From positions 2,539,760-2,603,759 of the forward strand of contig NZ_LMGU01000001.1 of assembly GCF_001427525.1 (NCBI RefSeq): 64,000 bases of DNA, given 5' to 3'. Shown here one piece after another: positions 1 through 64,000 of the stretch. Each line of letters begins with the position of its first letter. The stretch's first letter is position 1. The notes beneath the pieces are model-generated. The model was given only the letters and a program-made list of their open reading frames with translations. It searched no databases and had not been told where the DNA came from. The DNA comes from Microbacterium sp. Root61 (GTDB lineage: Bacteria; Actinomycetota; Actinomycetes; Actinomycetales; Microbacteriaceae). Position numbers and translations under genes: made by a program.

Positions 1-1202
1 TACTTCGCGCCACCGCCCGGGTAGGTGTAGATGCCGTAGTTGCCGGCGAGCAGGTCGTTGACCTCGGATGCCGACACCGTCAGTTCCGTCTGGAACGAGC
101 CGTCCGCCCCGATCACGATGCCGCCGGCAGCAGAGCCGCCGATCGTGGCGAGATCCGCTTCCAGCACGCCCCACTTCTGCGCGATCGACGTACGCGCACT
201 GCTCGGCGCACCGGTCGAGGGCTTCCACTCGTCGAGGAACTTGCCGAACACCACATACGAGCCCGTGAACTTCCCCTGGAGAGGAGGACGCGTGCCCGAG
301 GTCGCCGGCGGGTTCGGAACGAAGCCGGTACCGGTCACCGTGACCGTCTCACCCGCCGCATCCAACCCAGCCGTCTTCGAAACAGTCACCGTCGGGACCC
401 CAGCAGTGGTCGTGGGCGTCGGTGTGGGGCTGGGCGTGGACGCCGCGGTGATCTCGTAGGAGACGGCGGCCGAGGTGGATCCGACGAAGGCAGCCGGATC
501 GGCCGGCGTGAACACCGCCGACAGCGAGACGGTTCCGGCATCCGCCACGCTCGTGGTCACGGTGCTGCCCACGGCAGCCTCGCCGACCTTCGCATCGCCT
601 CGGAAGTAGGAGACGGATCCGGATGCCGCGGGCTCGACGGTCGCGCCGAGCGTGAACGTCTCGCCTGCACGGCTGGAGCCGGCCGGATCCACCATCAGCG
701 TGGTGGTGGTCGCGACGGCCGGCAGCGGCTCCCACGCGAGGGCCGTCGTCGTGTTCTGGCTGGGGTCAGAGAAGCCCTGACCGTGCGCCTTCGAGGTGTA
801 GATCGAGTACTGCCTGCCGTCCGCGAACGCGGGTACCGACATCTGCACGCTGAACGTGCCGTCCGCCCCCATCGGCGCGGTCCGTGCCGCGCCCTCGCCG
901 CCGGACTCGTTGCCGGGAGCGATCCAGACGGTGTCGCCGAGCTGTGACGAGCCGGCGTAGAAGCCGGGCAGCCCCGCGGGACCCACTGCGAGATAGACCC
1001 CCGGGCTCACTCCGGAGAACCCGGAACCCGTCACCGTGACGGTTCCACCCGCGCGCGGGACGGCTCCGGCGGACACCGACGGCCCGTCTGCGGCCTGCGC
1101 GGCCGGGGTGATCGCGGCGCCTGCGAGGACGAGTAGGAAGGCGAGAAGGGCCGCTATGACGGCCTTTCCTCGGTCGAGGGCAAGGTGCGTGGACACAGTC
1201 AT
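1..1202 (-). CDS. Surface heme-associated (HtaA-type) protein, C-terminus beyond window
   Basis: The frame is open from the start at 1202 to base 1, so about 400 residues are visible and the C-terminus is missing. Residues 1-37 are a signal peptide with a long hydrophobic core and a cleavage site near AQA-AD. A beta-rich module follows (about 38-155), then a bacterial Ig-like domain (about 160-250), a Thr/Pro linker (TPSPTPTPTTT, about 254-266) and a second module resembling the first that contains YVVFGKFLDEWKPSTGAPSS. I know that stretch from actinobacterial surface proteins encoded beside HtaA/Hmu heme systems. The gene is divergent from hmuTUV and shares its iron-box region, so surface heme capture or relay is the likely role. 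That role is inference: no heme-binding residue can be named, and any Htaa domain or membrane anchor would lie beyond the edge. Confidence 0.75.
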   Translation of the reverse strand, partial: MTVSTHLALDRGKAVIAALLAFLLVLAGAAITPAAQAADGPSVSAGAVPRAGGTVTVTGSGFSGVSPGVYLAVGPAGLPGFYAGSSQLGDTVWIAPGNESGGEGAARTAPMGADGTFSVQMSVPAFADGRQYSIYTSKAHGQGFSDPSQNTTTALAWEPLPAVATTTTLMVDPAGSSRAGETFTLGATVEPAASGSVSYFRGDAKVGEAAVGSTVTTSVADAGTVSLSAVFTPADPAAFVGSTSAAVSYEITAASTPSPTPTPTTTAGVPTVTVSKTAGLDAAGETVTVTGTGFVPNPPATSGTRPPLQGKFTGSYVVFGKFLDEWKPSTGAPSSARTSIAQKWGVLEADLATIGGSAAGGIVIGADGSFQTELTVSASEVNDLLAGNYGIYTYPGGGAK

Positions 1203-1280
1203 CTCCGGGTGTGCGGCCGGAAGCGCGCGCCGAAGCGCCGGTCCCGTGCAGCGATGCAGTCGAGTGAAGGATGTCGCGAA

Positions 1281-1299
1281 TTTGGTTAGGCTTAGCTAA
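1281..1299. promoter_or_regulatory. DtxR/IdeR-type iron box, surface-protein side
   Basis: TTTGGTTAGGCTTAGCTAA agrees with the DtxR consensus TTAGGTTAGSCTAACCTAA at all but three positions. It lies about 80 bp upstream of the surface-protein start, in the divergent region with hmuT, and predicts repression of that gene by iron-loaded DtxR. Confidence 0.7.
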
Positions 1300-1347
1300 G
1301 TCGCGACGCTCTCGACCGTAGGGCACGTTCACAGCCAACGTCAAGTT

Positions 1348-1366
1348 TTAGGTTAGCCTTGCCTAA
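1348..1366. promoter_or_regulatory. DtxR/IdeR-type iron box over the hmuT -10 and start codon
   Basis: TTAGGTTAGCCTTGCCTAA is a near-consensus DtxR box. Inside it TAGCCT (1354-1359) fits a -10 element exactly six bases before the ATG at 1366, so the transcript is probably leaderless. Bound repressor would cover the -10, the transcription start and the first base of the start codon. Confidence 0.8.
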
Positions 1367-2475
1367 TGCGTCGTGCTTCTGCCCTGCTTCTCATCGCGCT
1401 GCTCGCGCTCACCGGATGCGCCGCACCGACCGCGCAGGCCGACTCGAGCTGCGCGGCTTCCGATGCCCCGCTCGCCTCATTGGCGCTGGCCGAGGACGTG
1501 CGCACGCACGAGGGCGGCGCGACCGCGTGCCTTCCGGACCGGGCCATCACCCCCGTCGACGACGCCACCGCACCGGAGCTGCCGGTGACGGTCACGGATT
1601 CCGAGGACCGCAGCGTCGAGGTCACCGACGTCGACCGCATCCTCGCCATCGACATCTCCGGCACGATCGCCGCCACCGTCGTCGGGCTGGGCCTCGGCGA
1701 GAACCTCGTCGGCCGCGACTCGTCCACCGACTTCCCGGGCACGGCCGACCTGCCCGTCGTCACCAAGGCGGGGCACACCCTCAACGCCGAGGCGATCCTC
1801 GAGCTCGCACCGACCGTGGTGCTGACCGACACCTCCATCGGTCCGAAGGAAGTGCGCCAACAGCTGCGGGATGCCGGCATCCCGATCATCGTCGTCACCG
1901 CCGAACGCCGCCTCGACACCGCCGATGACCTCGTGCACGAGATCGCCGCGGCGCTCGGCGTGCCGAGCCGCGGCGCCGCCCTGGCGGAACGACTCGACGC
2001 CGAGCTGGCCGCCGCCACCGCAGAGGTCGACGCGATCGCACCCGCCGCCGAGACGGATCGACCGCGGATGCTGTTCCTCTACGTGCGGGGCAGCGCCAAC
2101 ATCTACTACATCTTCGGCAAGGACTCGGGAGCCGATTCGTTGATCGAGGCGGTCGACGGGGTCGACGTCGCCGGCGAGATCGGCTGGGTGGGCATGAAGC
2201 CGATGACCGCCGAGGCGCTCGTGTCCGCGGCCCCCGACATCCTCGTGATGATGACCGATGGACTCGCCTCGGTGAACGGGATCGACGGACTGCTGGAGCG
2301 CATCCCGGCGCTGCAGCAGACCCCTGCCGGTCAGCACCGGCGCGTGGTCGACATGGCGGATGCCGACATCCTGAGCTTCGGCCCCCGCACCGCCGAGATC
2401 GTCCGCGCGCTCGCCCGGGCCGTGTACGCCCCCGCAGACTCCCCCGCCGCTCCTGCCCCCACGACAGCACCGTGA
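1366..2475 (+). CDS. hmuT: Heme/iron ABC transporter substrate-binding lipoprotein
   Basis: This 369-residue lipoprotein should catch heme (or a ferric siderophore) outside the membrane and hand it to HmuUV. A lipoprotein signal peptide ends in the lipobox LTGC with Cys18. The body from about residue 75 has the periplasmic-binding fold of the BtuF/HmuT family, with ILAIDISGTIAATVVGLGLG near its start and the typical TDTSIGPKEVRQQLRDAGIP segment in mid-protein. The ATG at 1366 is chosen because the lipobox then falls at the usual place and a -10 sits six bases upstream. The stop overlaps the hmuU start (GTGA). The divergent HtaA-like gene favours heme as substrate over a siderophore, which the sequence alone cannot exclude. 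Confidence 0.85.
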   Translation: MRRASALLLIALLALTGCAAPTAQADSSCAASDAPLASLALAEDVRTHEGGATACLPDRAITPVDDATAPELPVTVTDSEDRSVEVTDVDRILAIDISGTIAATVVGLGLGENLVGRDSSTDFPGTADLPVVTKAGHTLNAEAILELAPTVVLTDTSIGPKEVRQQLRDAGIPIIVVTAERRLDTADDLVHEIAAALGVPSRGAALAERLDAELAAATAEVDAIAPAAETDRPRMLFLYVRGSANIYYIFGKDSGADSLIEAVDGVDVAGEIGWVGMKPMTAEALVSAAPDILVMMTDGLASVNGIDGLLERIPALQQTPAGQHRRVVDMADADILSFGPRTAEIVRALARAVYAPADSPAAPAPTTAP

Positions 2476-3545
2476 CCTCGGAAGTCGTCGTCCCCACCCC
2501 GAGTCGCCACCGACGCGGGCGGTTCATCATCGTCACGATCGTGCTCGCGGTCGCCCTCGTCGCCACCGTCGTCGTCTCGCTCGGGCTCGGGCAGTACGCG
2601 CTCTCCCCGTCGGAGGTCGTCGGAGTGCTGCTGGGCGCCGTCGGCATCGACAGCCCCTGGGCGGTCGCGGATCCGACGGCCGCGGGGGTCGTGCTCGGCA
2701 TCCGACTCCCCCGCATCGTGCTGGGCCTGCTCGTCGGTGCCGCCCTGTCTGTCTCGGGCGTGCTGATGCAGGCGATCTTCGGCAACCCGCTGGCCGATGC
2801 CGCCGTGGTAGGCGTCTCCTCCGGCGCCGCCCTCGGTGCGGCCGCCAGCCTCACCTTCAGCCTGACCGTCTTCGGCCTCTGGACGACCCCGGCCTTCGCG
2901 TTCGTCGGCGGTCTGGTCGCGGTGCTGTCGGTCTACTTCATCAGCCGCACCGGCGGGCGCACCGAGGTCGTGACCCTCCTGCTCACCGGCATCGCCATCA
3001 ACGCGATCGCGGGGGCCGGGCTGGCGTTCCTCACCTTCCTCGGCACCAGCGCCACCCGCGAGCAGATCGTGTTCTGGCAGCTCGGCAGCCTCAACGGCGC
3101 CCTGTGGCAGAACATCGCGCTGGTCGCGCCGCTCGTGCTCGTCGGGCTCGTCGTGGCGATCCTCGTCGCCCGGCAACTCGATCTGTTCGCACTCGGCGAG
3201 CGCACCGCGCGGCACCTCGGCGTACGGGTCGAGCCGCTGCGCATCGGCGTGATTGTGACGGTCGCCCTGCTGGTGTGCGCTGCCGTCGCGTTCGCCGGCA
3301 TCATCGGGTTCGTCGGACTCGTCGTGCCGCACCTCATGCGCATGGCGATCGGGCCGGCGCACCGGCCGCTCATCATCACGAGCGCGCTGGGTGGCGCGCT
3401 CCTGCTGGCCGGGGCCGATCTCGTCGCCCGCACGGCCGTGCCGCTCGCCGACCTGCCGATCGGCATGATCACAGCCCTCATCGGCGGGCCGTTCTTCCTC
3501 TGGCTGCTGCTGCGCACGCGCAAGCAGGCGGGAGGCTGGGGATGA
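2472..3545 (+). CDS. hmuU: Heme/iron ABC transporter permease (FecCD family)
   Basis: This 357-residue integral membrane protein forms the translocation channel with HmuV. It has about nine or ten hydrophobic segments and the family landmarks LMQAIFGNPLADAAVVGVSS (about residues 97-116) and FAGIIGFVGLVVPHLMRM near the C-terminal third. These are the hallmark regions of FecCD/BtuC permeases that contact the ATPase and the binding protein. The GTG start at 2472 overlaps the hmuT stop by four bases, and the TGA overlaps the hmuV ATG, so the three genes are translationally coupled. Length is normal for the family. Confidence 0.92.
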   Translation: MTSEVVVPTPSRHRRGRFIIVTIVLAVALVATVVVSLGLGQYALSPSEVVGVLLGAVGIDSPWAVADPTAAGVVLGIRLPRIVLGLLVGAALSVSGVLMQAIFGNPLADAAVVGVSSGAALGAAASLTFSLTVFGLWTTPAFAFVGGLVAVLSVYFISRTGGRTEVVTLLLTGIAINAIAGAGLAFLTFLGTSATREQIVFWQLGSLNGALWQNIALVAPLVLVGLVVAILVARQLDLFALGERTARHLGVRVEPLRIGVIVTVALLVCAAVAFAGIIGFVGLVVPHLMRMAIGPAHRPLIITSALGGALLLAGADLVARTAVPLADLPIGMITALIGGPFFLWLLLRTRKQAGGWG

Positions 3546-4312
3546 ACGTCCGACTCGACGCCAGGACGGTCACCGTCACCGTGGGAGAGACCACGATCCT
3601 GCGGGATGCCTCGATCACCGTGGCCGCCGGGGAGGTCCACGCCCTGGTCGGACCGAACGGCGCGGGCAAGTCGACGATGTTCGGCGTGCTCGCCGGGGAT
3701 GTCGCCCCCTCGTCAGGGCAGGTCGAGCTCGATGGCCGAGACCTGCGGGGCTTCCCGTCGCGCGACCTGGCGCGCCTGCGTGCCGTGCTGCTGCAGCACA
3801 ACGCGGTGAGCTTCCCGTTCTCCGTCGAGGACGTCGTGCGGATGGGACGAGCACCGTGGGCGCGGACGCCCGCCGTGGACGACGACGACAGGATCGTGGC
3901 GGCGGCGATGCAGGCGACGGATGTCGCGCCCCTGGCCGGCCGCGGCATCCCCTCGCTCTCCGGCGGCGAGCGCGCCCGCGTCGCCCTGGCCCGCGTGCTC
4001 GCGCAGAGCACGGATGTGATGCTGCTGGACGAACCCACCGCCGCGCTCGACCTGCGCCATCAGGAGGACGTGCTGCGCATCGTCCAGCGCCGGGCGCGGG
4101 AAGGAGCCGCGGTGGCGATCGTGCTGCACGACCTCGGCGCCGCTCTGGCCTACGCCGATCGGGTGACACTGCTGTCGCAGGGCCGGGTCGCGGCGTCAGG
4201 GCCGCCGGCCGAGGTGCTGACCGCCGAGCGGATCGAGGAGGTCTACGGCCAGGCCGTGGACGTGTTCCCGCATCCGATCACAGGTGCGCCGGTCATCGTG
4301 CCGCGGCGGTAG
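3542..4312 (+). CDS. hmuV: Heme/iron ABC transporter ATP-binding protein
   Basis: This 256-residue ATPase powers HmuTU. Walker A is GPNGAGKST at about residue 37, the signature LSGGERARVALARV begins near 138, and Walker B is VMLLDEPTAALD followed by the H-loop histidine in VLHDLG. The ATG at 3542 overlaps the hmuU stop (ATGA), and the reading frame upstream of it is only a shadow over hmuU. The C-terminal stretch EEVYGQAVDVFPHPITGAPV is typical of heme-type (HmuV) ATPases. This is the last gene of the operon; no strong terminator follows in the 63 bp before the convergent gene. Confidence 0.92.
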   Translation: MNVRLDARTVTVTVGETTILRDASITVAAGEVHALVGPNGAGKSTMFGVLAGDVAPSSGQVELDGRDLRGFPSRDLARLRAVLLQHNAVSFPFSVEDVVRMGRAPWARTPAVDDDDRIVAAAMQATDVAPLAGRGIPSLSGGERARVALARVLAQSTDVMLLDEPTAALDLRHQEDVLRIVQRRAREGAAVAIVLHDLGAALAYADRVTLLSQGRVAASGPPAEVLTAERIEEVYGQAVDVFPHPITGAPVIVPRR

Positions 4313-4375
4313 GTCCCGCGCGGGGCGGGGTGGGGTGGCTTCGCTATGCCGAGAAACACGCGATGGTGGGCGAGG

Positions 4376-4744
4376 TCAGGGGCGCAGCGGGAGCAGTTCG
4401 GTGAGGTCGGCACGGGTGCCGGAGGCGAGGATGCGACCGGAGGCCGCGGCATCCGTCCACTGCTCGGCGCCGGTTGCGAGCGCGATCCAGGTCGCCGGAT
4501 CGGTCTCGACGACGTTCGGCGGGGTGCCGCGCGTGTGGCGCGGCCCCTCGAGCACCTGCACCGCCCCGAACGGAGGCACGCGAACCTCGACCGTGTGCCC
4601 CGGAGCCTTTTCGGCGAGCAGCTGCAGGAGGTAGCGCACCGCGGTCGCGAGGTCGGTGCGGGCAGGAGCGACGGATGCCGCATCCGCTGCCCGCACGGCA
4701 GCCAGGGCGGTGCGTCCTTCGTCGGTCAGGATCTTCCGTGCCAC
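4376..4744 (-). CDS. Small sterol-carrier-like (SCP) family protein
   Basis: This 122-residue soluble protein starts VARKILTDEGRTALAAVRAA and resembles the short bacterial SCP-like proteins that Microbacteriaceae often encode next to purD. The middle PGHTVEVRVPPFGAVQVLEG and the acidic DPATWIALATG segment match the usual lipid-carrier beta-sheet and helix pattern, but the ligand is unknown. The GTG at 4744 is chosen because TACCGT lies six bases upstream, as at other leaderless genes here; a longer upstream reading would run through the intergenic repeat. It converges on hmuV and is divergent from purD. No catalytic motif is visible. Confidence 0.72.
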   Translation of the reverse strand: MARKILTDEGRTALAAVRAADAASVAPARTDLATAVRYLLQLLAEKAPGHTVEVRVPPFGAVQVLEGPRHTRGTPPNVVETDPATWIALATGAEQWTDAAASGRILASGTRADLTELLPLRP

Positions 4745-4750
4745 GCCCTC

Positions 4751-4756
4751 ACGGTA
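4751..4756 (-). promoter_or_regulatory. -10 box of SCP-like gene (leaderless)
   Basis: On the minus strand TACCGT is followed by six bases and then the GTG at 4744, so transcription probably starts at the start codon. Confidence 0.5.
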
Positions 4757-4773
4757 CCGCGGGCCGGCCCCTC

Positions 4774-4821
4774 TTTCCCTCGAGACTGCAGTCGAGCTTT
4801 CCCTCGAGACTGCAGTCGAGC
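4774..4821. repeat. Perfect tandem duplication of a 24-bp unit
   Basis: Bases 4774-4797 and 4798-4821 are identical. The unit contains CGAGACTGCAGTCGAG, the left arm of the 67-bp palindromic element that follows, so the left arm has been duplicated. It lies between the divergent SCP-like gene and purD. Confidence 0.9.
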
Positions 4822-4871
4822 CTCCAGACTGCGGGCTTTTCCCACCGTCTCGAGGCTCCGTTGCAGTCTCG
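4805..4871. repeat. 67-bp palindromic intergenic element, family B copy 1
   Basis: It begins CGAGACTGCA and ends with the inverse TGCAGTCTCG, with a smaller central hairpin (GGG..CCC). The same termini and exactly the same length recur at 22028-22094 and 40222-40288. Reverse-complemented, this copy aligns with copy 3 as written. It lies between divergent promoters, so it is not simply a terminator. Confidence 0.85.
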
Positions 4872-4963
4872 GTGACGGAGAGGTGACGGAGACGCGGCGG
4901 TGCCGGCATCAGGCGCTGGGGTCGGGCGGGCGGAGACCGGGGGCGCGGCGACACCGCCGCCGA

Positions 4964-4969
4964 TAGGCT
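4964..4969 (+). promoter_or_regulatory. -10 box of purD (leaderless)
   Basis: TAGGCT is followed by six bases and then the GTG at 4976. The GGAGGG in those six bases would lie at the very 5' end of the transcript, too close to serve as a normal ribosome binding site. Confidence 0.6.
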
Positions 4970-4975
4970 GGAGGG

Positions 4976-6244
4976 GTGCGAATCCTTGTCCTCGGCTCCG
5001 GCGCGCGCGAGCACGCCATCATCCTCGCGCTGAAGGCGGAGGAGGCCGGACACGAGCTGTTCGCCGCCCCCGGCAACGCCGGAATCGCGCACGACGCGAC
5101 CCTCGTGACGCTCGACGGCACCGATCCCGCCGCCGTCACCGAGTACGCGAACGACGAGAACATCGACCTCGTCGTGATCGGCCCCGAGGCGCCGCTCGTC
5201 GCCGGCGTCGCCGACGCCCTGCGCGAGCGCGGCATTCCGGTGTTCGGCCCCGGCAAGGCCGCCGCGCAGCTCGAGGGGTCGAAGGCGTTCGCGAAGCGGA
5301 TCATGGAGTCCGCCGGGGTCCCGACCGGGCGCGCGGTGCGCGCCCACACCCGCGCCGAGGTCGAGTCCGCGCTCGACGAGCTCGGCAGTCCGCACGTGGT
5401 CAAGGCCGACGGCCTGGCCGCCGGCAAGGGCGTCATCGTCACGGCCGACCGCGCCGAGGCTCTCGCCCACGCGGACACCTATCTCCCGTCCGGGCCGGTG
5501 CTCATCGAGGAGTTCCTCGCCGGGCCCGAAGTCTCGCTGTTCTTCCTCAGCGACGGCGACCACGTGCTGCCCCTGAGCCCGGCACAGGATTACAAGCGCC
5601 TGCGCGACGGCGACGAAGGCCCCAACACCGGCGGCATGGGCGCGTACTCGCCGCTCCCCTGGCTGACCGAGCGCTTCGGCGGCGAGGCCGACTTCGTGCA
5701 GCTCGTGACCCGCGAGGTCGCCGAGCCCGTCATCCGCCAACTCGACTCCGAGGGCACGCCCTTCATCGGCCTCCTCTACGCCGGCCTCATCATCACCGAG
5801 GCCGGCATCAAGGTCATCGAATTCAACGCCCGCTTCGGCGACCCCGAGACGCAGGCCGTGCTGCCCCGGCTGCTCGACCCGCTGTCCGGACTGCTGCTCG
5901 CCGCGGCATCCGGCAACCTCGAGGACCACCCGCTGCCCGCCTTCGCCGAGGCCGTCGCCGTGACGGTCGTCGTCGCGAGCGAGGGCTACCCCGAGGCGCC
6001 GATCATCGGCCGCGAGATCACCGGACTGGATGCGGCGGCCGCCGTCGACGGCGTGCACCTGGCCCACGCCGCCACCGCGGAGCGCGACGGTGCGCTGGTC
6101 GCGACCGGGGGCCGCGTGCTCAACGTCGTCGCGCTCGGCACGACGTTCGCCGAGGCGAGCGCCCGCGCCTACCGCGCCGTCGCCGAGGTCTCCCTCGACG
6201 GCGCCCAGTACCGCACCGACATCGCCGCCCGCGTCCGGGAGTAG
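4976..6244 (+). CDS. purD: Phosphoribosylamine-glycine ligase
   Basis: PurD joins phosphoribosylamine and glycine with ATP to make GAR, the second step of de novo purine synthesis in the cytosol. The 422 residues fit the family. Visible are the N-terminal [15 protein letters not shown], the ATP-grasp region ([13 protein letters not shown]), [10 protein letters not shown] and the metal-binding [18 protein letters not shown]. The start is the GTG at 4976, because the [11 protein letters not shown] motif follows directly and a -10 lies six bases upstream. Other purine genes follow in the window (purC, purS, purQ, purL, purA), all in separate transcription units. Confidence 0.97.
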
Positions 6245-6387
6245 ACGCTCACCGGTCGGGTCAGGAGACGGTTCGTCCCAACCGGTCGCTCAGTGAACGC
6301 GGTTCGGCGGCGTGAGCCGGAGAGCAGAAGGTTCACCCTGAGCATGTGACGTACTCGAGGTCGGCGGAGCCCCGAGCACCGCGCAGC

Positions 6388-6393
6388 TAAGGT
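6388..6393 (+). promoter_or_regulatory. -10 box of lhgO-like gene (leaderless)
   Basis: TAAGGT lies seven bases before the ATG at 6401. The intervening CGGAGGC could help initiation only if transcription starts further upstream. Confidence 0.5.
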
Positions 6394-6400
6394 CGGAGGC

Positions 6401-7603
6401 ATGACCGAGCGCATCGGCATCATCGGCGGCGGCATCGTCGGCATCGCACTCGCCCGTGCACTCGGCGCGCGCCGCGCGGAGGTGACGGTGCTGGAGAAGG
6501 AGACCCGACTCTCCCAGCATCAGACCGGCCACAACTCGGGCGTCGTGCACGCGGGCCTCTATTACAAGCCCGGATCACTGAAGGCCACGCTGTGCGCGGC
6601 GGGCCGCGTCTCCATCCGCGAGTTCTGCGAGGAGAAGGGCCTGCCCCACCGCGAGGTCGGCAAGCTCGTGGTCGCGGTCGACGAGTCCGAGCTCGGTGCC
6701 CTCGCCGAGATCGAACGGCGGTCGATCGAGAACGCCGTGCCGGATCTCGCCCGCATCGACGACGTGGCCGCGCTTCGCGAGATCGAACCGCACGTCGCGG
6801 GTGTCGCCGCCGTGCACTCGCCGCACACCGCGGTGGTGGACTACGCCTCCATCACCGAGGCGATGGCACAGGACGTGCGGGCCGCCGGTGGTCGGGTCCT
6901 GCTGGGCCACGAAGTCACCGGGATCCGGCTCGAGAACGGCACGGTGCGGGTGACCACGCCCGTGTCGGAGGACGTGTTCGACCGCGTCATCGTGTGCGCC
7001 GGGCTGCAGTCCGATGCGGTAGCCCGCCTGATCGGGGCCGACCCGTCGCCGAAGATCCTCCCGTTCCGCGGCGAGTACTGGGAGCTCGCCCCGGAGCGCA
7101 CCGACCTGGTGCGCGGCATGATCTATCCGGTCCCCGACCCGCGCTTCCCCTTCCTCGGCGTGCACTTCACGCGCGGGGTCTACGACAACGTGCATGTCGG
7201 CCCCAACGCGGTCCCCGCACTCGCGCGCGAAGGCTACAAATGGCTCACGATCTCGGTCAAGGACACCTGGGAATCGCTCCGCTGGCCCGGCGCATGGCCG
7301 CTCGCCAAGGAGCACTGGCGCATGGGCGTCGATGAGATCTCCGGCTCTCTGATCAAGCCGCTGTACTTCCAGAAGGCGCGACGGTTCGTGCCGGAGCTGA
7401 AGATGTCGGATCTCGCGCACAAGACCGGCGCCGGCGTCCGCGCCCAGGCTTGGGGCAGCAGCGGCGAGCTGCTGGACGATTTCGCCGTCGATCAGGTCGG
7501 CCCCGTCACCCTGCTGCGCAACGCCCCCTCGCCTGCGGCGACCTCATCGATCGCGATCGCCGACTTCGTCATCGAGCACTACCTGACGCCCAGCCCGCGC
7601 TGA
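6401..7603 (+). CDS. lhgO: L-2-hydroxyglutarate oxidase family FAD enzyme
   Basis: This 400-residue flavoprotein of the DAO superfamily most likely oxidises L-2-hydroxyglutarate to 2-oxoglutarate at the membrane, as LhgO (YgaF) does. The FAD dinucleotide motif GGGIVGIALARALGA begins near residue 8. The family stretch HNSGVVHAGLYYKPGSLKA, with its conserved HAGLYY, follows near 47-65, and FRGEYWEL and GVRAQAW are present in the second half. The ATG at 6401 is fixed by the Rossmann motif and the -10 box. It stands alone between purD and the siderophore-interacting protein gene. Family membership is clear, while substrate is inferred from similarity. Confidence 0.88.
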   Translation: MTERIGIIGGGIVGIALARALGARRAEVTVLEKETRLSQHQTGHNSGVVHAGLYYKPGSLKATLCAAGRVSIREFCEEKGLPHREVGKLVVAVDESELGALAEIERRSIENAVPDLARIDDVAALREIEPHVAGVAAVHSPHTAVVDYASITEAMAQDVRAAGGRVLLGHEVTGIRLENGTVRVTTPVSEDVFDRVIVCAGLQSDAVARLIGADPSPKILPFRGEYWELAPERTDLVRGMIYPVPDPRFPFLGVHFTRGVYDNVHVGPNAVPALAREGYKWLTISVKDTWESLRWPGAWPLAKEHWRMGVDEISGSLIKPLYFQKARRFVPELKMSDLAHKTGAGVRAQAWGSSGELLDDFAVDQVGPVTLLRNAPSPAATSSIAIADFVIEHYLTPSPR

Positions 7604-7639
7604 TCCGGGCATTGCGGTGCCGAGGAGGCCAGCCTGGAC

Positions 7640-7670
7640 CGCGTCGCTCGCGCTCACCGAGCGGGACGCG
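7640..7670 (+). terminator. Candidate terminator after lhgO
   Basis: CGCGTC pairs with GACGCG, and inside that stem CGCTC pairs with GAGCG around an ACC loop, with an asymmetric bulge between. No U-tract follows, so this is a weak candidate. Confidence 0.35.
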
Positions 7671-7743
7671 ACGACCTCGCCTAGCCACAGCGTGGTTGGC
7701 TGGACAGGGGCGCTCCGTGTCGGCGTCCGCGAGGAGGAACACC

Positions 7744-8637
7744 ATGACGGATGCCGCCACCACTCCCGTGAGCGCCGGTCGAGCCGGTCGGCCCCCCGCC
7801 GACACCACATCGCCGTTCTTCCGTGCCGGCGGGCGCAACCGGTTCACGGCGCGCCCCGCATCGGTCGTCGCCGTCAGCACACCGGCGCCGGACTTCGTGC
7901 GCGTGACCCTCACCGGACCGGACTTCGCCGACTTCGTCTCGGGCGGACCGAGCGACCACATCCGCCTCTTCCTGCCCGACCCCGCGACCGGTGAGCTCGT
8001 CGCACCGGCGCCGGTCGGACCCGACGAGGACGGCATCATCCGGCCCGAGGGGCAGACCTTCTCGCGCGACTTCACCCCGCTCGCGATCCACACACTGCCG
8101 GACGGCGCCGTCGCGGTCGACGTCGACTTCTTCCTGCACGCCGATGCCGGACCGGCCTCGGGCTGGGCAGCGCGCGCATCCGTCGGCGACAGCATCGTCG
8201 TGGTCGGTCCCCGCGGCTCCAAGGCCGCGCCGCAAGGCGTCAGCCGCGCCGTCCTGATCTGCGACGAGACTTCGCTGCCGTCGGTCGCGCGCTGGGTGCG
8301 CGAGCTCCCGCCGACCGCCCGGATCGACATCATCGCGGCCCTGCCCGGCTCGGGCGACTGGGTCGCGGACTACCTCGGCGTGGCCGGGTCAGAGCGCGTG
8401 GCCGTGCACGTCGTCGCTCCCGAGGCCACCGAGGCCGCGCTCGACGCGCTGGATCCGATCGACGCGGGCACGTACGTGTGGGCGGCGGGCGAGGCATCCG
8501 CTCTCGTTCCGCTGCGTCGCCACCTGCGCCGCACGCTCGGGCTGCCGTCGGAGCAGGCGTCCGTCAGCGGCTACTGGCGCAGCGGCGTCGTCGGCTTCGA
8601 CCACCACTCCCCGGTCGACCCCTCCGACCCGGACTGA
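7744..8637 (+). CDS. Siderophore-interacting FAD-binding protein
   Basis: The 297 residues match the SIP/ViuB family, cytoplasmic flavoproteins that reduce ferric siderophores with NAD(P)H to free the iron. The FAD-binding barrel covers about residues 30-155 (RPASVVAVSTPAPDFVRVTL, then FTPLAIH near 108) and the NAD(P)H-binding half follows (VLICDETSLPSVARWVRELP; AAGEASALVPLRRHLR). The C-terminal YWRSGVVGFDHH is a family signature. The ATG at 7744 has GAGGAGGA 7-14 bases upstream; reading further upstream passes through the end of lhgO. It is a second iron gene near hmuTUV, but I found no convincing DtxR box in front of it. Confidence 0.88.
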   Translation: MTDAATTPVSAGRAGRPPADTTSPFFRAGGRNRFTARPASVVAVSTPAPDFVRVTLTGPDFADFVSGGPSDHIRLFLPDPATGELVAPAPVGPDEDGIIRPEGQTFSRDFTPLAIHTLPDGAVAVDVDFFLHADAGPASGWAARASVGDSIVVVGPRGSKAAPQGVSRAVLICDETSLPSVARWVRELPPTARIDIIAALPGSGDWVADYLGVAGSERVAVHVVAPEATEAALDALDPIDAGTYVWAAGEASALVPLRRHLRRTLGLPSEQASVSGYWRSGVVGFDHHSPVDPSDPD

Positions 8638-8685
8638 CCTGCGCGGCGTTCGACTCACTGCGGAGTACGCACGGTCGAACCCACC

Positions 8686-8746
8686 CGCGAGACGTGGCCA
8701 ACGTACCCGAACCAGGTCCGGGAAGCACCGTTTGCCACGTCTCGCG
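8686..8746. repeat. 61-bp palindromic intergenic element, variant of family A
   Basis: Perfect 13-bp inverted arms CGCGAGACGTGGC and GCCACGTCTCGCG enclose 35 bp. Size and intergenic position match the family A elements, and the arm starts CGCGAG as theirs do, but the rest of the arm differs. It lies between the convergent SIP and MFS genes and may also act as a bidirectional terminator. Confidence 0.7.
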
Positions 8747-8758
8747 TGAGGCCGCCCC

Positions 8759-10288
8759 TCAGGCCCCCGCGTCGACCTTCGCCGCGTGCCAGTCCTCGTT
8801 GCTCGACCCCCGCGGCGCGCGCAGGAACAGCATCACGACCGCGGCCAGCAGCAGCACCACGGGCGGCAGCAGCAGGGCCTGCGACATCGCGGTCGAGAAC
8901 CCGTCCACGACGGCGGCGGGGAGCTGCCCATGACCGAACCCGCTCTGCGCCGAGGACGCTCCCGGAAGGTTCGCCTCGAGCCGGGACTGCATCCAGACGG
9001 CGATGGCCGCCGAGCCGAGCACGGAGCCGACCGTGCGGGTCGTGTTGTACACCCCGGCGCCGGCACCGGCCTGCTGGATCGGCAGGTCGCGGTTGGCGAT
9101 GGTGGCCAGCGGCCCCCACATCCCGGCGCTGCCGATGCCCAGCACCGCGGAGGGCAGCAGGAACATCCAGATCGGCGTCTCGGCGTTCATCAGTGTCGAA
9201 TACCAGATGAGTCCGCCCGCGAACAGCACCAGTCCGGGCACGAGGATCAGGCGCGGATCGGTGCGGTCCAGCAGCTTGCCGGCGAACGGCGACAGGATGC
9301 CGGCGAACACCGCCATCGGGATCAGCAGCAGGGCCGATTCGGTGGGGGTGAGCCCGCGCGCCAGCTGGATGAAGAACATCATCGGCAGCGACATCCCGGT
9401 GACGGCGAAGCCGACCGCGGCGATGCCGATGCTGGAGATGGAGAAGTTGCGGCTGCGGAACAGCTCGAGCGGCACCAGCGGTTCCTTCTTGCGACGGCTC
9501 TGCTGCCAGATGAAGAGGCCGAGCACCGCGACGCCGGTGAGGATCATGCCCCACACCGTGATCGGTCCCCAGATCACGCCCCAGTCGTATGTCTCGCCCT
9601 CCTGCAGCCCGAAGACGATGAGGAAGAGGGCGATCGCGCTGAGGAAGACACCCAGGATGTCGAAGCTGTGCGAGTGCGTCTCGAGCTTCGGAACGAGGAT
9701 CCACGCGGCGACGAAGCCGATGATGCCGACGGGCACGTTGACGAAGAAGATCCACTCCCACCCGAGGCCATCCACGAGGAAGCCGCCGGCGAGAGGCCCG
9801 ACGAGCATCGCGACACCCGAGGTCGCACCCCACAGGCCCATGGCCGCACCGCGGCGGTTCGGCGGGAAGGTGCGCGTGATGATCGCCATGGTCTGCGGGG
9901 TCATCAGCGCGGCACCGAGTCCCTGCACGGCGCGCGCGGCGATGAGCATGTCCAGCGTCCCCGACAGACCGCACCACAGCGACGACAGCGTGAAGACCGT
10001 GAGACCGATCAGGTAGATGTTCTTCGGCCCGAAGCGATCGCCCAGGCGACCGGTGACCAGCAGCGGCACGGCGTAGGCCAGAAGGTAGGCCGAGGTCACC
10101 CACACCACGTTGTCGAGGTTGTTCGTGTGCGGGTCGAGCGCGGCCTTGATCGCCGGGTTCGCGACCGAGACGATCGTGGTGTCCACCAGGATCATGAAGA
10201 ATCCGATGACCAGCGCCCACAGGGCTGGCCACGGACTGCGTGCGGTGGGGGCGACGGATGCCGCGGCCCGGGTCGTCTGTTCGGTCAT
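8759..10288 (-). CDS. MFS drug exporter, 14-segment DHA2 (EmrB/QacA) type
   Basis: This 509-residue inner-membrane transporter probably exports drugs or toxic compounds in exchange for protons. Motif A GRLGDRFGPKNIYLIGL lies in the loop after segment 2, the DHA motif DTTIVSVANPAIKAAL is in segment 1, and motif C is represented by VAMLVGPLAGGFLVDGLGW in segment 5. The length and roughly 14 hydrophobic segments fit DHA2. The start overlaps the stop of the PadR-family gene by four bases, so regulator and pump are co-translated, a common arrangement in which the regulator senses the pump's substrate. The substrate cannot be told from sequence. Confidence 0.9.
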   Translation of the reverse strand: MTEQTTRAAASVAPTARSPWPALWALVIGFFMILVDTTIVSVANPAIKAALDPHTNNLDNVVWVTSAYLLAYAVPLLVTGRLGDRFGPKNIYLIGLTVFTLSSLWCGLSGTLDMLIAARAVQGLGAALMTPQTMAIITRTFPPNRRGAAMGLWGATSGVAMLVGPLAGGFLVDGLGWEWIFFVNVPVGIIGFVAAWILVPKLETHSHSFDILGVFLSAIALFLIVFGLQEGETYDWGVIWGPITVWGMILTGVAVLGLFIWQQSRRKKEPLVPLELFRSRNFSISSIGIAAVGFAVTGMSLPMMFFIQLARGLTPTESALLLIPMAVFAGILSPFAGKLLDRTDPRLILVPGLVLFAGGLIWYSTLMNAETPIWMFLLPSAVLGIGSAGMWGPLATIANRDLPIQQAGAGAGVYNTTRTVGSVLGSAAIAVWMQSRLEANLPGASSAQSGFGHGQLPAAVVDGFSTAMSQALLLPPVVLLLAAVVMLFLRAPRGSSNEDWHAAKVDAGA

Positions 10289-10911
10289 TGCCGTGCAGCC
10301 TTTCGGTCAGCGAGATAGCGCTCGGAGTGCGGACCGAGTTCGGCGGGCCCCCAAGCGAAGACATGGTTTTCGAGCCGGTCGATGAGCCCGTCGAGCCAGA
10401 TGAGTTCGGCCCCGACCAGCACGTCGTTCCGCTCGAGCTCGAGGAGGAACTGCTCGGGCACCCCGCGGGCGCGCGCGCCATGATGCCCTGCGCTCTGCAG
10501 CTCCTGCCCCGCGGCGAGCGCAGCCCGCCGGATGCCGAGCAGGTCGATGACCTCGTCCCGGTCGAGGTTGTGCGCCTCGGCGATGGCGACGCGGAACTCG
10601 GCGGGACGATCGATGCGCGGCAGCTCGCGCCGCACCCATTCGATCACCGCGGCGCCGCCGGCCTCGGTGACGCCATAGGTGGTGCGTTCGGGGCGGTTGC
10701 CGTCACGATCGACGCCGGTCTCGACGAGGAGGCCGGCCCGTTCGAGCCGCGCGACCGTGTGGTAGAACGTGCCGTTGGTCATCGGGACGAGACGGTCGGA
10801 CCGCCGCTGGCGCAGCAGCCGCATCATCTCGTACGGGTGCATGTCGCCCTCGCGGAGCAGCGCGAGCATCATGAGTCCGAGCGGCGTCAGCCGATCGACA
10901 ACATCCTTCAC
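10285..10911 (-). CDS. PadR-family transcriptional repressor
   Basis: This 208-residue winged-helix regulator has the PadR N-terminus (LGLMMLALLREGDMHPYEMM; then MTNGTFYHTVARLERAGLL with the wing GNRPERTTYGVTEAG) and a C-terminal helical dimer domain (about 110-205). It should repress its own operon, which includes the downstream MFS pump. The GTG at 10911 has GAGGAG upstream at normal spacing. A 16-bp palindrome 47 bp upstream is the probable operator. The effector is unknown. Confidence 0.9.
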   Translation of the reverse strand: MKDVVDRLTPLGLMMLALLREGDMHPYEMMRLLRQRRSDRLVPMTNGTFYHTVARLERAGLLVETGVDRDGNRPERTTYGVTEAGGAAVIEWVRRELPRIDRPAEFRVAIAEAHNLDRDEVIDLLGIRRAALAAGQELQSAGHHGARARGVPEQFLLELERNDVLVGAELIWLDGLIDRLENHVFAWGPAELGPHSERYLADRKAARQ

Positions 10912-10957
10912 AGGTGCTCCTCTGGTCGCAGCCGAGCGGTGATTACTCCGGACCGAC

Positions 10958-10973
10958 TAGTCCACATGGACTA
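10958..10973. promoter_or_regulatory. Probable PadR operator
   Basis: TAGTCCACATGGACTA has perfect 7-bp arms around two bases. It lies upstream of the PadR-family gene on its promoter side, and 68 bp before the divergent purC start. A palindrome of this size is typical of PadR dimers. Confidence 0.65.
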
Positions 10974-11028
10974 TACCTCCACCAATGCACCGCCTCCACC
11001 CCGCACCACGCCCGAGCGCGCGCTCCGC

Positions 11029-11034
11029 GATAAT
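11029..11034 (+). promoter_or_regulatory. -10 box of purC (leaderless)
   Basis: GATAAT lies six bases before the GTG at 11041, with no ribosome binding site between them. Confidence 0.6.
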
Positions 11035-11040
11035 GGGCGA

Positions 11041-11970
11041 GTGACTTCATCCCTCGCATTGTCCGGCTGGCGCCACGTGTACTCCGGCAAGGTGCGCGAC
11101 CTCTACGTACCGGCCGACACCCCCGACGGCGCCGACGCCGCGCGCCTGCTCGTCGTGGCCAGCGACCGCGTGAGCGCGTTCGACCACGTGCTCGAACCCG
11201 GCATCCCGGGCAAAGGCGAACTGCTCACGACCCTGAGCCTGTGGTGGTTCGACCAGCTCGCCGGCGGCGACGGCGGTCGACGCATCCCGAACCATCTCGT
11301 GGCCGATCACCGACTGGGCGCCGACGACTCCGCGCACGAGGTCATCCCCGCCGAGGTCGCCGGACGCACCATGCTCGTCAAGACCCTGGTGATGTACCCC
11401 GTCGAGTGCGTCGTGCGCGGCTACCTCACCGGCAGCGGCTGGGTCGAGTACCAGGCCGACGGCACCGTCTGCGGCATCCCGCTGCCCGCCGGACTCACCG
11501 ACGGCGACCGCCTCCCCGAGCCGATCTTCACCCCGGCGTACAAGGCGCCGATGGGCGAGCACGACGAGAACATCTCGTACGCGCAGACCGTGGAGCTGGT
11601 CGGAGCGGATGTCGCGGCCGCCCTCCGCGACACGTCGCTGGAGATCTACCGCCGTGCCGCGCAGCTCGCCGAGGCGCACGGCCTGATCCTCGCCGACACG
11701 AAGTTCGAGTTCGGCGCCGATGCCGACGGCGTGCTCACCCTCGGCGACGAGGTGCTCACCAGCGACTCGTCGCGGTACTGGGATGCCGAGGCCTGGCGCA
11801 TCGGCACGACCCCGGCGGCGCGGATGGCGAGTTTCGACAAGCAGATCGTGCGCGACTGGCTCGCCGCGAACTGGGACAAGCAGGGCACGCCGCCCGAGCT
11901 GCCCACCGAGATCGTCGAGCGCACGGCCGCCCGCTACCGCGAGCTGCTGGAGCGTCTCACCGGCGGCTGA
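11041..11970 (+). CDS. purC: SAICAR synthetase
   Basis: PurC condenses CAIR with aspartate using ATP to give SAICAR in purine synthesis. The 309 residues carry YSGKVRDLY at the N-terminus, ASDRVSAFDHVLEPGIPGKG, the VVRGYLTGSGWVEYQADG segment and LADTKFEFG with SDSSRYWDA near the C-terminus, all classic for the family. The GTG at 11041 is chosen because the conserved region begins soon after and a -10 lies six bases upstream; the frame further upstream is a shadow over the PadR-family gene. The permease gene follows after 77 bp. Confidence 0.97.
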   Translation: MTSSLALSGWRHVYSGKVRDLYVPADTPDGADAARLLVVASDRVSAFDHVLEPGIPGKGELLTTLSLWWFDQLAGGDGGRRIPNHLVADHRLGADDSAHEVIPAEVAGRTMLVKTLVMYPVECVVRGYLTGSGWVEYQADGTVCGIPLPAGLTDGDRLPEPIFTPAYKAPMGEHDENISYAQTVELVGADVAAALRDTSLEIYRRAAQLAEAHGLILADTKFEFGADADGVLTLGDEVLTSDSSRYWDAEAWRIGTTPAARMASFDKQIVRDWLAANWDKQGTPPELPTEIVERTAARYRELLERLTGG

Positions 11971-12047
11971 GTCCGCCGCATCCGCCTCGCAACGACGCGA
12001 GGCGACACCTCGCAGTCCCCGACTGCACCATCATCGAAGGAGCGCCC

Positions 12048-13379
12048 ATGCCCACTTGGACCCTGCACGGAAACGGTCGCACCGTTGAGCCCGGCAAGGT
12101 GGTGCGACCCGACGAGCGACTGAACTGGGGCGCCACGATCGCGATCGGCGTGCAGCACGTCATCGCCATGTTCGGGGCGACATTCCTGGTTCCCGTGCTC
12201 ACCGGGTTCCCGGTGCCCACGACGCTGCTGTTCTCGGGTATCGGCACGATCCTGTTCCTGATCATCACGAAGAACAAGCTGCCCAGCTACCTCGGCTCGT
12301 CGTTCGCATTCATCGCGCCGGTGACGGCCGCCACCGCATCGGCCGGCATGGGCTCGGCCCTGGCCGGCATCGTCGCGGTCGGCATCCTGCTCGCCGCCGT
12401 CGGCTTCATCGTGCAGTTCGCCGGACTCGGCTGGATCGACAAGCTGATGCCCCCCGTCGTCTCCGGTGCGATCGTCGCCCTGATCGGCTTCAACCTCGCC
12501 CCCGTGGCGTGGACGAACTTCCAGGTCGAACCACTCACAGCGACCATCACGCTCGTCGCCGTCATCCTGTTCAGCGTCGTGTTCCGCGGATTCCTCGGCC
12601 GTATCTCGATCTTCCTCGGCGTCATCGTCGGGTACATCGCGTCGGTGATCATCGGCGCCGTCAACGGCACGTTGGACTTCACCGCGGTCGAGCAGGCCGA
12701 CTGGATCGGCCTGCCCGAGTTCCACATCGCCGACTTCGCATCGCCGGGCACGTGGAGCGCGATCGCGATGTTCCTGCCCGTCGTGCTGGTGCTCATCGCA
12801 GAGAACGTCGGCCACGTGCGCGGTGTCGCGTCGATGACGGATGCCTCGGTCAACCGTCACACCGGACGCGCACTCATCGCGGACGGCGTCGCGACCACGA
12901 TCGCCGGAACCTTCGGCGGATCGGGTACGACCACGTACGGCGAGAACATCGGCGTCATGGCCGCGACCCGCGTCTACTCGACCGCGGCGTACTGGGTCGC
13001 CGGTATCGCCGCGATCCTGCTGTCGCTCTCGCCGAAGGTCGGCGCGGTGTTCAACTCCATCCCGCCGGGGGTGCTCGGCGGCGTCACGACCGCCCTCTAC
13101 GGCCTGATCGGCATCATCGGCATCAAGATCTGGGTCGACAACCGCGTGGACTTCTCGCGCCCCGTCAACCAGTACACCGGCGCCGTCGCCCTCGTCATCG
13201 CGATCGCCGGCTTCACCATGCAGTGGGGCGACTTCCAGCTCGGCGCGATCGTCATCGGTGCCGCGGCGGCCCTGCTGATCTACCACGTGGGCAACGCGAT
13301 CGCCCGGTGGCGCAAGACCGGCGCCGACGACGGCGGCCCGCTCCCCGTGATCGGCCAGCTCGGCGGCGACCCCCAGTAG
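12048..13379 (+). CDS. uraA: Uracil/nucleobase permease (NCS2 family)
   Basis: This 443-residue inner-membrane symporter has about 14 hydrophobic segments, as in UraA. The landmarks are IGVQHVIAMFGATFLVPVLT in the first segment, LIAENVGHVRGVASMTDASV (the conserved Glu of the substrate site) and GGSGTTTYGENIGVMAATRV, which resembles the UraA/RutG uracil subgroup more than the xanthine subgroup. The ATG at 12048 has GAAGGAG upstream. It follows purC in the same direction, so it may partly share its transcript and would import bases for salvage. A purine substrate is possible. Confidence 0.88.
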   Translation: MPTWTLHGNGRTVEPGKVVRPDERLNWGATIAIGVQHVIAMFGATFLVPVLTGFPVPTTLLFSGIGTILFLIITKNKLPSYLGSSFAFIAPVTAATASAGMGSALAGIVAVGILLAAVGFIVQFAGLGWIDKLMPPVVSGAIVALIGFNLAPVAWTNFQVEPLTATITLVAVILFSVVFRGFLGRISIFLGVIVGYIASVIIGAVNGTLDFTAVEQADWIGLPEFHIADFASPGTWSAIAMFLPVVLVLIAENVGHVRGVASMTDASVNRHTGRALIADGVATTIAGTFGGSGTTTYGENIGVMAATRVYSTAAYWVAGIAAILLSLSPKVGAVFNSIPPGVLGGVTTALYGLIGIIGIKIWVDNRVDFSRPVNQYTGAVALVIAIAGFTMQWGDFQLGAIVIGAAAALLIYHVGNAIARWRKTGADDGGPLPVIGQLGGDPQ

Positions 13380-13417
13380 CGCCCCTCCGCCCGCGAGCCC
13401 CTGGCACCCGGCCCCCT

Positions 13418-13485
13418 CCTCGCGAGCTCACAAAAACGGCACGCTCAATACGACGTGAGCGGACACTTCTTGTGATCTCGCGAGG
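13418..13485. repeat. 68-bp palindromic intergenic element, family A copy 1
   Basis: The arms CCTCGCGAG(C)TCACAA and TTGTGATCTCGCGAGG enclose a centre that includes GCACGCTC. It is related to the elements at 14441-14500, 20679-20740 and 20867-20926. It lies between the permease and VOC genes, which run in the same direction. Confidence 0.85.
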
Positions 13486-13541
13486 ATCGGGGAGGACACA
13501 GCTCGGGAATCGAATGCCCGTCCGCAGCGTTGTCTATACGC

Positions 13542-14429
13542 ATGAATGAAAAGCTCGTGACGGGGACCGACAAGCTCGCGGCGGACACCGCGATGAGCGC
13601 GGTGACGCTGCTGGTCGGCGACCTCGACGCGATGACGGCGTACTACCGCGACGTCGTCACGCTGCAGGTGCTCGACGCCGCCGGCGAGACCGTGTCGCTG
13701 GGACGCGCCGGCCGGCCCCTCGTGATCCTGCGCCGCGAGCCGCAACTGCGCCACGCCACCCCCGGCAGCGCCGGGCTGTTCCACACCGCGATCCTCTTCG
13801 AGTCGCAGACCGCATTGGCCGCCGCGCTCTACTCGGTCGCACGGCACGCCCCCGGCACGTTCACCGGCAGCGCCGACCACATCGTCAGCCAGGCCTTCTA
13901 CGCCACCGATCCCGAGGGCAACGGGATCGAGCTGTACTGGGACCGCACTCGCACCGAATGGTCATGGACGCACGGGCAGATCGAGATGGGCACACTCGCC
14001 CTCGACCCGAACGCCTTCCTCTCCGAACATCTGACCGAGGCCGCCGTTGCCGGATCGACGGCGCAGGATGCGGCATCCATCGGCCACGTGCATCTGTCAG
14101 TCGGGGATGTCGCCTCCGCCCGCGCGTTTTATGTCGATGCCCTCGGCTTCGACGAGACCGCCAGCATGGGCAACCAGGCCCTGTTCGTCAGCGCCGGCGG
14201 CTACCACCACCACATGGCGATGAATGTGTGGAACTCGCGGGGCGCGGGTCCGCGGATGCCGGCCCTCGGGCTGGGCCGCGTCGACCTCGACCTGCCCGAC
14301 GCGGACTCGCTCGGCGCCCTCGCCGAACGTCTCGCCGGGCACGGCATCGCCGTGCGCGACGACGGCCGCACGCTCATGTTCGACGACCCGTGGAACAACG
14401 CGATGCTGGCGACGGCTCCGGGCCGCTAG
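13542..14429 (+). CDS. Two-domain VOC metalloenzyme (CatE-like dioxygenase/glyoxalase)
   Basis: This 295-residue protein has two vicinal-oxygen-chelate domains, about residues 15-130 and 170-290. The first shows DAMTAYYRDVVTLQVLD, GLFHTAILF and DPEGNGIELYWD; the second shows GHVHLSVGDVASARAFYVDA and GGYHHHMAMNVWNSRG. Histidines and a Glu in the usual metal positions are present. Overall it resembles Bacillus CatE/YfiE catechol 2,3-dioxygenases, but the substrate is not known. The ATG at 13542 is preferred over the TTG at 13530, which would add four residues. A palindromic repeat flanks the gene on each side. Confidence 0.85.
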   Translation: MNEKLVTGTDKLAADTAMSAVTLLVGDLDAMTAYYRDVVTLQVLDAAGETVSLGRAGRPLVILRREPQLRHATPGSAGLFHTAILFESQTALAAALYSVARHAPGTFTGSADHIVSQAFYATDPEGNGIELYWDRTRTEWSWTHGQIEMGTLALDPNAFLSEHLTEAAVAGSTAQDAASIGHVHLSVGDVASARAFYVDALGFDETASMGNQALFVSAGGYHHHMAMNVWNSRGAGPRMPALGLGRVDLDLPDADSLGALAERLAGHGIAVRDDGRTLMFDDPWNNAMLATAPGR

Positions 14430-14440
14430 CTCACAGCCCC

Positions 14441-14500
14441 GCGAGCTCGCAGAAAGTGCGCGCTCGCGACGCCTCGAACGGGCAGTTTCTGTGAGCTCGC
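14441..14500. repeat. 60-bp palindromic intergenic element, family A copy 2
   Basis: GCGAGCTCGCAGAAAGTGC pairs with the far arm GCAGTTTCTGTGAGCTCGC with a few mismatches. It lies between the convergent VOC and cebR genes and could terminate both. Confidence 0.85.
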
Positions 14501-14513
14501 AAAGGGGAAAGAG

Positions 14514-15527
14514 CTAGACCGACTCGCGCTCGATCAGCTCGGTCTCCAGGATCGTCACACGCTGCGGGTCGCCTCCGGCCAGCAGAGCCATCAGCACGGC
14601 CGCCATCTTCTCGCCCTGCTCGAACGACGGCTGGCGCATCGTGGTCAGCTGCGGCGTGACGGAGGTCGCGACCGGCGAATCGTCGAACCCGATGATCGCG
14701 ATGTCGTCGGGCACCCGCAGCCCCTCGGCCGCCAGCACCGACAGCGCGCCGCGCGCCATCAGGTCGCTCGCGACGAACACGGCATCCGGCCGGTCCTCGC
14801 GCGCCAGGATGCGGCGCATCGCGGCGGCTCCGCCGTCGGCCGTGAAGTTGCCGTCCTCCACCGGACCCTCTTCGAGTCCGGCGGCGGCGAGCGCCTCGCG
14901 GTAGCCGTCCAGTCGGTCGACCCCCGCGGGCATCGTCAAAGGCCCGGTGACCATGGCGATCCGGCGATGACCGCGCGCGATCAGATAGGCCGTGGCATCC
15001 CGACCGCCCATGACGTTGTCGACGTCGACGTAGTACGCGTTCTCACGCTCGCGCACGGGCCGGCCGCCGTAGACGACCGGCACCGCGGCCGCGATCCGGT
15101 CGATGAAGCTGTCGCTGGTGTGGTGCGACACGATGATCGCCCCGTCGATGCTGCCCCCGCGCACGTAGCTCGTGGTCTTGTCGCCGGGGTCATCGCTGGC
15201 GATGAACAGGTTCAGGACGTAGTCCGAGCGCCGCAGCCCGGCGTTGATGCCCGAGACGATGGAGGCGAAGAACGGGTCGCCGAAGAACCTCGTGGTGTCC
15301 TCCGGAACGATCAATGCGATCGCGTGCGTCTGTCGGCTCGCGAGCGACCGGGCAGCGCGGTTGGGCACGTAGTTCAGATCGGAGATCGCCCGCCGCACCG
15401 ATTCCAGCGCGTTCGGGCTCACCGCCGTCGAACCGTTCACGACACGGGACACCGTCGAGCGGGAGACCCCCGCTGCCGCGGCGACCTCCTCGATCGTGAC
15501 GGCTCCGTGGATCGCCCCCGCACTCAT
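14514..15527 (-). CDS. cebR: LacI-family repressor of cello-oligosaccharide operon
   Basis: This 337-residue regulator has an N-terminal helix-turn-helix (VTIEEVAAAAGVSRSTVSRV, about 9-28), the hinge YVPNRAARSLASRQT and a sugar-binding core to the C-terminus (VFVASDLMARGALSVLAAEG; IIGFDDSPVA). It is the last gene of the cebEFG-bglC operon, 19 bp after bglC. The promoter of that operon holds three sites close to TGGGAGCGCTCCCA, the box known for CelR of Thermobifida and CebR of Streptomyces, which release DNA on binding cellobiose or cello-oligosaccharides. The assignment rests on this context. The ATG at 15527 has GAGG upstream. Confidence 0.85.
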   Translation of the reverse strand: MSAGAIHGAVTIEEVAAAAGVSRSTVSRVVNGSTAVSPNALESVRRAISDLNYVPNRAARSLASRQTHAIALIVPEDTTRFFGDPFFASIVSGINAGLRRSDYVLNLFIASDDPGDKTTSYVRGGSIDGAIIVSHHTSDSFIDRIAAAVPVVYGGRPVRERENAYYVDVDNVMGGRDATAYLIARGHRRIAMVTGPLTMPAGVDRLDGYREALAAAGLEEGPVEDGNFTADGGAAAMRRILAREDRPDAVFVASDLMARGALSVLAAEGLRVPDDIAIIGFDDSPVATSVTPQLTTMRQPSFEQGEKMAAVLMALLAGGDPQRVTILETELIERESV

Positions 15528-15546
15528 CTGGTCCTCGTCTCTCGGC

Positions 15547-17052
15547 CTACTCCGCTGGTCCCGGTGCCACGTCCAGCGCGCGCTGCGAGATGATCCGACG
15601 GTAGTCGCGTCCGCTGTCCTTGAGCGCACGCTCCTGCGTGTCGTAGTCGACCCACACGATGCCGAACCGCTTGTCGTAGCCCCACGCCCACTCGAAATTG
15701 TCCAGGAGCGACCAGTAGAAGTATCCCCGCACATCGACGCCGGCGTCGATCGCGTCGAGGATCGCACCGAGGTGGACGCACAGGAAGTCGGTGCGCTCGG
15801 GGTCGTGCACCCGGGTCTCGCCGTCCTCGACGACAGTCGCGTCATCGTATGCCGCGCCGTTCTCGGTGACGTAGAGCACGGTGCCGGCCGGCTTCGCGTA
15901 CTCATCCCAGACCCGCTCGAGCAGTCGCGTGAGGCCCTCGGGCTGCACGTCCCAGTGCATGGCCGTCTGCGGCAGACCGCGGTCGTACCAGTAGATGCCC
16001 TCCGACGCGGGGAACGGCGACGCGGTCGCTCGCTCGGTCGGGGCATCCCCACTGCGCTGCGGCGTGACCGGCGGCCGCGCGCCGACCAGTTCGCCGTGGT
16101 AATAGTTGACGCCGAGGGCGTCGATGCGGGTCGCGATCGTCTCGAGATCGCCCGGGCGGATCGCCTCCTCGAGGGCGGCGACGGATGCCGGGTCCACCGC
16201 GCGGATCTCCTCCACCACATCGGAGGGGTACTCACCGCGGAACACCGGGTCCAGGAACCAGCGGTTGAAACGGCCGTCGATCTTGCGCGCGGCGGCGATG
16301 TCCGCCGGATCGTTCGGGTCGGCGGGGTCGGCCACCGTGAGGTTGAGGGTGATCCCGAGATCGAGCGACGCGTCGCGGCGGCGCAGCTCGCGCACGGCCT
16401 GACCGTGGCCGAGCATCAGATGGTGCGCGGCGAGCATGCCCTCGGTCACGCTGTAGTGACCCGGCGCGTGCACCCCGGCGGTGTAGCTGAGGAACGACGA
16501 GCACCACGGCTCGTTCAGCGTCGTCCAGACCTTGACCCGGTCGCCGAGCGCCTCGTGCATGTCGAGCGCGTACTCGGTGAAGCGGTCGGCGGTGTCGCGG
16601 TTGGTCCAGCCGCCGCGGTCCTGCAGCGCCTGCGGGAGGTCCCAGTGGTACAGCGTCAGCCACGGCAGGATGTCGGCATCCAGCAGTTCGTCGACCAGGC
16701 GCTTGTAGAAGTCGACGCCCTGCGGGTTGATGTCGCCGCCGTCCGGACGCACGCGCGACCACGAGGTCGAGAACCGGTACGTCTGCAGTCCCATGCTCTT
16801 CATGAGCGCGACGTCTTCCGGGTAGCGGTGGTAGTGGTCGCACGCGACGTCGCCGGTGTCGCCGTTGATCACAGCGCCGGGCACACGGCAGAACGCATCC
16901 CAGATGGAGGCGCGACGGCCCTCTTCGAAGGCCGCGCCCTCGATCTGGAACGCGGCGGTGGCGGCGCCGAAGAGGAAGTCGGTGGGAAACGGTCGAACTG
17001 GCACAGCCACGGTCGCGGTGGTCCTTTCGGTGGTGGCGGTCATCGAAGTCAT
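15547..17052 (-). CDS. bglC: GH1 beta-glucosidase
   Basis: This 501-residue cytosolic GH1 enzyme hydrolyses imported cellobiose or other beta-glucosides to glucose. The acid/base Glu is in TTLNEPW (about E181) and the nucleophile in YVTENG (about E397). The start motif FLFGAATAAFQIEGA, the RFSTSWSR strand and FEWAWGYDKRFGIVWVDY near the end are typical. The ATG at 17052 overlaps the cebG stop by four bases; a second ATG at 17043 is possible. No signal peptide is seen, which agrees with uptake of the disaccharide before cleavage. Length is slightly above the usual 440-480. Confidence 0.95.
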   Translation of the reverse strand: MTSMTATTERTTATVAVPVRPFPTDFLFGAATAAFQIEGAAFEEGRRASIWDAFCRVPGAVINGDTGDVACDHYHRYPEDVALMKSMGLQTYRFSTSWSRVRPDGGDINPQGVDFYKRLVDELLDADILPWLTLYHWDLPQALQDRGGWTNRDTADRFTEYALDMHEALGDRVKVWTTLNEPWCSSFLSYTAGVHAPGHYSVTEGMLAAHHLMLGHGQAVRELRRRDASLDLGITLNLTVADPADPNDPADIAAARKIDGRFNRWFLDPVFRGEYPSDVVEEIRAVDPASVAALEEAIRPGDLETIATRIDALGVNYYHGELVGARPPVTPQRSGDAPTERATASPFPASEGIYWYDRGLPQTAMHWDVQPEGLTRLLERVWDEYAKPAGTVLYVTENGAAYDDATVVEDGETRVHDPERTDFLCVHLGAILDAIDAGVDVRGYFYWSLLDNFEWAWGYDKRFGIVWVDYDTQERALKDSGRDYRRIISQRALDVAPGPAE

Positions 17053-17960
17053 CCCTTCACCGCTCCGGCCATGATGCCACTGACGAGCTGCTTGCCGGCG
17101 AAGATGAAGAGGATGAGCAGGGGGATCGTCGACAGCAGTACGCCCGCAAGGACGACCGAGTAGTCGACGAAGTAGTTGGACTGCAGCAGCGACAGCGCCA
17201 CCGGCAGTGTCGGGTTCTGCCGGTCGAGCACGATGAACGGCCAGAAGAAGTTGTTCCACGACGACACGAACGTGAACAGTCCGAGCATCGCCGCCGCCGG
17301 GCGTGCGGCGGTGACGCCGATCGTCCAGAAGGTGCGGAACGAGCTCGCGCCGTCGACGCGCGCCGCCTCGATGAGTTCGTCGGGCACGGCCTGCTGCAGG
17401 TACTGCGTCATCCAGAACACGCCGAACGCGCTGGTCAGCGCCGGGATGATGATGGCGCCGATCTGCCCGGTCCAGCCGATCTCGCTGAACAGGATGTACA
17501 GCGGCACCACTCCGAGCTGCATCGGCACGGCCATGGTGGCCACGACGAAGATGAGCAGCCACTTGCTGCCGCGGAAGCGCAGCTTTGCGAACGCCCAGCC
17601 GGCGAGGGTGGAGAAGAAGACCACGGATGCCGAGATCAGCGCCGAGCTGTAGATCGAGTTCGCGAGGGCCTGCCAGAAGTTCACGGCGGGGTCGTTGATG
17701 ACCTTTGCGGCGTTGTCGAAGAAGTTGCCGCCGGGCAGCCACGACATGTTCGGGTCACGGATGGTGCCGGCGTCCCCCGACCCGATCAAGAGCGACCAGT
17801 AGAAGGGGAACACCGCGGCGATGAGCACGACGGCGAGCGAGCTGTAGACGAACCATCCGGGGCGCGACCCGCGGATGTGGCGCGGCCGGCGGCGACGCTT
17901 CTCCTCGGCGGGGATCTGGTCGTCCTGGACATGGAGCGGGACGCGGGCGACGGTGCTCAT
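17049..17960 (-). CDS. cebG: Cello-oligosaccharide ABC transporter permease, MalG type
   Basis: This 303-residue inner-membrane permease has six hydrophobic segments and the EAA loop EAARVDGASSFRTFWTIGVT (about residues 200-219), where the shared ATPase docks. It starts at the ATG at 17960, overlapping the cebF stop, and overlaps bglC in turn, so the genes are translationally coupled. No ATPase gene is present, as in Streptomyces ceb operons, where MsiK encoded elsewhere serves several sugar transporters. The substrate is inferred from the operator sequence and bglC. Confidence 0.88.
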   Translation of the reverse strand: MSTVARVPLHVQDDQIPAEEKRRRRPRHIRGSRPGWFVYSSLAVVLIAAVFPFYWSLLIGSGDAGTIRDPNMSWLPGGNFFDNAAKVINDPAVNFWQALANSIYSSALISASVVFFSTLAGWAFAKLRFRGSKWLLIFVVATMAVPMQLGVVPLYILFSEIGWTGQIGAIIIPALTSAFGVFWMTQYLQQAVPDELIEAARVDGASSFRTFWTIGVTAARPAAAMLGLFTFVSSWNNFFWPFIVLDRQNPTLPVALSLLQSNYFVDYSVVLAGVLLSTIPLLILFIFAGKQLVSGIMAGAVKG

Positions 17961-19066
17961 CGCTCTCCCTCCTCTCGGGGACGGGGATCGGATGCCGGGA
18001 TGCTGCGGGACGCGGCATCCGCTGCCACGGCGCGACGCGCCTCCCGGGCGGCGAACCGCCGATCTCGGCGCGACAGCGAGCCGCGGGCGCCTTCATCGCG
18101 GACCAGGCCGCGCGTGACGAACAGATTGATGATGCCGATCACCAGGATGATCAGGAACAGGATCCAGGCCAGCGCCGCGGCGCGGCCGAAGTTCCACTCG
18201 CCCCATCCGATGTCGTACAGCCACAGGGTGATGGTGAGCCATTGGTAGTTGGCGCCGCCGGTGCCGTACTGGTCGTACATGCGCGGCTCGTCGAAGATCT
18301 GCAGGCCGCCGATCGTCGAGGTGATGATGACGAAGATGAGGGTGGGGCGCAGGCTCGGCACGGTGATGGCGAAGAACTGGCGCATCTTGCCGGCGCCGTC
18401 CACGGTCGCGGCCTCGTAGTAGTCGCGCGGGATCGCCTGCATCGCGGCGAGCAGGATGAGGGTGTTGTACCCGGTCCAGCGGAAGTTGACCATTGTGGCG
18501 ATGGCGATGTGGCTGGCGAACGCGTTCGAGTGCCACGGGATCGGTGCGATGCCGATGTTGCCCAGCAGCGTGTTGATGATGCCGTACTTGTCGCCGAACA
18601 TGTTGCTGAAGATCAGCGCCACCGCGACGGGGGCCATCACGTAGGGGACCAGCACGCCCATGCGCCAGAACGTCTTGGCGCGGATGTTCTGATCGAGCAT
18701 CGCGGCGATGAAGACGGCGAGGATCAGCTGCGGCACAGTCGACAGCAGGAAGATGCTGAACGTGTTGCGCAGTGCGATCCAGAACTTCGGGTTGCCGAGC
18801 ACGTAGGCGTACTGCTCGAAGCCGACGAACGTGCCGCTGCCGCGCACCAGGTCCCAGTCCATGAACGAGATCACGGCGGTGTACGCGATCGGGAACAGCC
18901 CGATCACGATGAAGAGGAGGAAGAACGGCGAGATATAGAGGTAGGGCGAGAGCTTCATGTCCCACGAGGCGGCACGGCGGCCGAAGCCGATCCGCTTTGG
19001 TTCGCGTGGGGGCCGGTCCTCGGCTCGTGCCGAGCGTGCGCGCGGCGGGGTGGTGGTCGTGGTCAC
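17957..19066 (-). CDS. cebF: Cello-oligosaccharide ABC transporter permease, MalF type
   Basis: This 369-residue permease has a charged N-terminal tail, a first segment LYISPFFLLFIVIGLFPIAY, five further segments and the EAA loop EAATVDGAGKMRQFFAITVP. I take the GTG at 19066 as start, with GAGGA five bases upstream. A longer reading from 19141 would begin inside the perfect 18-bp-stem hairpin and encode its repeat, which is implausible. It partners CebG and CebE. The C-terminal tail is long and rich in Arg and Ala. Confidence 0.85.
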   Translation of the reverse strand: MTTTTTPPRARSARAEDRPPREPKRIGFGRRAASWDMKLSPYLYISPFFLLFIVIGLFPIAYTAVISFMDWDLVRGSGTFVGFEQYAYVLGNPKFWIALRNTFSIFLLSTVPQLILAVFIAAMLDQNIRAKTFWRMGVLVPYVMAPVAVALIFSNMFGDKYGIINTLLGNIGIAPIPWHSNAFASHIAIATMVNFRWTGYNTLILLAAMQAIPRDYYEAATVDGAGKMRQFFAITVPSLRPTLIFVIITSTIGGLQIFDEPRMYDQYGTGGANYQWLTITLWLYDIGWGEWNFGRAAALAWILFLIILVIGIINLFVTRGLVRDEGARGSLSRRDRRFAAREARRAVAADAASRSIPASDPRPREEGER

Positions 19067-19101
19067 GACTGTCCTCGATTCATCGTCCCCGGGCAGGGGG
19101 A

Positions 19102-19143
19102 GGATGCCGCGGACCCGGGTCTCGGCCCGGGTCCGCGGCATCC
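19102..19143 (-). terminator. Strong hairpin between cebE and cebF (attenuator or 3' stabiliser)
   Basis: A perfect 18-bp stem (19102-19119 with 19126-19143) surrounds a six-base loop. It begins six bases downstream of the cebE stop on the transcribed strand. No U-run follows. Such hairpins often let the binding-protein gene be expressed more highly than the permeases, by partial termination or by protecting the 3' end. Confidence 0.75.
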
Positions 19144-19149
19144 GAACTG

Positions 19150-20430
19150 CTACTTGATCGCGTTGACTTCAGAGACCCACTGGTCCCATGAGGTCGCGGC
19201 GTCCTGCGTTCCGTCCTCGACGCGGGTCAGAGCCTTCTGCATCGCGTCGTTGATCTGGAAGTAGAACGCGCCCTTGAACGGAGCGACGGTCACGGCGTTC
19301 GCGCGGTCGGTGAGGATCTGCCCGACCGGAGCGTTGTTGAAGAACTCGTTCGTCGACTCGAGCAGAGTCGGGTCGGTGAGCGCCTCGTTCTGGCTCGGGA
19401 ACGTGCCGGCGTTGGTGAACGCCTTGATCTGCTGCTCGGGAGCGGTCAGCCAGTCGGCCAGCTCCTGTGCCGCCGCGACGTTCTCGCCGTTGGCGGGAAC
19501 GGTCAGGTACGAACCGCCCCAGTTGCCGCCGCCGTTGGGGAACACGTTGGCGATGTCCCACGTGGTGACATCCTCGGCGTTGCCGGAGATGACGCCGAGC
19601 ATCCAGCCCGGGCACAGCATCGTGGCGAACGCGCCGTTGGACAGGCCGGCGAACCAGTCGTCGGACCACTGGCCGAGGTGAGCGGACTGCGTCGCGCTGG
19701 CGTCGAGCACCTGGTCGTAGATGTCCTTGACCTCGGGGTTCTCGGTGGCGATGATGTCACCGGTCTTCGGGTCCTCGTAGGCTGCCTCGACCTGGTTGAT
19801 CATGCCCTGGTAGGTGCCGCCTGCGGAGTCGAAGAACGCCTTGCCCGTTGCTGCGGTGTAGGTGTTGCCGACCTCGAAGTACTTCGCCCAGTCACCCTCG
19901 AGGAGAGCGGCGACCTCGTCGCGGTCGGTCGGGAGACCGGCGGCGGCGAACAGGTCGGAGCGGTAGCAGATGCCCTCAGGGCCGATGTCGGTGCCGTAGC
20001 CGATGAGGTTGCCGTCGGGGTCGGTGGCGGCATCCACCTTCCAGTCCAGCCAGCGGTCGGTCAGGTCGGCCGGAACCGGCGCGAGCAGGTCGGAGTACTT
20101 CATGACCTCGGGCAGCCAGTCGACCTCGATGGCCTCGACGTCGGCGAGGCCGGTCTTGCCGAGCTTCTGGAAGTAGTTCGCGCGGGCGTCGTTGGAGGTC
20201 GCCGCCTTGTTCTGCACGACCTTCACGTTCGGGTGCTCCTTCGTGTACTCGGCGAGAAGCTCGTCGGTGTACCCGAAGTCGTTGAACGTGGCGACCGTGA
20301 GGGTGATCTCCTTGTTCGGGTCGGCGGTCGGCGTGGTGCCGCCACCGGATGCGCAGCCCGCGAGAACGAGGGCTGAAACGGATGCGGCAGCGGTCAGGAT
20401 CGCCGTGCGCCGCAGTGCGCGTGAGTTCAC
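19150..20430 (-). CDS. cebE: Cello-oligosaccharide-binding lipoprotein
   Basis: This 426-residue extracellular solute-binding protein (family 1) has a lipoprotein signal with lipobox LAGC (Cys26). The mature part has DPNKEITLTVATFNDFGYTD at the start, the DVEAIEVDWLPEVMKYSDLLAP strand of sugar binders and a WLTAPEQQIKAFTNAGTFPS hinge region. It delivers beta-linked oligosaccharides to CebFG. The GTG at 20430 has AAAGGAG at good spacing. It is the promoter-proximal gene of the operon and is followed by the hairpin at 19102-19143. Confidence 0.9.
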   Translation of the reverse strand: MNSRALRRTAILTAAASVSALVLAGCASGGGTTPTADPNKEITLTVATFNDFGYTDELLAEYTKEHPNVKVVQNKAATSNDARANYFQKLGKTGLADVEAIEVDWLPEVMKYSDLLAPVPADLTDRWLDWKVDAATDPDGNLIGYGTDIGPEGICYRSDLFAAAGLPTDRDEVAALLEGDWAKYFEVGNTYTAATGKAFFDSAGGTYQGMINQVEAAYEDPKTGDIIATENPEVKDIYDQVLDASATQSAHLGQWSDDWFAGLSNGAFATMLCPGWMLGVISGNAEDVTTWDIANVFPNGGGNWGGSYLTVPANGENVAAAQELADWLTAPEQQIKAFTNAGTFPSQNEALTDPTLLESTNEFFNNAPVGQILTDRANAVTVAPFKGAFYFQINDAMQKALTRVEDGTQDAATSWDQWVSEVNAIK

Positions 20431-20520
20431 GTGTCACTCCTTTGTGGTGTGGGGGTGGTGCCTGTGTGCGTGGGCCGCTTCCCCGGGCCGCGACCGTCGG
20501 ATTGATTCGGACGACCGTGG

Positions 20521-20534
20521 TGGGAGCGCTCTCA
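20521..20534. promoter_or_regulatory. CelR/CebR operator 1 (downstream of start point)
   Basis: TGGGAGCGCTCTCA differs by one base from TGGGAGCGCTCCCA. It lies just past the expected cebE transcription start, where bound repressor would block elongation. Confidence 0.8.
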
Positions 20535-20547
20535 CCGGACGCTCAGT

Positions 20548-20577
20548 ACGATATGGGAGCGGTCCCACGACTGTCAA
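20548..20577 (-). promoter_or_regulatory. cebE promoter
   Basis: On the minus strand a perfect -35 TTGACA (20577-20572) is separated by 18 bp from TATCGT (20553-20548). The spacer is filled by operator 2. The start point should fall near 20541, giving a leader of about 110 bases. Confidence 0.8.
20554..20567. promoter_or_regulatory. CelR/CebR operator 2 (in promoter spacer)
   Basis: TGGGAGCGGTCCCA differs from the consensus at one base and lies exactly between the -35 and -10 elements of the cebE promoter. Confidence 0.8.
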
Positions 20578-20590
20578 GGGAGCGCTCCCA
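20577..20590. promoter_or_regulatory. CelR/CebR operator 3 (abutting -35)
   Basis: AGGGAGCGCTCCCA differs from the consensus at one base and shares one base with the -35 element. Its centre lies 23 bp from that of operator 2. Confidence 0.8.
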
Positions 20591-20678
20591 TGACCGGGTC
20601 ACGATTCGATCACGCCGCCGTCCACCGCCGTCGCCGCCCGCGCTCCGACGCGCTCCGATTCCCGCGTGCTCACCCACT

Positions 20679-20740
20679 CGCGAGGTCACGAGAAGTGCGC
20701 GCCCACGAGGGCGCCGGCGTGCACTTTCTGCGAGCTCGCG
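20679..20740. repeat. 62-bp palindromic intergenic element, family A copy 3
   Basis: CGCGAGGTCACGAGAAGTGC pairs imperfectly with GCACTTTCTGCGAGCTCGCG at the far end, and the centre has GCGCGCCC. It lies upstream of both cebE and purS. Confidence 0.8.
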
Positions 20741-20780
20741 GTGGGGTCGGAGTGCGCACCATCCACCACGCACCACCTAC

Positions 20781-20864
20781 TACCCCTCGCGACCCACCAC
20801 CACCCCTCGCGACCCGCCACCCGCCACCCGCCACCCGCGACCCGCGACCCGCGCGAGGCGACCC
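20781..20864. repeat. Low-complexity tandem heptamers
   Basis: About 84 bp of degenerate repeats built on ACCCGCC, ACCCGCG and ACCCCTCGCG. The units vary and there are no spacers, so it is a slippage-prone simple repeat and not a CRISPR array. Confidence 0.75.
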
Positions 20865-20866
20865 GT

Positions 20867-20926
20867 GCGAGCTCACAAGAAGTGCACGCTCAGCAGGGCT
20901 GGACCGGGCCGTTCTTGTGAGCTCGC
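20867..20926. repeat. 60-bp palindromic intergenic element, family A copy 4
   Basis: This is the cleanest copy, with perfect 15-bp arms GCGAGCTCACAAGAA and TTCTTGTGAGCTCGC. The inner left part GTGCACGCTC is shared with copy 1 in part. It ends about 30 bp before the purS -10. Confidence 0.9.
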
Positions 20927-20957
20927 GGGTGGGGTCTGGGCTCTGCGTGGGCACACG

Positions 20958-20963
20958 TAGACT
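20958..20963 (+). promoter_or_regulatory. -10 box of purSQ
   Basis: TAGACT lies 39 bases before the purS ATG. The start point would be near 20970, leaving a short leader with GGAGCG six bases before the ATG. Confidence 0.5.
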
Positions 20964-21002
20964 GGGAGGGATCCCCTGCCCGCGACATCCGGAGCGTCTC
21001 AC

Positions 21003-21247
21003 ATGCCCACCATCGTCGTCGACGTCATGCCCAAGGCCGAGCTGCTGGACCCGCAGGGGAAGGCCGTCGCCGGCGCCCTCGCCCGGCTCGGCGTGGACCA
21101 GTTCACCAGCGTGCGGATCGGCAAGCGTTTCGAGCTGACCGTCGAGGGCGAGGTCGGCGAGGACGTCCTGGCCAAGGCCCGCGAGATCGCCGACGAGATC
21201 CTCTCGAACTCGGTCATCGAGGACGTGGTCGGCGTCGAGGTGGTCGA

Positions 21248-21251
<4 letters not shown>
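21003..21251 (+). CDS. purS: FGAM synthase, PurS subunit
   Basis: PurS is the small structural subunit that bridges PurQ and small-form PurL in FGAM synthase. The 82 residues are the normal length and carry [20 protein letters not shown] at the start and the [16 protein letters not shown] core. The ATG at 21003 has GGAGCG upstream. The stop overlaps the purQ start by four bases. Its third partner, purL, is 21 kb away. Confidence 0.95.
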
Positions 21252-21955
<704 letters not shown>

Positions 21956-22027
21956 GCCGCGGCATCCGCCCGACGACTCGCTCGACGGACGCGCTCGTAC
22001 GCGGCACTTCCGCACGCTCGCTTTCGC

Positions 22028-22094
22028 CGAGACTGCACCCGCGCGTCCAGCCAGCGGGTATCGCCCGCAGTCTCGAAGTCCCGTTGCAGTCTCG
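22028..22094. repeat. 67-bp palindromic intergenic element, family B copy 2
   Basis: It begins CGAGACTGCA and ends TGCAGTCTCG, with a central hairpin of AGCGGGT and CGCCCGC type. It lies between the convergent purQ and DUF1761 genes. It has the same orientation as copy 1 and the opposite one to copy 3. Confidence 0.88.
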
Positions 22095-22114
22095 CGGGGA
22101 GAACCCGGGCGGGG

Positions 22115-22546
22115 TCAGACGGTGCCGGCGGGCGGCCAGACTCCGATGAGGATGGCCATGATCACGACCGTGACGAGCTCGTGCGCGATGTTCAGCACGG
22201 TCAGCGATGTCGGCCGGCCTTCGAAGGCGTCGTGCGTGATGAAGCGGGCCGCGGTGAAGCCCGCCCACAGCAGGATCGCCGTGACCAGCGCCGCCACGAA
22301 GTAGCTGCCGCCGTAGAAGTGCCACGCGATGGTGGTCGCGCCGGCCAGCACCCACGCGGTCACGAAGCTGACCAGCACCGTCACGATGATCGGCAAGGTG
22401 GCGCTCATTCCGGGCCGGTTCATGTCGACGTCGGCGAGCTTCGCCCAGCGCGTGCCGAAGACCTTCGGCGTGTACCAGATCGAGCCGACGACCATGCTCG
22501 AAGCCGTCGCCAGCAGCACCGCCCAGTAGTTGATCTCGGGAATCAT
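22115..22546 (-). CDS. DUF1761 membrane protein
   Basis: This 143-residue protein has four predicted membrane segments. It starts MIPEINYWAVLLATASSMVV, followed by GSIWYTPKVFGTRWAKL, which is the DUF1761 signature, and THDAFEGRPTSLTVLNIAHE before the last segment. The function of the family is unknown. The ATG at 22546 has GAGGAG upstream. It is monocistronic, convergent with purQ and divergent from the dehydrogenase gene. Confidence 0.85.
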   Translation of the reverse strand: MIPEINYWAVLLATASSMVVGSIWYTPKVFGTRWAKLADVDMNRPGMSATLPIIVTVLVSFVTAWVLAGATTIAWHFYGGSYFVAALVTAILLWAGFTAARFITHDAFEGRPTSLTVLNIAHELVTVVIMAILIGVWPPAGTV

Positions 22547-22624
22547 CTGCGTCTCCTCGCTGTAGGCCTGCGCGGGGAGCGTACCGCGGGAAGACGTCGC
22601 GACCTCGGCTCCGCGCCGTATCGA

Positions 22625-22630
22625 TAGCGT
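22625..22630 (+). promoter_or_regulatory. -10 box of 2-hydroxyacid dehydrogenase gene (leaderless)
   Basis: TAGCGT is followed by six bases and then the GTG at 22637. Confidence 0.55.
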
Positions 22631-22636
22631 GGACGG

Positions 22637-23572
22637 GTGACCACCGGCATCCCTTCCCTCATCGTGTCCGTTCCGACCGCGGAGCTCGCGGCCGCACTGC
22701 AGCCACTCCCGGAGGGGGTGGACGTGCACGTCTGGACGATGAAGGACCCCGCCCCGAGCGAGCGCCTCGACATCGTGGTGCCGCCGTACATGAGCCTGGC
22801 GCGCGTGCTGCCGATCCTCGAGACCATGCAGGTCGGGCTCGTCCAAGGCCAGTCCATCGGCTACGACGGGGTCGAAGCTCTATTGCCGGCCGGCTTCGTG
22901 TTCGCGAATGCCTCGAGCGTGCACGAGACCTCCACCGCCGAGCTCGCGCTCGCCCTCACGTTGGCCGCGCAGCGCCATCTCCCGCAGTACATCCGCGCGC
23001 AGGACGAGGGCCGCTGGGCCCCGGACTTCGCCACGAGCCTGGCCGATCGGCGCGTGCTGCTGCTCGGCTACGGCGGTGTCGGCAAGGCCGTCGCCGCACG
23101 GCTCGCGCCGTTCGAGGTCGAGCTGACGGTGGTCGCCAGCCGCGCCCGCGAGGAGGACGGGATGCCGGTGCACGGCGTCGACGAGCTGGCGGCGCTGCTC
23201 CCCGAAGCTGAGATCGTCATCGTCACGCTGCCGGGTGGCGACGCGACCCGGCACTTGGTCGATGACGCGTTCCTGACCGCTCTGCCCGACGGCGCCCTCG
23301 TGGTCAACGTCGGCCGCGGGACACTCGTGGACACGGCCGCCCTCGTCGACCACGTCGAGCGCGGCCGGATCCGCGCCGCGCTCGATGTCACCGACCCGGA
23401 GCCGCTGCCCGCGGATCACCCGCTGTGGACGCTGCCCGGCGTACTCATCGCCCCGCACGTGGGCGGGGCATCCAGCGCCATGCAGCCACGCATCGCGCGC
23501 CTCGTTCGCAGGCAGATCGAACGGATGCTGGCCGGCGAGCAGCCGCTGAACATCGTCATCGACCACCGCTGA
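22637..23572 (+). CDS. D-isomer-specific 2-hydroxyacid dehydrogenase
   Basis: This 311-residue NAD(P)-dependent oxidoreductase reduces a 2-keto acid or oxidises a D-2-hydroxy acid; the substrate is unknown. The dinucleotide motif is LLGYGGVGKAVAARL (143-157). Catalytic residues are the Arg in VNVGRGTLVD, the Glu in DVTDPEPLP and the His in APHVGG. Length is near the short end of the family. The GTG at 22637 has a -10 six bases upstream. It runs convergent with apt, 29 bp apart. Confidence 0.88.
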   Translation: MTTGIPSLIVSVPTAELAAALQPLPEGVDVHVWTMKDPAPSERLDIVVPPYMSLARVLPILETMQVGLVQGQSIGYDGVEALLPAGFVFANASSVHETSTAELALALTLAAQRHLPQYIRAQDEGRWAPDFATSLADRRVLLLGYGGVGKAVAARLAPFEVELTVVASRAREEDGMPVHGVDELAALLPEAEIVIVTLPGGDATRHLVDDAFLTALPDGALVVNVGRGTLVDTAALVDHVERGRIRAALDVTDPEPLPADHPLWTLPGVLIAPHVGGASSAMQPRIARLVRRQIERMLAGEQPLNIVIDHR

Positions 23573-23601
23573 GTCCGAGCGCGAACGCGGACCTGCCCGG
23601 C

Positions 23602-24123
23602 TCAGACCCGGTAGACGGCGTGCACGTCGCCGGCGATGGCGCGGCCGCCGAGGGCCTCGAGCTCCATCAGCACCGAGGTGCCGGCCAGCACGCAGCCGAC
23701 CGTGGCGATGAGCTCCTGGCCCGCGCGTAGCGTGCCACCGGTGGCCAGCACGTCGTCCACCAGCAGCACGCGGGTGCCGTCGGGCATGTCGTCGTGGATC
23801 TCGATCGTCGCGTTGCCGTATTCGAGCGAGTACGCGACGGATGCCGCGGGCCGCGGCAGACGGCCGGCCTTGCGGATCGGCACGAGCCCGACACCGGCGG
23901 CGACCGCGACGGCTCCGGCGAGCAGGAACCCGCGCGCCTCGACTCCGGCGACGACGTCGAATGTGCCGGCGAAGGGCTCGATCATGGCGTCGATCGCCAC
24001 ACGCAGCGCCGCGGCATCCGCCAGCAGCGGCGTGATGTCGCGGAAGAGCACCCCCGGTTCGGGGTAGTCGGGGATCGACGCGATCAGGGACTCGACGCGG
24101 GCAAGCTCTTCGGGTGACGGCAC
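23602..24123 (-). CDS. apt: Adenine phosphoribosyltransferase
   Basis: Apt converts adenine and PRPP to AMP in purine salvage. The 173 residues contain YPEPGVLFRDITPLLAD at the N-terminus, GVEARGFLLAG, and the PRPP loop VLLVDDVLATGGT (119-131). The GTG at 24123 is fixed by TAGTGT six bases upstream on the minus strand. The promoter lies beside a LacI-type palindrome that serves the divergent alpha-glucosidase, so apt could be affected by that repressor. Confidence 0.95.
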   Translation of the reverse strand: MPSPEELARVESLIASIPDYPEPGVLFRDITPLLADAAALRVAIDAMIEPFAGTFDVVAGVEARGFLLAGAVAVAAGVGLVPIRKAGRLPRPAASVAYSLEYGNATIEIHDDMPDGTRVLLVDDVLATGGTLRAGQELIATVGCVLAGTSVLMELEALGGRAIAGDVHAVYRV

Positions 24124-24129
24124 CCGCCC

Positions 24130-24135
24130 ACACTA
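24130..24135 (-). promoter_or_regulatory. -10 box of apt (leaderless)
   Basis: On the minus strand TAGTGT is followed by six bases and the GTG at 24123. Confidence 0.55.
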
Positions 24136-24149
24136 CCGATGGGCGCCTG

Positions 24150-24163
24150 TGCAAGCGCTTGCA
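24150..24163. promoter_or_regulatory. MalR-like LacI operator
   Basis: TGCAAGCGCTTGCA is a perfect 14-bp palindrome of the kind bound by actinobacterial maltose repressors. It ends one base before the -10 of the alpha-glucosidase gene and covers the -35 region expected for apt. Confidence 0.75.
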
Positions 24164-24164
24164 G

Positions 24165-24170
24165 TAGCCT
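24165..24170 (+). promoter_or_regulatory. -10 box of GH13 gene (leaderless)
   Basis: TAGCCT is followed by seven bases and the ATG at 24178. The LacI-type operator abuts it on the upstream side. Confidence 0.6.
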
Positions 24171-24177
24171 GGACCGC

Positions 24178-25860
24178 ATGACTTCGCTCGACACCTCGGC
24201 GCTCTCCCGCAACGCGACCCCCGGCTCGGAATGGTGGCGCTCCGCCGTCATCTACCAGATCTACCCGCGCTCCTTCGCCGACGCGAACGGCGACGGCATC
24301 GGCGACCTGCGGGGCATGACCGCGCGGCTGGACAGCCTCGCCACCCTCGGTGTCGACGCGCTCTGGCTCTCACCGTTCATGGTGTCGCCGCAGAAGGACG
24401 CCGGCTACGACGTCACCGACTACTGCGATGTCGATCCGATCTTCGGCACCCTCGCCGACTTCGACGAGCTCCTCGCCGCGGCCCATGCCCGCGGCATCCG
24501 TCTGATCGTCGACCTCGTTCCGAACCACTCGTCCGATCAGCACGTCTGGTTCCAGGCGGCCCTCGCCGCGGGCCCGGGCAGCCCCGAGCGCGCGCGCTAC
24601 ATGTTCCGCGACGGCAAGGGCCAGCACGGCGAGCAGGCGCCGAACAACTGGGAGTCCGTGTTCGGCGGCCCGGCGTGGACGCGCATCACCGAGGCCGACG
24701 GCACGCTCGGCCAGTGGTACCTGCACATCTTCGACTCCTCGCAGCCCGACTTCGACTGGTCCAACCCAGAGGTGCAGGAGGAGTTCCGCCGCATCCTCCG
24801 CTTCTGGCTCGACCGCGGTGTCGACGGCTTCCGCGTCGACGTGGCCCACGGCCTGGTCAAGGCCGACGGACTGCCCGACTACTTCCCGCGCGCGGCGGGC
24901 GACTCCATGGGCGGCGACACCGACGACGTGCCCTACTGGGGCCAGGAGGGCGTGCACGAGATCTATCGCGACTGGCATAAAGTGCTCGCCGAGTACGACG
25001 GCGACCGTGCCCTGTGCGGCGAGGCCTGGCTGCCGACCGTCGAGGAGATGGCGAAGTGGGTGCGTCCGGGGGAGATGCAGCAGACGTTCAACTTCGGCTA
25101 CCTGATGAGCGACTGGAAGCCGGACACGCAGCGCCGGATCATCGCCGAGTCCATCGCGGCCTTCAGCGCGGTCGGCGCCCCGAGCACGTGGGTGCTGTCC
25201 AACCATGACGTCGTGCGGCACGCCAGCCGCCTCGCCCTGACGGCCGAGAACCCGCAGGGCCACGGCATCGGTCCGGACTCCCCCGGCAAGCCGATCCCCG
25301 AGCTCGGCCTCCGCCGCGCCCGCGCGGCGACGGCGCTCATGCTCGCCCTCCCCGGCTCCGCGTACCTCTACCAGGGCGAGGAGCTCGGCCTGCCCGAGGT
25401 CATCGAGCTTCCCGACGACGCCCGGCAGGACCCGACCTGGTTCCGCACGCACGGCGAGCGATACGGCCGCGACGGCTGCCGTGTGCCGATCCCGTGGGAA
25501 GCGGATGCCCCGGCCTACGGCTTCAACACCACCGGCGCGGCCTGGCTGCCGCAGCCGCCCGAGTGGGCAGAACTCGCCCGCGACGTGCAGACGACGGATG
25601 CGGCATCCACCCTCGCGATGTACATCGAGGCCCTGCGACTGCGCCACGCGCACGACCTCGGACTCGGGTCGGTCGAATGGCTGGACGGCTACAAGCGCAA
25701 GGTCGTCGCGTTCCGCAACGGCGATGTGACGGTGCTGACCAACTTCGGCAAGAAGCCGCTCGAGCTGCCCGAGGGCGCGCGCGTGGTGCTCAGCAGCGAG
25801 CCCCTCACAGGGTCCGCCGTGCCGCAGGACGTCACCGTGTGGCTGACCGCGGCGAACTGA
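24178..25860 (+). CDS. GH13 alpha-glucosidase
   Basis: This 560-residue cytosolic glycosidase should release glucose from maltose, isomaltose or short maltodextrins. The nucleophile Asp is in GFRVDVAHGL (about D221), the acid/base Glu in LCGEAWLP (about E282) and the third Asp in SNHDV (about D344). YQIYPRSFADANGDGIGDL at the start and DLVPNHSS are standard. GFRVDVAHGL suggests the actinobacterial alpha-glucosidase subgroup rather than oligo-1,6-glucosidase or trehalose synthase. The ATG at 24178 is favoured over one 13 codons upstream, because the -10 and operator lie in that stretch. A LacI regulator gene follows 13 bp downstream. Confidence 0.93.
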   Translation: MTSLDTSALSRNATPGSEWWRSAVIYQIYPRSFADANGDGIGDLRGMTARLDSLATLGVDALWLSPFMVSPQKDAGYDVTDYCDVDPIFGTLADFDELLAAAHARGIRLIVDLVPNHSSDQHVWFQAALAAGPGSPERARYMFRDGKGQHGEQAPNNWESVFGGPAWTRITEADGTLGQWYLHIFDSSQPDFDWSNPEVQEEFRRILRFWLDRGVDGFRVDVAHGLVKADGLPDYFPRAAGDSMGGDTDDVPYWGQEGVHEIYRDWHKVLAEYDGDRALCGEAWLPTVEEMAKWVRPGEMQQTFNFGYLMSDWKPDTQRRIIAESIAAFSAVGAPSTWVLSNHDVVRHASRLALTAENPQGHGIGPDSPGKPIPELGLRRARAATALMLALPGSAYLYQGEELGLPEVIELPDDARQDPTWFRTHGERYGRDGCRVPIPWEADAPAYGFNTTGAAWLPQPPEWAELARDVQTTDAASTLAMYIEALRLRHAHDLGLGSVEWLDGYKRKVVAFRNGDVTVLTNFGKKPLELPEGARVVLSSEPLTGSAVPQDVTVWLTAAN

Positions 25861-25873
25861 CAGCGCGTCCGCC

Positions 25874-26902
25874 ATGGTCAGCATCGATGAGGTCGCCCGG
25901 CATGCCGGAGTCTCCACCGCCACGGTCTCTCGCGCGCTGAGCGGGCGGGGACACGTGTCGGTGGCGACGCGCGCCCGGGTCGAGGCGGCCGCGCAGAGCC
26001 TCGGGTACGTCGTGTCGGCGTCGGCGTCGAGTCTGGCGTCGGGACGCAACCGCAGCATCGGGGTGCTCGTGCCCTTCATCGACCGCTGGTTCTTCCGCAC
26101 TGTGCTCAGCGGCGTGGCCGCCGCGCTCATGCAGCGCGGCTACGACGTCACGCTGTACAACCTCACCGCCGACCGCGAGCAGCGGCAGAACGTGTTCGAC
26201 ACGTTCCTGCGCCGCCAGCGCGTCGACGGCATCATCGCGATCTCGATCGAACTCGGTGAGGCCGAGATCGAGCGGCTGCTCGAGCTCAACCTGCCGGTGA
26301 TCGCGATCGGGGGACCGAATCCGGGGCTTTCCACCCTGATGGTGGACGACACGGCCGTGGCCCGCCTGGCCACCGAGCACCTGCTCGGACTGGGGCACCG
26401 TGACATCGCCCACATCGGTGCGAGCCCCGAGTTCGACATCGACTTCCACATCCCGACACGACGGCGCCAGGGCTTCGAGCAGGCGCTGGCGGATGCCGGC
26501 ATCCCCGCCCATCCATCCCTCTACGAGCCGGCCGACTTCACGATCGAGGGCGGATTCCGCGCGGCCATGCAGCTGCTGGAGCGGCCCGGGAAGCGCCCGA
26601 CCGCGATCTTCGCCGCTTCCGACGAGATGGCCATCGGTGCCTTGCTGGCCGCACGGGATCTCGGATTCCGCGTACCCGCCGACCTGTCCGTGATCGGCAT
26701 CGACGGCCACGAGCTCGGTGAGTTCTTCCAGCTCACGACGGTCGACCAGTTCCCGCTCGGCCAGGGCGAGCGGGCCGTCGCCGCCATCCTGGCGGAGCTC
26801 GAACCCGCTTCGGCGGGCACCGCGGAAGATCCCGTCGAGCCCCACCCCACGCTTCCGTTCGAGCTCGTCATCCGCGGCACGACCGGCCATCTCGACCTGT
26901 AG
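25874..26902 (+). CDS. LacI-family regulator (MalR-like)
   Basis: This 342-residue repressor has a helix-turn-helix at the N-terminus (MVSIDEVARHAGVSTATVSR), the hinge LGYVVSASASSLASGRNRSI and a periplasmic-binding-like core (FAASDEMAIGALLAARDLGF; VIGIDGHELGEFF). It is 13 bp after the alpha-glucosidase gene and probably co-transcribed, so it should repress that operon through the palindrome at 24150-24163. An alpha-glucoside is the likely inducer. I see no ribosome binding site of note before the ATG at 25874. Confidence 0.88.
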   Translation: MVSIDEVARHAGVSTATVSRALSGRGHVSVATRARVEAAAQSLGYVVSASASSLASGRNRSIGVLVPFIDRWFFRTVLSGVAAALMQRGYDVTLYNLTADREQRQNVFDTFLRRQRVDGIIAISIELGEAEIERLLELNLPVIAIGGPNPGLSTLMVDDTAVARLATEHLLGLGHRDIAHIGASPEFDIDFHIPTRRRQGFEQALADAGIPAHPSLYEPADFTIEGGFRAAMQLLERPGKRPTAIFAASDEMAIGALLAARDLGFRVPADLSVIGIDGHELGEFFQLTTVDQFPLGQGERAVAAILAELEPASAGTAEDPVEPHPTLPFELVIRGTTGHLDL

Positions 26903-26957
26903 TCGCGGCATCCGCTCGTCCCGAAACACCTCTTACCCTCGTCCCCGGAGGACGCTT

Positions 26958-26963
26958 TAGGCT
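26958..26963 (+). promoter_or_regulatory. -10 box of M20 gene (leaderless)
   Basis: TAGGCT is followed by six bases and the ATG at 26970. Confidence 0.55.
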
Positions 26964-26969
26964 CGGGGC

Positions 26970-28190
26970 ATGACCATCGACCTCGAAGCGCTGTACATCG
27001 ACCTGCACCGCCACCCGGAGCTGTCCTTCCAGGAGACCCGTACCGCCGGTGTCATCGCGCAGCATCTCACCGACCTCGGCATCGAGTTCGAGGAGGGCAT
27101 CGGCAAGACGGGAGTGGCGGCGGTCATCCGCAACGGCGAAGGACCGGTCGTCTGGCTCCGCGCCGACATGGACGCACTGCCGGTTCCCGAGGCCACCGGC
27201 CTCGCGTATGCGAGCACCGCGCGTGGCACGGACCCGTCCGGTCTCGACGTACCCGTCATGCACGCGTGCGGTCATGACATGCACGTCACGGCGATGCTGG
27301 GTGCGCTCGAGCGTCTCGTCGCGACCAAGAGCGAGTGGGCGGGCACCATCGTCACCGTCTTCCAGCCCGCCGAGGAGTACGGCGCCGGCGCACAGGCGAT
27401 GATCGCCGACGGCGTTCTGGAGCGCTTCCCGACCCCCGACATCGTGCTCGGCCAGCACGTGACGCCGCTGCCCGCCGGCACGATCGGCGTCCGCCCCGGC
27501 ACCCAGATGGCCGCTTCCGACGGGCTCACCGTGACGCTGCACGGCCGCGGCGGCCACGGCTCCCGCCCGCAGTCCACGATCGACCCCGTCGTCATGGCCG
27601 CGGCCACGGTGATGCGCCTGCAGACCATCGTGTCGCGCGAGGTCGACCCCCGCGACGTCGCCGTCGTGACGGTGGGGTCGATCCACGCGGGGCTCAAGAA
27701 CAACATCATCCCGGCCGAGGCGAAGCTCGAGCTGAGCCTCCGCTACCCCGACGACGAGGCACGCGCCCGTGTGCTGGAGAAGGTCGAGCGCATCGTCCAC
27801 GCCGAGGCCGCGGCATCCGGAGCCGAGCGGCCGCCCGTGATCGTGACCGACCACACGCTGCCGCCGACCATCAACGACGCCGACGCGACCGCGCGACTGG
27901 TCGCCGCGTTCGACGGTGCGTTCGGCGACGGCGCGGTCGTGGACCCGGGCATGTTCACCGGCAGCGAGGACGTCTCGTGGTTCGCCCGCGAGGCCGGCGT
28001 CCCGCTCGTGTACTGGTTCTGGGGCGGGGTGGACGTGCAGTTGTACGCGGATGCCGAGGCCGCGGGCACGCTCGAAACCTCCATCCCGACCAACCACTCG
28101 CCGTTCTTCGCACCGGTGATCCAGCCCACGCTGAGCCGTGGAGTGGACGCGCTGGTCGTCGCCGCACGGGAGTTCCTGGACACCCCGTAA
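26970..28190 (+). CDS. M20 family amidohydrolase
   Basis: This 406-residue cytosolic metallohydrolase belongs to the M20D (HipO/AmhX) amidohydrolases, which cleave N-acyl amino acids or related amides. Metal ligands are in HACGHDMHVTAML (about 92-104) and the catalytic Glu pair is in PAEEYGAGA. RADMDALPVPE, GRGGHGSRPQ and NNIIPAEAKLELSLR are family motifs. The substrate is unknown. The ATG at 26970 gives the normal N-terminus LEALYIDLHRHPELSFQE. It is followed by the potassium genes. Confidence 0.9.
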   Translation: MTIDLEALYIDLHRHPELSFQETRTAGVIAQHLTDLGIEFEEGIGKTGVAAVIRNGEGPVVWLRADMDALPVPEATGLAYASTARGTDPSGLDVPVMHACGHDMHVTAMLGALERLVATKSEWAGTIVTVFQPAEEYGAGAQAMIADGVLERFPTPDIVLGQHVTPLPAGTIGVRPGTQMAASDGLTVTLHGRGGHGSRPQSTIDPVVMAAATVMRLQTIVSREVDPRDVAVVTVGSIHAGLKNNIIPAEAKLELSLRYPDDEARARVLEKVERIVHAEAAASGAERPPVIVTDHTLPPTINDADATARLVAAFDGAFGDGAVVDPGMFTGSEDVSWFAREAGVPLVYWFWGGVDVQLYADAEAAGTLETSIPTNHSPFFAPVIQPTLSRGVDALVVAAREFLDTP

Positions 28191-28196
28191 GCGGAA

Positions 28197-28214
28197 CGCA
28201 AGGAATCCGTTAGG
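28197..28214. promoter_or_regulatory. Candidate KdpE site upstream of kimA-like gene
   Basis: CGCAAGGAATCCGTTAGG contains two CGYWAGG half-sites 11 bp apart in the same direction, the arrangement expected for an OmpR-family dimer. It matches the element in front of kdp (31252-31269) at 13 of 18 bases. It lies about 30 bp upstream of the -35. Confidence 0.6.
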
Positions 28215-28244
28215 TCACGGTTCCCGCAACGCCCGCCCGTCACG

Positions 28245-28273
28245 TTGCATCGGACCTGGGACAGGCGTAGTGT
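28245..28273 (+). promoter_or_regulatory. Promoter of kimA-like gene
   Basis: TTGCAT (28245-28250), a 17-bp spacer and TAGTGT (28268-28273), then eight bases to the GTG at 28282. The -35 with flanks, GTTGCATCGGA, also occurs before kdp. Confidence 0.6.
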
Positions 28274-28281
28274 CGCCCGCC

Positions 28282-30381
28282 GTGACGAATGACAGTCGCG
28301 AACCGGGAGATGCGTCCCCGATCGCCAAACGGCTCCTGATCGGCGACCCTCTCACGTCGGAGAAGCTCGACGACCAGCTGCTCCCCAAGAAGATGGCTCT
28401 GCCCATCTTCGCGTCGGACGCACTGTCGTCGGTCGCGTACGCGCCGCAGGAACTTCTGATGATCCTGATGATCGGCGGATTGAGCTTCCTGTCGTTCAGC
28501 CCGGCGGTCGCGGCAGCGGTGATCGTGCTGCTGATCGTGGTCGTGGTCAGCTACCGCCAGCTCATCAAGGCATACCCGTCCGGTGGCGGTGACTACGAGG
28601 TCGCGTCCAAGAACCTGGGCGAAGTGCCCGGTGTGGTCGTGGCATCCGCTCTGCTGGTGGACTATGTGCTGACTGTGGCGGTGTCGGTCGCGTCCGGCGT
28701 CGACAACATCATCTCGGCGATCCCGGAGCTGAACCCCCTGCGCGTCGAGCTCGCCGTGTTCTTCGTCATCATCATCGTCATCGTGAACCTGCGCGGTGTG
28801 CGCGAGGCATCCCTCGTGTTCGCTCTGCCGACGTACATCTTCATCGGCTCGGTCTTCCTGATGATCGTCGTCGGCATCGCCCGAACGGTCCTCGGCGACC
28901 CGCCCGTCGCCTCCAGCGCCCAGTACTCCGTGGAGGCTGAGAGCCTCGGCCAAGCGGCCGTCATCCTGCTGATCCTGCGCGCGTTCTCCAGCGGCTGTTC
29001 GGCTCTGACCGGTGTGGAGGCCGTCTCCAACGGCGTGCCCGCGTTCCGCAAGCCGAAGGTGCGCAACGCGCAGATGACCCTCACGCTGATGGGCGGCATC
29101 GCCATCTGCCTGTTCGCCGGCCTGACGGCGCTGGCCCTGATCTCCGGCGTGCACTATGCCGAGAACCCGTGTTCGCTCATCGGCTTCGACTGCGCGAACA
29201 ATCCGCAGCCGAGCCTGATGGCCCAAGTGGCCTCGGCGACGTTCGGGATGGGGTCGATCCCGTTCTACATCATCCAGGCGGCCACCGCCCTGGTGCTGCT
29301 GCTGGCCGCCAACACGGCCTTCAACGGCTTCCCCCTGCTCGGCTCGGTGCTCGCCCGCGACGGCTACGCCCCGAAGGCGCTCAACACCCGCGGCGACCGC
29401 CTGGTCTACTCCAACGGCATGATCATCCTCGGCCTCGCCGCGATCGCCGTCCTGATCGTGTACCAGGCGAACCTCACGACCCTGATCCAGCTCTACATCA
29501 TCGGTGTGTTCGTCTCGTTCTCCCTGGGCCAGATCGGCATGGTGCGACATTGGCGGCGAGCGCTGCGCGAATGGCGGGCGCTCCCACCGAAGGAGGCCGC
29601 TCAGGAGGCGGCGATGTCCGCGCGACGCAGCGCCAAGATCGGTCTCGTCATCAACTCCGCGGGCGCGACCCTGACGGTGTTCGTGCTGCTGATCGTGACG
29701 ATCACCAAGTTCACGCACGGCGCCTGGCTGGTGTTCATCGCCATCCCGATCCTCGCGACGCTGATGATCGGTGTGAACCGGTACTACCGAGACGTCGAGC
29801 ACGAGATCACGGTCGACGACGAGACGCACTTCGGCTCGGAGGGGGATGTCGCGATCATCCTCGTCAACCGCCTGCAAAAGCCCGTCATCAAGGCCATCGA
29901 CTACGCGTTGGCCGCGAAACACGAGAAGACCTTCGCGGTCCACGTGTCGACCACGCCGGAGGAGACCGACTTCCTCCAGAAGCAGTGGGCCGAGCACGAG
30001 ATCCCGGTGCCGCTGATGATCATCGACTCGCCGTATCGGACGTTCGCGAGCCCGGTCGCCGGCTTCATCAAGGAGTACCGCAAGAAGCACGGCTCGTCGG
30101 TGGTGACGGTCTATCTGCCGCAGTACATCGTGGGGCACTGGTGGGAGTCGCTGCTGCACAACCGTCGCGCGCGGCGCATCGCGAACGACCTCATGCTCGT
30201 GCACGGGGTGTCGATCACGCTCGTGCCGTGGCTGCTGGATTCGACCGAGCTCATCTACGGCCGCCGGTCGCGCGTGCTGCCCGGCCAGGAGCGCTCCGGC
30301 CTCCCGCAGAACCAGGCCGCGCACCACGCGCGGGTGTCTCGGCCGGCAGGCCCACCGGAGAGCTCGGGGACCGACTCGTAG
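28282..30381 (+). CDS. KimA-like APC-superfamily potassium transporter
   Basis: This 699-residue membrane protein is probably a proton-coupled potassium importer of the KimA (YdaO) group. About 12 hydrophobic segments occupy residues 40-520, with FASDALSSVAYAPQELL in the first and SGCSALTGVEAVSNGVPAFR in mid-protein, both characteristic. A soluble C-terminal part of about 150 residues follows (ETHFGSEGDVAIILVNRLQK; YLPQYIVGHWWESLLHNRRA), as in KimA. The GTG at 28282 is chosen over a longer reading, because it follows the -10 and the TNDSREPG N-terminus is reasonable. The gene shares a KdpE-like element and -35 sequence with kdp, so both uptake systems are probably induced together at low potassium. 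Confidence 0.87.
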   Translation: MTNDSREPGDASPIAKRLLIGDPLTSEKLDDQLLPKKMALPIFASDALSSVAYAPQELLMILMIGGLSFLSFSPAVAAAVIVLLIVVVVSYRQLIKAYPSGGGDYEVASKNLGEVPGVVVASALLVDYVLTVAVSVASGVDNIISAIPELNPLRVELAVFFVIIIVIVNLRGVREASLVFALPTYIFIGSVFLMIVVGIARTVLGDPPVASSAQYSVEAESLGQAAVILLILRAFSSGCSALTGVEAVSNGVPAFRKPKVRNAQMTLTLMGGIAICLFAGLTALALISGVHYAENPCSLIGFDCANNPQPSLMAQVASATFGMGSIPFYIIQAATALVLLLAANTAFNGFPLLGSVLARDGYAPKALNTRGDRLVYSNGMIILGLAAIAVLIVYQANLTTLIQLYIIGVFVSFSLGQIGMVRHWRRALREWRALPPKEAAQEAAMSARRSAKIGLVINSAGATLTVFVLLIVTITKFTHGAWLVFIAIPILATLMIGVNRYYRDVEHEITVDDETHFGSEGDVAIILVNRLQKPVIKAIDYALAAKHEKTFAVHVSTTPEETDFLQKQWAEHEIPVPLMIIDSPYRTFASPVAGFIKEYRKKHGSSVVTVYLPQYIVGHWWESLLHNRRARRIANDLMLVHGVSITLVPWLLDSTELIYGRRSRVLPGQERSGLPQNQAAHHARVSRPAGPPESSGTDS

Positions 30382-30384
30382 ACT
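30379..30384 (+). promoter_or_regulatory. -10 box of hydrolase gene, sharing the kimA stop codon
   Basis: TAGACT begins with the TAG stop of the preceding gene and is followed by seven bases and the ATG at 30392. Confidence 0.55.
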
Positions 30385-30391
30385 GCGTCTC

Positions 30392-31198
30392 ATGACCACC
30401 GGCGAGCAGCGGCCGAACCTCCTTCTGCGCGCCGTCTGGTGGGGTCTGGACTACATGTACGCCGGGCGTCGCCAGCTCGCGTTCCTCGCCGGCCCGTGGC
30501 GGATCGGCACCCGGCCTGTGCCCCCTGCCTGGCGCACAGGGTCCGACGAGCTGCCGGAGGTCATCCTGCTGCCCGGCGTCTACGAGCACTGGACGTTCCT
30601 GCGCCCGCTCGGCGACGCCCTCAACGCCGCCGGCCACCGCGTGGGCGTCGTCCACGGTCTCGGCACCAACCGCCGCAACATCCCCGACACCTCGGCGCGT
30701 CTCGGCCGCGACCTCGAGAAACGGCCGGCCTCACCCTCGGGCCGTGTGCTCGTGGCACACAGCAAGGGCGGACTCATCGGCAAGCACCTGCTGGTGTCCT
30801 CCGGCGCGGCAGCGGCCGCCGCCGATGCCGCGGCCAGCGGTGAAGACCCGGCGGATGCCGCAGCCACGTCGCCGACGGGCAATCCGCTCGGCTTGCTCGG
30901 ACTCGTCGCCATCTGCACCCCGTTCCACGGATCGAAACTGGCCGGGCTGTTCATCGTGCCGAGCATCCGCGCCTTCCTCCCCGACGACGAGACGATCGTG
31001 TCGCTCGGTCGCGAGCAATCCGTCAACGGTCGCATCGTGTCGATCTTCGGCAGATTCGACCCGCATATCCCCGACGGCAGCGCGCTGGACGGGGCCACGA
31101 ACGTGCTCGTCCCCACGTCCGGGCACTTCCGTGTGCTCGGATCGCGCCGCACGCACTCCGCCGTACTGGACGCCATCCGCCTGCTGTCCGCCGACTGA
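30392..31198 (+). CDS. Alpha/beta hydrolase, lipase-like
   Basis: This 268-residue protein has the alpha/beta hydrolase core: VILLPGVYEHWTFLRPLGDA with the oxyanion loop, the nucleophile Ser in VLVAHSKGGLIGKHLL (about residues 120-135, AHSKG in place of GxSxG) and a C-terminal His in LGSRRTHSAVLDAI. An Ala-rich insert (about 140-160) follows the nucleophile helix. Substrate and role are unknown. It lies between the KimA-like gene and kdp, with its own -10 over the upstream stop codon. Confidence 0.8.
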   Translation: MTTGEQRPNLLLRAVWWGLDYMYAGRRQLAFLAGPWRIGTRPVPPAWRTGSDELPEVILLPGVYEHWTFLRPLGDALNAAGHRVGVVHGLGTNRRNIPDTSARLGRDLEKRPASPSGRVLVAHSKGGLIGKHLLVSSGAAAAAADAAASGEDPADAAATSPTGNPLGLLGLVAICTPFHGSKLAGLFIVPSIRAFLPDDETIVSLGREQSVNGRIVSIFGRFDPHIPDGSALDGATNVLVPTSGHFRVLGSRRTHSAVLDAIRLLSAD

Positions 31199-31230
31199 GC
31201 AGCGCGTTCCTCGGCTCGCCGTGAGGGTCC

Positions 31231-31269
31231 CGTATGGGTTCCCTCCCGGCCCGTGTGGAAACCGTAAGG
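31231..31269. promoter_or_regulatory. Candidate KdpE sites upstream of kdp
   Basis: CGTGTGGAAACCGTAAGG (31252-31269) has two half-sites 11 bp apart, and a further CGTATGG lies at 31231-31237, 21 bp (two helical turns) upstream. All face the same way. The element ends 27 bp before the -35 TTGCAT. Confidence 0.6.
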
Positions 31270-31296
31270 ACGTCCGATGGGCGCCTGAACGAGGTG

Positions 31297-31326
31297 TTGC
31301 ATCGGATGCCGTGCCCCTTGTGGCAT
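31297..31326 (+). promoter_or_regulatory. Probable kdp promoter
   Basis: TTGCAT (31297-31302) lies in the sequence GTTGCATCGGA shared with the kimA promoter. The -10 is uncertain; TGGCAT at 31321-31326 after 18 bp is the best candidate. A leader of about 55 bases with short hairpins would follow. Confidence 0.45.
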
Positions 31327-31388
31327 CCGCACCACAGCAGTCGTGCGGCATCCGTGCCGGCTCGCGCCGGCCGAAACGGGAGTCTCCT

Positions 31389-31472
31389 GTGCTCGATGTG
31401 ATCTATCTCGTGGCCACGCTGGCGCTTTTCGCGCTCGTGGCGCTCATCGCGAAGGGGGTCGAACGACTGTGA
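31389..31472 (+). CDS. 27-residue membrane peptide leading the kdp operon
   Basis: The frame encodes [20 protein letters not shown] followed by AKGVERL, one hydrophobic segment with a basic tail. GGGAG precedes the GTG at 31389 and the stop overlaps the kdpF start (GTGA). I recall similar tiny proteins, with a VERL-like end, before kdpF in other actinobacteria; the function is unknown. It may aid Kdp assembly or couple translation into kdpF. Confidence 0.65.
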
Positions 31473-31558
31473 TCGTGTTCTCGATCGTCGCCGCCGTCCT
31501 CGCCGTCGCCGCCATCGCCTACCTGGTGGTCGCCCTCGTGAAGCCGGAGCGGTTCTGA
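31469..31558 (+). CDS. kdpF: KdpF, small subunit of K+-transporting ATPase
   Basis: This 29-residue single-span peptide starts [20 protein letters not shown] and ends VKPERF, the classic KdpF ending. It stabilises the KdpABC complex in the membrane. The GTG at 31469 overlaps the preceding small ORF, and its TGA overlaps the kdpA ATG (TGATG). Confidence 0.9.
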
Positions 31559-33246
31559 TGGGCCCGGATGCCGCGACGATCTGGCTCGGAGTCCTCCAGT
31601 TCGCGACCCTTCTCCTGATCCTCGGGCTGCTCTACCGTCCCCTCGGCGACTGGATCGCCCGCACGTATACGAGCGCGAAGGACTGGCGCGTCGAGCGCGG
31701 TCTCTACCGCATCGTCGGCGTCGACCCCCGCGCGGAACAGACCTGGGGCGCCTACGCCCGCGGGGTGCTGATCTTCTCGCTCATGGGCTTCCTGTTCGTC
31801 TACGCCCTGCAGCGCTTCCAGGCGGTCCTCCCGTACAACCTCGGCCTGCCCGCCGTGCCGGAGGGGCTCGCGTTCAACACCGCGGCATCCTTCGTCGCCA
31901 ACACGAACTGGCAGTCCTACTCGCCCGAGCTGACGATGGGCTACACCGTGCAGCTCGCCGGGCTCGCGGTGCAGAACTTCGTGTCGGCCGCGGTCGGCAT
32001 CGCCGTCGCGATCGCCCTCGTGCGCGGCTTCGCCCGTCGCGGCTCCAGCACCCTCGGCAACTTCTGGGTCGACCTGGTGCGCGGCATCACCCGCATCCTG
32101 CTGCCGCTCGCCGTCATCGGCGCGATCGCGCTGATGATCGGCGGGGTCGTGCAGAACTTCAACGGCTTCACCGAGGTGTCCACGATCACCGGGGGCACTC
32201 AGGTGCTGCCCGGCGGGCCGGTCGCCTCGCAGGAGGTCATCAAGGAGCTCGGCACCAACGGTGGCGGCTTCTTCAACGCCAACTCGTCGCATCCGTTCGA
32301 GAACCCCACCGCGTGGACGAACGTGCTCGAGATGCTGCTGATCCTCGCGATCCCGTTCGCGATGCCCCGCGCTTTCGGCAAGATGGTCGGCGACAACCGC
32401 CAGGGCTACGCGATCCTCGCCGTCATTGGCACCCTGTTCCTGGTCACGGTCGTCGCGGGAACGTGGCTGGAGGCGCTCGGCAACGGCACCGCCCCGCAGC
32501 TCGCCGGCGCCCCGATGGAGGGCAAGGAGCAGCGGTTCGGTCTGTTCGGCTCGACCCTGTTCGCCGGCGTCACGACCCTAACCTCCACAGGCGCGGTCAA
32601 CTCGATGCACGACTCGTACACGGCCCTCGGCGGCATGATGCCGATGATCAACATGATGCTCGGCGAGGTCGCCCCCGGCGGTGTCGGCTCGGGTCTGTAC
32701 GGGATGCTGGTGCTCGCGGTGATCGCCGTGTTCGTCGGCGGCCTGCTGGTCGGACGCACCCCCGAGTACCTCGGCAAGAAGGTGGGCCCACGCGAGATCA
32801 AGCTCGCCAGCCTGTACATCCTGGTCACGCCGACCCTCGTGCTGCTGGGCACCGCGCTCAGCTTCGGCATCCCCGCGATCGCGTCCGACGTCGAGAACGT
32901 CTCGATCTGGAACCCCGGCGTGCACGGCATGAGCGAGGTGCTCTACGCGTTCACCTCGGCCGCGAACAACAACGGGTCGGCGTTCGCCGGCCTGACCGCG
33001 AACACCCCGTGGCTGAACACCGCCCTGGGCGTCGCGATGCTGCTGGGGCGCTTCATCCCGATCGTGCTCGCCCTCGCGCTGGCCGGCTCCCTGGCCGCCC
33101 AGTCCACCCGTCCCACGACGGTCGGCACCCTGCCCACGCATCGCCCGCAGTTCGTCGGCCTCCTGGTCGTCGTCTCGGTGATCATCACGGCTCTCACCTA
33201 TTTCCCCGTTCTCACGCTGGGTCCCCTGGCGGAAGGTCTCGTCTGA
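31558..33246 (+). CDS. kdpA: K+-transporting ATPase, channel-like subunit A
   Basis: KdpA binds and conducts potassium in the high-affinity KdpFABC pump. The 562 residues carry the pore-loop regions [38 protein letters not shown] and [10 protein letters not shown], which form the selectivity filter, and about ten membrane segments. Length is typical. The ATG overlaps the kdpF stop. Confidence 0.97.
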
Positions 33247-33248
33247 TC

Positions 33249-35417
33249 ATGTCCACGACATCGCTCACCCCCGTTGCCGGCACCGTCGACAACGCGCACA
33301 CACCGAAACCGCCGACCTCGGCGCGCGCCTTCAGCTGGGCACAGCTCGTGCGCGCCCTGCCCGGCGCGCTGCGCAAGCTCAACCCGGCCGCCCTGTGGCG
33401 CAACCCGGTCATGTTCCTGGTCTGGGTCGGGGCCGCGCTGACAACGCTCATCGCCCTGGCCGAGCCCTTCCTCGGCGGCGCCGAGCAGTCCGGCGGCAGC
33501 GAGGTGCCGATGGGCTTCACCTGGGGCATCGCCGTCTGGCTGTGGCTCACGGTGCTCTTCGCAAACCTGGCTGAGTCGGTGGCGGAGGGCCGCGGGAAGG
33601 CGCAGGCCGCGAGCCTGCGCAAGACCCGCACCAGCACGATGGCCAACCGCGTCGCCTCCTACGACGCGAAGGCGGATGCCGCGGCCGAGCACGCGGCGCT
33701 GGTCGAGGTCGCCTCGGCCGAGCTGCAGCTCGGCGACGTCGTCATCGTCACCGCCGGCGACTTGATCCCCGGGGACGGCGACATCGTCCACGGCATCGCG
33801 ACCGTCGACGAGTCGGCGATCACGGGCGAGAGCGCCCCGGTCGTGCGCGAGTCCGGCGGCGACCGCAGCGCAGTCACCGGCGGCACCCGCGTGCTGTCCG
33901 ACCGCATCGTCGTGCGCATCACCTCCAAGCCCGGCGAGACCTTCGTCGACCGGATGATCGCGCTCGTCGAGGGTGCGAGCCGGCAGAAGACGCCGAACGA
34001 GATCGCGCTGAACATCCTGCTGGCGAGCCTGTCGATCGTGTTCGTCGTGGTCGTGCTGACGCTGAACCCGATCGCGTCGTACGCGGCAAGCCCCGTCAGC
34101 ATCCCGGTGCTCGTGGCGCTGCTGGTGTGCCTGATCCCGACGACGATCGGCGCGCTGCTGTCGGCGATCGGCATCGCCGGGATGGACCGCCTCGTGCAGC
34201 GCAACGTGCTGGCGATGTCGGGCCGCGCGGTCGAGGCCGCGGGAGATGTCACCACGCTGCTGCTGGATAAGACCGGCACGATCACCTACGGCAATCGGCG
34301 CGCGACGGACTTCGTCGGGATGCCGGGAGTGCCCGACCACGAGCTCGCCCGGGCCGCGGCCCTGGCCTCGCTCGCCGACCCCACCCCCGAGGGCACCTCG
34401 GTGGTGGAACTGGCTGCGGTCCGAGGTATCCGTGCGGATCTTCCCGGCGACGCGATCGTGGTGCCCTTCACGGCCCAGACGCGCATGAGCGGCGTGGACC
34501 TCGCCGACGGCACTGTCGTGCGCAAGGGCGCCGGGTCGGCCGTCACCGCATGGCTCGAGGCCGAAGGCGTCCGCATCGCCACCGGTGTGCGGGCACAGCT
34601 GATGAGCGAGACCGACGCGATCGCGATGAGTGGCGGAACGCCGCTGGTCGTGGCCGAGCTGGACGGCACCGGCCACGGCCGAGTGCTCGGCGTCATCCAC
34701 CTCAAGGACGTCGTCAAGGACGGCCTCCGCGAGCGCTTCGCCGAGCTGCGCAGCATGGGTATCCGCACGGTGATGATCACCGGCGACAACCCGCTGACGG
34801 CCAAGGCCATCGCGGCGGAGGCCGGCGTCGACGACTACCTCGCGGAGGCGACGCCCGAGGACAAGCTGGCGCTCATCATCCGCGAGCAGGAGGGCGGCAA
34901 CCTCGTCGCGATGACCGGCGACGGCACGAACGACGCTCCGGCGCTCGCGCAGGCCGACGTCGGCGTGGCGATGAACACGGGCACGTCGGCCGCGAAGGAA
35001 GCCGGCAACATGGTCGACCTCGACAGCGACCCGACCAAGCTCATCGACATCGTGCGCATCGGCAAGCAGCTGCTGATCACGCGCGGGGCGCTCACGACGT
35101 TCTCGCTCGCCAACGACATCGCGAAGTACTTCGCGATCATCCCGGCGATGTTCATGACGGTCTTCCCGGGGCTCGCGGCGCTGAACATCATGCAGCTGAG
35201 CTCCCCGGCATCCGCCGTGACGAGCGCGATCATCTTCAACGCGATCGTGATCATCATCCTGATCCCGTTGGCGCTGCGCGGAGTGAAGTACCGCCCGGCG
35301 AGCGCGTCGCAGATCCTGAGCCGGAATCTGCTCGTCTACGGACTGGGCGGCGTCATCGCCCCCTTCATCGGCATCAAGCTCATCGACATCGTCGTGAGCC
35401 TCATCCCGGGCTTCTGA
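33249..35417 (+). CDS. kdpB: K+-transporting P-type ATPase, subunit B
   Basis: KdpB hydrolyses ATP to drive KdpA. The 722-residue P-type ATPase has the phosphorylated Asp in [13 protein letters not shown] (about D340), the TGES loop ([18 protein letters not shown]), the nucleotide-binding region around [11 protein letters not shown] and the hinge [20 protein letters not shown]. The ATG at 33249 lies two bases after kdpA, and the N-terminal 60 residues form the usual cytosolic tail. The frame continues upstream over kdpA only as a shadow. Confidence 0.97.
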
Positions 35418-35439
35418 GCCCGCACCCAGGAGAGAACCC

Positions 35440-36051
35440 ATGTTCCCCACCCGCACCACCCTCCGCACCGCCGGGGTCGCCCTCCGCGCGATGCTCGCCT
35501 TCACCCTCATCCTCGGCATCGGCTACACCCTCCTGATCACCGGCATCGGCCAGGTCCTGATGCCGTGGCAGGCGAACGGCTCGATCATCACCGATACGGA
35601 GGGGGCCCCGGTCGGCAGCGCGCTGATCGGACAGTCCTTCACCGATGCCGACGGCAACGCCCTGCCCGAGTATTTCCAGTCGCGGCCCTCCGCCGCGGGG
35701 GCGGGGTACGACGGCGGCGCCTCCAGCGGCAGCAACTGGGGGCCGGAGAACGACGACCTCGTCACCGCGATCGAGGACCGCCAGGCCGCGATCGCGGACC
35801 TCGAGGGCGTGGATGTCTCAGCCATCCCGGCGGACGCCGTCACCGCGTCCAGCTCGGGCCTGGACCCGCACATCAGCCCCGCCTACGCGCTGCTGCAGGT
35901 CGACCGCGTCGCAGCGGCCCGGGGCCTGGATGCGACATCCGTCCGCGAGCTCGTGGAGTCGCAGATCCAGGCGCGCGACCTCGGCTACCTCGGCGAGCCG
36001 CGCGTCAACGTCCTCCAGCTCAACCTCGCGCTCGACGCGCTGCAGCGCTGA
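35440..36051 (+). CDS. kdpC: K+-transporting ATPase, subunit C
   Basis: KdpC has one N-terminal membrane segment (about 14-38) and an external domain that assists ATP and K+ coupling in KdpFABC. The 203 residues contain LIGQSFTDADGNALPEYFQS, the SSGSNWGPEN loop, DPHISPAYALLQVDRVAAAR and NVLQLNLALDAL, all conserved. GGAGAG precedes the ATG at 35440. Confidence 0.95.
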   Translation: MFPTRTTLRTAGVALRAMLAFTLILGIGYTLLITGIGQVLMPWQANGSIITDTEGAPVGSALIGQSFTDADGNALPEYFQSRPSAAGAGYDGGASSGSNWGPENDDLVTAIEDRQAAIADLEGVDVSAIPADAVTASSSGLDPHISPAYALLQVDRVAAARGLDATSVRELVESQIQARDLGYLGEPRVNVLQLNLALDALQR

Positions 36052-36071
36052 GCCGGCGACGGGGGAGGTCG

Positions 36072-36077
36072 TAGGGT
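36072..36077 (+). promoter_or_regulatory. -10 box of kdpDE (leaderless)
   Basis: TAGGGT is followed by seven bases and the ATG at 36085, so kdpDE probably has its own promoter in addition to read-through from kdpFABC. Confidence 0.5.
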
Positions 36078-36084
36078 GAAGCGC

Positions 36085-38607
36085 ATGAAGCGCGGACGAC
36101 TGCGGGTGCTGCTCGGCGCCGCCCCCGGCGTCGGCAAGACCTACGAGATGCTCGAGGAGGGGCGGCGGCTCCAGGGCGAAGGCCGGGATGTCGTCATCGC
36201 GGTCGTCGAGACGCACGGCCGTGCCGAGACCCAGGCGCAGATGACCGGCCTCGTCGAGGTTCCGCGCCAGGTCCTGTCCCACCGCGGGGTCGAACTCACC
36301 GAGATGGACGTCGACGCCGTGATCGCCCGCGCACCGCAGATCGCGCTGGTGGACGAGCTCGCCCACACCAACGCGCCCGGCGCGCGCAACGCCAAGCGCT
36401 GGCAGGACGTCGATGATCTGCGGGATGCCGGGATCGACGTCATCACGACCGTCAACGTGCAGCACATCGAGTCGCTCAACGACGTGGTCGAGCAGATCAC
36501 CGGCATCGTGCAGCGCGAGACGGTGCCCGATGCCGTGGTCCGCGGAGCCGACCAGACCGAGGTCGTCGACCTGGCACCGCAGTCGTTGCGGGATCGCTTG
36601 TCAGCTGGACTGATATACCCGGCCGAGCGCATCGATGCCGCATTGTCGAACTACTTCCGGCTCGGCAACCTCACCGCCCTACGCGAACTGGCGCTGCTCT
36701 GGCTGGCCGACGAGGTCGACAGCGCTCTGAAGACGTACCGCACCGAGCACGGCATCCAGGGCACCTGGCATGCGCGCGAGCGGGTCGTGGTGACTCTCAC
36801 CGGCGGCGCCGAGGGCGACACCCTCATCCGCCGCGGAGCCCGCATCGCGGCCCGCTCCGCCGGTGGTGAGCTGCTCGCCGTGCACGTGTCCAGCCAGGAC
36901 GGACTGCGCAGCGAGGCTCCCGGGGCTCTCACCGCCCAGCGCGCGCTGGTGGAGTCGCTCGGCGGCTCGTACCACCAGGTCGTCGGCGACGACGTGCCGC
37001 ACGCCCTCGTCGACTTCGCCCGCAGCGTCAACGCCACTCAGCTCGTCATCGGCGTGAGCCGCCGCGGCCGTCTCGCGACGGCGTTCACCGGCCCCGGCAT
37101 CGGCGCCACCGTCGTGCGCGAATCCGGCGACATCGACGTGCACATCGTCACGCACGCCGCCGCCGGCGGGCGGCTCCACCTGCCGCGCGTGACCGGCGGG
37201 GCGCTGAGCCTGAAGCGCCGCCTCATGGGTTTCGCCCTCGCGCTCATCGGTGGTCCGCTGCTGTCCTGGATGCTGTTCACCTTCAGCAGCGACGCCTCCA
37301 TCACCTCCGATGTGCTGGCCTATCAGCTGCTCGTGGTCGTGGTGGCCCTCGTCGGCGGCATCTGGCCCGCCCTGTTCGCCGCCATCCTGTCGGGCCTGAC
37401 TCTCGACTACCTCTTCGTCGAGCCGCTGTTCACGGTCACCATCGCCGACCCGCTGCACGCCCTCGCCCTCATCCTGTACGTCGTGATCGCCATCCTCGTC
37501 AGCTGGATCGTCGACCAGGCCGCCCGCCGCACCCGCGCGGCCCGTCGCTCCGCCGCCGAATCCGAACTGCTGGCGACGGTAGCCGGCAGCGTCCTGCGCG
37601 GACAGAGCGCCGTCCCGGCCCTCGTCAGCCGCACCCGCGAAGCGTTCGGGATGACAGGCGTCCGCCTCATCGGCAGCGACGGCGCCGTGCTCGCCACCGA
37701 CGGCGAGCCCGTCCCGGACGGCCGCGTCATCCGTCTCCCCGTCGGCGACAGCGCGTCGCCCCGGGCCACGCTCGAACTGCACGGCGGCGACCTGGATGCC
37801 TCGGAGCGACGTCTGCTCGACGTGATCGTCGCCCAGCTCGCGGCAGCGCTGGAACACACCGACCTGACCGAGACGGCCCGCGAGGCCGGCGTTCTCGCCG
37901 AGACCGACCAGGTGCGCAGCGCGCTGCTCTCGGCCGTCAGCCACGACCTGCGCCGCCCGCTCGCCGCCGCCGTCGCCGCGGTCGGCGGCCTCCGCGCGGC
38001 GGGTTCCGCCCTGTCCGCCGACGACAAGCGCGAGCTGCTCGAGACGGCCGATGAGAGCCTGGCCACGCTGTCGACCCTGGTCACCGATCTGCTGGACGTC
38101 AGCCGGGTCGAAGCCGGCGTCCTGGCCGTCTCGCTCTCCCCCGTCGACGCGGCCGAAGCCGTGCTCGCCGCGGTCGACGAGCTGGGACTCGGTCCCGTCG
38201 AGGTGGAGCTCGCGCTCGACCCCGAGCTGCCCCCGCTGCGCGCCGACCCCGTGCTGCTGCAGCGCGTGCTGGTCAACGTGCTCGCCAACGCGCACCGCCA
38301 CAGCCCCGACGGACGGCGCACGCGCGTGGCCACCAGCCGCCTCGGTGGCGTGGCGGAGATCCGCATCGTGGATCATGGACCGGGCGTGCCGATCGAGCGC
38401 CGCGACGACATCTTCGCGCCGTTCCAGCGCCTCGGCGACACCGACAACACGGCGGGTCTCGGACTGGGGCTCGCCCTCTCGAAGGGATTCACCGAAGGCA
38501 TGGGCGGCACTCTGACTCCCGAAGACACCCCCGGCGGCGGATTGACCATGGTCGTCGCGCTGCCAGTGGTGCAGGCATCCGCCCCCATCGAAGGAGCCGC
38601 CTCGTGA
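36085..38607 (+). CDS. kdpD: Potassium sensor histidine kinase
   Basis: KdpD senses low potassium and phosphorylates KdpE. The 840 residues show, in order, the N-terminal KdpD domain with a Walker-like loop (LLGAAPGVGKTYEMLEEGRR) and DELAHTNAPG, a USP domain (about 235-360), four membrane segments (about 385-485), a GAF-like region, HisKA with the phosphorylated His in SAVSHDLRRPLAA (about H619), and an ATP-binding domain (NVLANAHRHSPDG; DHGPGVP). I prefer the ATG at 36085 to the GTG at 36076, because the latter would overlap the -10 box. It overlaps kdpE by four bases. Confidence 0.95.
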   Translation: MKRGRLRVLLGAAPGVGKTYEMLEEGRRLQGEGRDVVIAVVETHGRAETQAQMTGLVEVPRQVLSHRGVELTEMDVDAVIARAPQIALVDELAHTNAPGARNAKRWQDVDDLRDAGIDVITTVNVQHIESLNDVVEQITGIVQRETVPDAVVRGADQTEVVDLAPQSLRDRLSAGLIYPAERIDAALSNYFRLGNLTALRELALLWLADEVDSALKTYRTEHGIQGTWHARERVVVTLTGGAEGDTLIRRGARIAARSAGGELLAVHVSSQDGLRSEAPGALTAQRALVESLGGSYHQVVGDDVPHALVDFARSVNATQLVIGVSRRGRLATAFTGPGIGATVVRESGDIDVHIVTHAAAGGRLHLPRVTGGALSLKRRLMGFALALIGGPLLSWMLFTFSSDASITSDVLAYQLLVVVVALVGGIWPALFAAILSGLTLDYLFVEPLFTVTIADPLHALALILYVVIAILVSWIVDQAARRTRAARRSAAESELLATVAGSVLRGQSAVPALVSRTREAFGMTGVRLIGSDGAVLATDGEPVPDGRVIRLPVGDSASPRATLELHGGDLDASERRLLDVIVAQLAAALEHTDLTETAREAGVLAETDQVRSALLSAVSHDLRRPLAAAVAAVGGLRAAGSALSADDKRELLETADESLATLSTLVTDLLDVSRVEAGVLAVSLSPVDAAEAVLAAVDELGLGPVEVELALDPELPPLRADPVLLQRVLVNVLANAHRHSPDGRRTRVATSRLGGVAEIRIVDHGPGVPIERRDDIFAPFQRLGDTDNTAGLGLGLALSKGFTEGMGGTLTPEDTPGGGLTMVVALPVVQASAPIEGAAS

Positions 38608-39278
38608 AGGTGCTCATCGCCGACGACGATCCGCAGCTCGTCCGTGCGCTGCGGATCACGCTGGCCGCGCACGGCTACGAGGTCGTCGCGGCACCCGACG
38701 GGGCGGCGGCCATCGCGCTGGCCGCGCAGGCGCATCCCGACATCGTGCTGCTGGACCTCGGGATGCCGCGGCTCGGCGGCGTCGAGGTCATCGAGGCGCT
38801 GCGGGGCTGGACGAAGGCACCGATCATCGTCGTGTCGGGCCGCACGGGTTCGGCCGACAAGGTGGAGGCCCTGGACGCCGGCGCCGACGACTACGTCACC
38901 AAGCCGTTCCAGATCGACGAGCTGCTGGCCCGGCTGCGAGCGCTGGGCCGGCGCACGGCGACCTCGACCGCCGATCCCGTCGTGCGGTTCGGTGACATCG
39001 TGATCGACCTGGCCGCCCACGACGTGACCCGTGCGGGCGCGCGGGTGCATCTGACCCCGACCGAGTGGCGGATGCTGGAGTTCCTCGCCCGCAACCCGGG
39101 CGCCCTCGTCACCCGCCAGACCCTGCTCAAGGAGATCTGGGCGAGCGAGCACGTCAGCGACTCCGGCTACCTGCGGCTGTACATGTCGCAGCTGCGCAAG
39201 AAGCTCGAGCCCGACCCCGCGCATCCGGTGCACCTGCTCACCGAATCCGGCATGGGCTACCGGCTCGCGCTCGACTGA
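38604..39278 (+). CDS. kdpE: Potassium response regulator
   Basis: KdpE is the OmpR-family regulator that activates kdp. The 224 residues comprise a receiver domain with the phosphorylated Asp at D51 (PDIVLLDLGMPRLGG) and KPF switch (DDYVTKPFQIDELLARL), and a C-terminal winged-helix domain (HLTPTEWRMLEFLARNPGAL; SDSGYLRLYMSQLRKKLEPD). The start overlaps kdpD. The direct repeats at 28197-28214 and 31231-31269 are its likely targets. The convergent terC gene ends three bases downstream. Confidence 0.96.
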   Translation: MKVLIADDDPQLVRALRITLAAHGYEVVAAPDGAAAIALAAQAHPDIVLLDLGMPRLGGVEVIEALRGWTKAPIIVVSGRTGSADKVEALDAGADDYVTKPFQIDELLARLRALGRRTATSTADPVVRFGDIVIDLAAHDVTRAGARVHLTPTEWRMLEFLARNPGALVTRQTLLKEIWASEHVSDSGYLRLYMSQLRKKLEPDPAHPVHLLTESGMGYRLALD

Positions 39279-39281
39279 GGC

Positions 39282-40181
39282 TCAGCCCAGGCCCGCGCGC
39301 GTTTCGTCGTCGAGGTCGGTGACACCCGCCACGGGCTTGGTCGAAAGCCCGACCGACCCAGCATCCGGATTCTTCGAAAGCGCGGCGCCGACGGCGACGG
39401 ACTCATCGACATCGGGATACGTCGGACGCAGCTGCACGGCCTGGCGGCGTACCTGCGCGCGCTTGGCCTTGCGCGCGGCGGCCCAGAGGTTCAACGCCTC
39501 GACCAGGATCGCGAACGCCATGGGCATATAGATGAGGGCCTTGTCGATGTGCGCGCCGAACCCCTCCGCGATGAGGAAGACACCGATCAGCAGGAGGAAC
39601 GACAGCGCCAGCATCTTCACGGTCGGGTGGGTGTTGACGAACGTGAAGATCCAGCGCGACGCGAACAGCATGATGCCGAACGACAGCACTACGACGGTGA
39701 TGATGACGATCATGTTCTCGGTCATGCCCACCGCGGTGATGACCGAGTCCAGCGAGAAGACGATGTCGAGCAGCAGAATCTGGGCGATCACCGAGCCGAA
39801 GGTGATCTGCGCCACCTTCTTGCCGGGATGCTCCTCTTCGGCGCCTTCGAGCTTGTGGTGGATCTCGGTGACGGCCTTGTAGACCAAGAACAATCCACCC
39901 GCGATGAGGATGAAGTCCTTCCACGAGAATCCGATGCCGAACCAGACCACGACGTCTTCCTTCAACGTGATGATCCACCCCGCGAAGAAGACCAGGAGCA
40001 CGCGAATCAGCATGGCGAGCGTCAACCCCAGATTGCGCGCCTTGGCCTGCTGCTCGACGGGGAGCTTGGAAGCGAGGATCGAGATGAAGATGACGTTGTC
40101 GACACCGAGCACGATCTCCAAGACGAACAGCGTCAGGAAGACAGCGATCAGGTCAGGAGTGAAGGCAAGGGTGAATTCCAC
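39282..40181 (-). CDS. TerC/YkoY-family membrane protein
   Basis: This 299-residue integral membrane protein has about seven segments and the TerC signature LEIVLGVDNVIFISILASKL with acidic residues inside the membrane, plus DIVFSLDSVITAVGMTENM. Members take part in manganese export or metal loading of secreted proteins. The older link to tellurium resistance is weak for single genes like this. The C-terminal 60 residues are cytosolic and unconserved. The GTG at 40181 has a TACGAT -10 six bases upstream. Confidence 0.88.
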   Translation of the reverse strand: MEFTLAFTPDLIAVFLTLFVLEIVLGVDNVIFISILASKLPVEQQAKARNLGLTLAMLIRVLLVFFAGWIITLKEDVVVWFGIGFSWKDFILIAGGLFLVYKAVTEIHHKLEGAEEEHPGKKVAQITFGSVIAQILLLDIVFSLDSVITAVGMTENMIVIITVVVLSFGIMLFASRWIFTFVNTHPTVKMLALSFLLLIGVFLIAEGFGAHIDKALIYMPMAFAILVEALNLWAAARKAKRAQVRRQAVQLRPTYPDVDESVAVGAALSKNPDAGSVGLSTKPVAGVTDLDDETRAGLG

Positions 40182-40187
40182 GTGCCC

Positions 40188-40193
40188 ATCGTA
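40188..40193 (-). promoter_or_regulatory. -10 box of terC-like gene (leaderless)
   Basis: On the minus strand TACGAT is followed by six bases and the GTG at 40181. Confidence 0.5.
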
Positions 40194-40221
40194 GGGGCCG
40201 CCCCGGTGGCGCCCCGCCCCG

Positions 40222-40288
40222 CGAGACTGCAACGGGAGGTCGAGACTGTGGCTGAAGCCCGCTGTCTCGACGCTCGGTTGCAGTCTCG
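40222..40288. repeat. 67-bp palindromic intergenic element, family B copy 3
   Basis: It begins CGAGACTGCA and ends TGCAGTCTCG. A nested hairpin, CGAGAC with GTCTCG and GGC-TGAA-GCC inside, occupies the centre. It lies between the terC-like gene and the acyl-CoA dehydrogenase gene, both on the minus strand. Confidence 0.9.
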
Positions 40289-40302
40289 CGACAGGACTCG
40301 GG

Positions 40303-42030
40303 TCAGACGACCTCGCCGCCGGCCACGGTCTCGGCGAGCGCGTGCACGCGCGGCAGGTGGTGGCTGCCGTAGAAGTCCGCAGAGGTGAGGCGTGCGGCAT
40401 CCGTCGCCGAAGGAGTCTCATGGGCGAGCACCGCGCACACGGCCTGCGCGTGCATCCATCCGCCGGCAAGGGTGCCCAGCAGCATCAGGTACGGCACGCT
40501 GACGGCGTACAGGTCGCGCGGCGAGCCCGCCTGCGCCAGCAGGTCCGCCGTCGCGCGACGGGCCGCGGCGACGGCCCGCTCGATCCGGTCGGCGGTGCGG
40601 ACGGCCATCGGGTGGTCGAAGCCACGCAGCTGCGCGACCGTCGCATCGATGCGCGCGAGCAGCTCCTCGGCGACGGCGCCGCCGTCGCGGACGACCTTGC
40701 GCCCGACGAGGTCGTTGGACTGGATGGCCGTGGTGCCCTCATAGATCGTGGTGATGCGGACGTCCCGGTAGTGCTGGGCCGCACCGGTCTCCTCGATAAA
40801 CCCCATGCCGCCGTAGACCTGGATGGCCTCGCTGGTCACCTGGACCGCATCCTCCGTCGCCCATCCCTTGAGGATCGGCACGAAGAACTCCGCGAGCCCG
40901 GCCTCCGCGCCATCGGTGTCGGCGCGGTCGAGCAGGTCGGCGGCGTAGACGCCGAGGGCCCGCATGGCGAAGATCTTGCTCGACATCGACAGGAGGAGCC
41001 GGCGCACGTCGGGGTGCTCGGCGATGGGCGCACCGGCGGGGCGATCGAGCACCCGGCCCTGCAGGCGCTGCGCGGCGTACGCCGCGGCCTGCTGGTACGC
41101 GCGGTCCGCGATGCCGGTCGCCTGGAACCCCATGCCGGCGCGAGCCGCGTTCATCATGATGAACATCCCCGCCAGACCGCCGCCGACCTCGCCGACGAGG
41201 TAGCCGGTCGCGTCCTCGTAGGCGAGCACGCAGGTGGGGCTGCCGTGGATGCCCAGCTTGTGCTCGATCGCGACCGTGGTGACGGCGTTGCGCTCACCGA
41301 GGCTGCCGTCCTCGTTCACAAGGAACTTGGGCGCCACGAACAGCGACAGCCCCTTCGCGCCCTCGGGTGCACCGGGGGTGCGCGCGAGCACGAGGTGCAC
41401 GATGTTCTCCGCGATGTCGTGGTCGCCCCACGTGATGAAGATCTTCTGCCCGCGGATCGCCCAGCTGCCGTCGTCGCGCGGGGTGGCGATCGTGCGGATC
41501 GCGCCCAGGTCGGTGCCGGCCTCGGGCTCGGTGAGGTTCATCGTCCCGGTCCACTCGCCGGAGACGAGCTTGGTCAGGTACGTCTCGCGCAGCTCATCGG
41601 ATGCCGCGGCGTTGAGGGCGTGGATCTGCCCCGCCGTGAGCAGCCAGCACAGGGCGAACGCCGCGTTGGACGCGTTCCACATCTCGCCCAGCCCGGCGCG
41701 CACCGCGCCGGGCAGCCCGTCGCCGCCGGCGGAGACCGGCGCCTCGGCGGTGATCCACCCGGCGTCCACGAACGCGCGATAGGCCTCGGCGAACCCGGCG
41801 GGCAGATGCACCTGGCCGTCTTCCAGGCGCGCGCCGACGCTGTCGCCCAGGGCCTCAAGGGGCGCGATCACGGATGCTGCGAACTCACCCGCGGCGGCGA
41901 GGATCTCCTCCGCGTCCTCGGCGGTGAGCTCACCGCCCGTGGCGCGCTCGACCAGATCGAGTCCGAATGCCTCGCTGAGCAGGAACGCATAGTCATCGAC
42001 CGGCGGGATGTAAGGGGACGACTCTGCCAT
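40303..42030 (-). CDS. Acyl-CoA dehydrogenase (long, DmdC-like form)
   Basis: This 575-residue FAD enzyme oxidises an acyl-CoA to the 2-enoyl-CoA. It has an N-terminal helical domain, the FAD-contact strand TMNLTEPEAGTDLGAIRT, FITWGDHDIAENIVHLVLAR, and the C-terminal helices with the catalytic Glu in ITTIYEGTTAIQSNDLVGRK. The C-terminal extension of about 120 residues is seen in the long family that includes DmdC. The ATG at 42030 has AAGGAG seven bases upstream. The same frame stays open for another 4 kb upstream, but only as a shadow of purL and its neighbours. An inverted repeat over its promoter suggests control by a TetR-type regulator. Confidence 0.92.
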   Translation of the reverse strand: MAESSPYIPPVDDYAFLLSEAFGLDLVERATGGELTAEDAEEILAAAGEFAASVIAPLEALGDSVGARLEDGQVHLPAGFAEAYRAFVDAGWITAEAPVSAGGDGLPGAVRAGLGEMWNASNAAFALCWLLTAGQIHALNAAASDELRETYLTKLVSGEWTGTMNLTEPEAGTDLGAIRTIATPRDDGSWAIRGQKIFITWGDHDIAENIVHLVLARTPGAPEGAKGLSLFVAPKFLVNEDGSLGERNAVTTVAIEHKLGIHGSPTCVLAYEDATGYLVGEVGGGLAGMFIMMNAARAGMGFQATGIADRAYQQAAAYAAQRLQGRVLDRPAGAPIAEHPDVRRLLLSMSSKIFAMRALGVYAADLLDRADTDGAEAGLAEFFVPILKGWATEDAVQVTSEAIQVYGGMGFIEETGAAQHYRDVRITTIYEGTTAIQSNDLVGRKVVRDGGAVAEELLARIDATVAQLRGFDHPMAVRTADRIERAVAAARRATADLLAQAGSPRDLYAVSVPYLMLLGTLAGGWMHAQAVCAVLAHETPSATDAARLTSADFYGSHHLPRVHALAETVAGGEVV

Positions 42031-42057
42031 GACCTGCTCCTTGGATTTCATCGAGGA

Positions 42058-42094
42058 TGACACTGAGAACCAGTATACGTGCGACCCAGTGTCA
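42058..42094 (-). promoter_or_regulatory. Acyl-CoA dehydrogenase promoter flanked by inverted repeat
   Basis: TGACACTG (42058-42065) and CAGTGTCA (42087-42094) are perfect inverse copies 21 bp apart. Between them, on the minus strand, is TATACT (42077-42072), a good -10. The layout would suit a TetR/FadR-type repressor. No regulator gene is adjacent, and the operator could equally influence divergent purL. Confidence 0.5.
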
Positions 42095-42131
42095 CCACCT
42101 GGGAGCGTGCCGGGTTCGCCCGCCCCCCACG

Positions 42132-42137
42132 TAGACT
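42132..42137 (+). promoter_or_regulatory. -10 box of purL
   Basis: TAGACT is the best -10 upstream of purL. It leaves a leader of about 35 bases ending in GGAG before the GTG at 42181. Confidence 0.45.
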
Positions 42138-42180
42138 TGATCCGTCCGGCATCCCCCGATTTTTCCTGGAGTTGAGCCGC

Positions 42181-44523
42181 GTGACCACCCCCGCAGAAAC
42201 CACCCAGGCAACGGCATCCATCGATACCGTGGCCAACGCCGCCGCCACCCCGGAACGCGAGCAGCCGTACGGCGCCCTCGGGCTCAAGGCGGACGAGTAC
42301 GCGCAGATCCGCGAGATCCTGGGCCGCCGCCCCACCAGCGGCGAGCTGGCGATGTACTCCGTCATGTGGTCGGAGCACTGCTCGTACAAGTCGAGCAAGA
42401 TCTACCTCCGCCAGTTCGGGCAGAAGGTCACCGACAAGATGCGCGAGCGCCTCATGGTCGGCATGGGCCAGAACGCGGGCGTCGTGGACGTCGGCGAGGG
42501 CTGGGCGGTCACCTTCAAGGTGGAGTCGCACAACCACCCCAGCTACATCGAGCCGTTCCAGGGCGCCGCGACCGGCGTCGGCGGCATCGTCCGCGACATC
42601 ATCTCGATGGGCGCGCGCCCGGTCGCGATCATGGACCAGCTGCGCTTCGGCGACATCGACCACCCCGACACGGCCCGCGTCGTGCACGGCGTGACCAGCG
42701 GCATCTCGTTCTACGGCAACTGCCTCGGCCTGCCGAACATCGGTGGCGAGACCGTGTTCGACGCGGTCTACCAGGGCAACCCCCTCGTCAACGCCCTCGC
42801 GGTCGGCGTCATGCGCCACGAGGACATCAAGCTCGCGAACGCCACCGGCGCCGGCAACAAGGTCGTGCTCTTCGGGGCCCGCACCGGCGGCGACGGCATC
42901 GGCGGGGCATCCATCCTCGCCTCCGACACGTTCTCGGCCGGCGGCCCCACGAAGCGCCCCGCCGTACAGGTCGGCGACCCGTTCGCCGAGAAGGTGCTCA
43001 TCGAGTGCTGCCTCGAGCTGTACCGCGACGATCTCGTCGAGGCCATCCAGGACCTCGGCGCCGCCGGCATCTCCTGTGCCACGAGCGAGCTCGCCGCCAA
43101 CGGAAACAGCGGCATGAAGGTCTCGCTCGACAACGTCCTGCTGCGCGACCCCTCGCTGACCGCCGAAGAGATCCTCATGTCGGAGTCGCAGGAGCGCATG
43201 ATGGCGATCGTCGCGCCCGAGAAGCTCGACGCGTTCCTCGCGGTCGTCGGCAAGTGGGACGTCGAGACCAGCGTCCTGGGCGAGGTCACCGGCGACGGAC
43301 GCCTCGTCATCGACTGGCACGGTCAGGAGATCGTGAACGTCGACCCGTCCACGGTCGCCGTCGACGGTCCGGTCTACGAGCGCCCCGTCGCCTACCCCAC
43401 CTGGATCGACGCGCTCCGCGACGACTCTGCCAGCGCCCTGCCCCGCGCCCTCGACCCCGAGACGCTGCGCAGCCAGTTCACGCAGCTGGTGGCCAGCCCC
43501 AACCTCGCCGACACGGCGTGGGTCACGAACCAGTACGACTACTACGTGATGGGCAACACGGCCCTGTCGTTCCCCGATGACGCCGGCATGGTCCGCGTCG
43601 ACGAGGAGTCCGGCCTCGGCTTCGCGATCTCCACCGACTGCAACAGCCGGTTCTGCCAGCTCGACCCGTACGAGGGCGCGAAGCTGGCCCTCGCCGAGGC
43701 CTACCGCAACGTCGCCGTGACCGGCGCCGTGCCCACCGCGGTGACCGACTGCCTCAACTTCGGCAGCCCGGAGAACCCCGAGGTCATGTGGCAGTTCTCG
43801 CAGGCCGTCGAAGGCCTGTCGGACGGATGCCTCGAACTCGGCGTCCCCGTCACCGGTGGCAACGTCTCGTTCTACAACCAGACCGGCTCGACGCCGATCT
43901 TCCCGACCCCCGTCGTCGGCGTGCTCGGCATCATCGATGACGTCGCCCGCCGCATCCCGAGCGGCTGGCAGGACCCGGGCGAGAACATCTACCTCCTCGG
44001 CGTCACCGCCACCGAGCTCAGCGGCTCGGCGTGGGCGGGCACCATCCACAACCACCTCGGCGGTCGCCCGCCGGCCGTGGACCTCGGCCAGGAGAAGAGG
44101 CTCGCCGAGCTGCTGCACGCGGCATCCCAGCAGTCCCTCCTCTCCAGCGCACACGACCTCTCCTCCGGCGGACTCGCTCAAGCATTGGCCGAGGGCGTCA
44201 TGCGCTTCGGCGTCGGGGCCCGCGTGTGGCTGCGCGAGCTGATGGAGCGCGACGGCGTGGATGCCTCGGCAGCACTGTTCGCCGAGTCCACCGGTCGCGT
44301 CATCGTCACGGTGCCGCGCGAGGACGACGTGAAGTTCCGCGGGCTGTGCGACGGCCGCGGCTACCCCGTGCTGCGCATCGGTGTCACGGATGCTGCGGCG
44401 GGCGCCGAGTCGGTGCTCGAAGTGCAGGACGTCTTCACGGTGTCCGCCGGCGAGCTGCGCGACCTGTCGACCGCGACGCTCCCGGCAGCATTCGGTGCCA
44501 CAGTGTCCGAGCCCTCCCTCTAG
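42181..44523 (+). CDS. purL: FGAM synthase, large subunit (small-form PurL)
   Basis: PurL carries out the ATP-dependent amination of FGAR to FGAM with ammonia from PurQ and the help of PurS. The 780 residues fit the small form. [20 protein letters not shown] with the catalytic His, [20 protein letters not shown], the central [18 protein letters not shown] and the second half repeat ([16 protein letters not shown]) are visible. The first 30 residues are variable. The GTG at 42181 has TGGAGTTGAG upstream; the frame above it crosses the promoter. The TAG stop is also the start of the next gene's -10. Confidence 0.97.
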
Positions 44524-44526
44524 ACT
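44521..44526 (+). promoter_or_regulatory. -10 box of small membrane protein gene, sharing purL stop codon
   Basis: TAGACT starts with the purL TAG stop and is followed by six bases and the ATG at 44533. Confidence 0.55.
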
Positions 44527-44532
44527 GAGCAC

Positions 44533-44667
44533 ATGGCCGACGAGGACGAGTACAGCGTCTACACAGAGACCCGTCAGAAGCGCATCAAGGTGATTGCGTG
44601 GGTGGTGATCGTCGCGCTCATTCTCGTGGGCGGTGGCGCCACTGTGCTGGCGCTTCTGTTCGGCTGA
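44533..44667 (+). CDS. 44-residue single-span membrane protein
   Basis: The frame encodes an acidic N-terminus MADEDEYSVYTETRQKRIK followed by one membrane segment (VIAWVVIVALILVGGGATVL) and ends LALLFG. The basic RQKRIK before the segment predicts a cytosolic N-terminus. Its own -10 overlaps the purL stop codon. I do not recognise a family. The clear charge pattern, start and promoter support a real gene despite the size. Confidence 0.65.
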   Translation: MADEDEYSVYTETRQKRIKVIAWVVIVALILVGGGATVLALLFG

Positions 44668-44736
44668 TCCGACGCGCTGCGCCGGATGCGCCGATACCGG
44701 GATCTGATTCCCAGGCGGCATGCCACCGTGCGCGGA

Positions 44737-44742
44737 TAGCAT
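44737..44742 (+). promoter_or_regulatory. -10 box of first paralog (leaderless)
   Basis: TAGCAT is followed by six bases and the GTG at 44749. Confidence 0.5.
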
Positions 44743-44748
44743 GAACAC

Positions 44749-45642
44749 GTGGATCCGCTCTGGGCGTTTTTCGCCGAGGTCTGGTGGATCGTGCCGCTGA
44801 CCGTCGGCGCGGGCACGCTCGGCTGGTTCGGTCTGCGCGGGCAGCGCACCGCCGCGGCCCGCCGTCTCGAGCTCGATGCCGCCAAGCACGATGTGCGGGC
44901 AGCACGCGAAGCCGTGACCCGCGGACAGGCGGATCTCGCCGTCGCGCACGCCGAACTGGTGCGCGCACAGGCGGACCGATCGATTCGTCACGGGTCGGAC
45001 CGGGATGTCGCTGCCGCACGCCGCACCCTGCAGAACGCACGGCAGACGGCCAAGTCGGCAGCGGCCGGCCTGCGCGCCCGCCAGGCGAGCCTGCGTGCCG
45101 CCCGGGCGACGGTGCCGCACGTCGGGGCCGACCCGTCCGACTACCCTCTGGCCAAAGTCCTCCGCGCGCACAACGCGGTGCTGGTGCGGTGGATGGAGTA
45201 CGACACCGACCCCGCCAAGGCCATTGCGTACCCCGCCATGAGCGACGGCACCGCTCCGGTCATGGCGGAGTTCCTGCACGAGCAGTCGCAGGCGCAGTGG
45301 CTGCGCCCGTCGTCGGCCGACGCGCGCATGGCGCCGGCGGACTTCGCCGCCTACCGCGACGCGGTGCGGCGCGTGGAGCGTTCCTTCGACGCCGCCGAAG
45401 ACCAGGTGCTCGGCCGGACGTCCAATCGAGCGCCCTTCACCGGCACCTGGGTCGACACGGCCCAGGACCTCCTCGCGAACGCGCAGCGCGCGGTCGCCTG
45501 GTCGGCGGAGGCGATCGCGCGGGTCTCGGACGGCGCCGGATCCGCCTCGTGGCGCTTCCCGCAGCGCGGGACGGCGGATGACGATCCCCCGCCTCCGCCG
45601 CCTCCCCCGCCCGCGTCGGGCACCGGCAAGCACCCGCGCTGA
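44749..45642 (+). CDS. Membrane-anchored protein of unknown function, paralog 1
   Basis: The 297 residues start with a short N-terminus and a membrane segment (WWIVPLTVGAGTLGWFGL, about 11-28), then an alanine-rich, probably coiled-coil helix (about 35-130), then a conserved core (about 138-230) containing AHNAVLVRWMEYDTDPAKAI and PAMSDGTAPVMAEFLHEQ, and a C-terminal tail with nine consecutive prolines. The core is clearly paralogous to the next gene. I do not recognise the family. The GTG at 44749 has a -10 six bases upstream. The rest of the protein is predicted to be soluble; its side of the membrane is uncertain. Confidence 0.75.
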   Translation: MDPLWAFFAEVWWIVPLTVGAGTLGWFGLRGQRTAAARRLELDAAKHDVRAAREAVTRGQADLAVAHAELVRAQADRSIRHGSDRDVAAARRTLQNARQTAKSAAAGLRARQASLRAARATVPHVGADPSDYPLAKVLRAHNAVLVRWMEYDTDPAKAIAYPAMSDGTAPVMAEFLHEQSQAQWLRPSSADARMAPADFAAYRDAVRRVERSFDAAEDQVLGRTSNRAPFTGTWVDTAQDLLANAQRAVAWSAEAIARVSDGAGSASWRFPQRGTADDDPPPPPPPPPASGTGKHPR

Positions 45643-45676
45643 GCCGATACGCGGGCGAGCACGCACGGCCTCGGCG

Positions 45677-45682
45677 TACCAT
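45677..45682 (+). promoter_or_regulatory. -10 box of second paralog (leaderless)
   Basis: TACCAT is followed by six bases and the GTG at 45689. Confidence 0.5.
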
Positions 45683-45688
45683 GGCAGG

Positions 45689-46585
45689 GTGCAGCCCCTG
45701 TTCGACTTCCTCGGCCAATACTGGTGGCTCGTCTTCCCGGTGATGGGTGTGGTGGGCAGTGTCGGTGGCGCCTGGGAGCGGAACGCGCGACGCCGGCACA
45801 CGCGGCGCCTCGAGGTACTGCACGCGAAGGCCGAGCTGAAGGCCGCGGCGAACGGCACGGCCCTGGCCGCGGCATCCGCCACCGGCGCGATCCCCGTGGC
45901 AGCCGCGGCAGCGCCGGCGCCGCAGGGCACGCAGCTCGAGCGCCTGTTCGCCTCGCACGATGCTGTGACTGCCCGCTGGCTCGAATACGAGCTGGACGTC
46001 GCGAAGCTCATCGCCTTCCCCGCGATGAGCGATGGCCGCCAGCCGCTCACGGCCGCCTTCCTGCGCGCCAAGAAGCTCGCCGACGGACTGCGGCCCGCGT
46101 CGGCCAAGACGAAGCTCACGCGCGAGCAGCTGACCGACTACCGCAATGCCGTCACCGACTTCGAGGTGGCGTTCGATGTCGCCGAGCGTGATGCCCGCCG
46201 CATCCGGGACTCGTCCTTCACAGATGTCGAGCGCAAGCGCCTCGACACGGCCAAGCAGCTTCTCACGGTCGCGATCGACCAGGCCGCGACCCCCGCCGAG
46301 CGCCAGTTGGCGTATCGCCGCGTACGGCAGGAGCTGGACGGGCTCATCTCGCTGTCCGACGGCGCCATCGAAGTGCTCGAGGAGAAGGTGGCGCTCGAGC
46401 TGACGACGGGCGCGCACCCGCAGGTTCCGGATGCCGCGACCCCGCGGGTCTCGACGACCCCTCCCCCCGCCACCGGGACTGCGGGCGGCACCGGTGCGCG
46501 CAACACCGTCGCACCGTCGCCCTGGCCCGTTCCCGCACGGTCGACGGACACCGCCCCCGGCCGGGTCATCAAGCCGAAGCACTGA
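45689..46585 (+). CDS. Membrane-anchored protein of unknown function, paralog 2
   Basis: The 298 residues begin with a membrane segment (YWWLVFPVMGVVGSVGGAW, about 10-28) followed by a basic ARRRHTRR stretch, an Ala-rich linker, and the same core as the preceding protein (SHDAVTARWLEYELDVAKLI and FPAMSDGRQPLTAAFLRAKK). A further helical region (about 150-230) and a Pro/Thr-rich tail follow. It lacks the long first helix of its paralog. The GTG at 45689 is chosen for its -10 six bases upstream and for the alignment of both N-termini. A terminator hairpin lies 30 bp after the stop. Confidence 0.75.
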   Translation: MQPLFDFLGQYWWLVFPVMGVVGSVGGAWERNARRRHTRRLEVLHAKAELKAAANGTALAAASATGAIPVAAAAAPAPQGTQLERLFASHDAVTARWLEYELDVAKLIAFPAMSDGRQPLTAAFLRAKKLADGLRPASAKTKLTREQLTDYRNAVTDFEVAFDVAERDARRIRDSSFTDVERKRLDTAKQLLTVAIDQAATPAERQLAYRRVRQELDGLISLSDGAIEVLEEKVALELTTGAHPQVPDAATPRVSTTPPPATGTAGGTGARNTVAPSPWPVPARSTDTAPGRVIKPKH

Positions 46586-46614
46586 CCCGGCCCGCTCCGG
46601 CCACCCGCGAACGA

Positions 46615-46646
46615 CGAAGGGCGCCGGGTCTCCCCGACGCCCTTCG
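46615..46646. terminator. Bidirectional terminator hairpin
   Basis: CGAAGGGCG pairs with CGCCCTTCG, and CGGG with CCCG inside it, around a short loop. It lies between the convergent paralog 2 gene and opuAC, eight bases past the opuAC stop. Confidence 0.8.
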
Positions 46647-46654
46647 ATGAGTCA

Positions 46655-47548
46655 CTACGACGTCAGTGCGTCGACGTAGTCCTTGTTCTCCGACATCCAC
46701 GTCTTCACGATGTCCGTGTAGTCGGTGACCTCGTCATCCGTGTTGTACATCGCGTTCTCGAGCGAGAAGAGCACATCCGAGTCCATCGTGAACGCCGTGA
46801 GCCACTCCGCGACCTCGGGGAAGTCGTCGCTGAAACCGGTGCGGGTGACGGTGTGGATCGACTCCGCATCGCCCAGGGTGCCTTCCGGGTCCGCCAGGTC
46901 CTTGATGTCGAACGCGTCGTAGGCCCAGTGCGGGCGCCAGAGCGTGACGGCGACGTTCTCGCCGGCCTTCAGCGCCTTGCCCAGCTCGGCGAGCATCGCC
47001 GGCGTGGAGGACGTGATGTACTCCATGTCCTCCAGCCCGTAGGTGGGGATAACCCCGTCTTCGGTGGCTTCGGTGAGCCCCGCGCCGGGCTCGATGCCGA
47101 TCAGACGGTTGCCGAACTCGTCCGCGTTCGCCGCGAGATCGGCGAGGGAGTCGATCGGCGCATCCGCGTTGACCGCGATGGTGAGCTTGGCATCCTCGTT
47201 CCAGGCTCCGAGATCGACGATGTCATCGCCGTACTCCTCGAAGTACGAGGCGTGCGTCGTCGGCAGCCAGCCGTCCAGGGCCAGATCGAAGTCGCCCTTC
47301 GCGAGACCGGCGAACACCGGACCCGCGTCCGCGTACTCGAGCTCGACGTTGTAGCCCTTCTCCTCGAGCACCTGCTTCCACACGTACGACGCGGCCTCGC
47401 CTTCAGGCCAGCCGTTGAACACACCGATGGTGATGTCCTTCGATGCCTCCGCCGGTTCGTCACCGCCGGCTCCTCCTGCGCAGCCGACCAGCGCGAGGCT
47501 GGCGGCGGTTCCTAGTGCAAGGGCACCGATGAGGTGTCGCTTGTTCAT
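46655..47548 (-). CDS. opuAC: Glycine betaine/choline-type ABC transporter binding lipoprotein
   Basis: This 297-residue lipoprotein has lipobox LVGC (Cys23) and the OpuAC/ProX-like body: ITIGVFNGWPEGEAASYVWK, FDLALDGWLPTTHASYFEEY and TLWRPHWAYDAFDIKDLADP. The Trp residues in the last two are typical of the aromatic cage for quaternary amines. It delivers glycine betaine, proline betaine or choline for osmoprotection or catabolism. The ATG at 47548 has GGAAAGGA upstream. It is the third gene of the operon, after a 100-bp gap with a hairpin. Confidence 0.88.
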   Translation of the reverse strand: MNKRHLIGALALGTAASLALVGCAGGAGGDEPAEASKDITIGVFNGWPEGEAASYVWKQVLEEKGYNVELEYADAGPVFAGLAKGDFDLALDGWLPTTHASYFEEYGDDIVDLGAWNEDAKLTIAVNADAPIDSLADLAANADEFGNRLIGIEPGAGLTEATEDGVIPTYGLEDMEYITSSTPAMLAELGKALKAGENVAVTLWRPHWAYDAFDIKDLADPEGTLGDAESIHTVTRTGFSDDFPEVAEWLTAFTMDSDVLFSLENAMYNTDDEVTDYTDIVKTWMSENKDYVDALTS

Positions 47549-47595
47549 GGATTCTTCCTTTCCTCCCGTGTGCTGTGGCACGGGCGTTGGGGATG

Positions 47596-47612
47596 CCCAC
47601 GGGTACCGTGGG
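47596..47612 (-). terminator. Hairpin between opuAB and opuAC
   Basis: CCCACGG and CCGTGGG form a 7-bp stem around GTA. It lies in the 100-bp gap before the binding-protein gene and may cause pausing, processing or partial termination. No U-run follows. Confidence 0.4.
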
Positions 47613-47648
47613 CTCGTCGGCACGCCGAAGCGCGCCTCGGTCTATAGC

Positions 47649-48554
47649 TCAGCGAGCGGCGGCGACGGTGGAGCGCGCGGCGTCGCGAGGGGGTGCTGCG
47701 GCCGAGCTCGCGCGGGACCGGGTGCGTGTCCTGCGCCCGCCGAATCCACTCGTGATCCGGTCGAGGATCATCGCCAGGATCACGACGGCGAGTCCCGCCT
47801 CGAAGCCGAGTGCGATGTTCGTCCGGCTGAGCGCCTGGATGATGTCCTTGCCGAGGCCGGGAGCACCGACCATGCTGGCGATGACCGCCATCGACAGGGC
47901 GAGCATGATGACCTGATTCACGCCGGCCATGATCGACGGCATAGCGAGCGGCAGCTGGATCTGTCGCAGGATGCGGCCGGGCGTCGCGCCGAAGGCGTTG
48001 CCCGCCTCCACGACCTCCTTGTCCACGCCGCGGATGCCGAGCTCGGTGAGCCGCACGCCGGGGGCGATCGCGAACAGGATGGTCGCGACGATGCCCGGAA
48101 CGACGCCGACACCGAAGAGGAAGATCGCCGGGATGAGGTAGACGAAGGCCGGCATCGTCTGCAGGAAGTCGAGGATCGGACGCACGACAGCGGACACCGT
48201 CCGGGAGCGCGCCGCCCAGATACCGAGCGGAACGGCGATCGCGATCGCGATGAGCACGGCGACGAACGTGAGCGCCAGGGTCTGCATGGCGTTCTCCCAC
48301 TGCGCGACACCGCCGATCACGAGCAGTCCGACGGCTGTACCCACGGCGAGCTTCCACCCCTTCGACAGCCAGGCGATACCCGCGAGGGCGATGATGACGA
48401 CCCAGAACGGGGGTGCCGTGAAGATCCATTCGGCGCCGTCGTAGAGTCCGCGGAACAGCACCGCGATGATGTCGAAGAACCAGCCGAGGGTGTCGATGAC
48501 GAAGTCCACGAACGACTTGACCCACGCACCGAGGGGGAGGCGGAATCCATCCAT
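47649..48554 (-). CDS. opuAB: Glycine betaine/choline-type ABC transporter permease
   Basis: This 301-residue permease resembles ProW/OpuAB. About seven membrane segments surround the EAA-type loop VVEAGNAFGATPGRILRQIQ (about 185-204), and FVYLIPAIFLFGVGVVPGIV and MVGAPGLGKDIIQALSRTNI are family motifs. Its ATG shares one base with the stop of opuAA. The last 30 residues are Arg/Ala-rich and not conserved. Confidence 0.92.
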   Translation of the reverse strand: MDGFRLPLGAWVKSFVDFVIDTLGWFFDIIAVLFRGLYDGAEWIFTAPPFWVVIIALAGIAWLSKGWKLAVGTAVGLLVIGGVAQWENAMQTLALTFVAVLIAIAIAVPLGIWAARSRTVSAVVRPILDFLQTMPAFVYLIPAIFLFGVGVVPGIVATILFAIAPGVRLTELGIRGVDKEVVEAGNAFGATPGRILRQIQLPLAMPSIMAGVNQVIMLALSMAVIASMVGAPGLGKDIIQALSRTNIALGFEAGLAVVILAMILDRITSGFGGRRTRTRSRASSAAAPPRDAARSTVAAAR

Positions 48555-49855
48555 CAGCGGTCACCTCCGTCGCTCGCGGTCTCGAGCCGGGGCGCTTCGA
48601 CCAGTTGGCTGAGCTCCTCGACGAGATCCACCGAGATGGCCGGAATGATCGACAGCTCCCGGGTTGTGGGAGGGACGTTGCCCAGCGCCGCCAGCAACGT
48701 GACGCGCGGGATGATGCCCAGCAGTCGTCGATCGGCGTCCACGACCGCCACGGGGAGCGGACTCTCGATCGAACGCTCCACCACGTCGGTGAGCGGATCG
48801 TCGGGGCCCACGGTCGGCACGGCGTGGTCTGCGATGGCGCGCAGGTCGCCCTGACCCGCTTTGACCGCCCAGATGACGGCGCGATCGCTGACGGCACCGA
48901 TCAGCTTGCGATTCTCGACGACGAACGCCGACGCGACCTGCAGCTCGCGCAGCACCCGGAGCGCTCCGCGCACGCCGGCGCTGACGGGCACCGTCGCGTA
49001 GGCGGGCTCCATCACCGCGCTGGCGGTGAGCACGCGTGCACGATCGACGTCTTGCACGAACTGCGCGACGTAGTCGTTCGCCGGGTCGGTGAGGATCTCC
49101 TCGGGCGTCCCGTTCTGCACGATGCGACCGTCGCGCATCACCGCGATGCGGTCGCCGAGGAACATCGCCTCGTTCAGGTCGTGGGTGATGAAGATGATCG
49201 TCCGGCCGAGCTCGTGCTGCAGCTCGACCAGCTGCTCCTGCATCTCGCGGCGGATCAGGGGATCGAGGGCGGAGAAGGCCTCATCCATCAGCAGGATGTC
49301 GGTGCCGGCGGTCAGCGCACGGGCCAGGCCGACGCGCTGTTGCATTCCACCGGAGAGCTCGTCAGGGTACGCATCCGCCCGATCGGCGAGCCCGACCTTG
49401 CCGAGGATCTCTCGCGCACGCTCGATCCGCTCGGCCTTGTCGACGCCCTGGATCTCCAGCGCATATGCGGCGTTGTCGAGCACGGTGCGATGCGGAAGAA
49501 GGGCGAAGTGCTGGAAGACCATCGACATCGACGAGCGTCGGATCGACCGCAGTTCCGACGCCGACGCCGACGTGACGCTTCTGCCTTGGACCACGACTTC
49601 GCCTGCGGTGGGCTCCAGGAGTCCGTTGAGCATTCGGATGATGGTGGACTTCCCCGAACCGGAAAGTCCCATGATCACGAAGATCTCGCCTGGCTGGACG
49701 GTGAAGCTCGCATCGATGACGGCCGCGGTTCCGGCGTCCTTCACGTCGGCGCGCGTCTCTCCGGCGGAGAGCCGGCGGACGGCGTCTTGCGGATGGCGCC
49801 CGAAGACCTTGTACAGGTTCTTCGCTTCAAGGGCAGGGGAAACGGACAAGTGCAT
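48554..49855 (-). CDS. opuAA: Glycine betaine/choline-type ABC transporter ATPase with CBS domains
   Basis: This 433-residue ATPase has Walker A GLSGSGKST (about 64-72), the signature LSGGMQQRVGLARAL and Walker B ILLMDEAFSALDPLIR, followed by tandem CBS domains (about 275-410) that in OpuA sense ionic strength or cyclic di-AMP. The insert LSAGETRADVKDAGTAAVID before the ATPase core is usual for the group. The ATG at 49855 has GAGGTG close upstream; an ATG ten codons further up (49885) is the alternative. With opuAB and opuAC it forms one operon. Confidence 0.9.
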   Translation of the reverse strand: MHLSVSPALEAKNLYKVFGRHPQDAVRRLSAGETRADVKDAGTAAVIDASFTVQPGEIFVIMGLSGSGKSTIIRMLNGLLEPTAGEVVVQGRSVTSASASELRSIRRSSMSMVFQHFALLPHRTVLDNAAYALEIQGVDKAERIERAREILGKVGLADRADAYPDELSGGMQQRVGLARALTAGTDILLMDEAFSALDPLIRREMQEQLVELQHELGRTIIFITHDLNEAMFLGDRIAVMRDGRIVQNGTPEEILTDPANDYVAQFVQDVDRARVLTASAVMEPAYATVPVSAGVRGALRVLRELQVASAFVVENRKLIGAVSDRAVIWAVKAGQGDLRAIADHAVPTVGPDDPLTDVVERSIESPLPVAVVDADRRLLGIIPRVTLLAALGNVPPTTRELSIIPAISVDLVEELSQLVEAPRLETASDGGDR

Positions 49856-50188
49856 CACCTCGGCGCAGCGCACTAGCTGCAGCATCGGTTACGCCCGGGT
49901 GACAGTCATCGGCGGCGGCACGTGGGTTCCATCGCGCCTGCTGCTCGGGGTGATGCATTTCGGATCCATCACCAAGACCATCGACCATACGCTCGCGGCG
50001 CGGACCTCGCGGCCCAGACGCTTCGATCGCGGACTGGTCGTTGACGGGCCGTGAGGCCCTCTTTCCACGGTAACGAGATAGATGCACTTCGCCAAACCGA
50101 GAGCGATCCTCGACGAAGCCCGACTTCGGGATGGGGTCGTGTGAATCTGCCCGCATGCCAGTCACGGCGCGGGATCCGGGAAAGTGGG
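49856..50188. other. Intergenic region between opuAA and the GntR gene
   Basis: Short overlapping readings exist here, but none has a ribosome binding site, family similarity or codon pattern that I trust. It must hold the opuA promoter on the minus strand; I could not pick a convincing -10 and -35 pair. Confidence 0.5.
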
Positions 50189-50194
50189 TTGACA
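50189..50194 (+). promoter_or_regulatory. -35 element of ytr-like operon
   Basis: TTGACA is perfect. The -10 must lie inside the left arm of the following palindrome, TTAGTT at 50213-50218 with an 18-bp spacer being the best fit, so the repressor would occlude it. Confidence 0.6.
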
Positions 50195-50204
50195 CTCGAC
50201 CCGG

Positions 50205-50240
50205 TTCTATGGTTAGTTACCTGAGTAACTAACCATAGAA
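50205..50240. promoter_or_regulatory. YtrA-type operator, 16-bp perfect inverted repeat
   Basis: TTCTATGGTTAGTTAC and GTAACTAACCATAGAA are exact inverse copies separated by CTGA. The core GTTAGTTA/TAACTAAC resembles known YtrA-family operators. It ends 13 bases before the regulator's ATG. Confidence 0.85.
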
Positions 50241-50253
50241 CGAGGTTGATGTG

Positions 50254-50652
50254 ATGGACGAAGGCAAGGCGCTCTTCCTGCAGATCGCAGAGAGCGTCGA
50301 GGACTCGATCATCGACGCGAGCCTGGCCGAAGAGGGCCAGGCGCCGTCGACGAACGAGCTTGCAGCGTTCTACCGCATCAATCCCGCCACCGCCGCGAAG
50401 GGAATCGCGATGCTCGTCGACAAAGGTGTGCTCTACAAGCGCCGCGGCATCGGCATGTTCGTCGCCGCCGGCGCCCGCGATCTCCTGCTGGAAGAGCGCA
50501 GGACGGCGTTCGCGGACCGTTTCGTGACCCCGCTGCTCGCGGAAGCCCGCAAGCTCGGCCTCTCGCCCGACGATCTCTCCCGCCTCATCCGCCAACGCGC
50601 CGCCGCGGCGCCGGATGCGGCATCCGACCCCACCGAAAGGACCGCACGATGA
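50254..50652 (+). CDS. GntR-family repressor, YtrA subfamily
   Basis: This 132-residue regulator has only the winged-helix domain (about 10-80, with APSTNELAAFYRINPATAAK GIAMLVDKG and the wing KRRGIGMFV) and a short helical tail, the YtrA layout without an effector domain. It should repress itself and the ABC genes through the palindrome just upstream. Such operons respond to cell-wall-active peptides in Bacillus. The ATG at 50254 is preferred over the GTG at 50251, because GAGG is then eight bases away. It overlaps the ATPase gene by four bases. Confidence 0.88.
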   Translation: MDEGKALFLQIAESVEDSIIDASLAEEGQAPSTNELAAFYRINPATAAKGIAMLVDKGVLYKRRGIGMFVAAGARDLLLEERRTAFADRFVTPLLAEARKLGLSPDDLSRLIRQRAAAAPDAASDPTERTAR

Positions 50653-51554
50653 CCGCCGTCATCGAAGTGACCGGACTCACCAAGCGCTACCGCGAGACGC
50701 TCGCTGTAGATGACGTGAGCTTCACGATCGAGCAGGACACCATCTACGGCCTCCTCGGCCGCAACGGCGCCGGCAAGACGACCCTCATGTCGATGCTGAC
50801 CGCGCAGAACTTCGCCACGAGCGGCGACATCCGCGTGTTCGGCGAGCACCCGTACGAGAACGCGCACGTGCTGTCGCGGATGTGCTTCGTACGGGAGAGC
50901 CAGAAGTACCCCGACGACGCGACGCCGACACACGCCTTCCAGACGGCCCGGCTGTTCTTCCCGCATTGGAACGAAGAGCTCGCGCAGTCGCTCATCCACG
51001 ACTTCCAGCTCCCCGTGAAGAAGCGCATCAAGAAGCTCTCCCGCGGCCAGCTCTCGGCGGTCGGCGTCATCATCGGACTCGCCGCCCGTGCGGAGATCAC
51101 GTTCTTCGACGAGCCGTACCTGGGCCTCGACGCGGTCGCCCGGCAGATCTTCTACGACCGGCTGCTGGAGGACTACACCGAGCATCCCCGCACGGTGATC
51201 CTCTCCAGCCACCTCATCGACGAGGTCTCCAACCTCATCGAGAAGGTGCTCGTGATCGACCGCGGCCGGATCATCATGAACGAGGACACGGATGCCGTGC
51301 GCGACCGTGCCGCGAACATCGTGGGCGATGCCGCCGCCGTCGACGCGTTCGTCGCGGGACGCGAGGTCATCCACCGCGAGAGCCTCGGCAAGGTCACTTC
51401 CGTGACGGTCCTCGGCACCCTCACCCCGCAGGACCGGGAAGCGCTGGTCGCGGCCGGACTCGAGGTCGCTCCGGTCTCGCTCCAGCAGCTGATCGTCCGT
51501 GTCACGCAGAACGCCACCCCGGCCGCCGCTCGCGACGAAGGAGCACTCCGATGA
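50649..51554 (+). CDS. ABC exporter ATPase (YtrB-like)
   Basis: This 301-residue ATPase has Walker A GRNGAGKTT (about 37-45), Walker B EITFFDEPYLGLD and the H-loop in ILSSHLIDEV. Its signature reads LSRGQLSAVGVIIGLA, in place of LSGGQ, as in YtrB-like exporters. The C-terminal 80 residues form a small extra domain. It works with the following permease, probably in export or protection against antimicrobial compounds. Both ends overlap neighbours (ATGA), so the three genes are coupled. Confidence 0.88.
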   Translation: MTAVIEVTGLTKRYRETLAVDDVSFTIEQDTIYGLLGRNGAGKTTLMSMLTAQNFATSGDIRVFGEHPYENAHVLSRMCFVRESQKYPDDATPTHAFQTARLFFPHWNEELAQSLIHDFQLPVKKRIKKLSRGQLSAVGVIIGLAARAEITFFDEPYLGLDAVARQIFYDRLLEDYTEHPRTVILSSHLIDEVSNLIEKVLVIDRGRIIMNEDTDAVRDRAANIVGDAAAVDAFVAGREVIHRESLGKVTSVTVLGTLTPQDREALVAAGLEVAPVSLQQLIVRVTQNATPAAARDEGALR

Positions 51555-52246
51555 GCCGCACCCTGAACGTGGTCCGCATGCAGCTGATCAACAAGCAGAC
51601 CTACGTGTGGATCCCGCTGCTCATCCTGGGCGGCTCTTTCCTGCTGACCCTCGCCATCTACGCCATCCTCTCGAACGCCGGCATCAGCGAGGCGAAGTAC
51701 GGCGGCGGCGCTCAGGCGCCCCTGTGGTACTTCCTCGTGGTCGGCGTGCAGGCGCTCACCCTGACCTTCCCGTTCTCGCAGGCGATGAGCGTTACCCGAC
51801 GCGACTTCTACCTCGGCACCCTGCTCACCGCCGCGATGACCTCCGCGATCCTTTCGCTGGTGTTCCTCGTCGGCGGGCTGATCGAGGTCGCCACCGGCGG
51901 GTGGGGCATGAACGGCTGGTTCTTCCGTCTCGACTGGGTCTGGGAGTCCGGGCCCGCCGGCGCCCTGCTGTTCTACTTCGTCATCGCGATGCTGTTCTTC
52001 GTCATCGGATTCGCGTGCGCCCTCATCTACAAGCGCTTCGGGGGCCTGTGGTTGGCTGTCGTCCTGGTCGGCTTCGCCGTGATCCTCGTCGGCATCCTGT
52101 GGCTGGTCGGCAGCGCGAACGCGTGGGTGCAGATGTTCACCTGGTTCGCGACCCTCGGTGCTGTCGGCCTGGCGTTGTGGTCGCTGGTCGTGATCGTGGT
52201 CGTGGCCGGGGTGTCGTACCTGGTCCTGCGGCGCGCGACGCCGTAA
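51551..52246 (+). CDS. ABC exporter permease
   Basis: This 231-residue membrane protein has six hydrophobic segments, beginning MSRTLNVVRMQLINKQTYVW, then a first segment at about 20-40 and the external loop GISEAKYGGGAQAPLW. It is the partner of the preceding ATPase. The ATG at 51551 overlaps the ATPase stop. It shows no similarity I can name beyond the small ABC-2-like permeases of ytr-type operons. A strong hairpin follows 15 bases after the stop. Confidence 0.82.
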   Translation: MSRTLNVVRMQLINKQTYVWIPLLILGGSFLLTLAIYAILSNAGISEAKYGGGAQAPLWYFLVVGVQALTLTFPFSQAMSVTRRDFYLGTLLTAAMTSAILSLVFLVGGLIEVATGGWGMNGWFFRLDWVWESGPAGALLFYFVIAMLFFVIGFACALIYKRFGGLWLAVVLVGFAVILVGILWLVGSANAWVQMFTWFATLGAVGLALWSLVVIVVVAGVSYLVLRRATP

Positions 52247-52260
52247 CCACGAAGGAACGG

Positions 52261-52295
52261 ACGGATGCCGCGACCCGCCGGGTCGCGGCATCCGT
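52261..52295 (+). terminator. Terminator hairpin after ytr-like operon
   Basis: A perfect 16-bp stem (52261-52276 with 52280-52295) has a GCC loop. The stem is built from GGATGCCGCG and its inverse, the string that is frequent throughout the window. Confidence 0.8.
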
Positions 52296-52405
52296 CGTCT
52301 CAACGCAAAGGCACGCGGACGTCCGACCCGCCTTCCTGCGTGAGGCCACACCAGAACGTGTGGCGATACAGCTTGGAAGCCACGTGGGCGGGAATGGTGC
52401 CCGTG

Positions 52406-52699
52406 TCAGCGGCGTTCGGCGGCCCGCTCATGGTGGTGGATGACCTCGGCCACGACGAAGTTGAACCACTTCTCCGCGAACGCGGGGTCGAGGTCGGCCT
52501 CTTCGGACAGGCGACGCAGGCGCGCGACCTGGTGCTCTTCGCGCGCCGGATCCGAGGGCGGCATGCCGAACTCGGCCTTGAGCACGCCGACCTGCTGCGT
52601 GCAGCGGAATCGCTCGGCGAGCATGAACACGAGCGCGGCGTCGATGTTGTCGATGCTGCCGCGCAGACGCTGGAGCGTCTCGTCGGGATCAGTGGTCAT
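52406..52699 (-). CDS. Chorismate mutase (AroQ type)
   Basis: This 97-residue helical protein converts chorismate to prephenate for Phe and Tyr synthesis. LQRLRGSIDNIDAALVFMLA, the basic FRCTQQVGVLKAEFGMPPSD and the DPAREEHQVARLRRLSEEAD helix match the AroQ fold with its conserved Arg, Lys and Glu/Gln positions. The ATG at 52699 has GAGGAGG upstream; a longer frame to 52762 lacks a ribosome binding site. It is divergent from the AI-2E-type transporter gene. Confidence 0.87.
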   Translation of the reverse strand: MTTDPDETLQRLRGSIDNIDAALVFMLAERFRCTQQVGVLKAEFGMPPSDPAREEHQVARLRRLSEEADLDPAFAEKWFNFVVAEVIHHHERAAERR

Positions 52700-52789
52700 G
52701 GCGCCCTCCTCGGGAATCGACGATACCCGGTCCGGTTGCCATCCCGGCGCTTCGCGCGACAAGTCCCTGGTCCAGCGGCATGGTGGCTC

Positions 52790-52795
52790 TAGAGT
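52790..52795 (+). promoter_or_regulatory. -10 box of AI-2E-type transporter gene (leaderless)
   Basis: TAGAGT is followed by six bases and the ATG at 52802. Confidence 0.55.
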
Positions 52796-52801
52796 GTGTG
52801 C

Positions 52802-53962
52802 ATGACCGATGCCGCTGCTCCTTTGGCTTCAGATCCCGCAACGGGAACGGATGCCGCGACGCCCGCCGTCGCACCGCAGGCCCCTGCTCCGCGGGCGCAT
52901 ATCTGGACGAGCGTGAGCAACCCGTTCGCCGTGGGCTTCTCGGTCACCCTGGGCGGCCTCGTCGCACTCGCGCTGGGGATCGCGTTCGGCAATCTGTCGA
53001 CCATCGTCATCTATGTCGTGTTCGCGCTCTTCGCCGCGCTCGGGCTGGACCCGATCGTCCGGTGGTTCGAGGCGCACAAGGTGGGTCGCGGCTGGGGCAT
53101 CGTGATCGTCTACTCGGTGTTCGCCCTGATCCTGGTCGGTGTCCTGACCCTGATCGTGCCGACGGTGGTACAACAGATCACCTCATTCATCAAGGACATT
53201 CCGGGGATCATCACGAACTTCGAGAAGTCCGACTTCTACGCATGGCTGAATGCGACGTTCAGCGACGTCGTCGGCGTTGCCGTCGACGAGATCCAGAAGT
53301 TCCTCTCGAACCCGGCCAACCTGGCGACCATCGGCGGCGGCGTCGTCAAGGTCGGCGTCGGCATCGCGACGACCATCTCCGGGCTGATCATCGTGCTCGT
53401 GCTGAGCCTGTACTTCCTGGCCGGCCTGCCGATGATGAAGGTGGCGTTCAACCGTCTCGCTCCCGCCCGCAGCCGCCCCGCCGTGGCCAGCATGACCGAG
53501 CAGATCACCGACTCCATCGGCGGCTACCTGATGGGCATGGTGATCCTGGCGTTCTGCAACTCGATCGTCGCGCTGATCCTGCACCTGGTGCTGGGACTCC
53601 CGTTCGCCGCGCTGATGTCGGTCGTCGCATTCCTGCTGACACTGATCCCGCTCGTCGGCTCGGTGCTGTACTGGATGGTCGCCACGGTGATCGCACTCTT
53701 CTCCAACCCGCTCGCCGCGCTGATCTTCGCGATCGCTTACCTGATCTACATGCAGCTCGAGGCCTACGTGCTCACGCCGAAGGTGATGAACCGCGCGATC
53801 TCGGTTCCCGGGTCGCTCGTGGTCATCGGCGCCCTGGTCGGCGGCACGCTGCTCGGACTGCTCGGCGCCCTCGTCGCGATCCCGGTCACGGCCTCGATCC
53901 TGCTGATCATCAAACAAGTGGTGATCCCGAAGCAGGATGCCAAGATCGTCCCGGAGGAGTAG
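52802..53962 (+). CDS. AI-2E family transporter
   Basis: This 386-residue membrane protein belongs to the AI-2 exporter/TqsA superfamily, whose members export small molecules or act as Na+/H+ antiporters. Eight hydrophobic segments are seen, with FAALGLDPIVRWFEAHKVGR after the second and the conserved region AFLLTLIPLVGSVLYWMVAT followed by QLEAYVLTPKVMNRAISVPG. The N-terminal 35 residues are Ala/Pro-rich and variable. The ATG at 52802 is chosen from its -10. The convergent lactonase gene ends 29 bp downstream. Substrate is unknown. Confidence 0.88.
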   Translation: MTDAAAPLASDPATGTDAATPAVAPQAPAPRAHIWTSVSNPFAVGFSVTLGGLVALALGIAFGNLSTIVIYVVFALFAALGLDPIVRWFEAHKVGRGWGIVIVYSVFALILVGVLTLIVPTVVQQITSFIKDIPGIITNFEKSDFYAWLNATFSDVVGVAVDEIQKFLSNPANLATIGGGVVKVGVGIATTISGLIIVLVLSLYFLAGLPMMKVAFNRLAPARSRPAVASMTEQITDSIGGYLMGMVILAFCNSIVALILHLVLGLPFAALMSVVAFLLTLIPLVGSVLYWMVATVIALFSNPLAALIFAIAYLIYMQLEAYVLTPKVMNRAISVPGSLVVIGALVGGTLLGLLGALVAIPVTASILLIIKQVVIPKQDAKIVPEE

Positions 53963-53991
53963 CGCGGCGCGTTCGTTCCGAACGCAGATGC

Positions 53992-55206
53992 CTACGCGCG
54001 TGCGGGGAGGATGCGGGTAGGCGACGGCGCCGCGGTGCGCGAGCGCACCCGGCCCGGAACGCCGGTGCGCGGGTCGATCGTGAGCGAGACGATCTCGTCC
54101 GAGAGCTGCCCCGCGACCAGTAGAGTGTCGCGCACCACGAGGTGGTGGCGCGGCCAGTTCACGCCTGCGTCGACGAGTGCCACCGGCTCGGTGCGCTCGC
54201 CCGCGCCGCGCACGCGCAGGGTGGCGATGGTGTTGCTGCCCCGCAGCGCCGCGTAGAGGTACTCGCCATCCGGCGAACGGGTGAGCTCCGCAGCGGCGTC
54301 GCCGTCGACCGAGATCCCGGATGCCGCGACTCCCCCGAGCAGGCTCCACCGGCCATCACGCCCGGCGCCGAGCGTGAACACCTCGAGGGAGTACTCCGTC
54401 ACCACGTGCAGGTGACCGCTCGGGTGCAGGACCATATGCCGCGGGCCCGTGCCGAAGGGTAGGACGACCTCGTGATCCAGGCGCAGCGCGGACGTCGTCG
54501 GGCGCCAGATCCGCACCAAGTCGAATCCGAGGTCGGTCGTCGCGATCCGGCCGTCGGGCAGGAACACGGCGGCATGTGCGCGCGAGACCCGGCCCGGATC
54601 GGTGGCTTCCTCTTCGGCCGGCTCCTCCTCATCGAGACCCTCGTCGTACCCCGGGACGAGGTGGGCGAACTCGTCGCCTGCGGCAGCGCGCAGTGAGCGG
54701 GCCGCGGCGGCGAGCTCGGCATCGACACCGGCGGGGCGTATGCCGACAGCGGCATCCACTCCGCTGAACGGGTCGACAGGCCCGGAATGCGGGTCCGTGG
54801 CAGGCGCAGCCAGCACCGGGGCCGAGGGTCGACCTGCGGCATCCAGCACCACGCGCACGACCCGACCATCGCCCCAGCAGCTGGCGATCAGCGAGCCGCC
54901 GTCCGGCGCGACGACGGCGTGACAGACCGCGGCCCCGGCCTCGACCGGGGCACCGAGCGGCACGAACGACGACTCTCCGGTGCGGCGATACGCGGCCACC
55001 GTGCCGGCCGCCTCGAGCGTCGCGTAGACGATGTCGAGGGTCGGATGCTGCGCCAGCCACGACGGCGACGCCGCGGTCACGGCATCGCCCGTGAACGAGA
55101 GCGCCCCACCCGCGGATCCGTCATCCGCGGCGCCGGCGACGAGCGTGCCGATCCCGTCGGCGTTGCCGCCCATGTCGGCGGTGTACCCGCCGAGCCAGAA
55201 CCGCAT
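53992..55206 (-). CDS. Lactonase-family beta-propeller protein (6-phosphogluconolactonase-like)
   Basis: The 404 residues form a seven-bladed propeller of the YbhE/Pgl family, which hydrolyses 6-phosphogluconolactone or related lactones. Start FWLGGYTADMGGNADGIGTL, PSWLAQHPTLDIVYATLEAA, ARAHAAVFLPDGRIATTDLG, GPRHMVLHPSGHLHVVTEYS and PRHHLVVRDTLLVAGQLSDE lie on successive blades. An acidic insertion (GYDEGLDEEEPAEEEATDPG, about 188-207) makes it longer than usual. The ATG shares one base with the purA stop, so it is translationally coupled to purA. Confidence 0.85.
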   Translation of the reverse strand: MRFWLGGYTADMGGNADGIGTLVAGAADDGSAGGALSFTGDAVTAASPSWLAQHPTLDIVYATLEAAGTVAAYRRTGESSFVPLGAPVEAGAAVCHAVVAPDGGSLIASCWGDGRVVRVVLDAAGRPSAPVLAAPATDPHSGPVDPFSGVDAAVGIRPAGVDAELAAAARSLRAAAGDEFAHLVPGYDEGLDEEEPAEEEATDPGRVSRAHAAVFLPDGRIATTDLGFDLVRIWRPTTSALRLDHEVVLPFGTGPRHMVLHPSGHLHVVTEYSLEVFTLGAGRDGRWSLLGGVAASGISVDGDAAAELTRSPDGEYLYAALRGSNTIATLRVRGAGERTEPVALVDAGVNWPRHHLVVRDTLLVAGQLSDEIVSLTIDPRTGVPGRVRSRTAAPSPTRILPARA

Positions 55207-56492
55207 CAGTCCACGAGGTCGTGGCGCACGATGACGGCATCGCGCGAGGCGCCCACGCCGATCACCGAGATGCGTGTGCCGCTCATGGCCTCGAGCGCCA
55301 GGACGTACTCCTGGGCCGCGAGCGGAAGGTCATCGAAGGTGCGCGCCGTGGAGATGTCCTCGCTCCACCCGGGGAAGTACTCCAGGATCGGCACGGCGTG
55401 GTGGAAGTCGGACTGGTTGACCGGCACCTCGTCGAACCGCTTGCCGTCCACGTCGTAGGCGACGCACACGGGGATCTCCTTGAGCCCGGTCAAGATGTCG
55501 AGCTTGGTGAGCACGAGGTCCGTGATGCCGTTGATGCGCGTGGCGTATCGGGTGATCGGAGCGTCGTACCAGCCGACGCGGCGGGGGCGCCCGGTGGTCG
55601 TGCCGAATTCGAAGCCGCGCGAGCGCAGCCAATCGCCCTGCTCGTCGAACAGCTCGGTCGGGAACGGGCCCGAGCCGACGCGGGTCGTGTAGGCCTTGAC
55701 GATGCCCACGATGCGGTCGAGCCGGTTGGGTCCGACGCCGGCACCGGTGGCCGCGCCACCGGCCGTCGCGGACGACGACGTGACGAACGGGTAGGTGCCG
55801 TGGTCGATGTCGAGCATCGTGGCCTGGCCGCCTTCGAATACGACGACCTCGCCACGGTCCAGGGCGTCGGTCAACAGCAGGGATGTGTCGCACACCATGC
55901 CCCGCAGGCGGTCCGCGTAGGAGAGGAGGTCGTCCACGATCTCATCGACGGTGATCGCACGGCGGTTGAAGACCTTCACCAGCAGGTGGTTCTTCTGGTC
56001 GAGGGCGCCCTCAACCTTCTGCCGCAGGATGTTCTCGTCGAACAGGTCCTGCATGCGGATGCCGACGCGGTTGATCTTGTCGGCGTACGCCGGACCGATG
56101 CCGCGACCTGTCGTGCCGATCATGCGCTTGCCGAGGAAGCGCTCGGTGACCTTGTCGAGCGTGCGGTGGTACTGCGTGATGATGTGCGCGTTCGCGCTCA
56201 CCTTCAGGCGGGAGGTGTCGACGCCGCGCGCGTTGAGCGCCTCGAGCTCGGCGAAGAGGACCTCGAGATCGACGACGACGCCGTTTCCGATGACGGGGAT
56301 GACGCCGGGCGACAGGATGCCGGAGGGCAGCAGGTGCAGGGCGTACTTCTCATCGCCGATGACGACGGTGTGGCCGGCGTTGTTGCCGCCGTTGAATTTG
56401 ACGACCCAGTCGGTGCGCTCACCGAGGAGGTCGGTCGCCTTGCCTTTGCCTTCATCTCCCCATTGCACACCGATGATGACGATTCCAGGCAT
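55206..56492 (-). CDS. purA: Adenylosuccinate synthetase
   Basis: PurA joins IMP and aspartate using GTP, the first step from IMP to AMP. The 428 residues carry [20 protein letters not shown] at the N-terminus, [49 protein letters not shown] and the GTP-binding [10 protein letters not shown]. The ATG at 56492 has GAGGAG upstream; a longer frame to 56531 lacks one. On the minus strand TACCGT at 56523-56518 is a plausible -10. It is followed by the coupled lactonase gene. Confidence 0.97.
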
Positions 56493-56586
56493 GAAGACAC
56501 TCCTCGGGTGGGGTCCGACGGTACACCCCATCCTATCGGGGCGGGCGTGCCCTCCGGGATTCCGGGGATCAGCGCGTGTGCGCCGC

Positions 56587-56592
56587 TATGCT
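56587..56592 (+). promoter_or_regulatory. -10 box of Pr6Pr gene
   Basis: TATGCT lies 23 bases before the ATG at 56616. GAGGAG at 56604-56609 is a good ribosome binding site, so this gene is leadered. Confidence 0.5.
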
Positions 56593-56615
56593 GACCACGA
56601 CCTGAGGAGAACAGA

Positions 56616-57326
56616 ATGGCCTGGAGTTACGCCCGAGTGGCCGCGGCCGCGCTCACCTTCGCGGCGATCATCGCCCAACTGATCAGGACCACGGAACGCG
56701 CCCTCGAGGCGACCACTGACTACGCGAGCCACGTGCCGACCGTGGTCGCGAACTTCCTCAGCTATTTCACGATCCAGTCGAATCTGTTCACGGCGATACT
56801 GCTCGTCGTCGCGGCCGTGTGGGCATGGACGAAGGGCAAGGACGCCGAGACCGAGCCGCGCTGGCTCGCCATCCTGCTGGCGTGCCTGACCACCTACATG
56901 ATCGTGACCGGCATCGTCTACAACACCCTCCTGCGCAACGTGGTTCTGGACCAAGGCGTGACGGTGTGGTGGTCGAACGAGATCCTGCACGTCGTCATCC
57001 CGGTGTTCATGCTCGTCGATCTGTTCGTCGCACCGAAGCGTCGCCCGCTGCCGTGGAGCACGGTGGGGATCATCGCGATCTACCCGATCGTGTGGGCCGT
57101 CTACACGCTGCTGCGCGCCGACATGATCATCGCGCCGGCGTCGGGCAATCCGTGGTGGTACCCGTATCCCTTCCTCGACCCGCACCTGGTGCCGGGCGGC
57201 TACGTCGGCGTCGCCGGGTACATCGTCGGCATCGCGATCGCCATCGTCGGCGTCGGCCTGCTCGTCGTCTGGGTCGGCCGGTGGCGTGCACAGCGCCGCG
57301 TCGCTGTGGAGGCCGCCGTCAGCTGA
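56616..57326 (+). CDS. Pr6Pr-family membrane protein
   Basis: This 236-residue protein has six membrane segments with the conserved loop FLSYFTIQSNLFTAILLVVA and the LLRADMIIAPASGNPWWYPY and PFLDPHLVPGGYVGV region before the last segments. The name refers to the six-span fold; no activity is established. GAGGAG precedes the ATG at 56616. It is divergent from purA and convergent with the surface protein gene. Confidence 0.85.
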   Translation: MAWSYARVAAAALTFAAIIAQLIRTTERALEATTDYASHVPTVVANFLSYFTIQSNLFTAILLVVAAVWAWTKGKDAETEPRWLAILLACLTTYMIVTGIVYNTLLRNVVLDQGVTVWWSNEILHVVIPVFMLVDLFVAPKRRPLPWSTVGIIAIYPIVWAVYTLLRADMIIAPASGNPWWYPYPFLDPHLVPGGYVGVAGYIVGIAIAIVGVGLLVVWVGRWRAQRRVAVEAAVS

Positions 57327-57341
57327 CCCCCGCAACGCGAA

Positions 57342-57381
57342 CCGCCGCCGCACACCCTGGAGTGCACGGCGGCGGCTTTGC
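57342..57381. terminator. Bidirectional terminator
   Basis: CCGCCGCCG pairs with CGGCGGCGG. Outside it GCAA and TTGC-like bases extend the stem, and CTTTGCG follows. It lies between two convergent genes. Confidence 0.7.
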
Positions 57382-57393
57382 GCTCAGCCCAGA

Positions 57394-60300
57394 TCAGTCC
57401 TTGCGGCGGCGACGCATCACGAGCATCACGACGACCCCGGCGAGGATCAGCACCCCGGCCGTGCTCGCCGCGATGATCAGCGGCGTCGGATCGGAGCCCG
57501 TCGCCGGCAGCGGCGGATCGAAGCGGTTGTCGATGGAGACGGATGCCGCGGCATCCGCTCCGATCGTCACCACGGCGCTCGTCGGATCCGACTCGGATGC
57601 CGGTGTCATCGTCACCGCACTCGCGGTGCCCTTGTCGGACTCGCGCACGGTGCACTCGGCTCCGATCGGGAGATCCTCGTAACGCGCGGGCGCGGCGACC
57701 GTCAAGGGCCGGGTGGCGCCCTCCGGAATCTCGATCTCGTCGCCGTTCCACGTGCACGCCACCGACACCTGGAAGGTGTCGGACGTGTGCGCAGCCGCCG
57801 CGCCGCCGGAGACCGTCTTGGTGACGACGAGGTCGCCCACATCGAAGGTGTTGGTGACGGTCACCTCAGTGGCGCCCTCGACCACCTGGACCACGTCGAT
57901 CGGCTCGCCCTGGGCGTCGGTGATCGCGGTGCTGGTCGCGCCGCCCGAGTCGGTCTCGGTGAGGGTGCAATTCAGCCCCACCAGGAGCGGCTCATAGGTC
58001 GTCGTGTAGCCGTTGGCCTCATTCAGCTCACGCACCGCGCCGCCTGGGATGTCGACCGAACGACGGAAGGTCGTGGTGCAGTCCAAGGTGACCTCGAACG
58101 GTCCGGCGCCCCACAGATCGGCGCCCGCTCCGTCCCTGACCTTGGTGACGGTGATCGACCCTGCGTTGAAGGTGTTGGTGACCGTGACGGTGACGGTGGT
58201 GCTGTCACCGATGGTGACCGTCTCGGGTGAGACGACGCTCTCGTTCGCGCCGCCGGCGAACGTTTCGTGGACCGTGCAGGTCGCACCAGCGGCGATGTCG
58301 TCGATGGTCTTCGTCAGCGGGTTCTCCCCGCCCAGGGCCACGAAGCCCGACCACACGATGGTCGGCCCGCTGCCGGTGTCCAGCGTGCAGCTCACGTTGA
58401 GCAGGAACGGACCCGCTCCGAAGTCCGCCGCCGCGTCGCCGGTGACGGCCTTCTCGAGCGCGAGGGAGCCGGCACCGAAGGCGTTGGTCGCCTCGACCTC
58501 GACCTGCTGGCCATCCCGGATCACGACGTCGACCGAGTTGCCGTCGACGGCGTCGATCTGATCGCCATCGACCGACACGGTGAAGGACGAGGATGTCGCG
58601 CCCAGCGCGTCATCCTCCGTGATCGTGCAGGTGCTGCCGACCGGGATCCCGGCCATGGCCCACAGCTCATCGACCGTCAGGCTCTCCGCCATCGGGTTGT
58701 CGGCGTCGTATCCGTCCGCCCACACCTCGGAACCGCGGAACGTGCACGTCACGCTGAACGGGAACGGGCCGTACTCGATCGAGTTGCCCTCCTTGTCCTT
58801 GCCTGCCGCATCCACGATCTTGCGGATCGAGAGGTCCGAGACGTTGTAGATGTTCTCGATCGACACGACATCGATGGGGTCATCGGGACCGCCGACAGTG
58901 GCGGTGCCGATCTCTGTCGCCGTCTGGCCGAATTGGCCCTCCGTCGCCGTGCATTCCGCGCCGATGGGGAGCCCGTCGACGACGTGGGGGTCGGCACCCG
59001 GCCGGAGGATCACCACAGGTGGCAGACCCGCGATGGGCTGCCCGTCGACGGTGCACACCAGGCGCACAGGGAACAGCGCGGGGGCGAGCTCGGCCGCCGG
59101 GCCGGACACGATCTTCTCCAGGGAGATCGGACCGGTGGGGTACGAGATACCTGCGCGACGACCCTCGGTCGCGGGCACCGGAGTCCGCGTCAAGTCGGCC
59201 TGGATGGCTGCACCCCCCGTCGCCACAGTGTTGTAGGCGATCGGGTAGTTGGTGTCTGACCGATCGGTCGGCGTCGTTCGCGTCTGGTACTGCAGGTTCA
59301 GCGCCTCACCAGGCTGGAGTAGATCGCCGGCAGGCATCCGGATGACGAACATCAAGCTGCGGACGGATGCCGGGTCAGCGCCCGCCAGCGGCAGCCAGGA
59401 ACCCGGCGGGCACTGCGTGCCCAGCGGGTTCAGATTCGCGATACACGGAGTGGACGACGTCGAATAGAACGTCGTCAGCACCGCGCCCGGCGGGGTCGTC
59501 GGCGTGGGGATCAGCGCCACGCCGCCGACGAATGTCGGTTCCCATGCGCTTTCGCGGGGCAAGACAGCGATGAGGCCCTGGTCGCCGGGGATCGGGAGGT
59601 TGTCGATCGAGACCACGGTGTCCATCGGCAGGGTGCCCGCATTCGTGACCGTGAAGCGCCACGTCTCAGTGTCGCCCGGCAGTGTCACCGGGACGCACGG
59701 GTAGCGATAGAAGCCGTCGGCGGTCGCCGTGCCGTCGCACGTGTAGTTGTTCACGACGCTGAACACGTCCGGGACGCCGGTCAGCCCGTGCGGGGTGTCT
59801 GCCTTCACCGACTTGATCGTGCTCAGCGCCGGCACCGCGAGCGGCGACACGGTCGAGGTGTCGCTGCACGTGTCGAGCCTCTGATCGAGCGGGGCCGTCG
59901 TGCAGCCGTCGAACGGCTCTCCGCCAGTGATCACGGCCGTATTGACGACGTCCATGTCGGACGTGATGCCGGGACGCAGCATCAGCTGGATCGTGATCGT
60001 GTATGTCTGGCCGATGCCCAGCACGGTGCCCGGCGGTGGAGTGAACACGATGCGGGATGGCTGCTCGACGATCGTGAGGTCGTTCGGGTCCGTCGGCAGC
60101 GGGAGCCCGATCGTGGGATCCGGAGTCGGGCCGCTGAGCGCGAATGTGTACGGCGACACGCTCGGATCGCGGTCCGGGTCGAAGATCAGCTGCGGCCCTT
60201 CGGCATCCACCGGCAGCTCATCACTGAACACGGGGTTGGTGATGGGCCGCTCGCCCGTATTGGCAAACGTCATCGTGTAGGGAATCGCCACCCCGGGGCG

Positions 60301-63300
60301 CACGTCCCCGTTCGGCGTCTTGGTGACGCTGATGCTGTTCTGCCGGTGGAGATAGCGGTACTGCGCCTCCGCCTTGTCCTCGGCATCCAAAGGCGCACCG
60401 ATCGATACCTGGCTGGAGATCGCGAACCCGACGGTTTCGTTGTCGAACAGACCCGGGCCGGGCTGCCCGGGCGCGGCGACCTGATCACTGCGAGTGGTGG
60501 GCACCGGTCCGCCGGTGCGCAGCTCGGCGCGGCGCTGCACGAGCACGGGAATCTTCTGCAGCGGGTTGGCGGGATTCGACCAGCCGAACCCGCTCTCGCT
60601 CCAGAACTGGAACGAGATCTGGTGCACGTCGGCGGGAGCCGCGTTCATGAACGCGACGGCATCGGCGAGCGAGCCACCGAACGAACTGCATTGGTCTCCG
60701 GTCCCGCCGGTGACCACGACCTCGTCATCCACGACGGAGAAGGTACCGCCGGTGCGGTAGCAGCCCTGCACGCGAGTGATCGGCGTGGCGAGCGTGAAGC
60801 TCGGATCGACGCCGACCAGGTCGAAGGCGTTCCAGAATGCCTCGTCCGAGTCGCCGATGAGCATGGTGACCGCGCGGACCGTGCCTGAGGGCTGGCCCGT
60901 CAGGTTCATGATGATCGGCGAGTTGTCGGGCTCCTTCTGCTCGGCGGGCGTGAAGGACTTCGTCACGTCCATGTCGAACGTCGGTTCGGCCAGAACGAGC
61001 GTCGCAGAGCCGTTGTCGCACGAGTAGCGCGGCTCGTCGGCGCCGGTGCCCGGCGGCGGGCAGGTGCCCGGCGGGTCGACGTCGGCGACGATGCCCTGTG
61101 CGGTGTTCGTGACGGGAGAATCTGCCACCGTCACCAGTTCGCCTGTCACACGATTTCGCGCCATGAGCCGCAGTTGCAGCTCGACCACGCCCGCCGCGCC
61201 GGCATTGATGCGGCCCTCGTACCTGACCTGGAAACCGATCATGTCGCCGTGCCCGCTCGGAAGGCCGATCGGACGAAGTTCGAGGGCACTCTGCCGGTCG
61301 TACGTGACGACCGTGCCGTCTTCGAAATAGACGTCGACGAACGTTTTCGTCGGGTCAGCACCGGCCGGGTTGTCGATGCGCAGGAACCGGTTGAATTCCT
61401 GCGTGTCGAACACCGTGACGTTCGCTCCGGGAGCCGGATCGGTGATCCACAGGTTGTCGACCTTTGCCGGAGTCGTATTGCGCGTCGTGATGACGATGCG
61501 GCTCAGCGGGTACGCCGTGGGAGGAAGGCCGGCAGTCGCGGTCGGAATCGCCAGCGGACCGTCCAGCCAGCTCTTGTCGGTCGTGGTCGTGATCGGCACG
61601 TCGATGATGATCACGTCGTCTGCGTCGTTCGCGCTGATCGTGCCGCCGCCGGACGGGTATCCGGTCGCGTTGACGGTGTTACGGACGATGCCGTCCTGGC
61701 CGGCGAGGTTGTACTCGATGTCGCCGAGTGCCGGGGCTCCGTCCGAGCGACGCGTGTCGCGCACCTGCCACGTCAAGGTGATCGGGCGGTCGTTGCCGAT
61801 CGAGCGGGCGACGCCCGAGCCGACCGGCGGAGCAGCGGGATCACCGGCGGATGCCGCGGCACGGTTCGGGCTCTCGACGATCACGAGACGCACCCCGAGC
61901 GTCGAGGACTGCTCGGCGCCGGTGAGCGTGACTCCGGGGAACGTGCCGATGCACAGGGCCGGACACGGGTCGTTGGCGGCCTTGACCCACGCGGCACCGT
62001 TGTACAGCAGCACCTCGCGGACTTGGTCGTAGGCGATCAGCGGATCGGTCGCCGGGGTGATGGGCTGCACCCGCGTGAGGTTGAAGGCGTCGAAGACGCT
62101 CTGCGCGACGGGAGTGGTCTCCGGTGCCGCGACGTCGGTGATCTCGACGCGGTCGAGGCCCGAGTACCCGCCCGTCGACCAGCGCAGCACGGACGGGATG
62201 GTGTCACCGCTGCGCGCGATGACGGTCTTGATGCCGCCGGAGCTGGATGTGCCGAACGTCTTGTCGATGATGTCGCCGCCGCCGGGTGTCGGCGGAACCA
62301 ACTCGATCTCGGGGCAGCTGCCCTGGTCGGAGAGCGCGGCCGAGCCGCCCGGGACGCCGGGGGTGGATGCGGTGGCGCTGGACTGCGCGCAGTTGCCGAC
62401 GAAGGTGGAGGTGTCATCGGAGAACGGGGGGCCGGGGGTGTAGCGTCCGTCGTCGCGGAGCGCGACGGTGAAACTCGGTGACAGGTCGGTGCCCGGCGCG
62501 AAGCCGGTGTCGGAGCCCGTGTAGTCGTAGACGAAGCGGACGCCGCCCGCGACGTCCGAGATCGACGGGTCGACGGCTGCGGAGTAGATGGTCGGGCCGA
62601 CGATCGGGCCGGCGAGCGTTTTCCACGTGCCGTCAGTCGTGTCGTAGTACTCGATCGTCATTTCGGAGTCGGCCGGCACAGGTGTTTGCGTGATGGCGGT
62701 CAGATCGAACGCGTTCCACCAGGCATCCGAGCCCACCGGGTTTTCGGGATCCTGGATCACGATCTGCGAGGCGTGGCCCGTCGTGCCCGTCGGGGTCTCG
62801 GGCGGATTCGGTCGTTCGGTGAGGCCGCCGTTGAGGGTCACGGTCGCGATCTGACCCGGTACCGCCAGGATCGTGTCCGGCCGGATCTGCTTGCCGATGT
62901 ACGGCTCGATGATCTCGTCGTAGATATAGAGGTCGGCGTCGGCGGGGCTCTGCGCAGTAGCGCCGGCATTCGTGCCGACGGCGGCCACCTCGTTGTTGAC
63001 GGCGAGCGGCAGTCCGGCGAGGTCGGGGTCGGTGTCGACGGCGAAGGAGACGGCACTCTCGCCGCCCGGCTGGATGTCACCCTCGAACACGACCTCGAAC
63101 GACTCCACATCGGCCAGGTCACCGCTCGGGTCGGCCGGGGTGTCGCCGTCGTCGAACGGCACGGACTGCTCCGTACCGTCGGCGAAGTGGTAGATGACGG
63201 TTCCGGAGGTCGCTCCGGACGGGTAGGTGATGTCGTCCGTGAAGCCGCCGAAGGTATACGCGTCGGGGAATACCCCGGTGGACGGCTCGCGCAGGGCGAG

Positions 63301-64000
63301 GGAGTCCAGCGGGATCGTGGAGGTGTTGGTCACGCCGAGGTTCACCGTGCTGCTCTCGCCAGCGATCACCAGGGCCGGGGCGAACGACTTCGTCGCCGCG
63401 ACCTGGATGTCGTTCTGAAGGAGCGTGAACGTGGCCGAGGCGTCATCCGAGGCGGTCTCCGCGCCCACCGCGACTTCGGACGAGACCGTGTTGGTCACGA
63501 CGAAGCGGTCGGGCTGCTCGGCCGCCAGGTCGGTGAGTTCGAGGTCGAGCACGACCGAGCCCGTGGCACCGGCCGGGATGTCGCCCGTGAACGTCACGCG
63601 CGTACCCCGCACGTCCTCAGGATCGACGCCAGCAGGCAGCGCGCCACCCGGCGCCGCGACCCACGCACCGTTCGCGTAGACCTCGTACAGCGGCGGACCG
63701 GTGGCGCCGACCGGCGGCGTCACGGTGCCGAAGCCGGTGAACCCGAGGTACTCGAACGGGTTCGGGGTCGCGGCCACGTCGACCGGGTCCTGGATCACAA
63801 GGCTGTCCACCGTCGCGTCCGACTCGTTCGATCCGCCGAGGGTGGCCTCGACGGTCGTTCCGGGCGTCGCGATGCTCGACGTCGGAGACAGTGTCTTGGA
63901 TGCCGTCGTCTTCAGGATGAGCGGGATGATCGGCGTCACCCCGACCTCGGCATCGACGTCTTCGAAGTTCACGCCCTCGATGAAGGCGTTGTTGAAGACC
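57394..64000 (-). CDS. Giant LPxTG-anchored surface protein with DUF5979-like repeats, N-terminus beyond window
   Basis: The frame is open from base 64000 to the stop at 57394, so some 2,200 residues are visible and the N-terminus is missing. The last residues are a sortase signal: LPATG, a membrane segment (IIAASTAGVLILAGVVVMLV) and MRRRRKD. Five tandem repeats of about 100-125 residues precede it (about 57510-59140), each opening with a strand like SLALEK or SITVTK, with two conserved Cys (VSCT and ATCT types) and closing with NTF or NAF, as in DUF5979. The N-terminal 1,600 residues contain many DUF11-like beta-sandwich units (SLVIQDPVDV; NTSTIPLDSLALREP). It is probably a long adhesin-like stalk; its ligand is unknown. 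No sortase gene is in view. Confidence 0.88.
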   Translation of the reverse strand, partial: VFNNAFIEGVNFEDVDAEVGVTPIIPLILKTTASKTLSPTSSIATPGTTVEATLGGSNESDATVDSLVIQDPVDVAATPNPFEYLGFTGFGTVTPPVGATGPPLYEVYANGAWVAAPGGALPAGVDPEDVRGTRVTFTGDIPAGATGSVVLDLELTDLAAEQPDRFVVTNTVSSEVAVGAETASDDASATFTLLQNDIQVAATKSFAPALVIAGESSTVNLGVTNTSTIPLDSLALREPSTGVFPDAYTFGGFTDDITYPSGATSGTVIYHFADGTEQSVPFDDGDTPADPSGDLADVESFEVVFEGDIQPGGESAVSFAVDTDPDLAGLPLAVNNEVAAVGTNAGATAQSPADADLYIYDEIIEPYIGKQIRPDTILAVPGQIATVTLNGGLTERPNPPETPTGTTGHASQIVIQDPENPVGSDAWWNAFDLTAITQTPVPADSEMTIEYYDTTDGTWKTLAGPIVGPTIYSAAVDPSISDVAGGVRFVYDYTGSDTGFAPGTDLSPSFTVALRDDGRYTPGPPFSDDTSTFVGNCAQSSATASTPGVPGGSAALSDQGSCPEIELVPPTPGGGDIIDKTFGTSSSGGIKTVIARSGDTIPSVLRWSTGGYSGLDRVEITDVAAPETTPVAQSVFDAFNLTRVQPITPATDPLIAYDQVREVLLYNGAAWVKAANDPCPALCIGTFPGVTLTGAEQSSTLGVRLVIVESPNRAAASAGDPAAPPVGSGVARSIGNDRPITLTWQVRDTRRSDGAPALGDIEYNLAGQDGIVRNTVNATGYPSGGGTISANDADDVIIIDVPITTTTDKSWLDGPLAIPTATAGLPPTAYPLSRIVITTRNTTPAKVDNLWITDPAPGANVTVFDTQEFNRFLRIDNPAGADPTKTFVDVYFEDGTVVTYDRQSALELRPIGLPSGHGDMIGFQVRYEGRINAGAAGVVELQLRLMARNRVTGELVTVADSPVTNTAQGIVADVDPPGTCPPPGTGADEPRYSCDNGSATLVLAEPTFDMDVTKSFTPAEQKEPDNSPIIMNLTGQPSGTVRAVTMLIGDSDEAFWNAFDLVGVDPSFTLATPITRVQGCYRTGGTFSVVDDEVVVTGGTGDQCSSFGGSLADAVAFMNAAPADVHQISFQFWSESGFGWSNPANPLQKIPVLVQRRAELRTGGPVPTTRSDQVAAPGQPGPGLFDNETVGFAISSQVSIGAPLDAEDKAEAQYRYLHRQNSISVTKTPNGDVRPGVAIPYTMTFANTGERPITNPVFSDELPVDAEGPQLIFDPDRDPSVSPYTFALSGPTPDPTIGLPLPTDPNDLTIVEQPSRIVFTPPPGTVLGIGQTYTITIQLMLRPGITSDMDVVNTAVITGGEPFDGCTTAPLDQRLDTCSDTSTVSPLAVPALSTIKSVKADTPHGLTGVPDVFSVVNNYTCDGTATADGFYRYPCVPVTLPGDTETWRFTVTNAGTLPMDTVVSIDNLPIPGDQGLIAVLPRESAWEPTFVGGVALIPTPTTPPGAVLTTFYSTSSTPCIANLNPLGTQCPPGSWLPLAGADPASVRSLMFVIRMPAGDLLQPGEALNLQYQTRTTPTDRSDTNYPIAYNTVATGGAAIQADLTRTPVPATEGRRAGISYPTGPISLEKIVSGPAAELAPALFPVRLVCTVDGQPIAGLPPVVILRPGADPHVVDGLPIGAECTATEGQFGQTATEIGTATVGGPDDPIDVVSIENIYNVSDLSIRKIVDAAGKDKEGNSIEYGPFPFSVTCTFRGSEVWADGYDADNPMAESLTVDELWAMAGIPVGSTCTITEDDALGATSSSFTVSVDGDQIDAVDGNSVDVVIRDGQQVEVEATNAFGAGSLALEKAVTGDAAADFGAGPFLLNVSCTLDTGSGPTIVWSGFVALGGENPLTKTIDDIAAGATCTVHETFAGGANESVVSPETVTIGDSTTVTVTVTNTFNAGSITVTKVRDGAGADLWGAGPFEVTLDCTTTFRRSVDIPGGAVRELNEANGYTTTYEPLLVGLNCTLTETDSGGATSTAITDAQGEPIDVVQVVEGATEVTVTNTFDVGDLVVTKTVSGGAAAAHTSDTFQVSVACTWNGDEIEIPEGATRPLTVAAPARYEDLPIGAECTVRESDKGTASAVTMTPASESDPTSAVVTIGADAAASVSIDNRFDPPLPATGSDPTPLIIAASTAGVLILAGVVVMLVMRRRRKD

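Follow-up and report, generated by a model that had tools for sequence, protein, structure and literature searches.

Within the window, by which we mean the whole 64,000-nucleotide stretch analysed here (G000:C1:2539760-2603759 of a 4.02-Mb Microbacterium genome), three short palindromes of equal length lie between genes, and the question they raise is what such elements are and what has dispersed them. A preliminary description placed three copies of 67 bp each, with ends CGAGACTGCA and TGCAGTCTCG, between divergent, convergent and tandem genes, copies 1 and 2 in one orientation and copy 3 in the other. Positions, lengths and ends were confirmed, and the settings agree with the ORF lists (names of the surrounding genes, read from ORF translations, are putative); assigning strand by reading CGAGACTGCAACGG first puts copies 1 and 2 on the minus strand and copy 3 on the plus strand, as described. 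The features are as follows.

4805-4871, minus strand: 67-bp element copy 1, between divergent genes
4805-4814 and 4862-4871: outer motifs of copy 1
4824-4829 and 4847-4852: inner motifs of copy 1, 19 bp from the outer motifs
4781-4804, plus strand: 24-bp direct duplication at the left end of copy 1, giving an extra left-end motif (4781-4790)
22028-22094, minus strand: 67-bp element copy 2, between convergent genes
22028-22037 and 22085-22094: outer motifs of copy 2
22047-22052 (decayed) and 22070-22075: inner motifs of copy 2
40222-40288, plus strand: 67-bp element copy 3, between tandem genes
40222-40231 and 40279-40288: outer motifs of copy 3
40241-40246 and 40264-40269: inner motifs of copy 3

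Folded as single-stranded DNA, copies 1, 2 and 3 have z values of -5.95, -3.14 and -7.12 against shuffles, the best fold of copy 2 differing from the full palindrome. No Rfam match was found in the window at the gathering threshold.

A dispersed family of constant length

A whole-genome pattern search that allowed 30-60 bp between the ends (50-80 bp in total) returned 21 exact-ended copies, every one of them 67 bp long, while the reversed control pattern returned none in the same genome; the earlier expectation of many copies is thus borne out. At least one exact-ended 67-mer occurs in 66 of 366 genomes of the genus, with a maximum of 53 copies (G121) and none for the controls, and none was found in 39 genomes from outside the genus. 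Among the 179 exact-ended matches in the fetched loci, a set that includes overlapping and duplicate loci, 147 measure 67 bp and 11 measure 48 bp, the 48-bp form being 67 bp minus one 19-bp register. From species to species the interiors vary, the length is constant and the place of the inner motif is constant in most families; beyond the 67-bp edges, the flanks often extend as CCG / CGG. Matches with the same ends in non-Microbacterium sequences are 56-58 bp long and look like other families, and viral contigs gave a single match, of 61 bp.

The mostly intergenic location noted for the window holds generally, in that 8 of 118 copies lie mostly within predicted coding sequence, compared with 70% of random 67-mers. 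With coding sequence predicted from codon-position GC, 22 of the 118 copies were unplaced; the 96 placed copies comprise 49 in tandem, 41 in convergent and six in divergent settings.

Four motifs in a 19-bp register

An alignment of the 21 copies has an outer and an inner CGAGAC 19 bp apart. The 67-bp element contains four copies of the short motif, two of them in direct orientation in each arm at this 19-bp distance, with the arms mirrored about the centre, and with such an architecture the dyad symmetry looks like four putative protein sites. Extra motifs at the ends of copies hold the 19-bp step, as do the three at 435385, 435404 and 435423, and an 86-bp form of the element (L100) keeps it as well. 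At the level of the genus, 15 of 43 palindrome arms contain a strong direct repeat, always at 19 bp (shuffled arms, 7%); at the level of the order 15 of 24 do so, 12 at 19 bp and three at 20 bp, where 5% of shuffled arms score as strong.

The proposal that the centre of the element is a hairpin maintained by compensatory change was not supported by this larger sample. Paired cells amount to 85.4% in the 21 copies and to 85.8% when right-hand letters are redealt among copies (376 of 500 shuffles as high), and the covariation score is 0.071 against 0.070 in shuffles. For spacer pairing in part of the copies of eight genomes, between 99 and 500 of the 500 shuffles reached the observed value, so that this pairing did not stand out either. 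The 21-copy alignment, with its ends CGAGACTGCA / TGCAGTCTCG, has no GTAG or CGTC tag at the element ends.

Presence and absence among relatives

Copies 1 and 2 are missing in relatives. For copy 2, the CGAGACTGCA motif occurs within 400 bp of purQ in none of 29 relatives' loci, the corresponding intergene in G012 being 21 bp long; for copy 1 it occurs in none of the 28 orthologous intergenes having both sides (one more locus had one side only). Together with the 21 copies in the genome, this means that the family is neither limited to the three copies first described nor fixed at orthologous places in all relatives. Some elements do sit at orthologous places among relatives, for instance at one site in five genomes.

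The suggested test for empty sites in sister strains gave presence and absence between relatives, but no precise filled/empty junction. Between sister species, one site is filled in G051 and the element is missing in G279 and G166; because the intergenes have diverged, with about 105 and 155 bp differing, this site yields no clean junction. Two other empty-site candidates turned out to be shared copies. Direct flank repeats of the kind left by target-site duplication show no excess over shuffled pairs (151 and 145 copies), either at the 67-bp edge or with the edges moved outward by up to 15 bp, and single cells such as 3 versus 0.5 expected at shift 8 were taken as chance among 64 tests. Complementarity between left and right flanks is slightly above that of shuffled pairs (13.8 versus 13.0, with 6 bp skipped), which puts it roughly four shuffle standard deviations higher; this bears on the idea of insertion into terminator stems.

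A predicted nuclease gene flanked by palindromes

Comparison of element flanks among loci reveals one common neighbour, an ORF of about 340 amino acids that we name X. In the genome studied here it lies outside the window (G000:C1:965011-966039), with 67-mers at both flanks, and the genome holds one close copy of X and two distant paralogs. Pfam and NCBIfam give no match for this protein, PADLOC gives an AbiEi match (4.3e-6), and some homologs are labelled AbiEi in public sources; a PDB sequence search with the X profile produced a chance-level match only. The predicted fold of X matches an AbiEi-like part and a nuclease domain resembling those of Vsr and of I-Bth0305I, a homing endonuclease of an EDxHD family; absence from the list of folds was not used to reject any family. 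The acidic residues of this domain do not vary. By its predicted fold, X combines an AbiEi-like winged-helix part with a nuclease domain of the Vsr/homing-endonuclease type.

Some degree of homology to X is detectable in 323 of 366 genus genomes. The gene lies between gcvP and a CPBP protease gene in 26 of 30 loci, with one of these two neighbours seen in the other four; no nucleotidyltransferase toxin gene was found beside it. X is a single-copy, vertically inherited gene, as judged by gene order and by its one close copy in this genome. X was not found in phage and plasmid collections, an observation that is neutral as to whether the system serves the cell.

Association of X with palindromes in many lineages

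Each of the best 30 X loci, our own included, has one palindrome or more close to X. After removal of four of these 30 as cut by a contig end, and at a stricter threshold, a palindrome lies no more than 450 bp from X in 25 of 26 genus loci, and on both sides in 15; within the same distance, one was found at 2 of 29 purQ loci and at none of 50 shuffled loci. The order-wide search gave an X match in 129 of 198 genomes, with a palindrome within 450 bp in 18 of 25 uncut loci (one of 26 was dropped as cut; two of the 25 belong to the genus, both negative). Read by gene direction, a palindrome precedes X in 21 of the 26 genus loci and follows it in 19; in the 25 order-level loci one precedes X in eight and follows it in 16. 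Approached from the elements, an X open frame is present in 9 of 138 loci (L016-L153), with an element at most 140 bp away in all nine. The association between gene and repeat recurs in many lineages, and it is strong.

The end motifs of the X-flanking 67-bp palindromes vary by species, central 67-mers starting with CGAGACTGCA, TGAGACGACA, TGAGACGAAT, CGAGAGTGCA, CGAGACCAGT, TGAGACGTCA and others. The pattern CGAGAGTGCA-N47-TGCACTCTCG, which differs by one base per end, occurs in 14 of 366 genomes (controls 0), and 8 of 10 X loci with such an arm belong to genomes positive for it, G232 counting by its X-flanking copy only, versus 1 of 20 X loci without. X-flanking interiors are closest to sampled dispersed copies from the same genome in all eight genomes compared, narrowly so in G144, the comparison covering 10 of 19 copies in our own genome and ten or fewer elsewhere. 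Distances between X proteins correlate weakly with motif distances (Mantel r 0.24 over 23 loci, a value reached in 10 of 5000 permutations), both of which track descent. Close X homologs occur in 48 of the 66 CGAGACTGCA genomes versus 68 of the 300 others, a co-occurrence that ignores phylogeny.

What disperses the elements?

We put at roughly 50% the probability that these repeats belong to a REPtron-like system whose protein is unrelated to the RAYTs, and we infer that X binds the motifs, that its nuclease is active and that X moves the elements. The 67-bp elements would be non-autonomous dispersed palindromes recognised in trans by X, which as a multimer would bind the four motifs and cut or nick at the element, whereupon repair or strand transfer would copy it into new intergenic sites; as the specificity of X drifts, the flanking copies would change, and then the genome-wide population. 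The promoters of AbiEi and Rv2827c contain 23-bp inverted repeats to which these proteins bind, four of them in the case of Rv2827c (excerpts of PMC7319586); this makes binding of palindromes by X plausible by analogy and leaves an operator function standing. The broader proposal, that across one actinobacterial order every AbiEi-Vsr-type protein spreads a palindrome of its own (four motifs, 19-bp register), with gene and repeats shifting specificity together, is put forward tentatively, at somewhat short of even odds.

It is possible, if rather unlikely, that X is instead a host nuclease of defence, repair or recombination and that the palindromes are chromosomal recognition or protection sites kept by selection. 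The vertical, syntenic inheritance of X would fit such a role, as would the origin of the AbiEi matches in a defence-protein library (PADLOC), the copies at orthologous sites (one in five genomes, for example) and the strict 67-bp length. Yet the copy number of the motif family ranges from 0 to 53 among congeners and the CGAGACTGCA motif family is absent from most of the genomes in which X has a homolog, which together with the species-specific interiors looks like repeated amplification. That X is an AbiEi-like autoregulator, with the palindromes as operators at its own gene and as a scattered regulon or decoys, we regard as improbable: its predicted AbiEi-like fold, the promoter repeats bound by AbiEi and Rv2827c (excerpts of PMC7319586) and the palindrome that precedes X in 21 of 26 uncut genus loci agree with it, whereas a downstream palindrome is present in 19 of those 26 loci and downstream exceeds upstream at order level (16 versus 8 of 25), dispersed copies are seldom found between divergent genes (six, against 41 convergent and 49 tandem), the nuclease domain retains invariant acidic residues, and the neighbours are gcvP and CPBP, with no toxin gene.

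The inverted ends, the 41 of 96 placed copies that lie between convergent genes and the hairpins that fold better than shuffles could also point to MITEs of a DDE-type transposon or to plain bidirectional terminators; we give little credence to either, as no excess of target-site duplications appears at the tested offsets, and a terminator would have no need of identical 10-bp ends, of a constant 67-bp length or of a link to X. REPINs of the classical kind, mobilised by a RAYT (a Y1 HUH transposase), were the closest analogue named in the preliminary description. Dispersed intergenic hairpins with a flanked cognate gene are indeed the REPIN/REPtron layout (excerpts of PMC3733652 and PMC3116915), and the many dispersed intergenic copies and the standing of REPINs as closest functional analogue are upheld; no Y1 gene, GTAG/CGTC tag or covariation was found. 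PF01797 (Y1_Tnp/RAYT) has no match in this genome in a search whose control was positive in 5 of 14 genomes, the two motifs of an arm point the same way and do not form a hairpin, and the flanked gene X is not HUH. Two defining features of the classical reading are thus already contradicted; it would require a Y1 gene that escapes the PF01797 model, and it is scarcely credible here.

Comparison with known systems

The X system resembles REPIN-RAYT (REPtron) systems, covered also in PMC8266576, in its dispersed intergenic palindromes, in a cognate gene flanked by repeats, in the single, vertically inherited nature of that gene and in the joint change of gene and repeat sequence. It differs in that X has a predicted AbiEi-like plus Vsr-type nuclease fold where RAYT is a Y1 HUH transposase, in that our elements lack GTAG and have four motifs in a 19-bp register and a fixed 67 bp, and in that the X system is found in Microbacterium and its order. 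RAYTs are the enzymes tied to dispersed bacterial palindromes in excerpts of PMC3733652 and PMC3116915; the former also reports CGTC REPs as a large class without a dedicated transposase. These share with our elements the dispersed palindromes without a tie to RAYT, but carry another tag and are reported from other phyla, and here X is a candidate partner.

The type IV antitoxins AbiEi and Rv2827c (6y8q, 1zel) share their fold with the predicted N-terminal and middle domains of X and inverted repeats near the gene (for the antitoxins, excerpts of PMC7319586); X differs by its additional C-terminal nuclease-like domain, by having no toxin gene neighbour and by repeats that flank the gene on either side and recur across the genome. 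Vsr and I-Bth0305I (1cw0, 3r3p) match the modelled fold of the C-terminal domain and its conserved acidic residues, but X, a predicted nuclease, sits between two chromosomal genes and is linked to short dispersed palindromes.

A literature search covering sources other than subscription papers and preprints found no published account of an X-palindrome system. X is a second kind of protein, unrelated to the RAYTs, whose gene is associated with dispersed palindromes across many lineages. If the broader proposal is correct, the system would be a functional counterpart of RAYT-REPIN with an independent origin in a homing-endonuclease-like enzyme. Movement of the elements by X would account for intergenic repeats that change quickly within a large genus of bacteria, allow the coevolution of enzyme and repeat to be studied on one syntenic gene whose motif has switched many times, and assign a function to a widespread protein that is commonly annotated as hypothetical or as an AbiEi antitoxin.

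A second family beside X paralogs

The window holds a second palindrome family, with ends GCGAGCTCACAA and TTGTGAGCTCGC, as follows.

20867-20926, no strand assigned: 60-bp palindrome of the second family, which also occurs beside X paralog L186
20869-20924 (G000:C1:2560628-2560683): core of the 60-bp palindrome
13422-13481, no strand assigned: decayed 60-bp copy of the second family

In a search allowing 22-52 bp between the ends, GAGCTCACAA-N36-TTGTGAGCTC has four copies in this genome and none in the other 365, one of the four being that in the window (20869-20924) and another adjoining L186. This paralog is 315 amino acids long, with a weak DUF559/MTES_1575 similarity that falls below the cut-off. 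The third X-like gene, paralog L185, is bordered on either side by GGGGCGT motifs spaced 19 bp apart and is accompanied by a 65-bp palindrome. Each of the three X-like genes found in this genome thus has its own palindrome.

Element clusters and populations without a good X match

Elements also occur in small clusters at five loci (L035, L075, L084, L109 and L115), some of them spaced 120-250 bp apart, and these clusters in part adjoin X, the palindrome-flanked gene for an AbiEi-like protein with a Vsr-type nuclease fold. In this the elements resemble REPINs, for which clusters are reported (PMC3116915). Two genomes carry elements without a good X match, G162 with six and G332 with five; these are perhaps orphan repeat populations from which X has since been lost.

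Palindromes beside X paralogs

Root61 carries a second palindrome family of 60 bp, one copy of which is adjoined by its own X paralog. A pattern search of 366 genomes recovered its exact form in this genome only. At the third X paralog (L185), GGGGCGT motifs with 19-bp spacing lie at both flanks.

Second family and third X paralog
Window 13422-13481: second family, 60 bp
Window 20867-20926: second family, 60 bp
G000:C1:94012-94067, G000:C2:98606-98661 and G000:C2:384561-384616 (Root61 contigs): second family
L185 1339-1403, 2572-2597: 65-bp palindrome and GGGGCGT motifs

Other palindromes

The left end of copy 1 is directly duplicated (24 bp). Of two further palindromes in the window, the 57-bp one is perhaps another member of this kind of palindrome; the 54-bp one looks like an ordinary operator.

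Window 4781-4814: duplicated left end of copy 1
Window 8688-8744: 57-bp palindrome, CGAGACGTGGC...GCCACGTCTCG
Window 50196-50249: 54-bp palindrome, immediately 5' of an ATG

In other species, the purQ intergene orthologous to that of copy 2 is filled by different palindromes: AGATCAGGAGATCTCGC... in G028 (L163 2231-2301) and, as read by eye, another in G006 (L155). The ten-base ends of the 67-bp elements also occur on 56-58 bp palindromes in Mycobacterium or Mycobacteriaceae, Cellulomonas and Leifsonia records (L036, L061, L079, L092, L046, L076 and L080).
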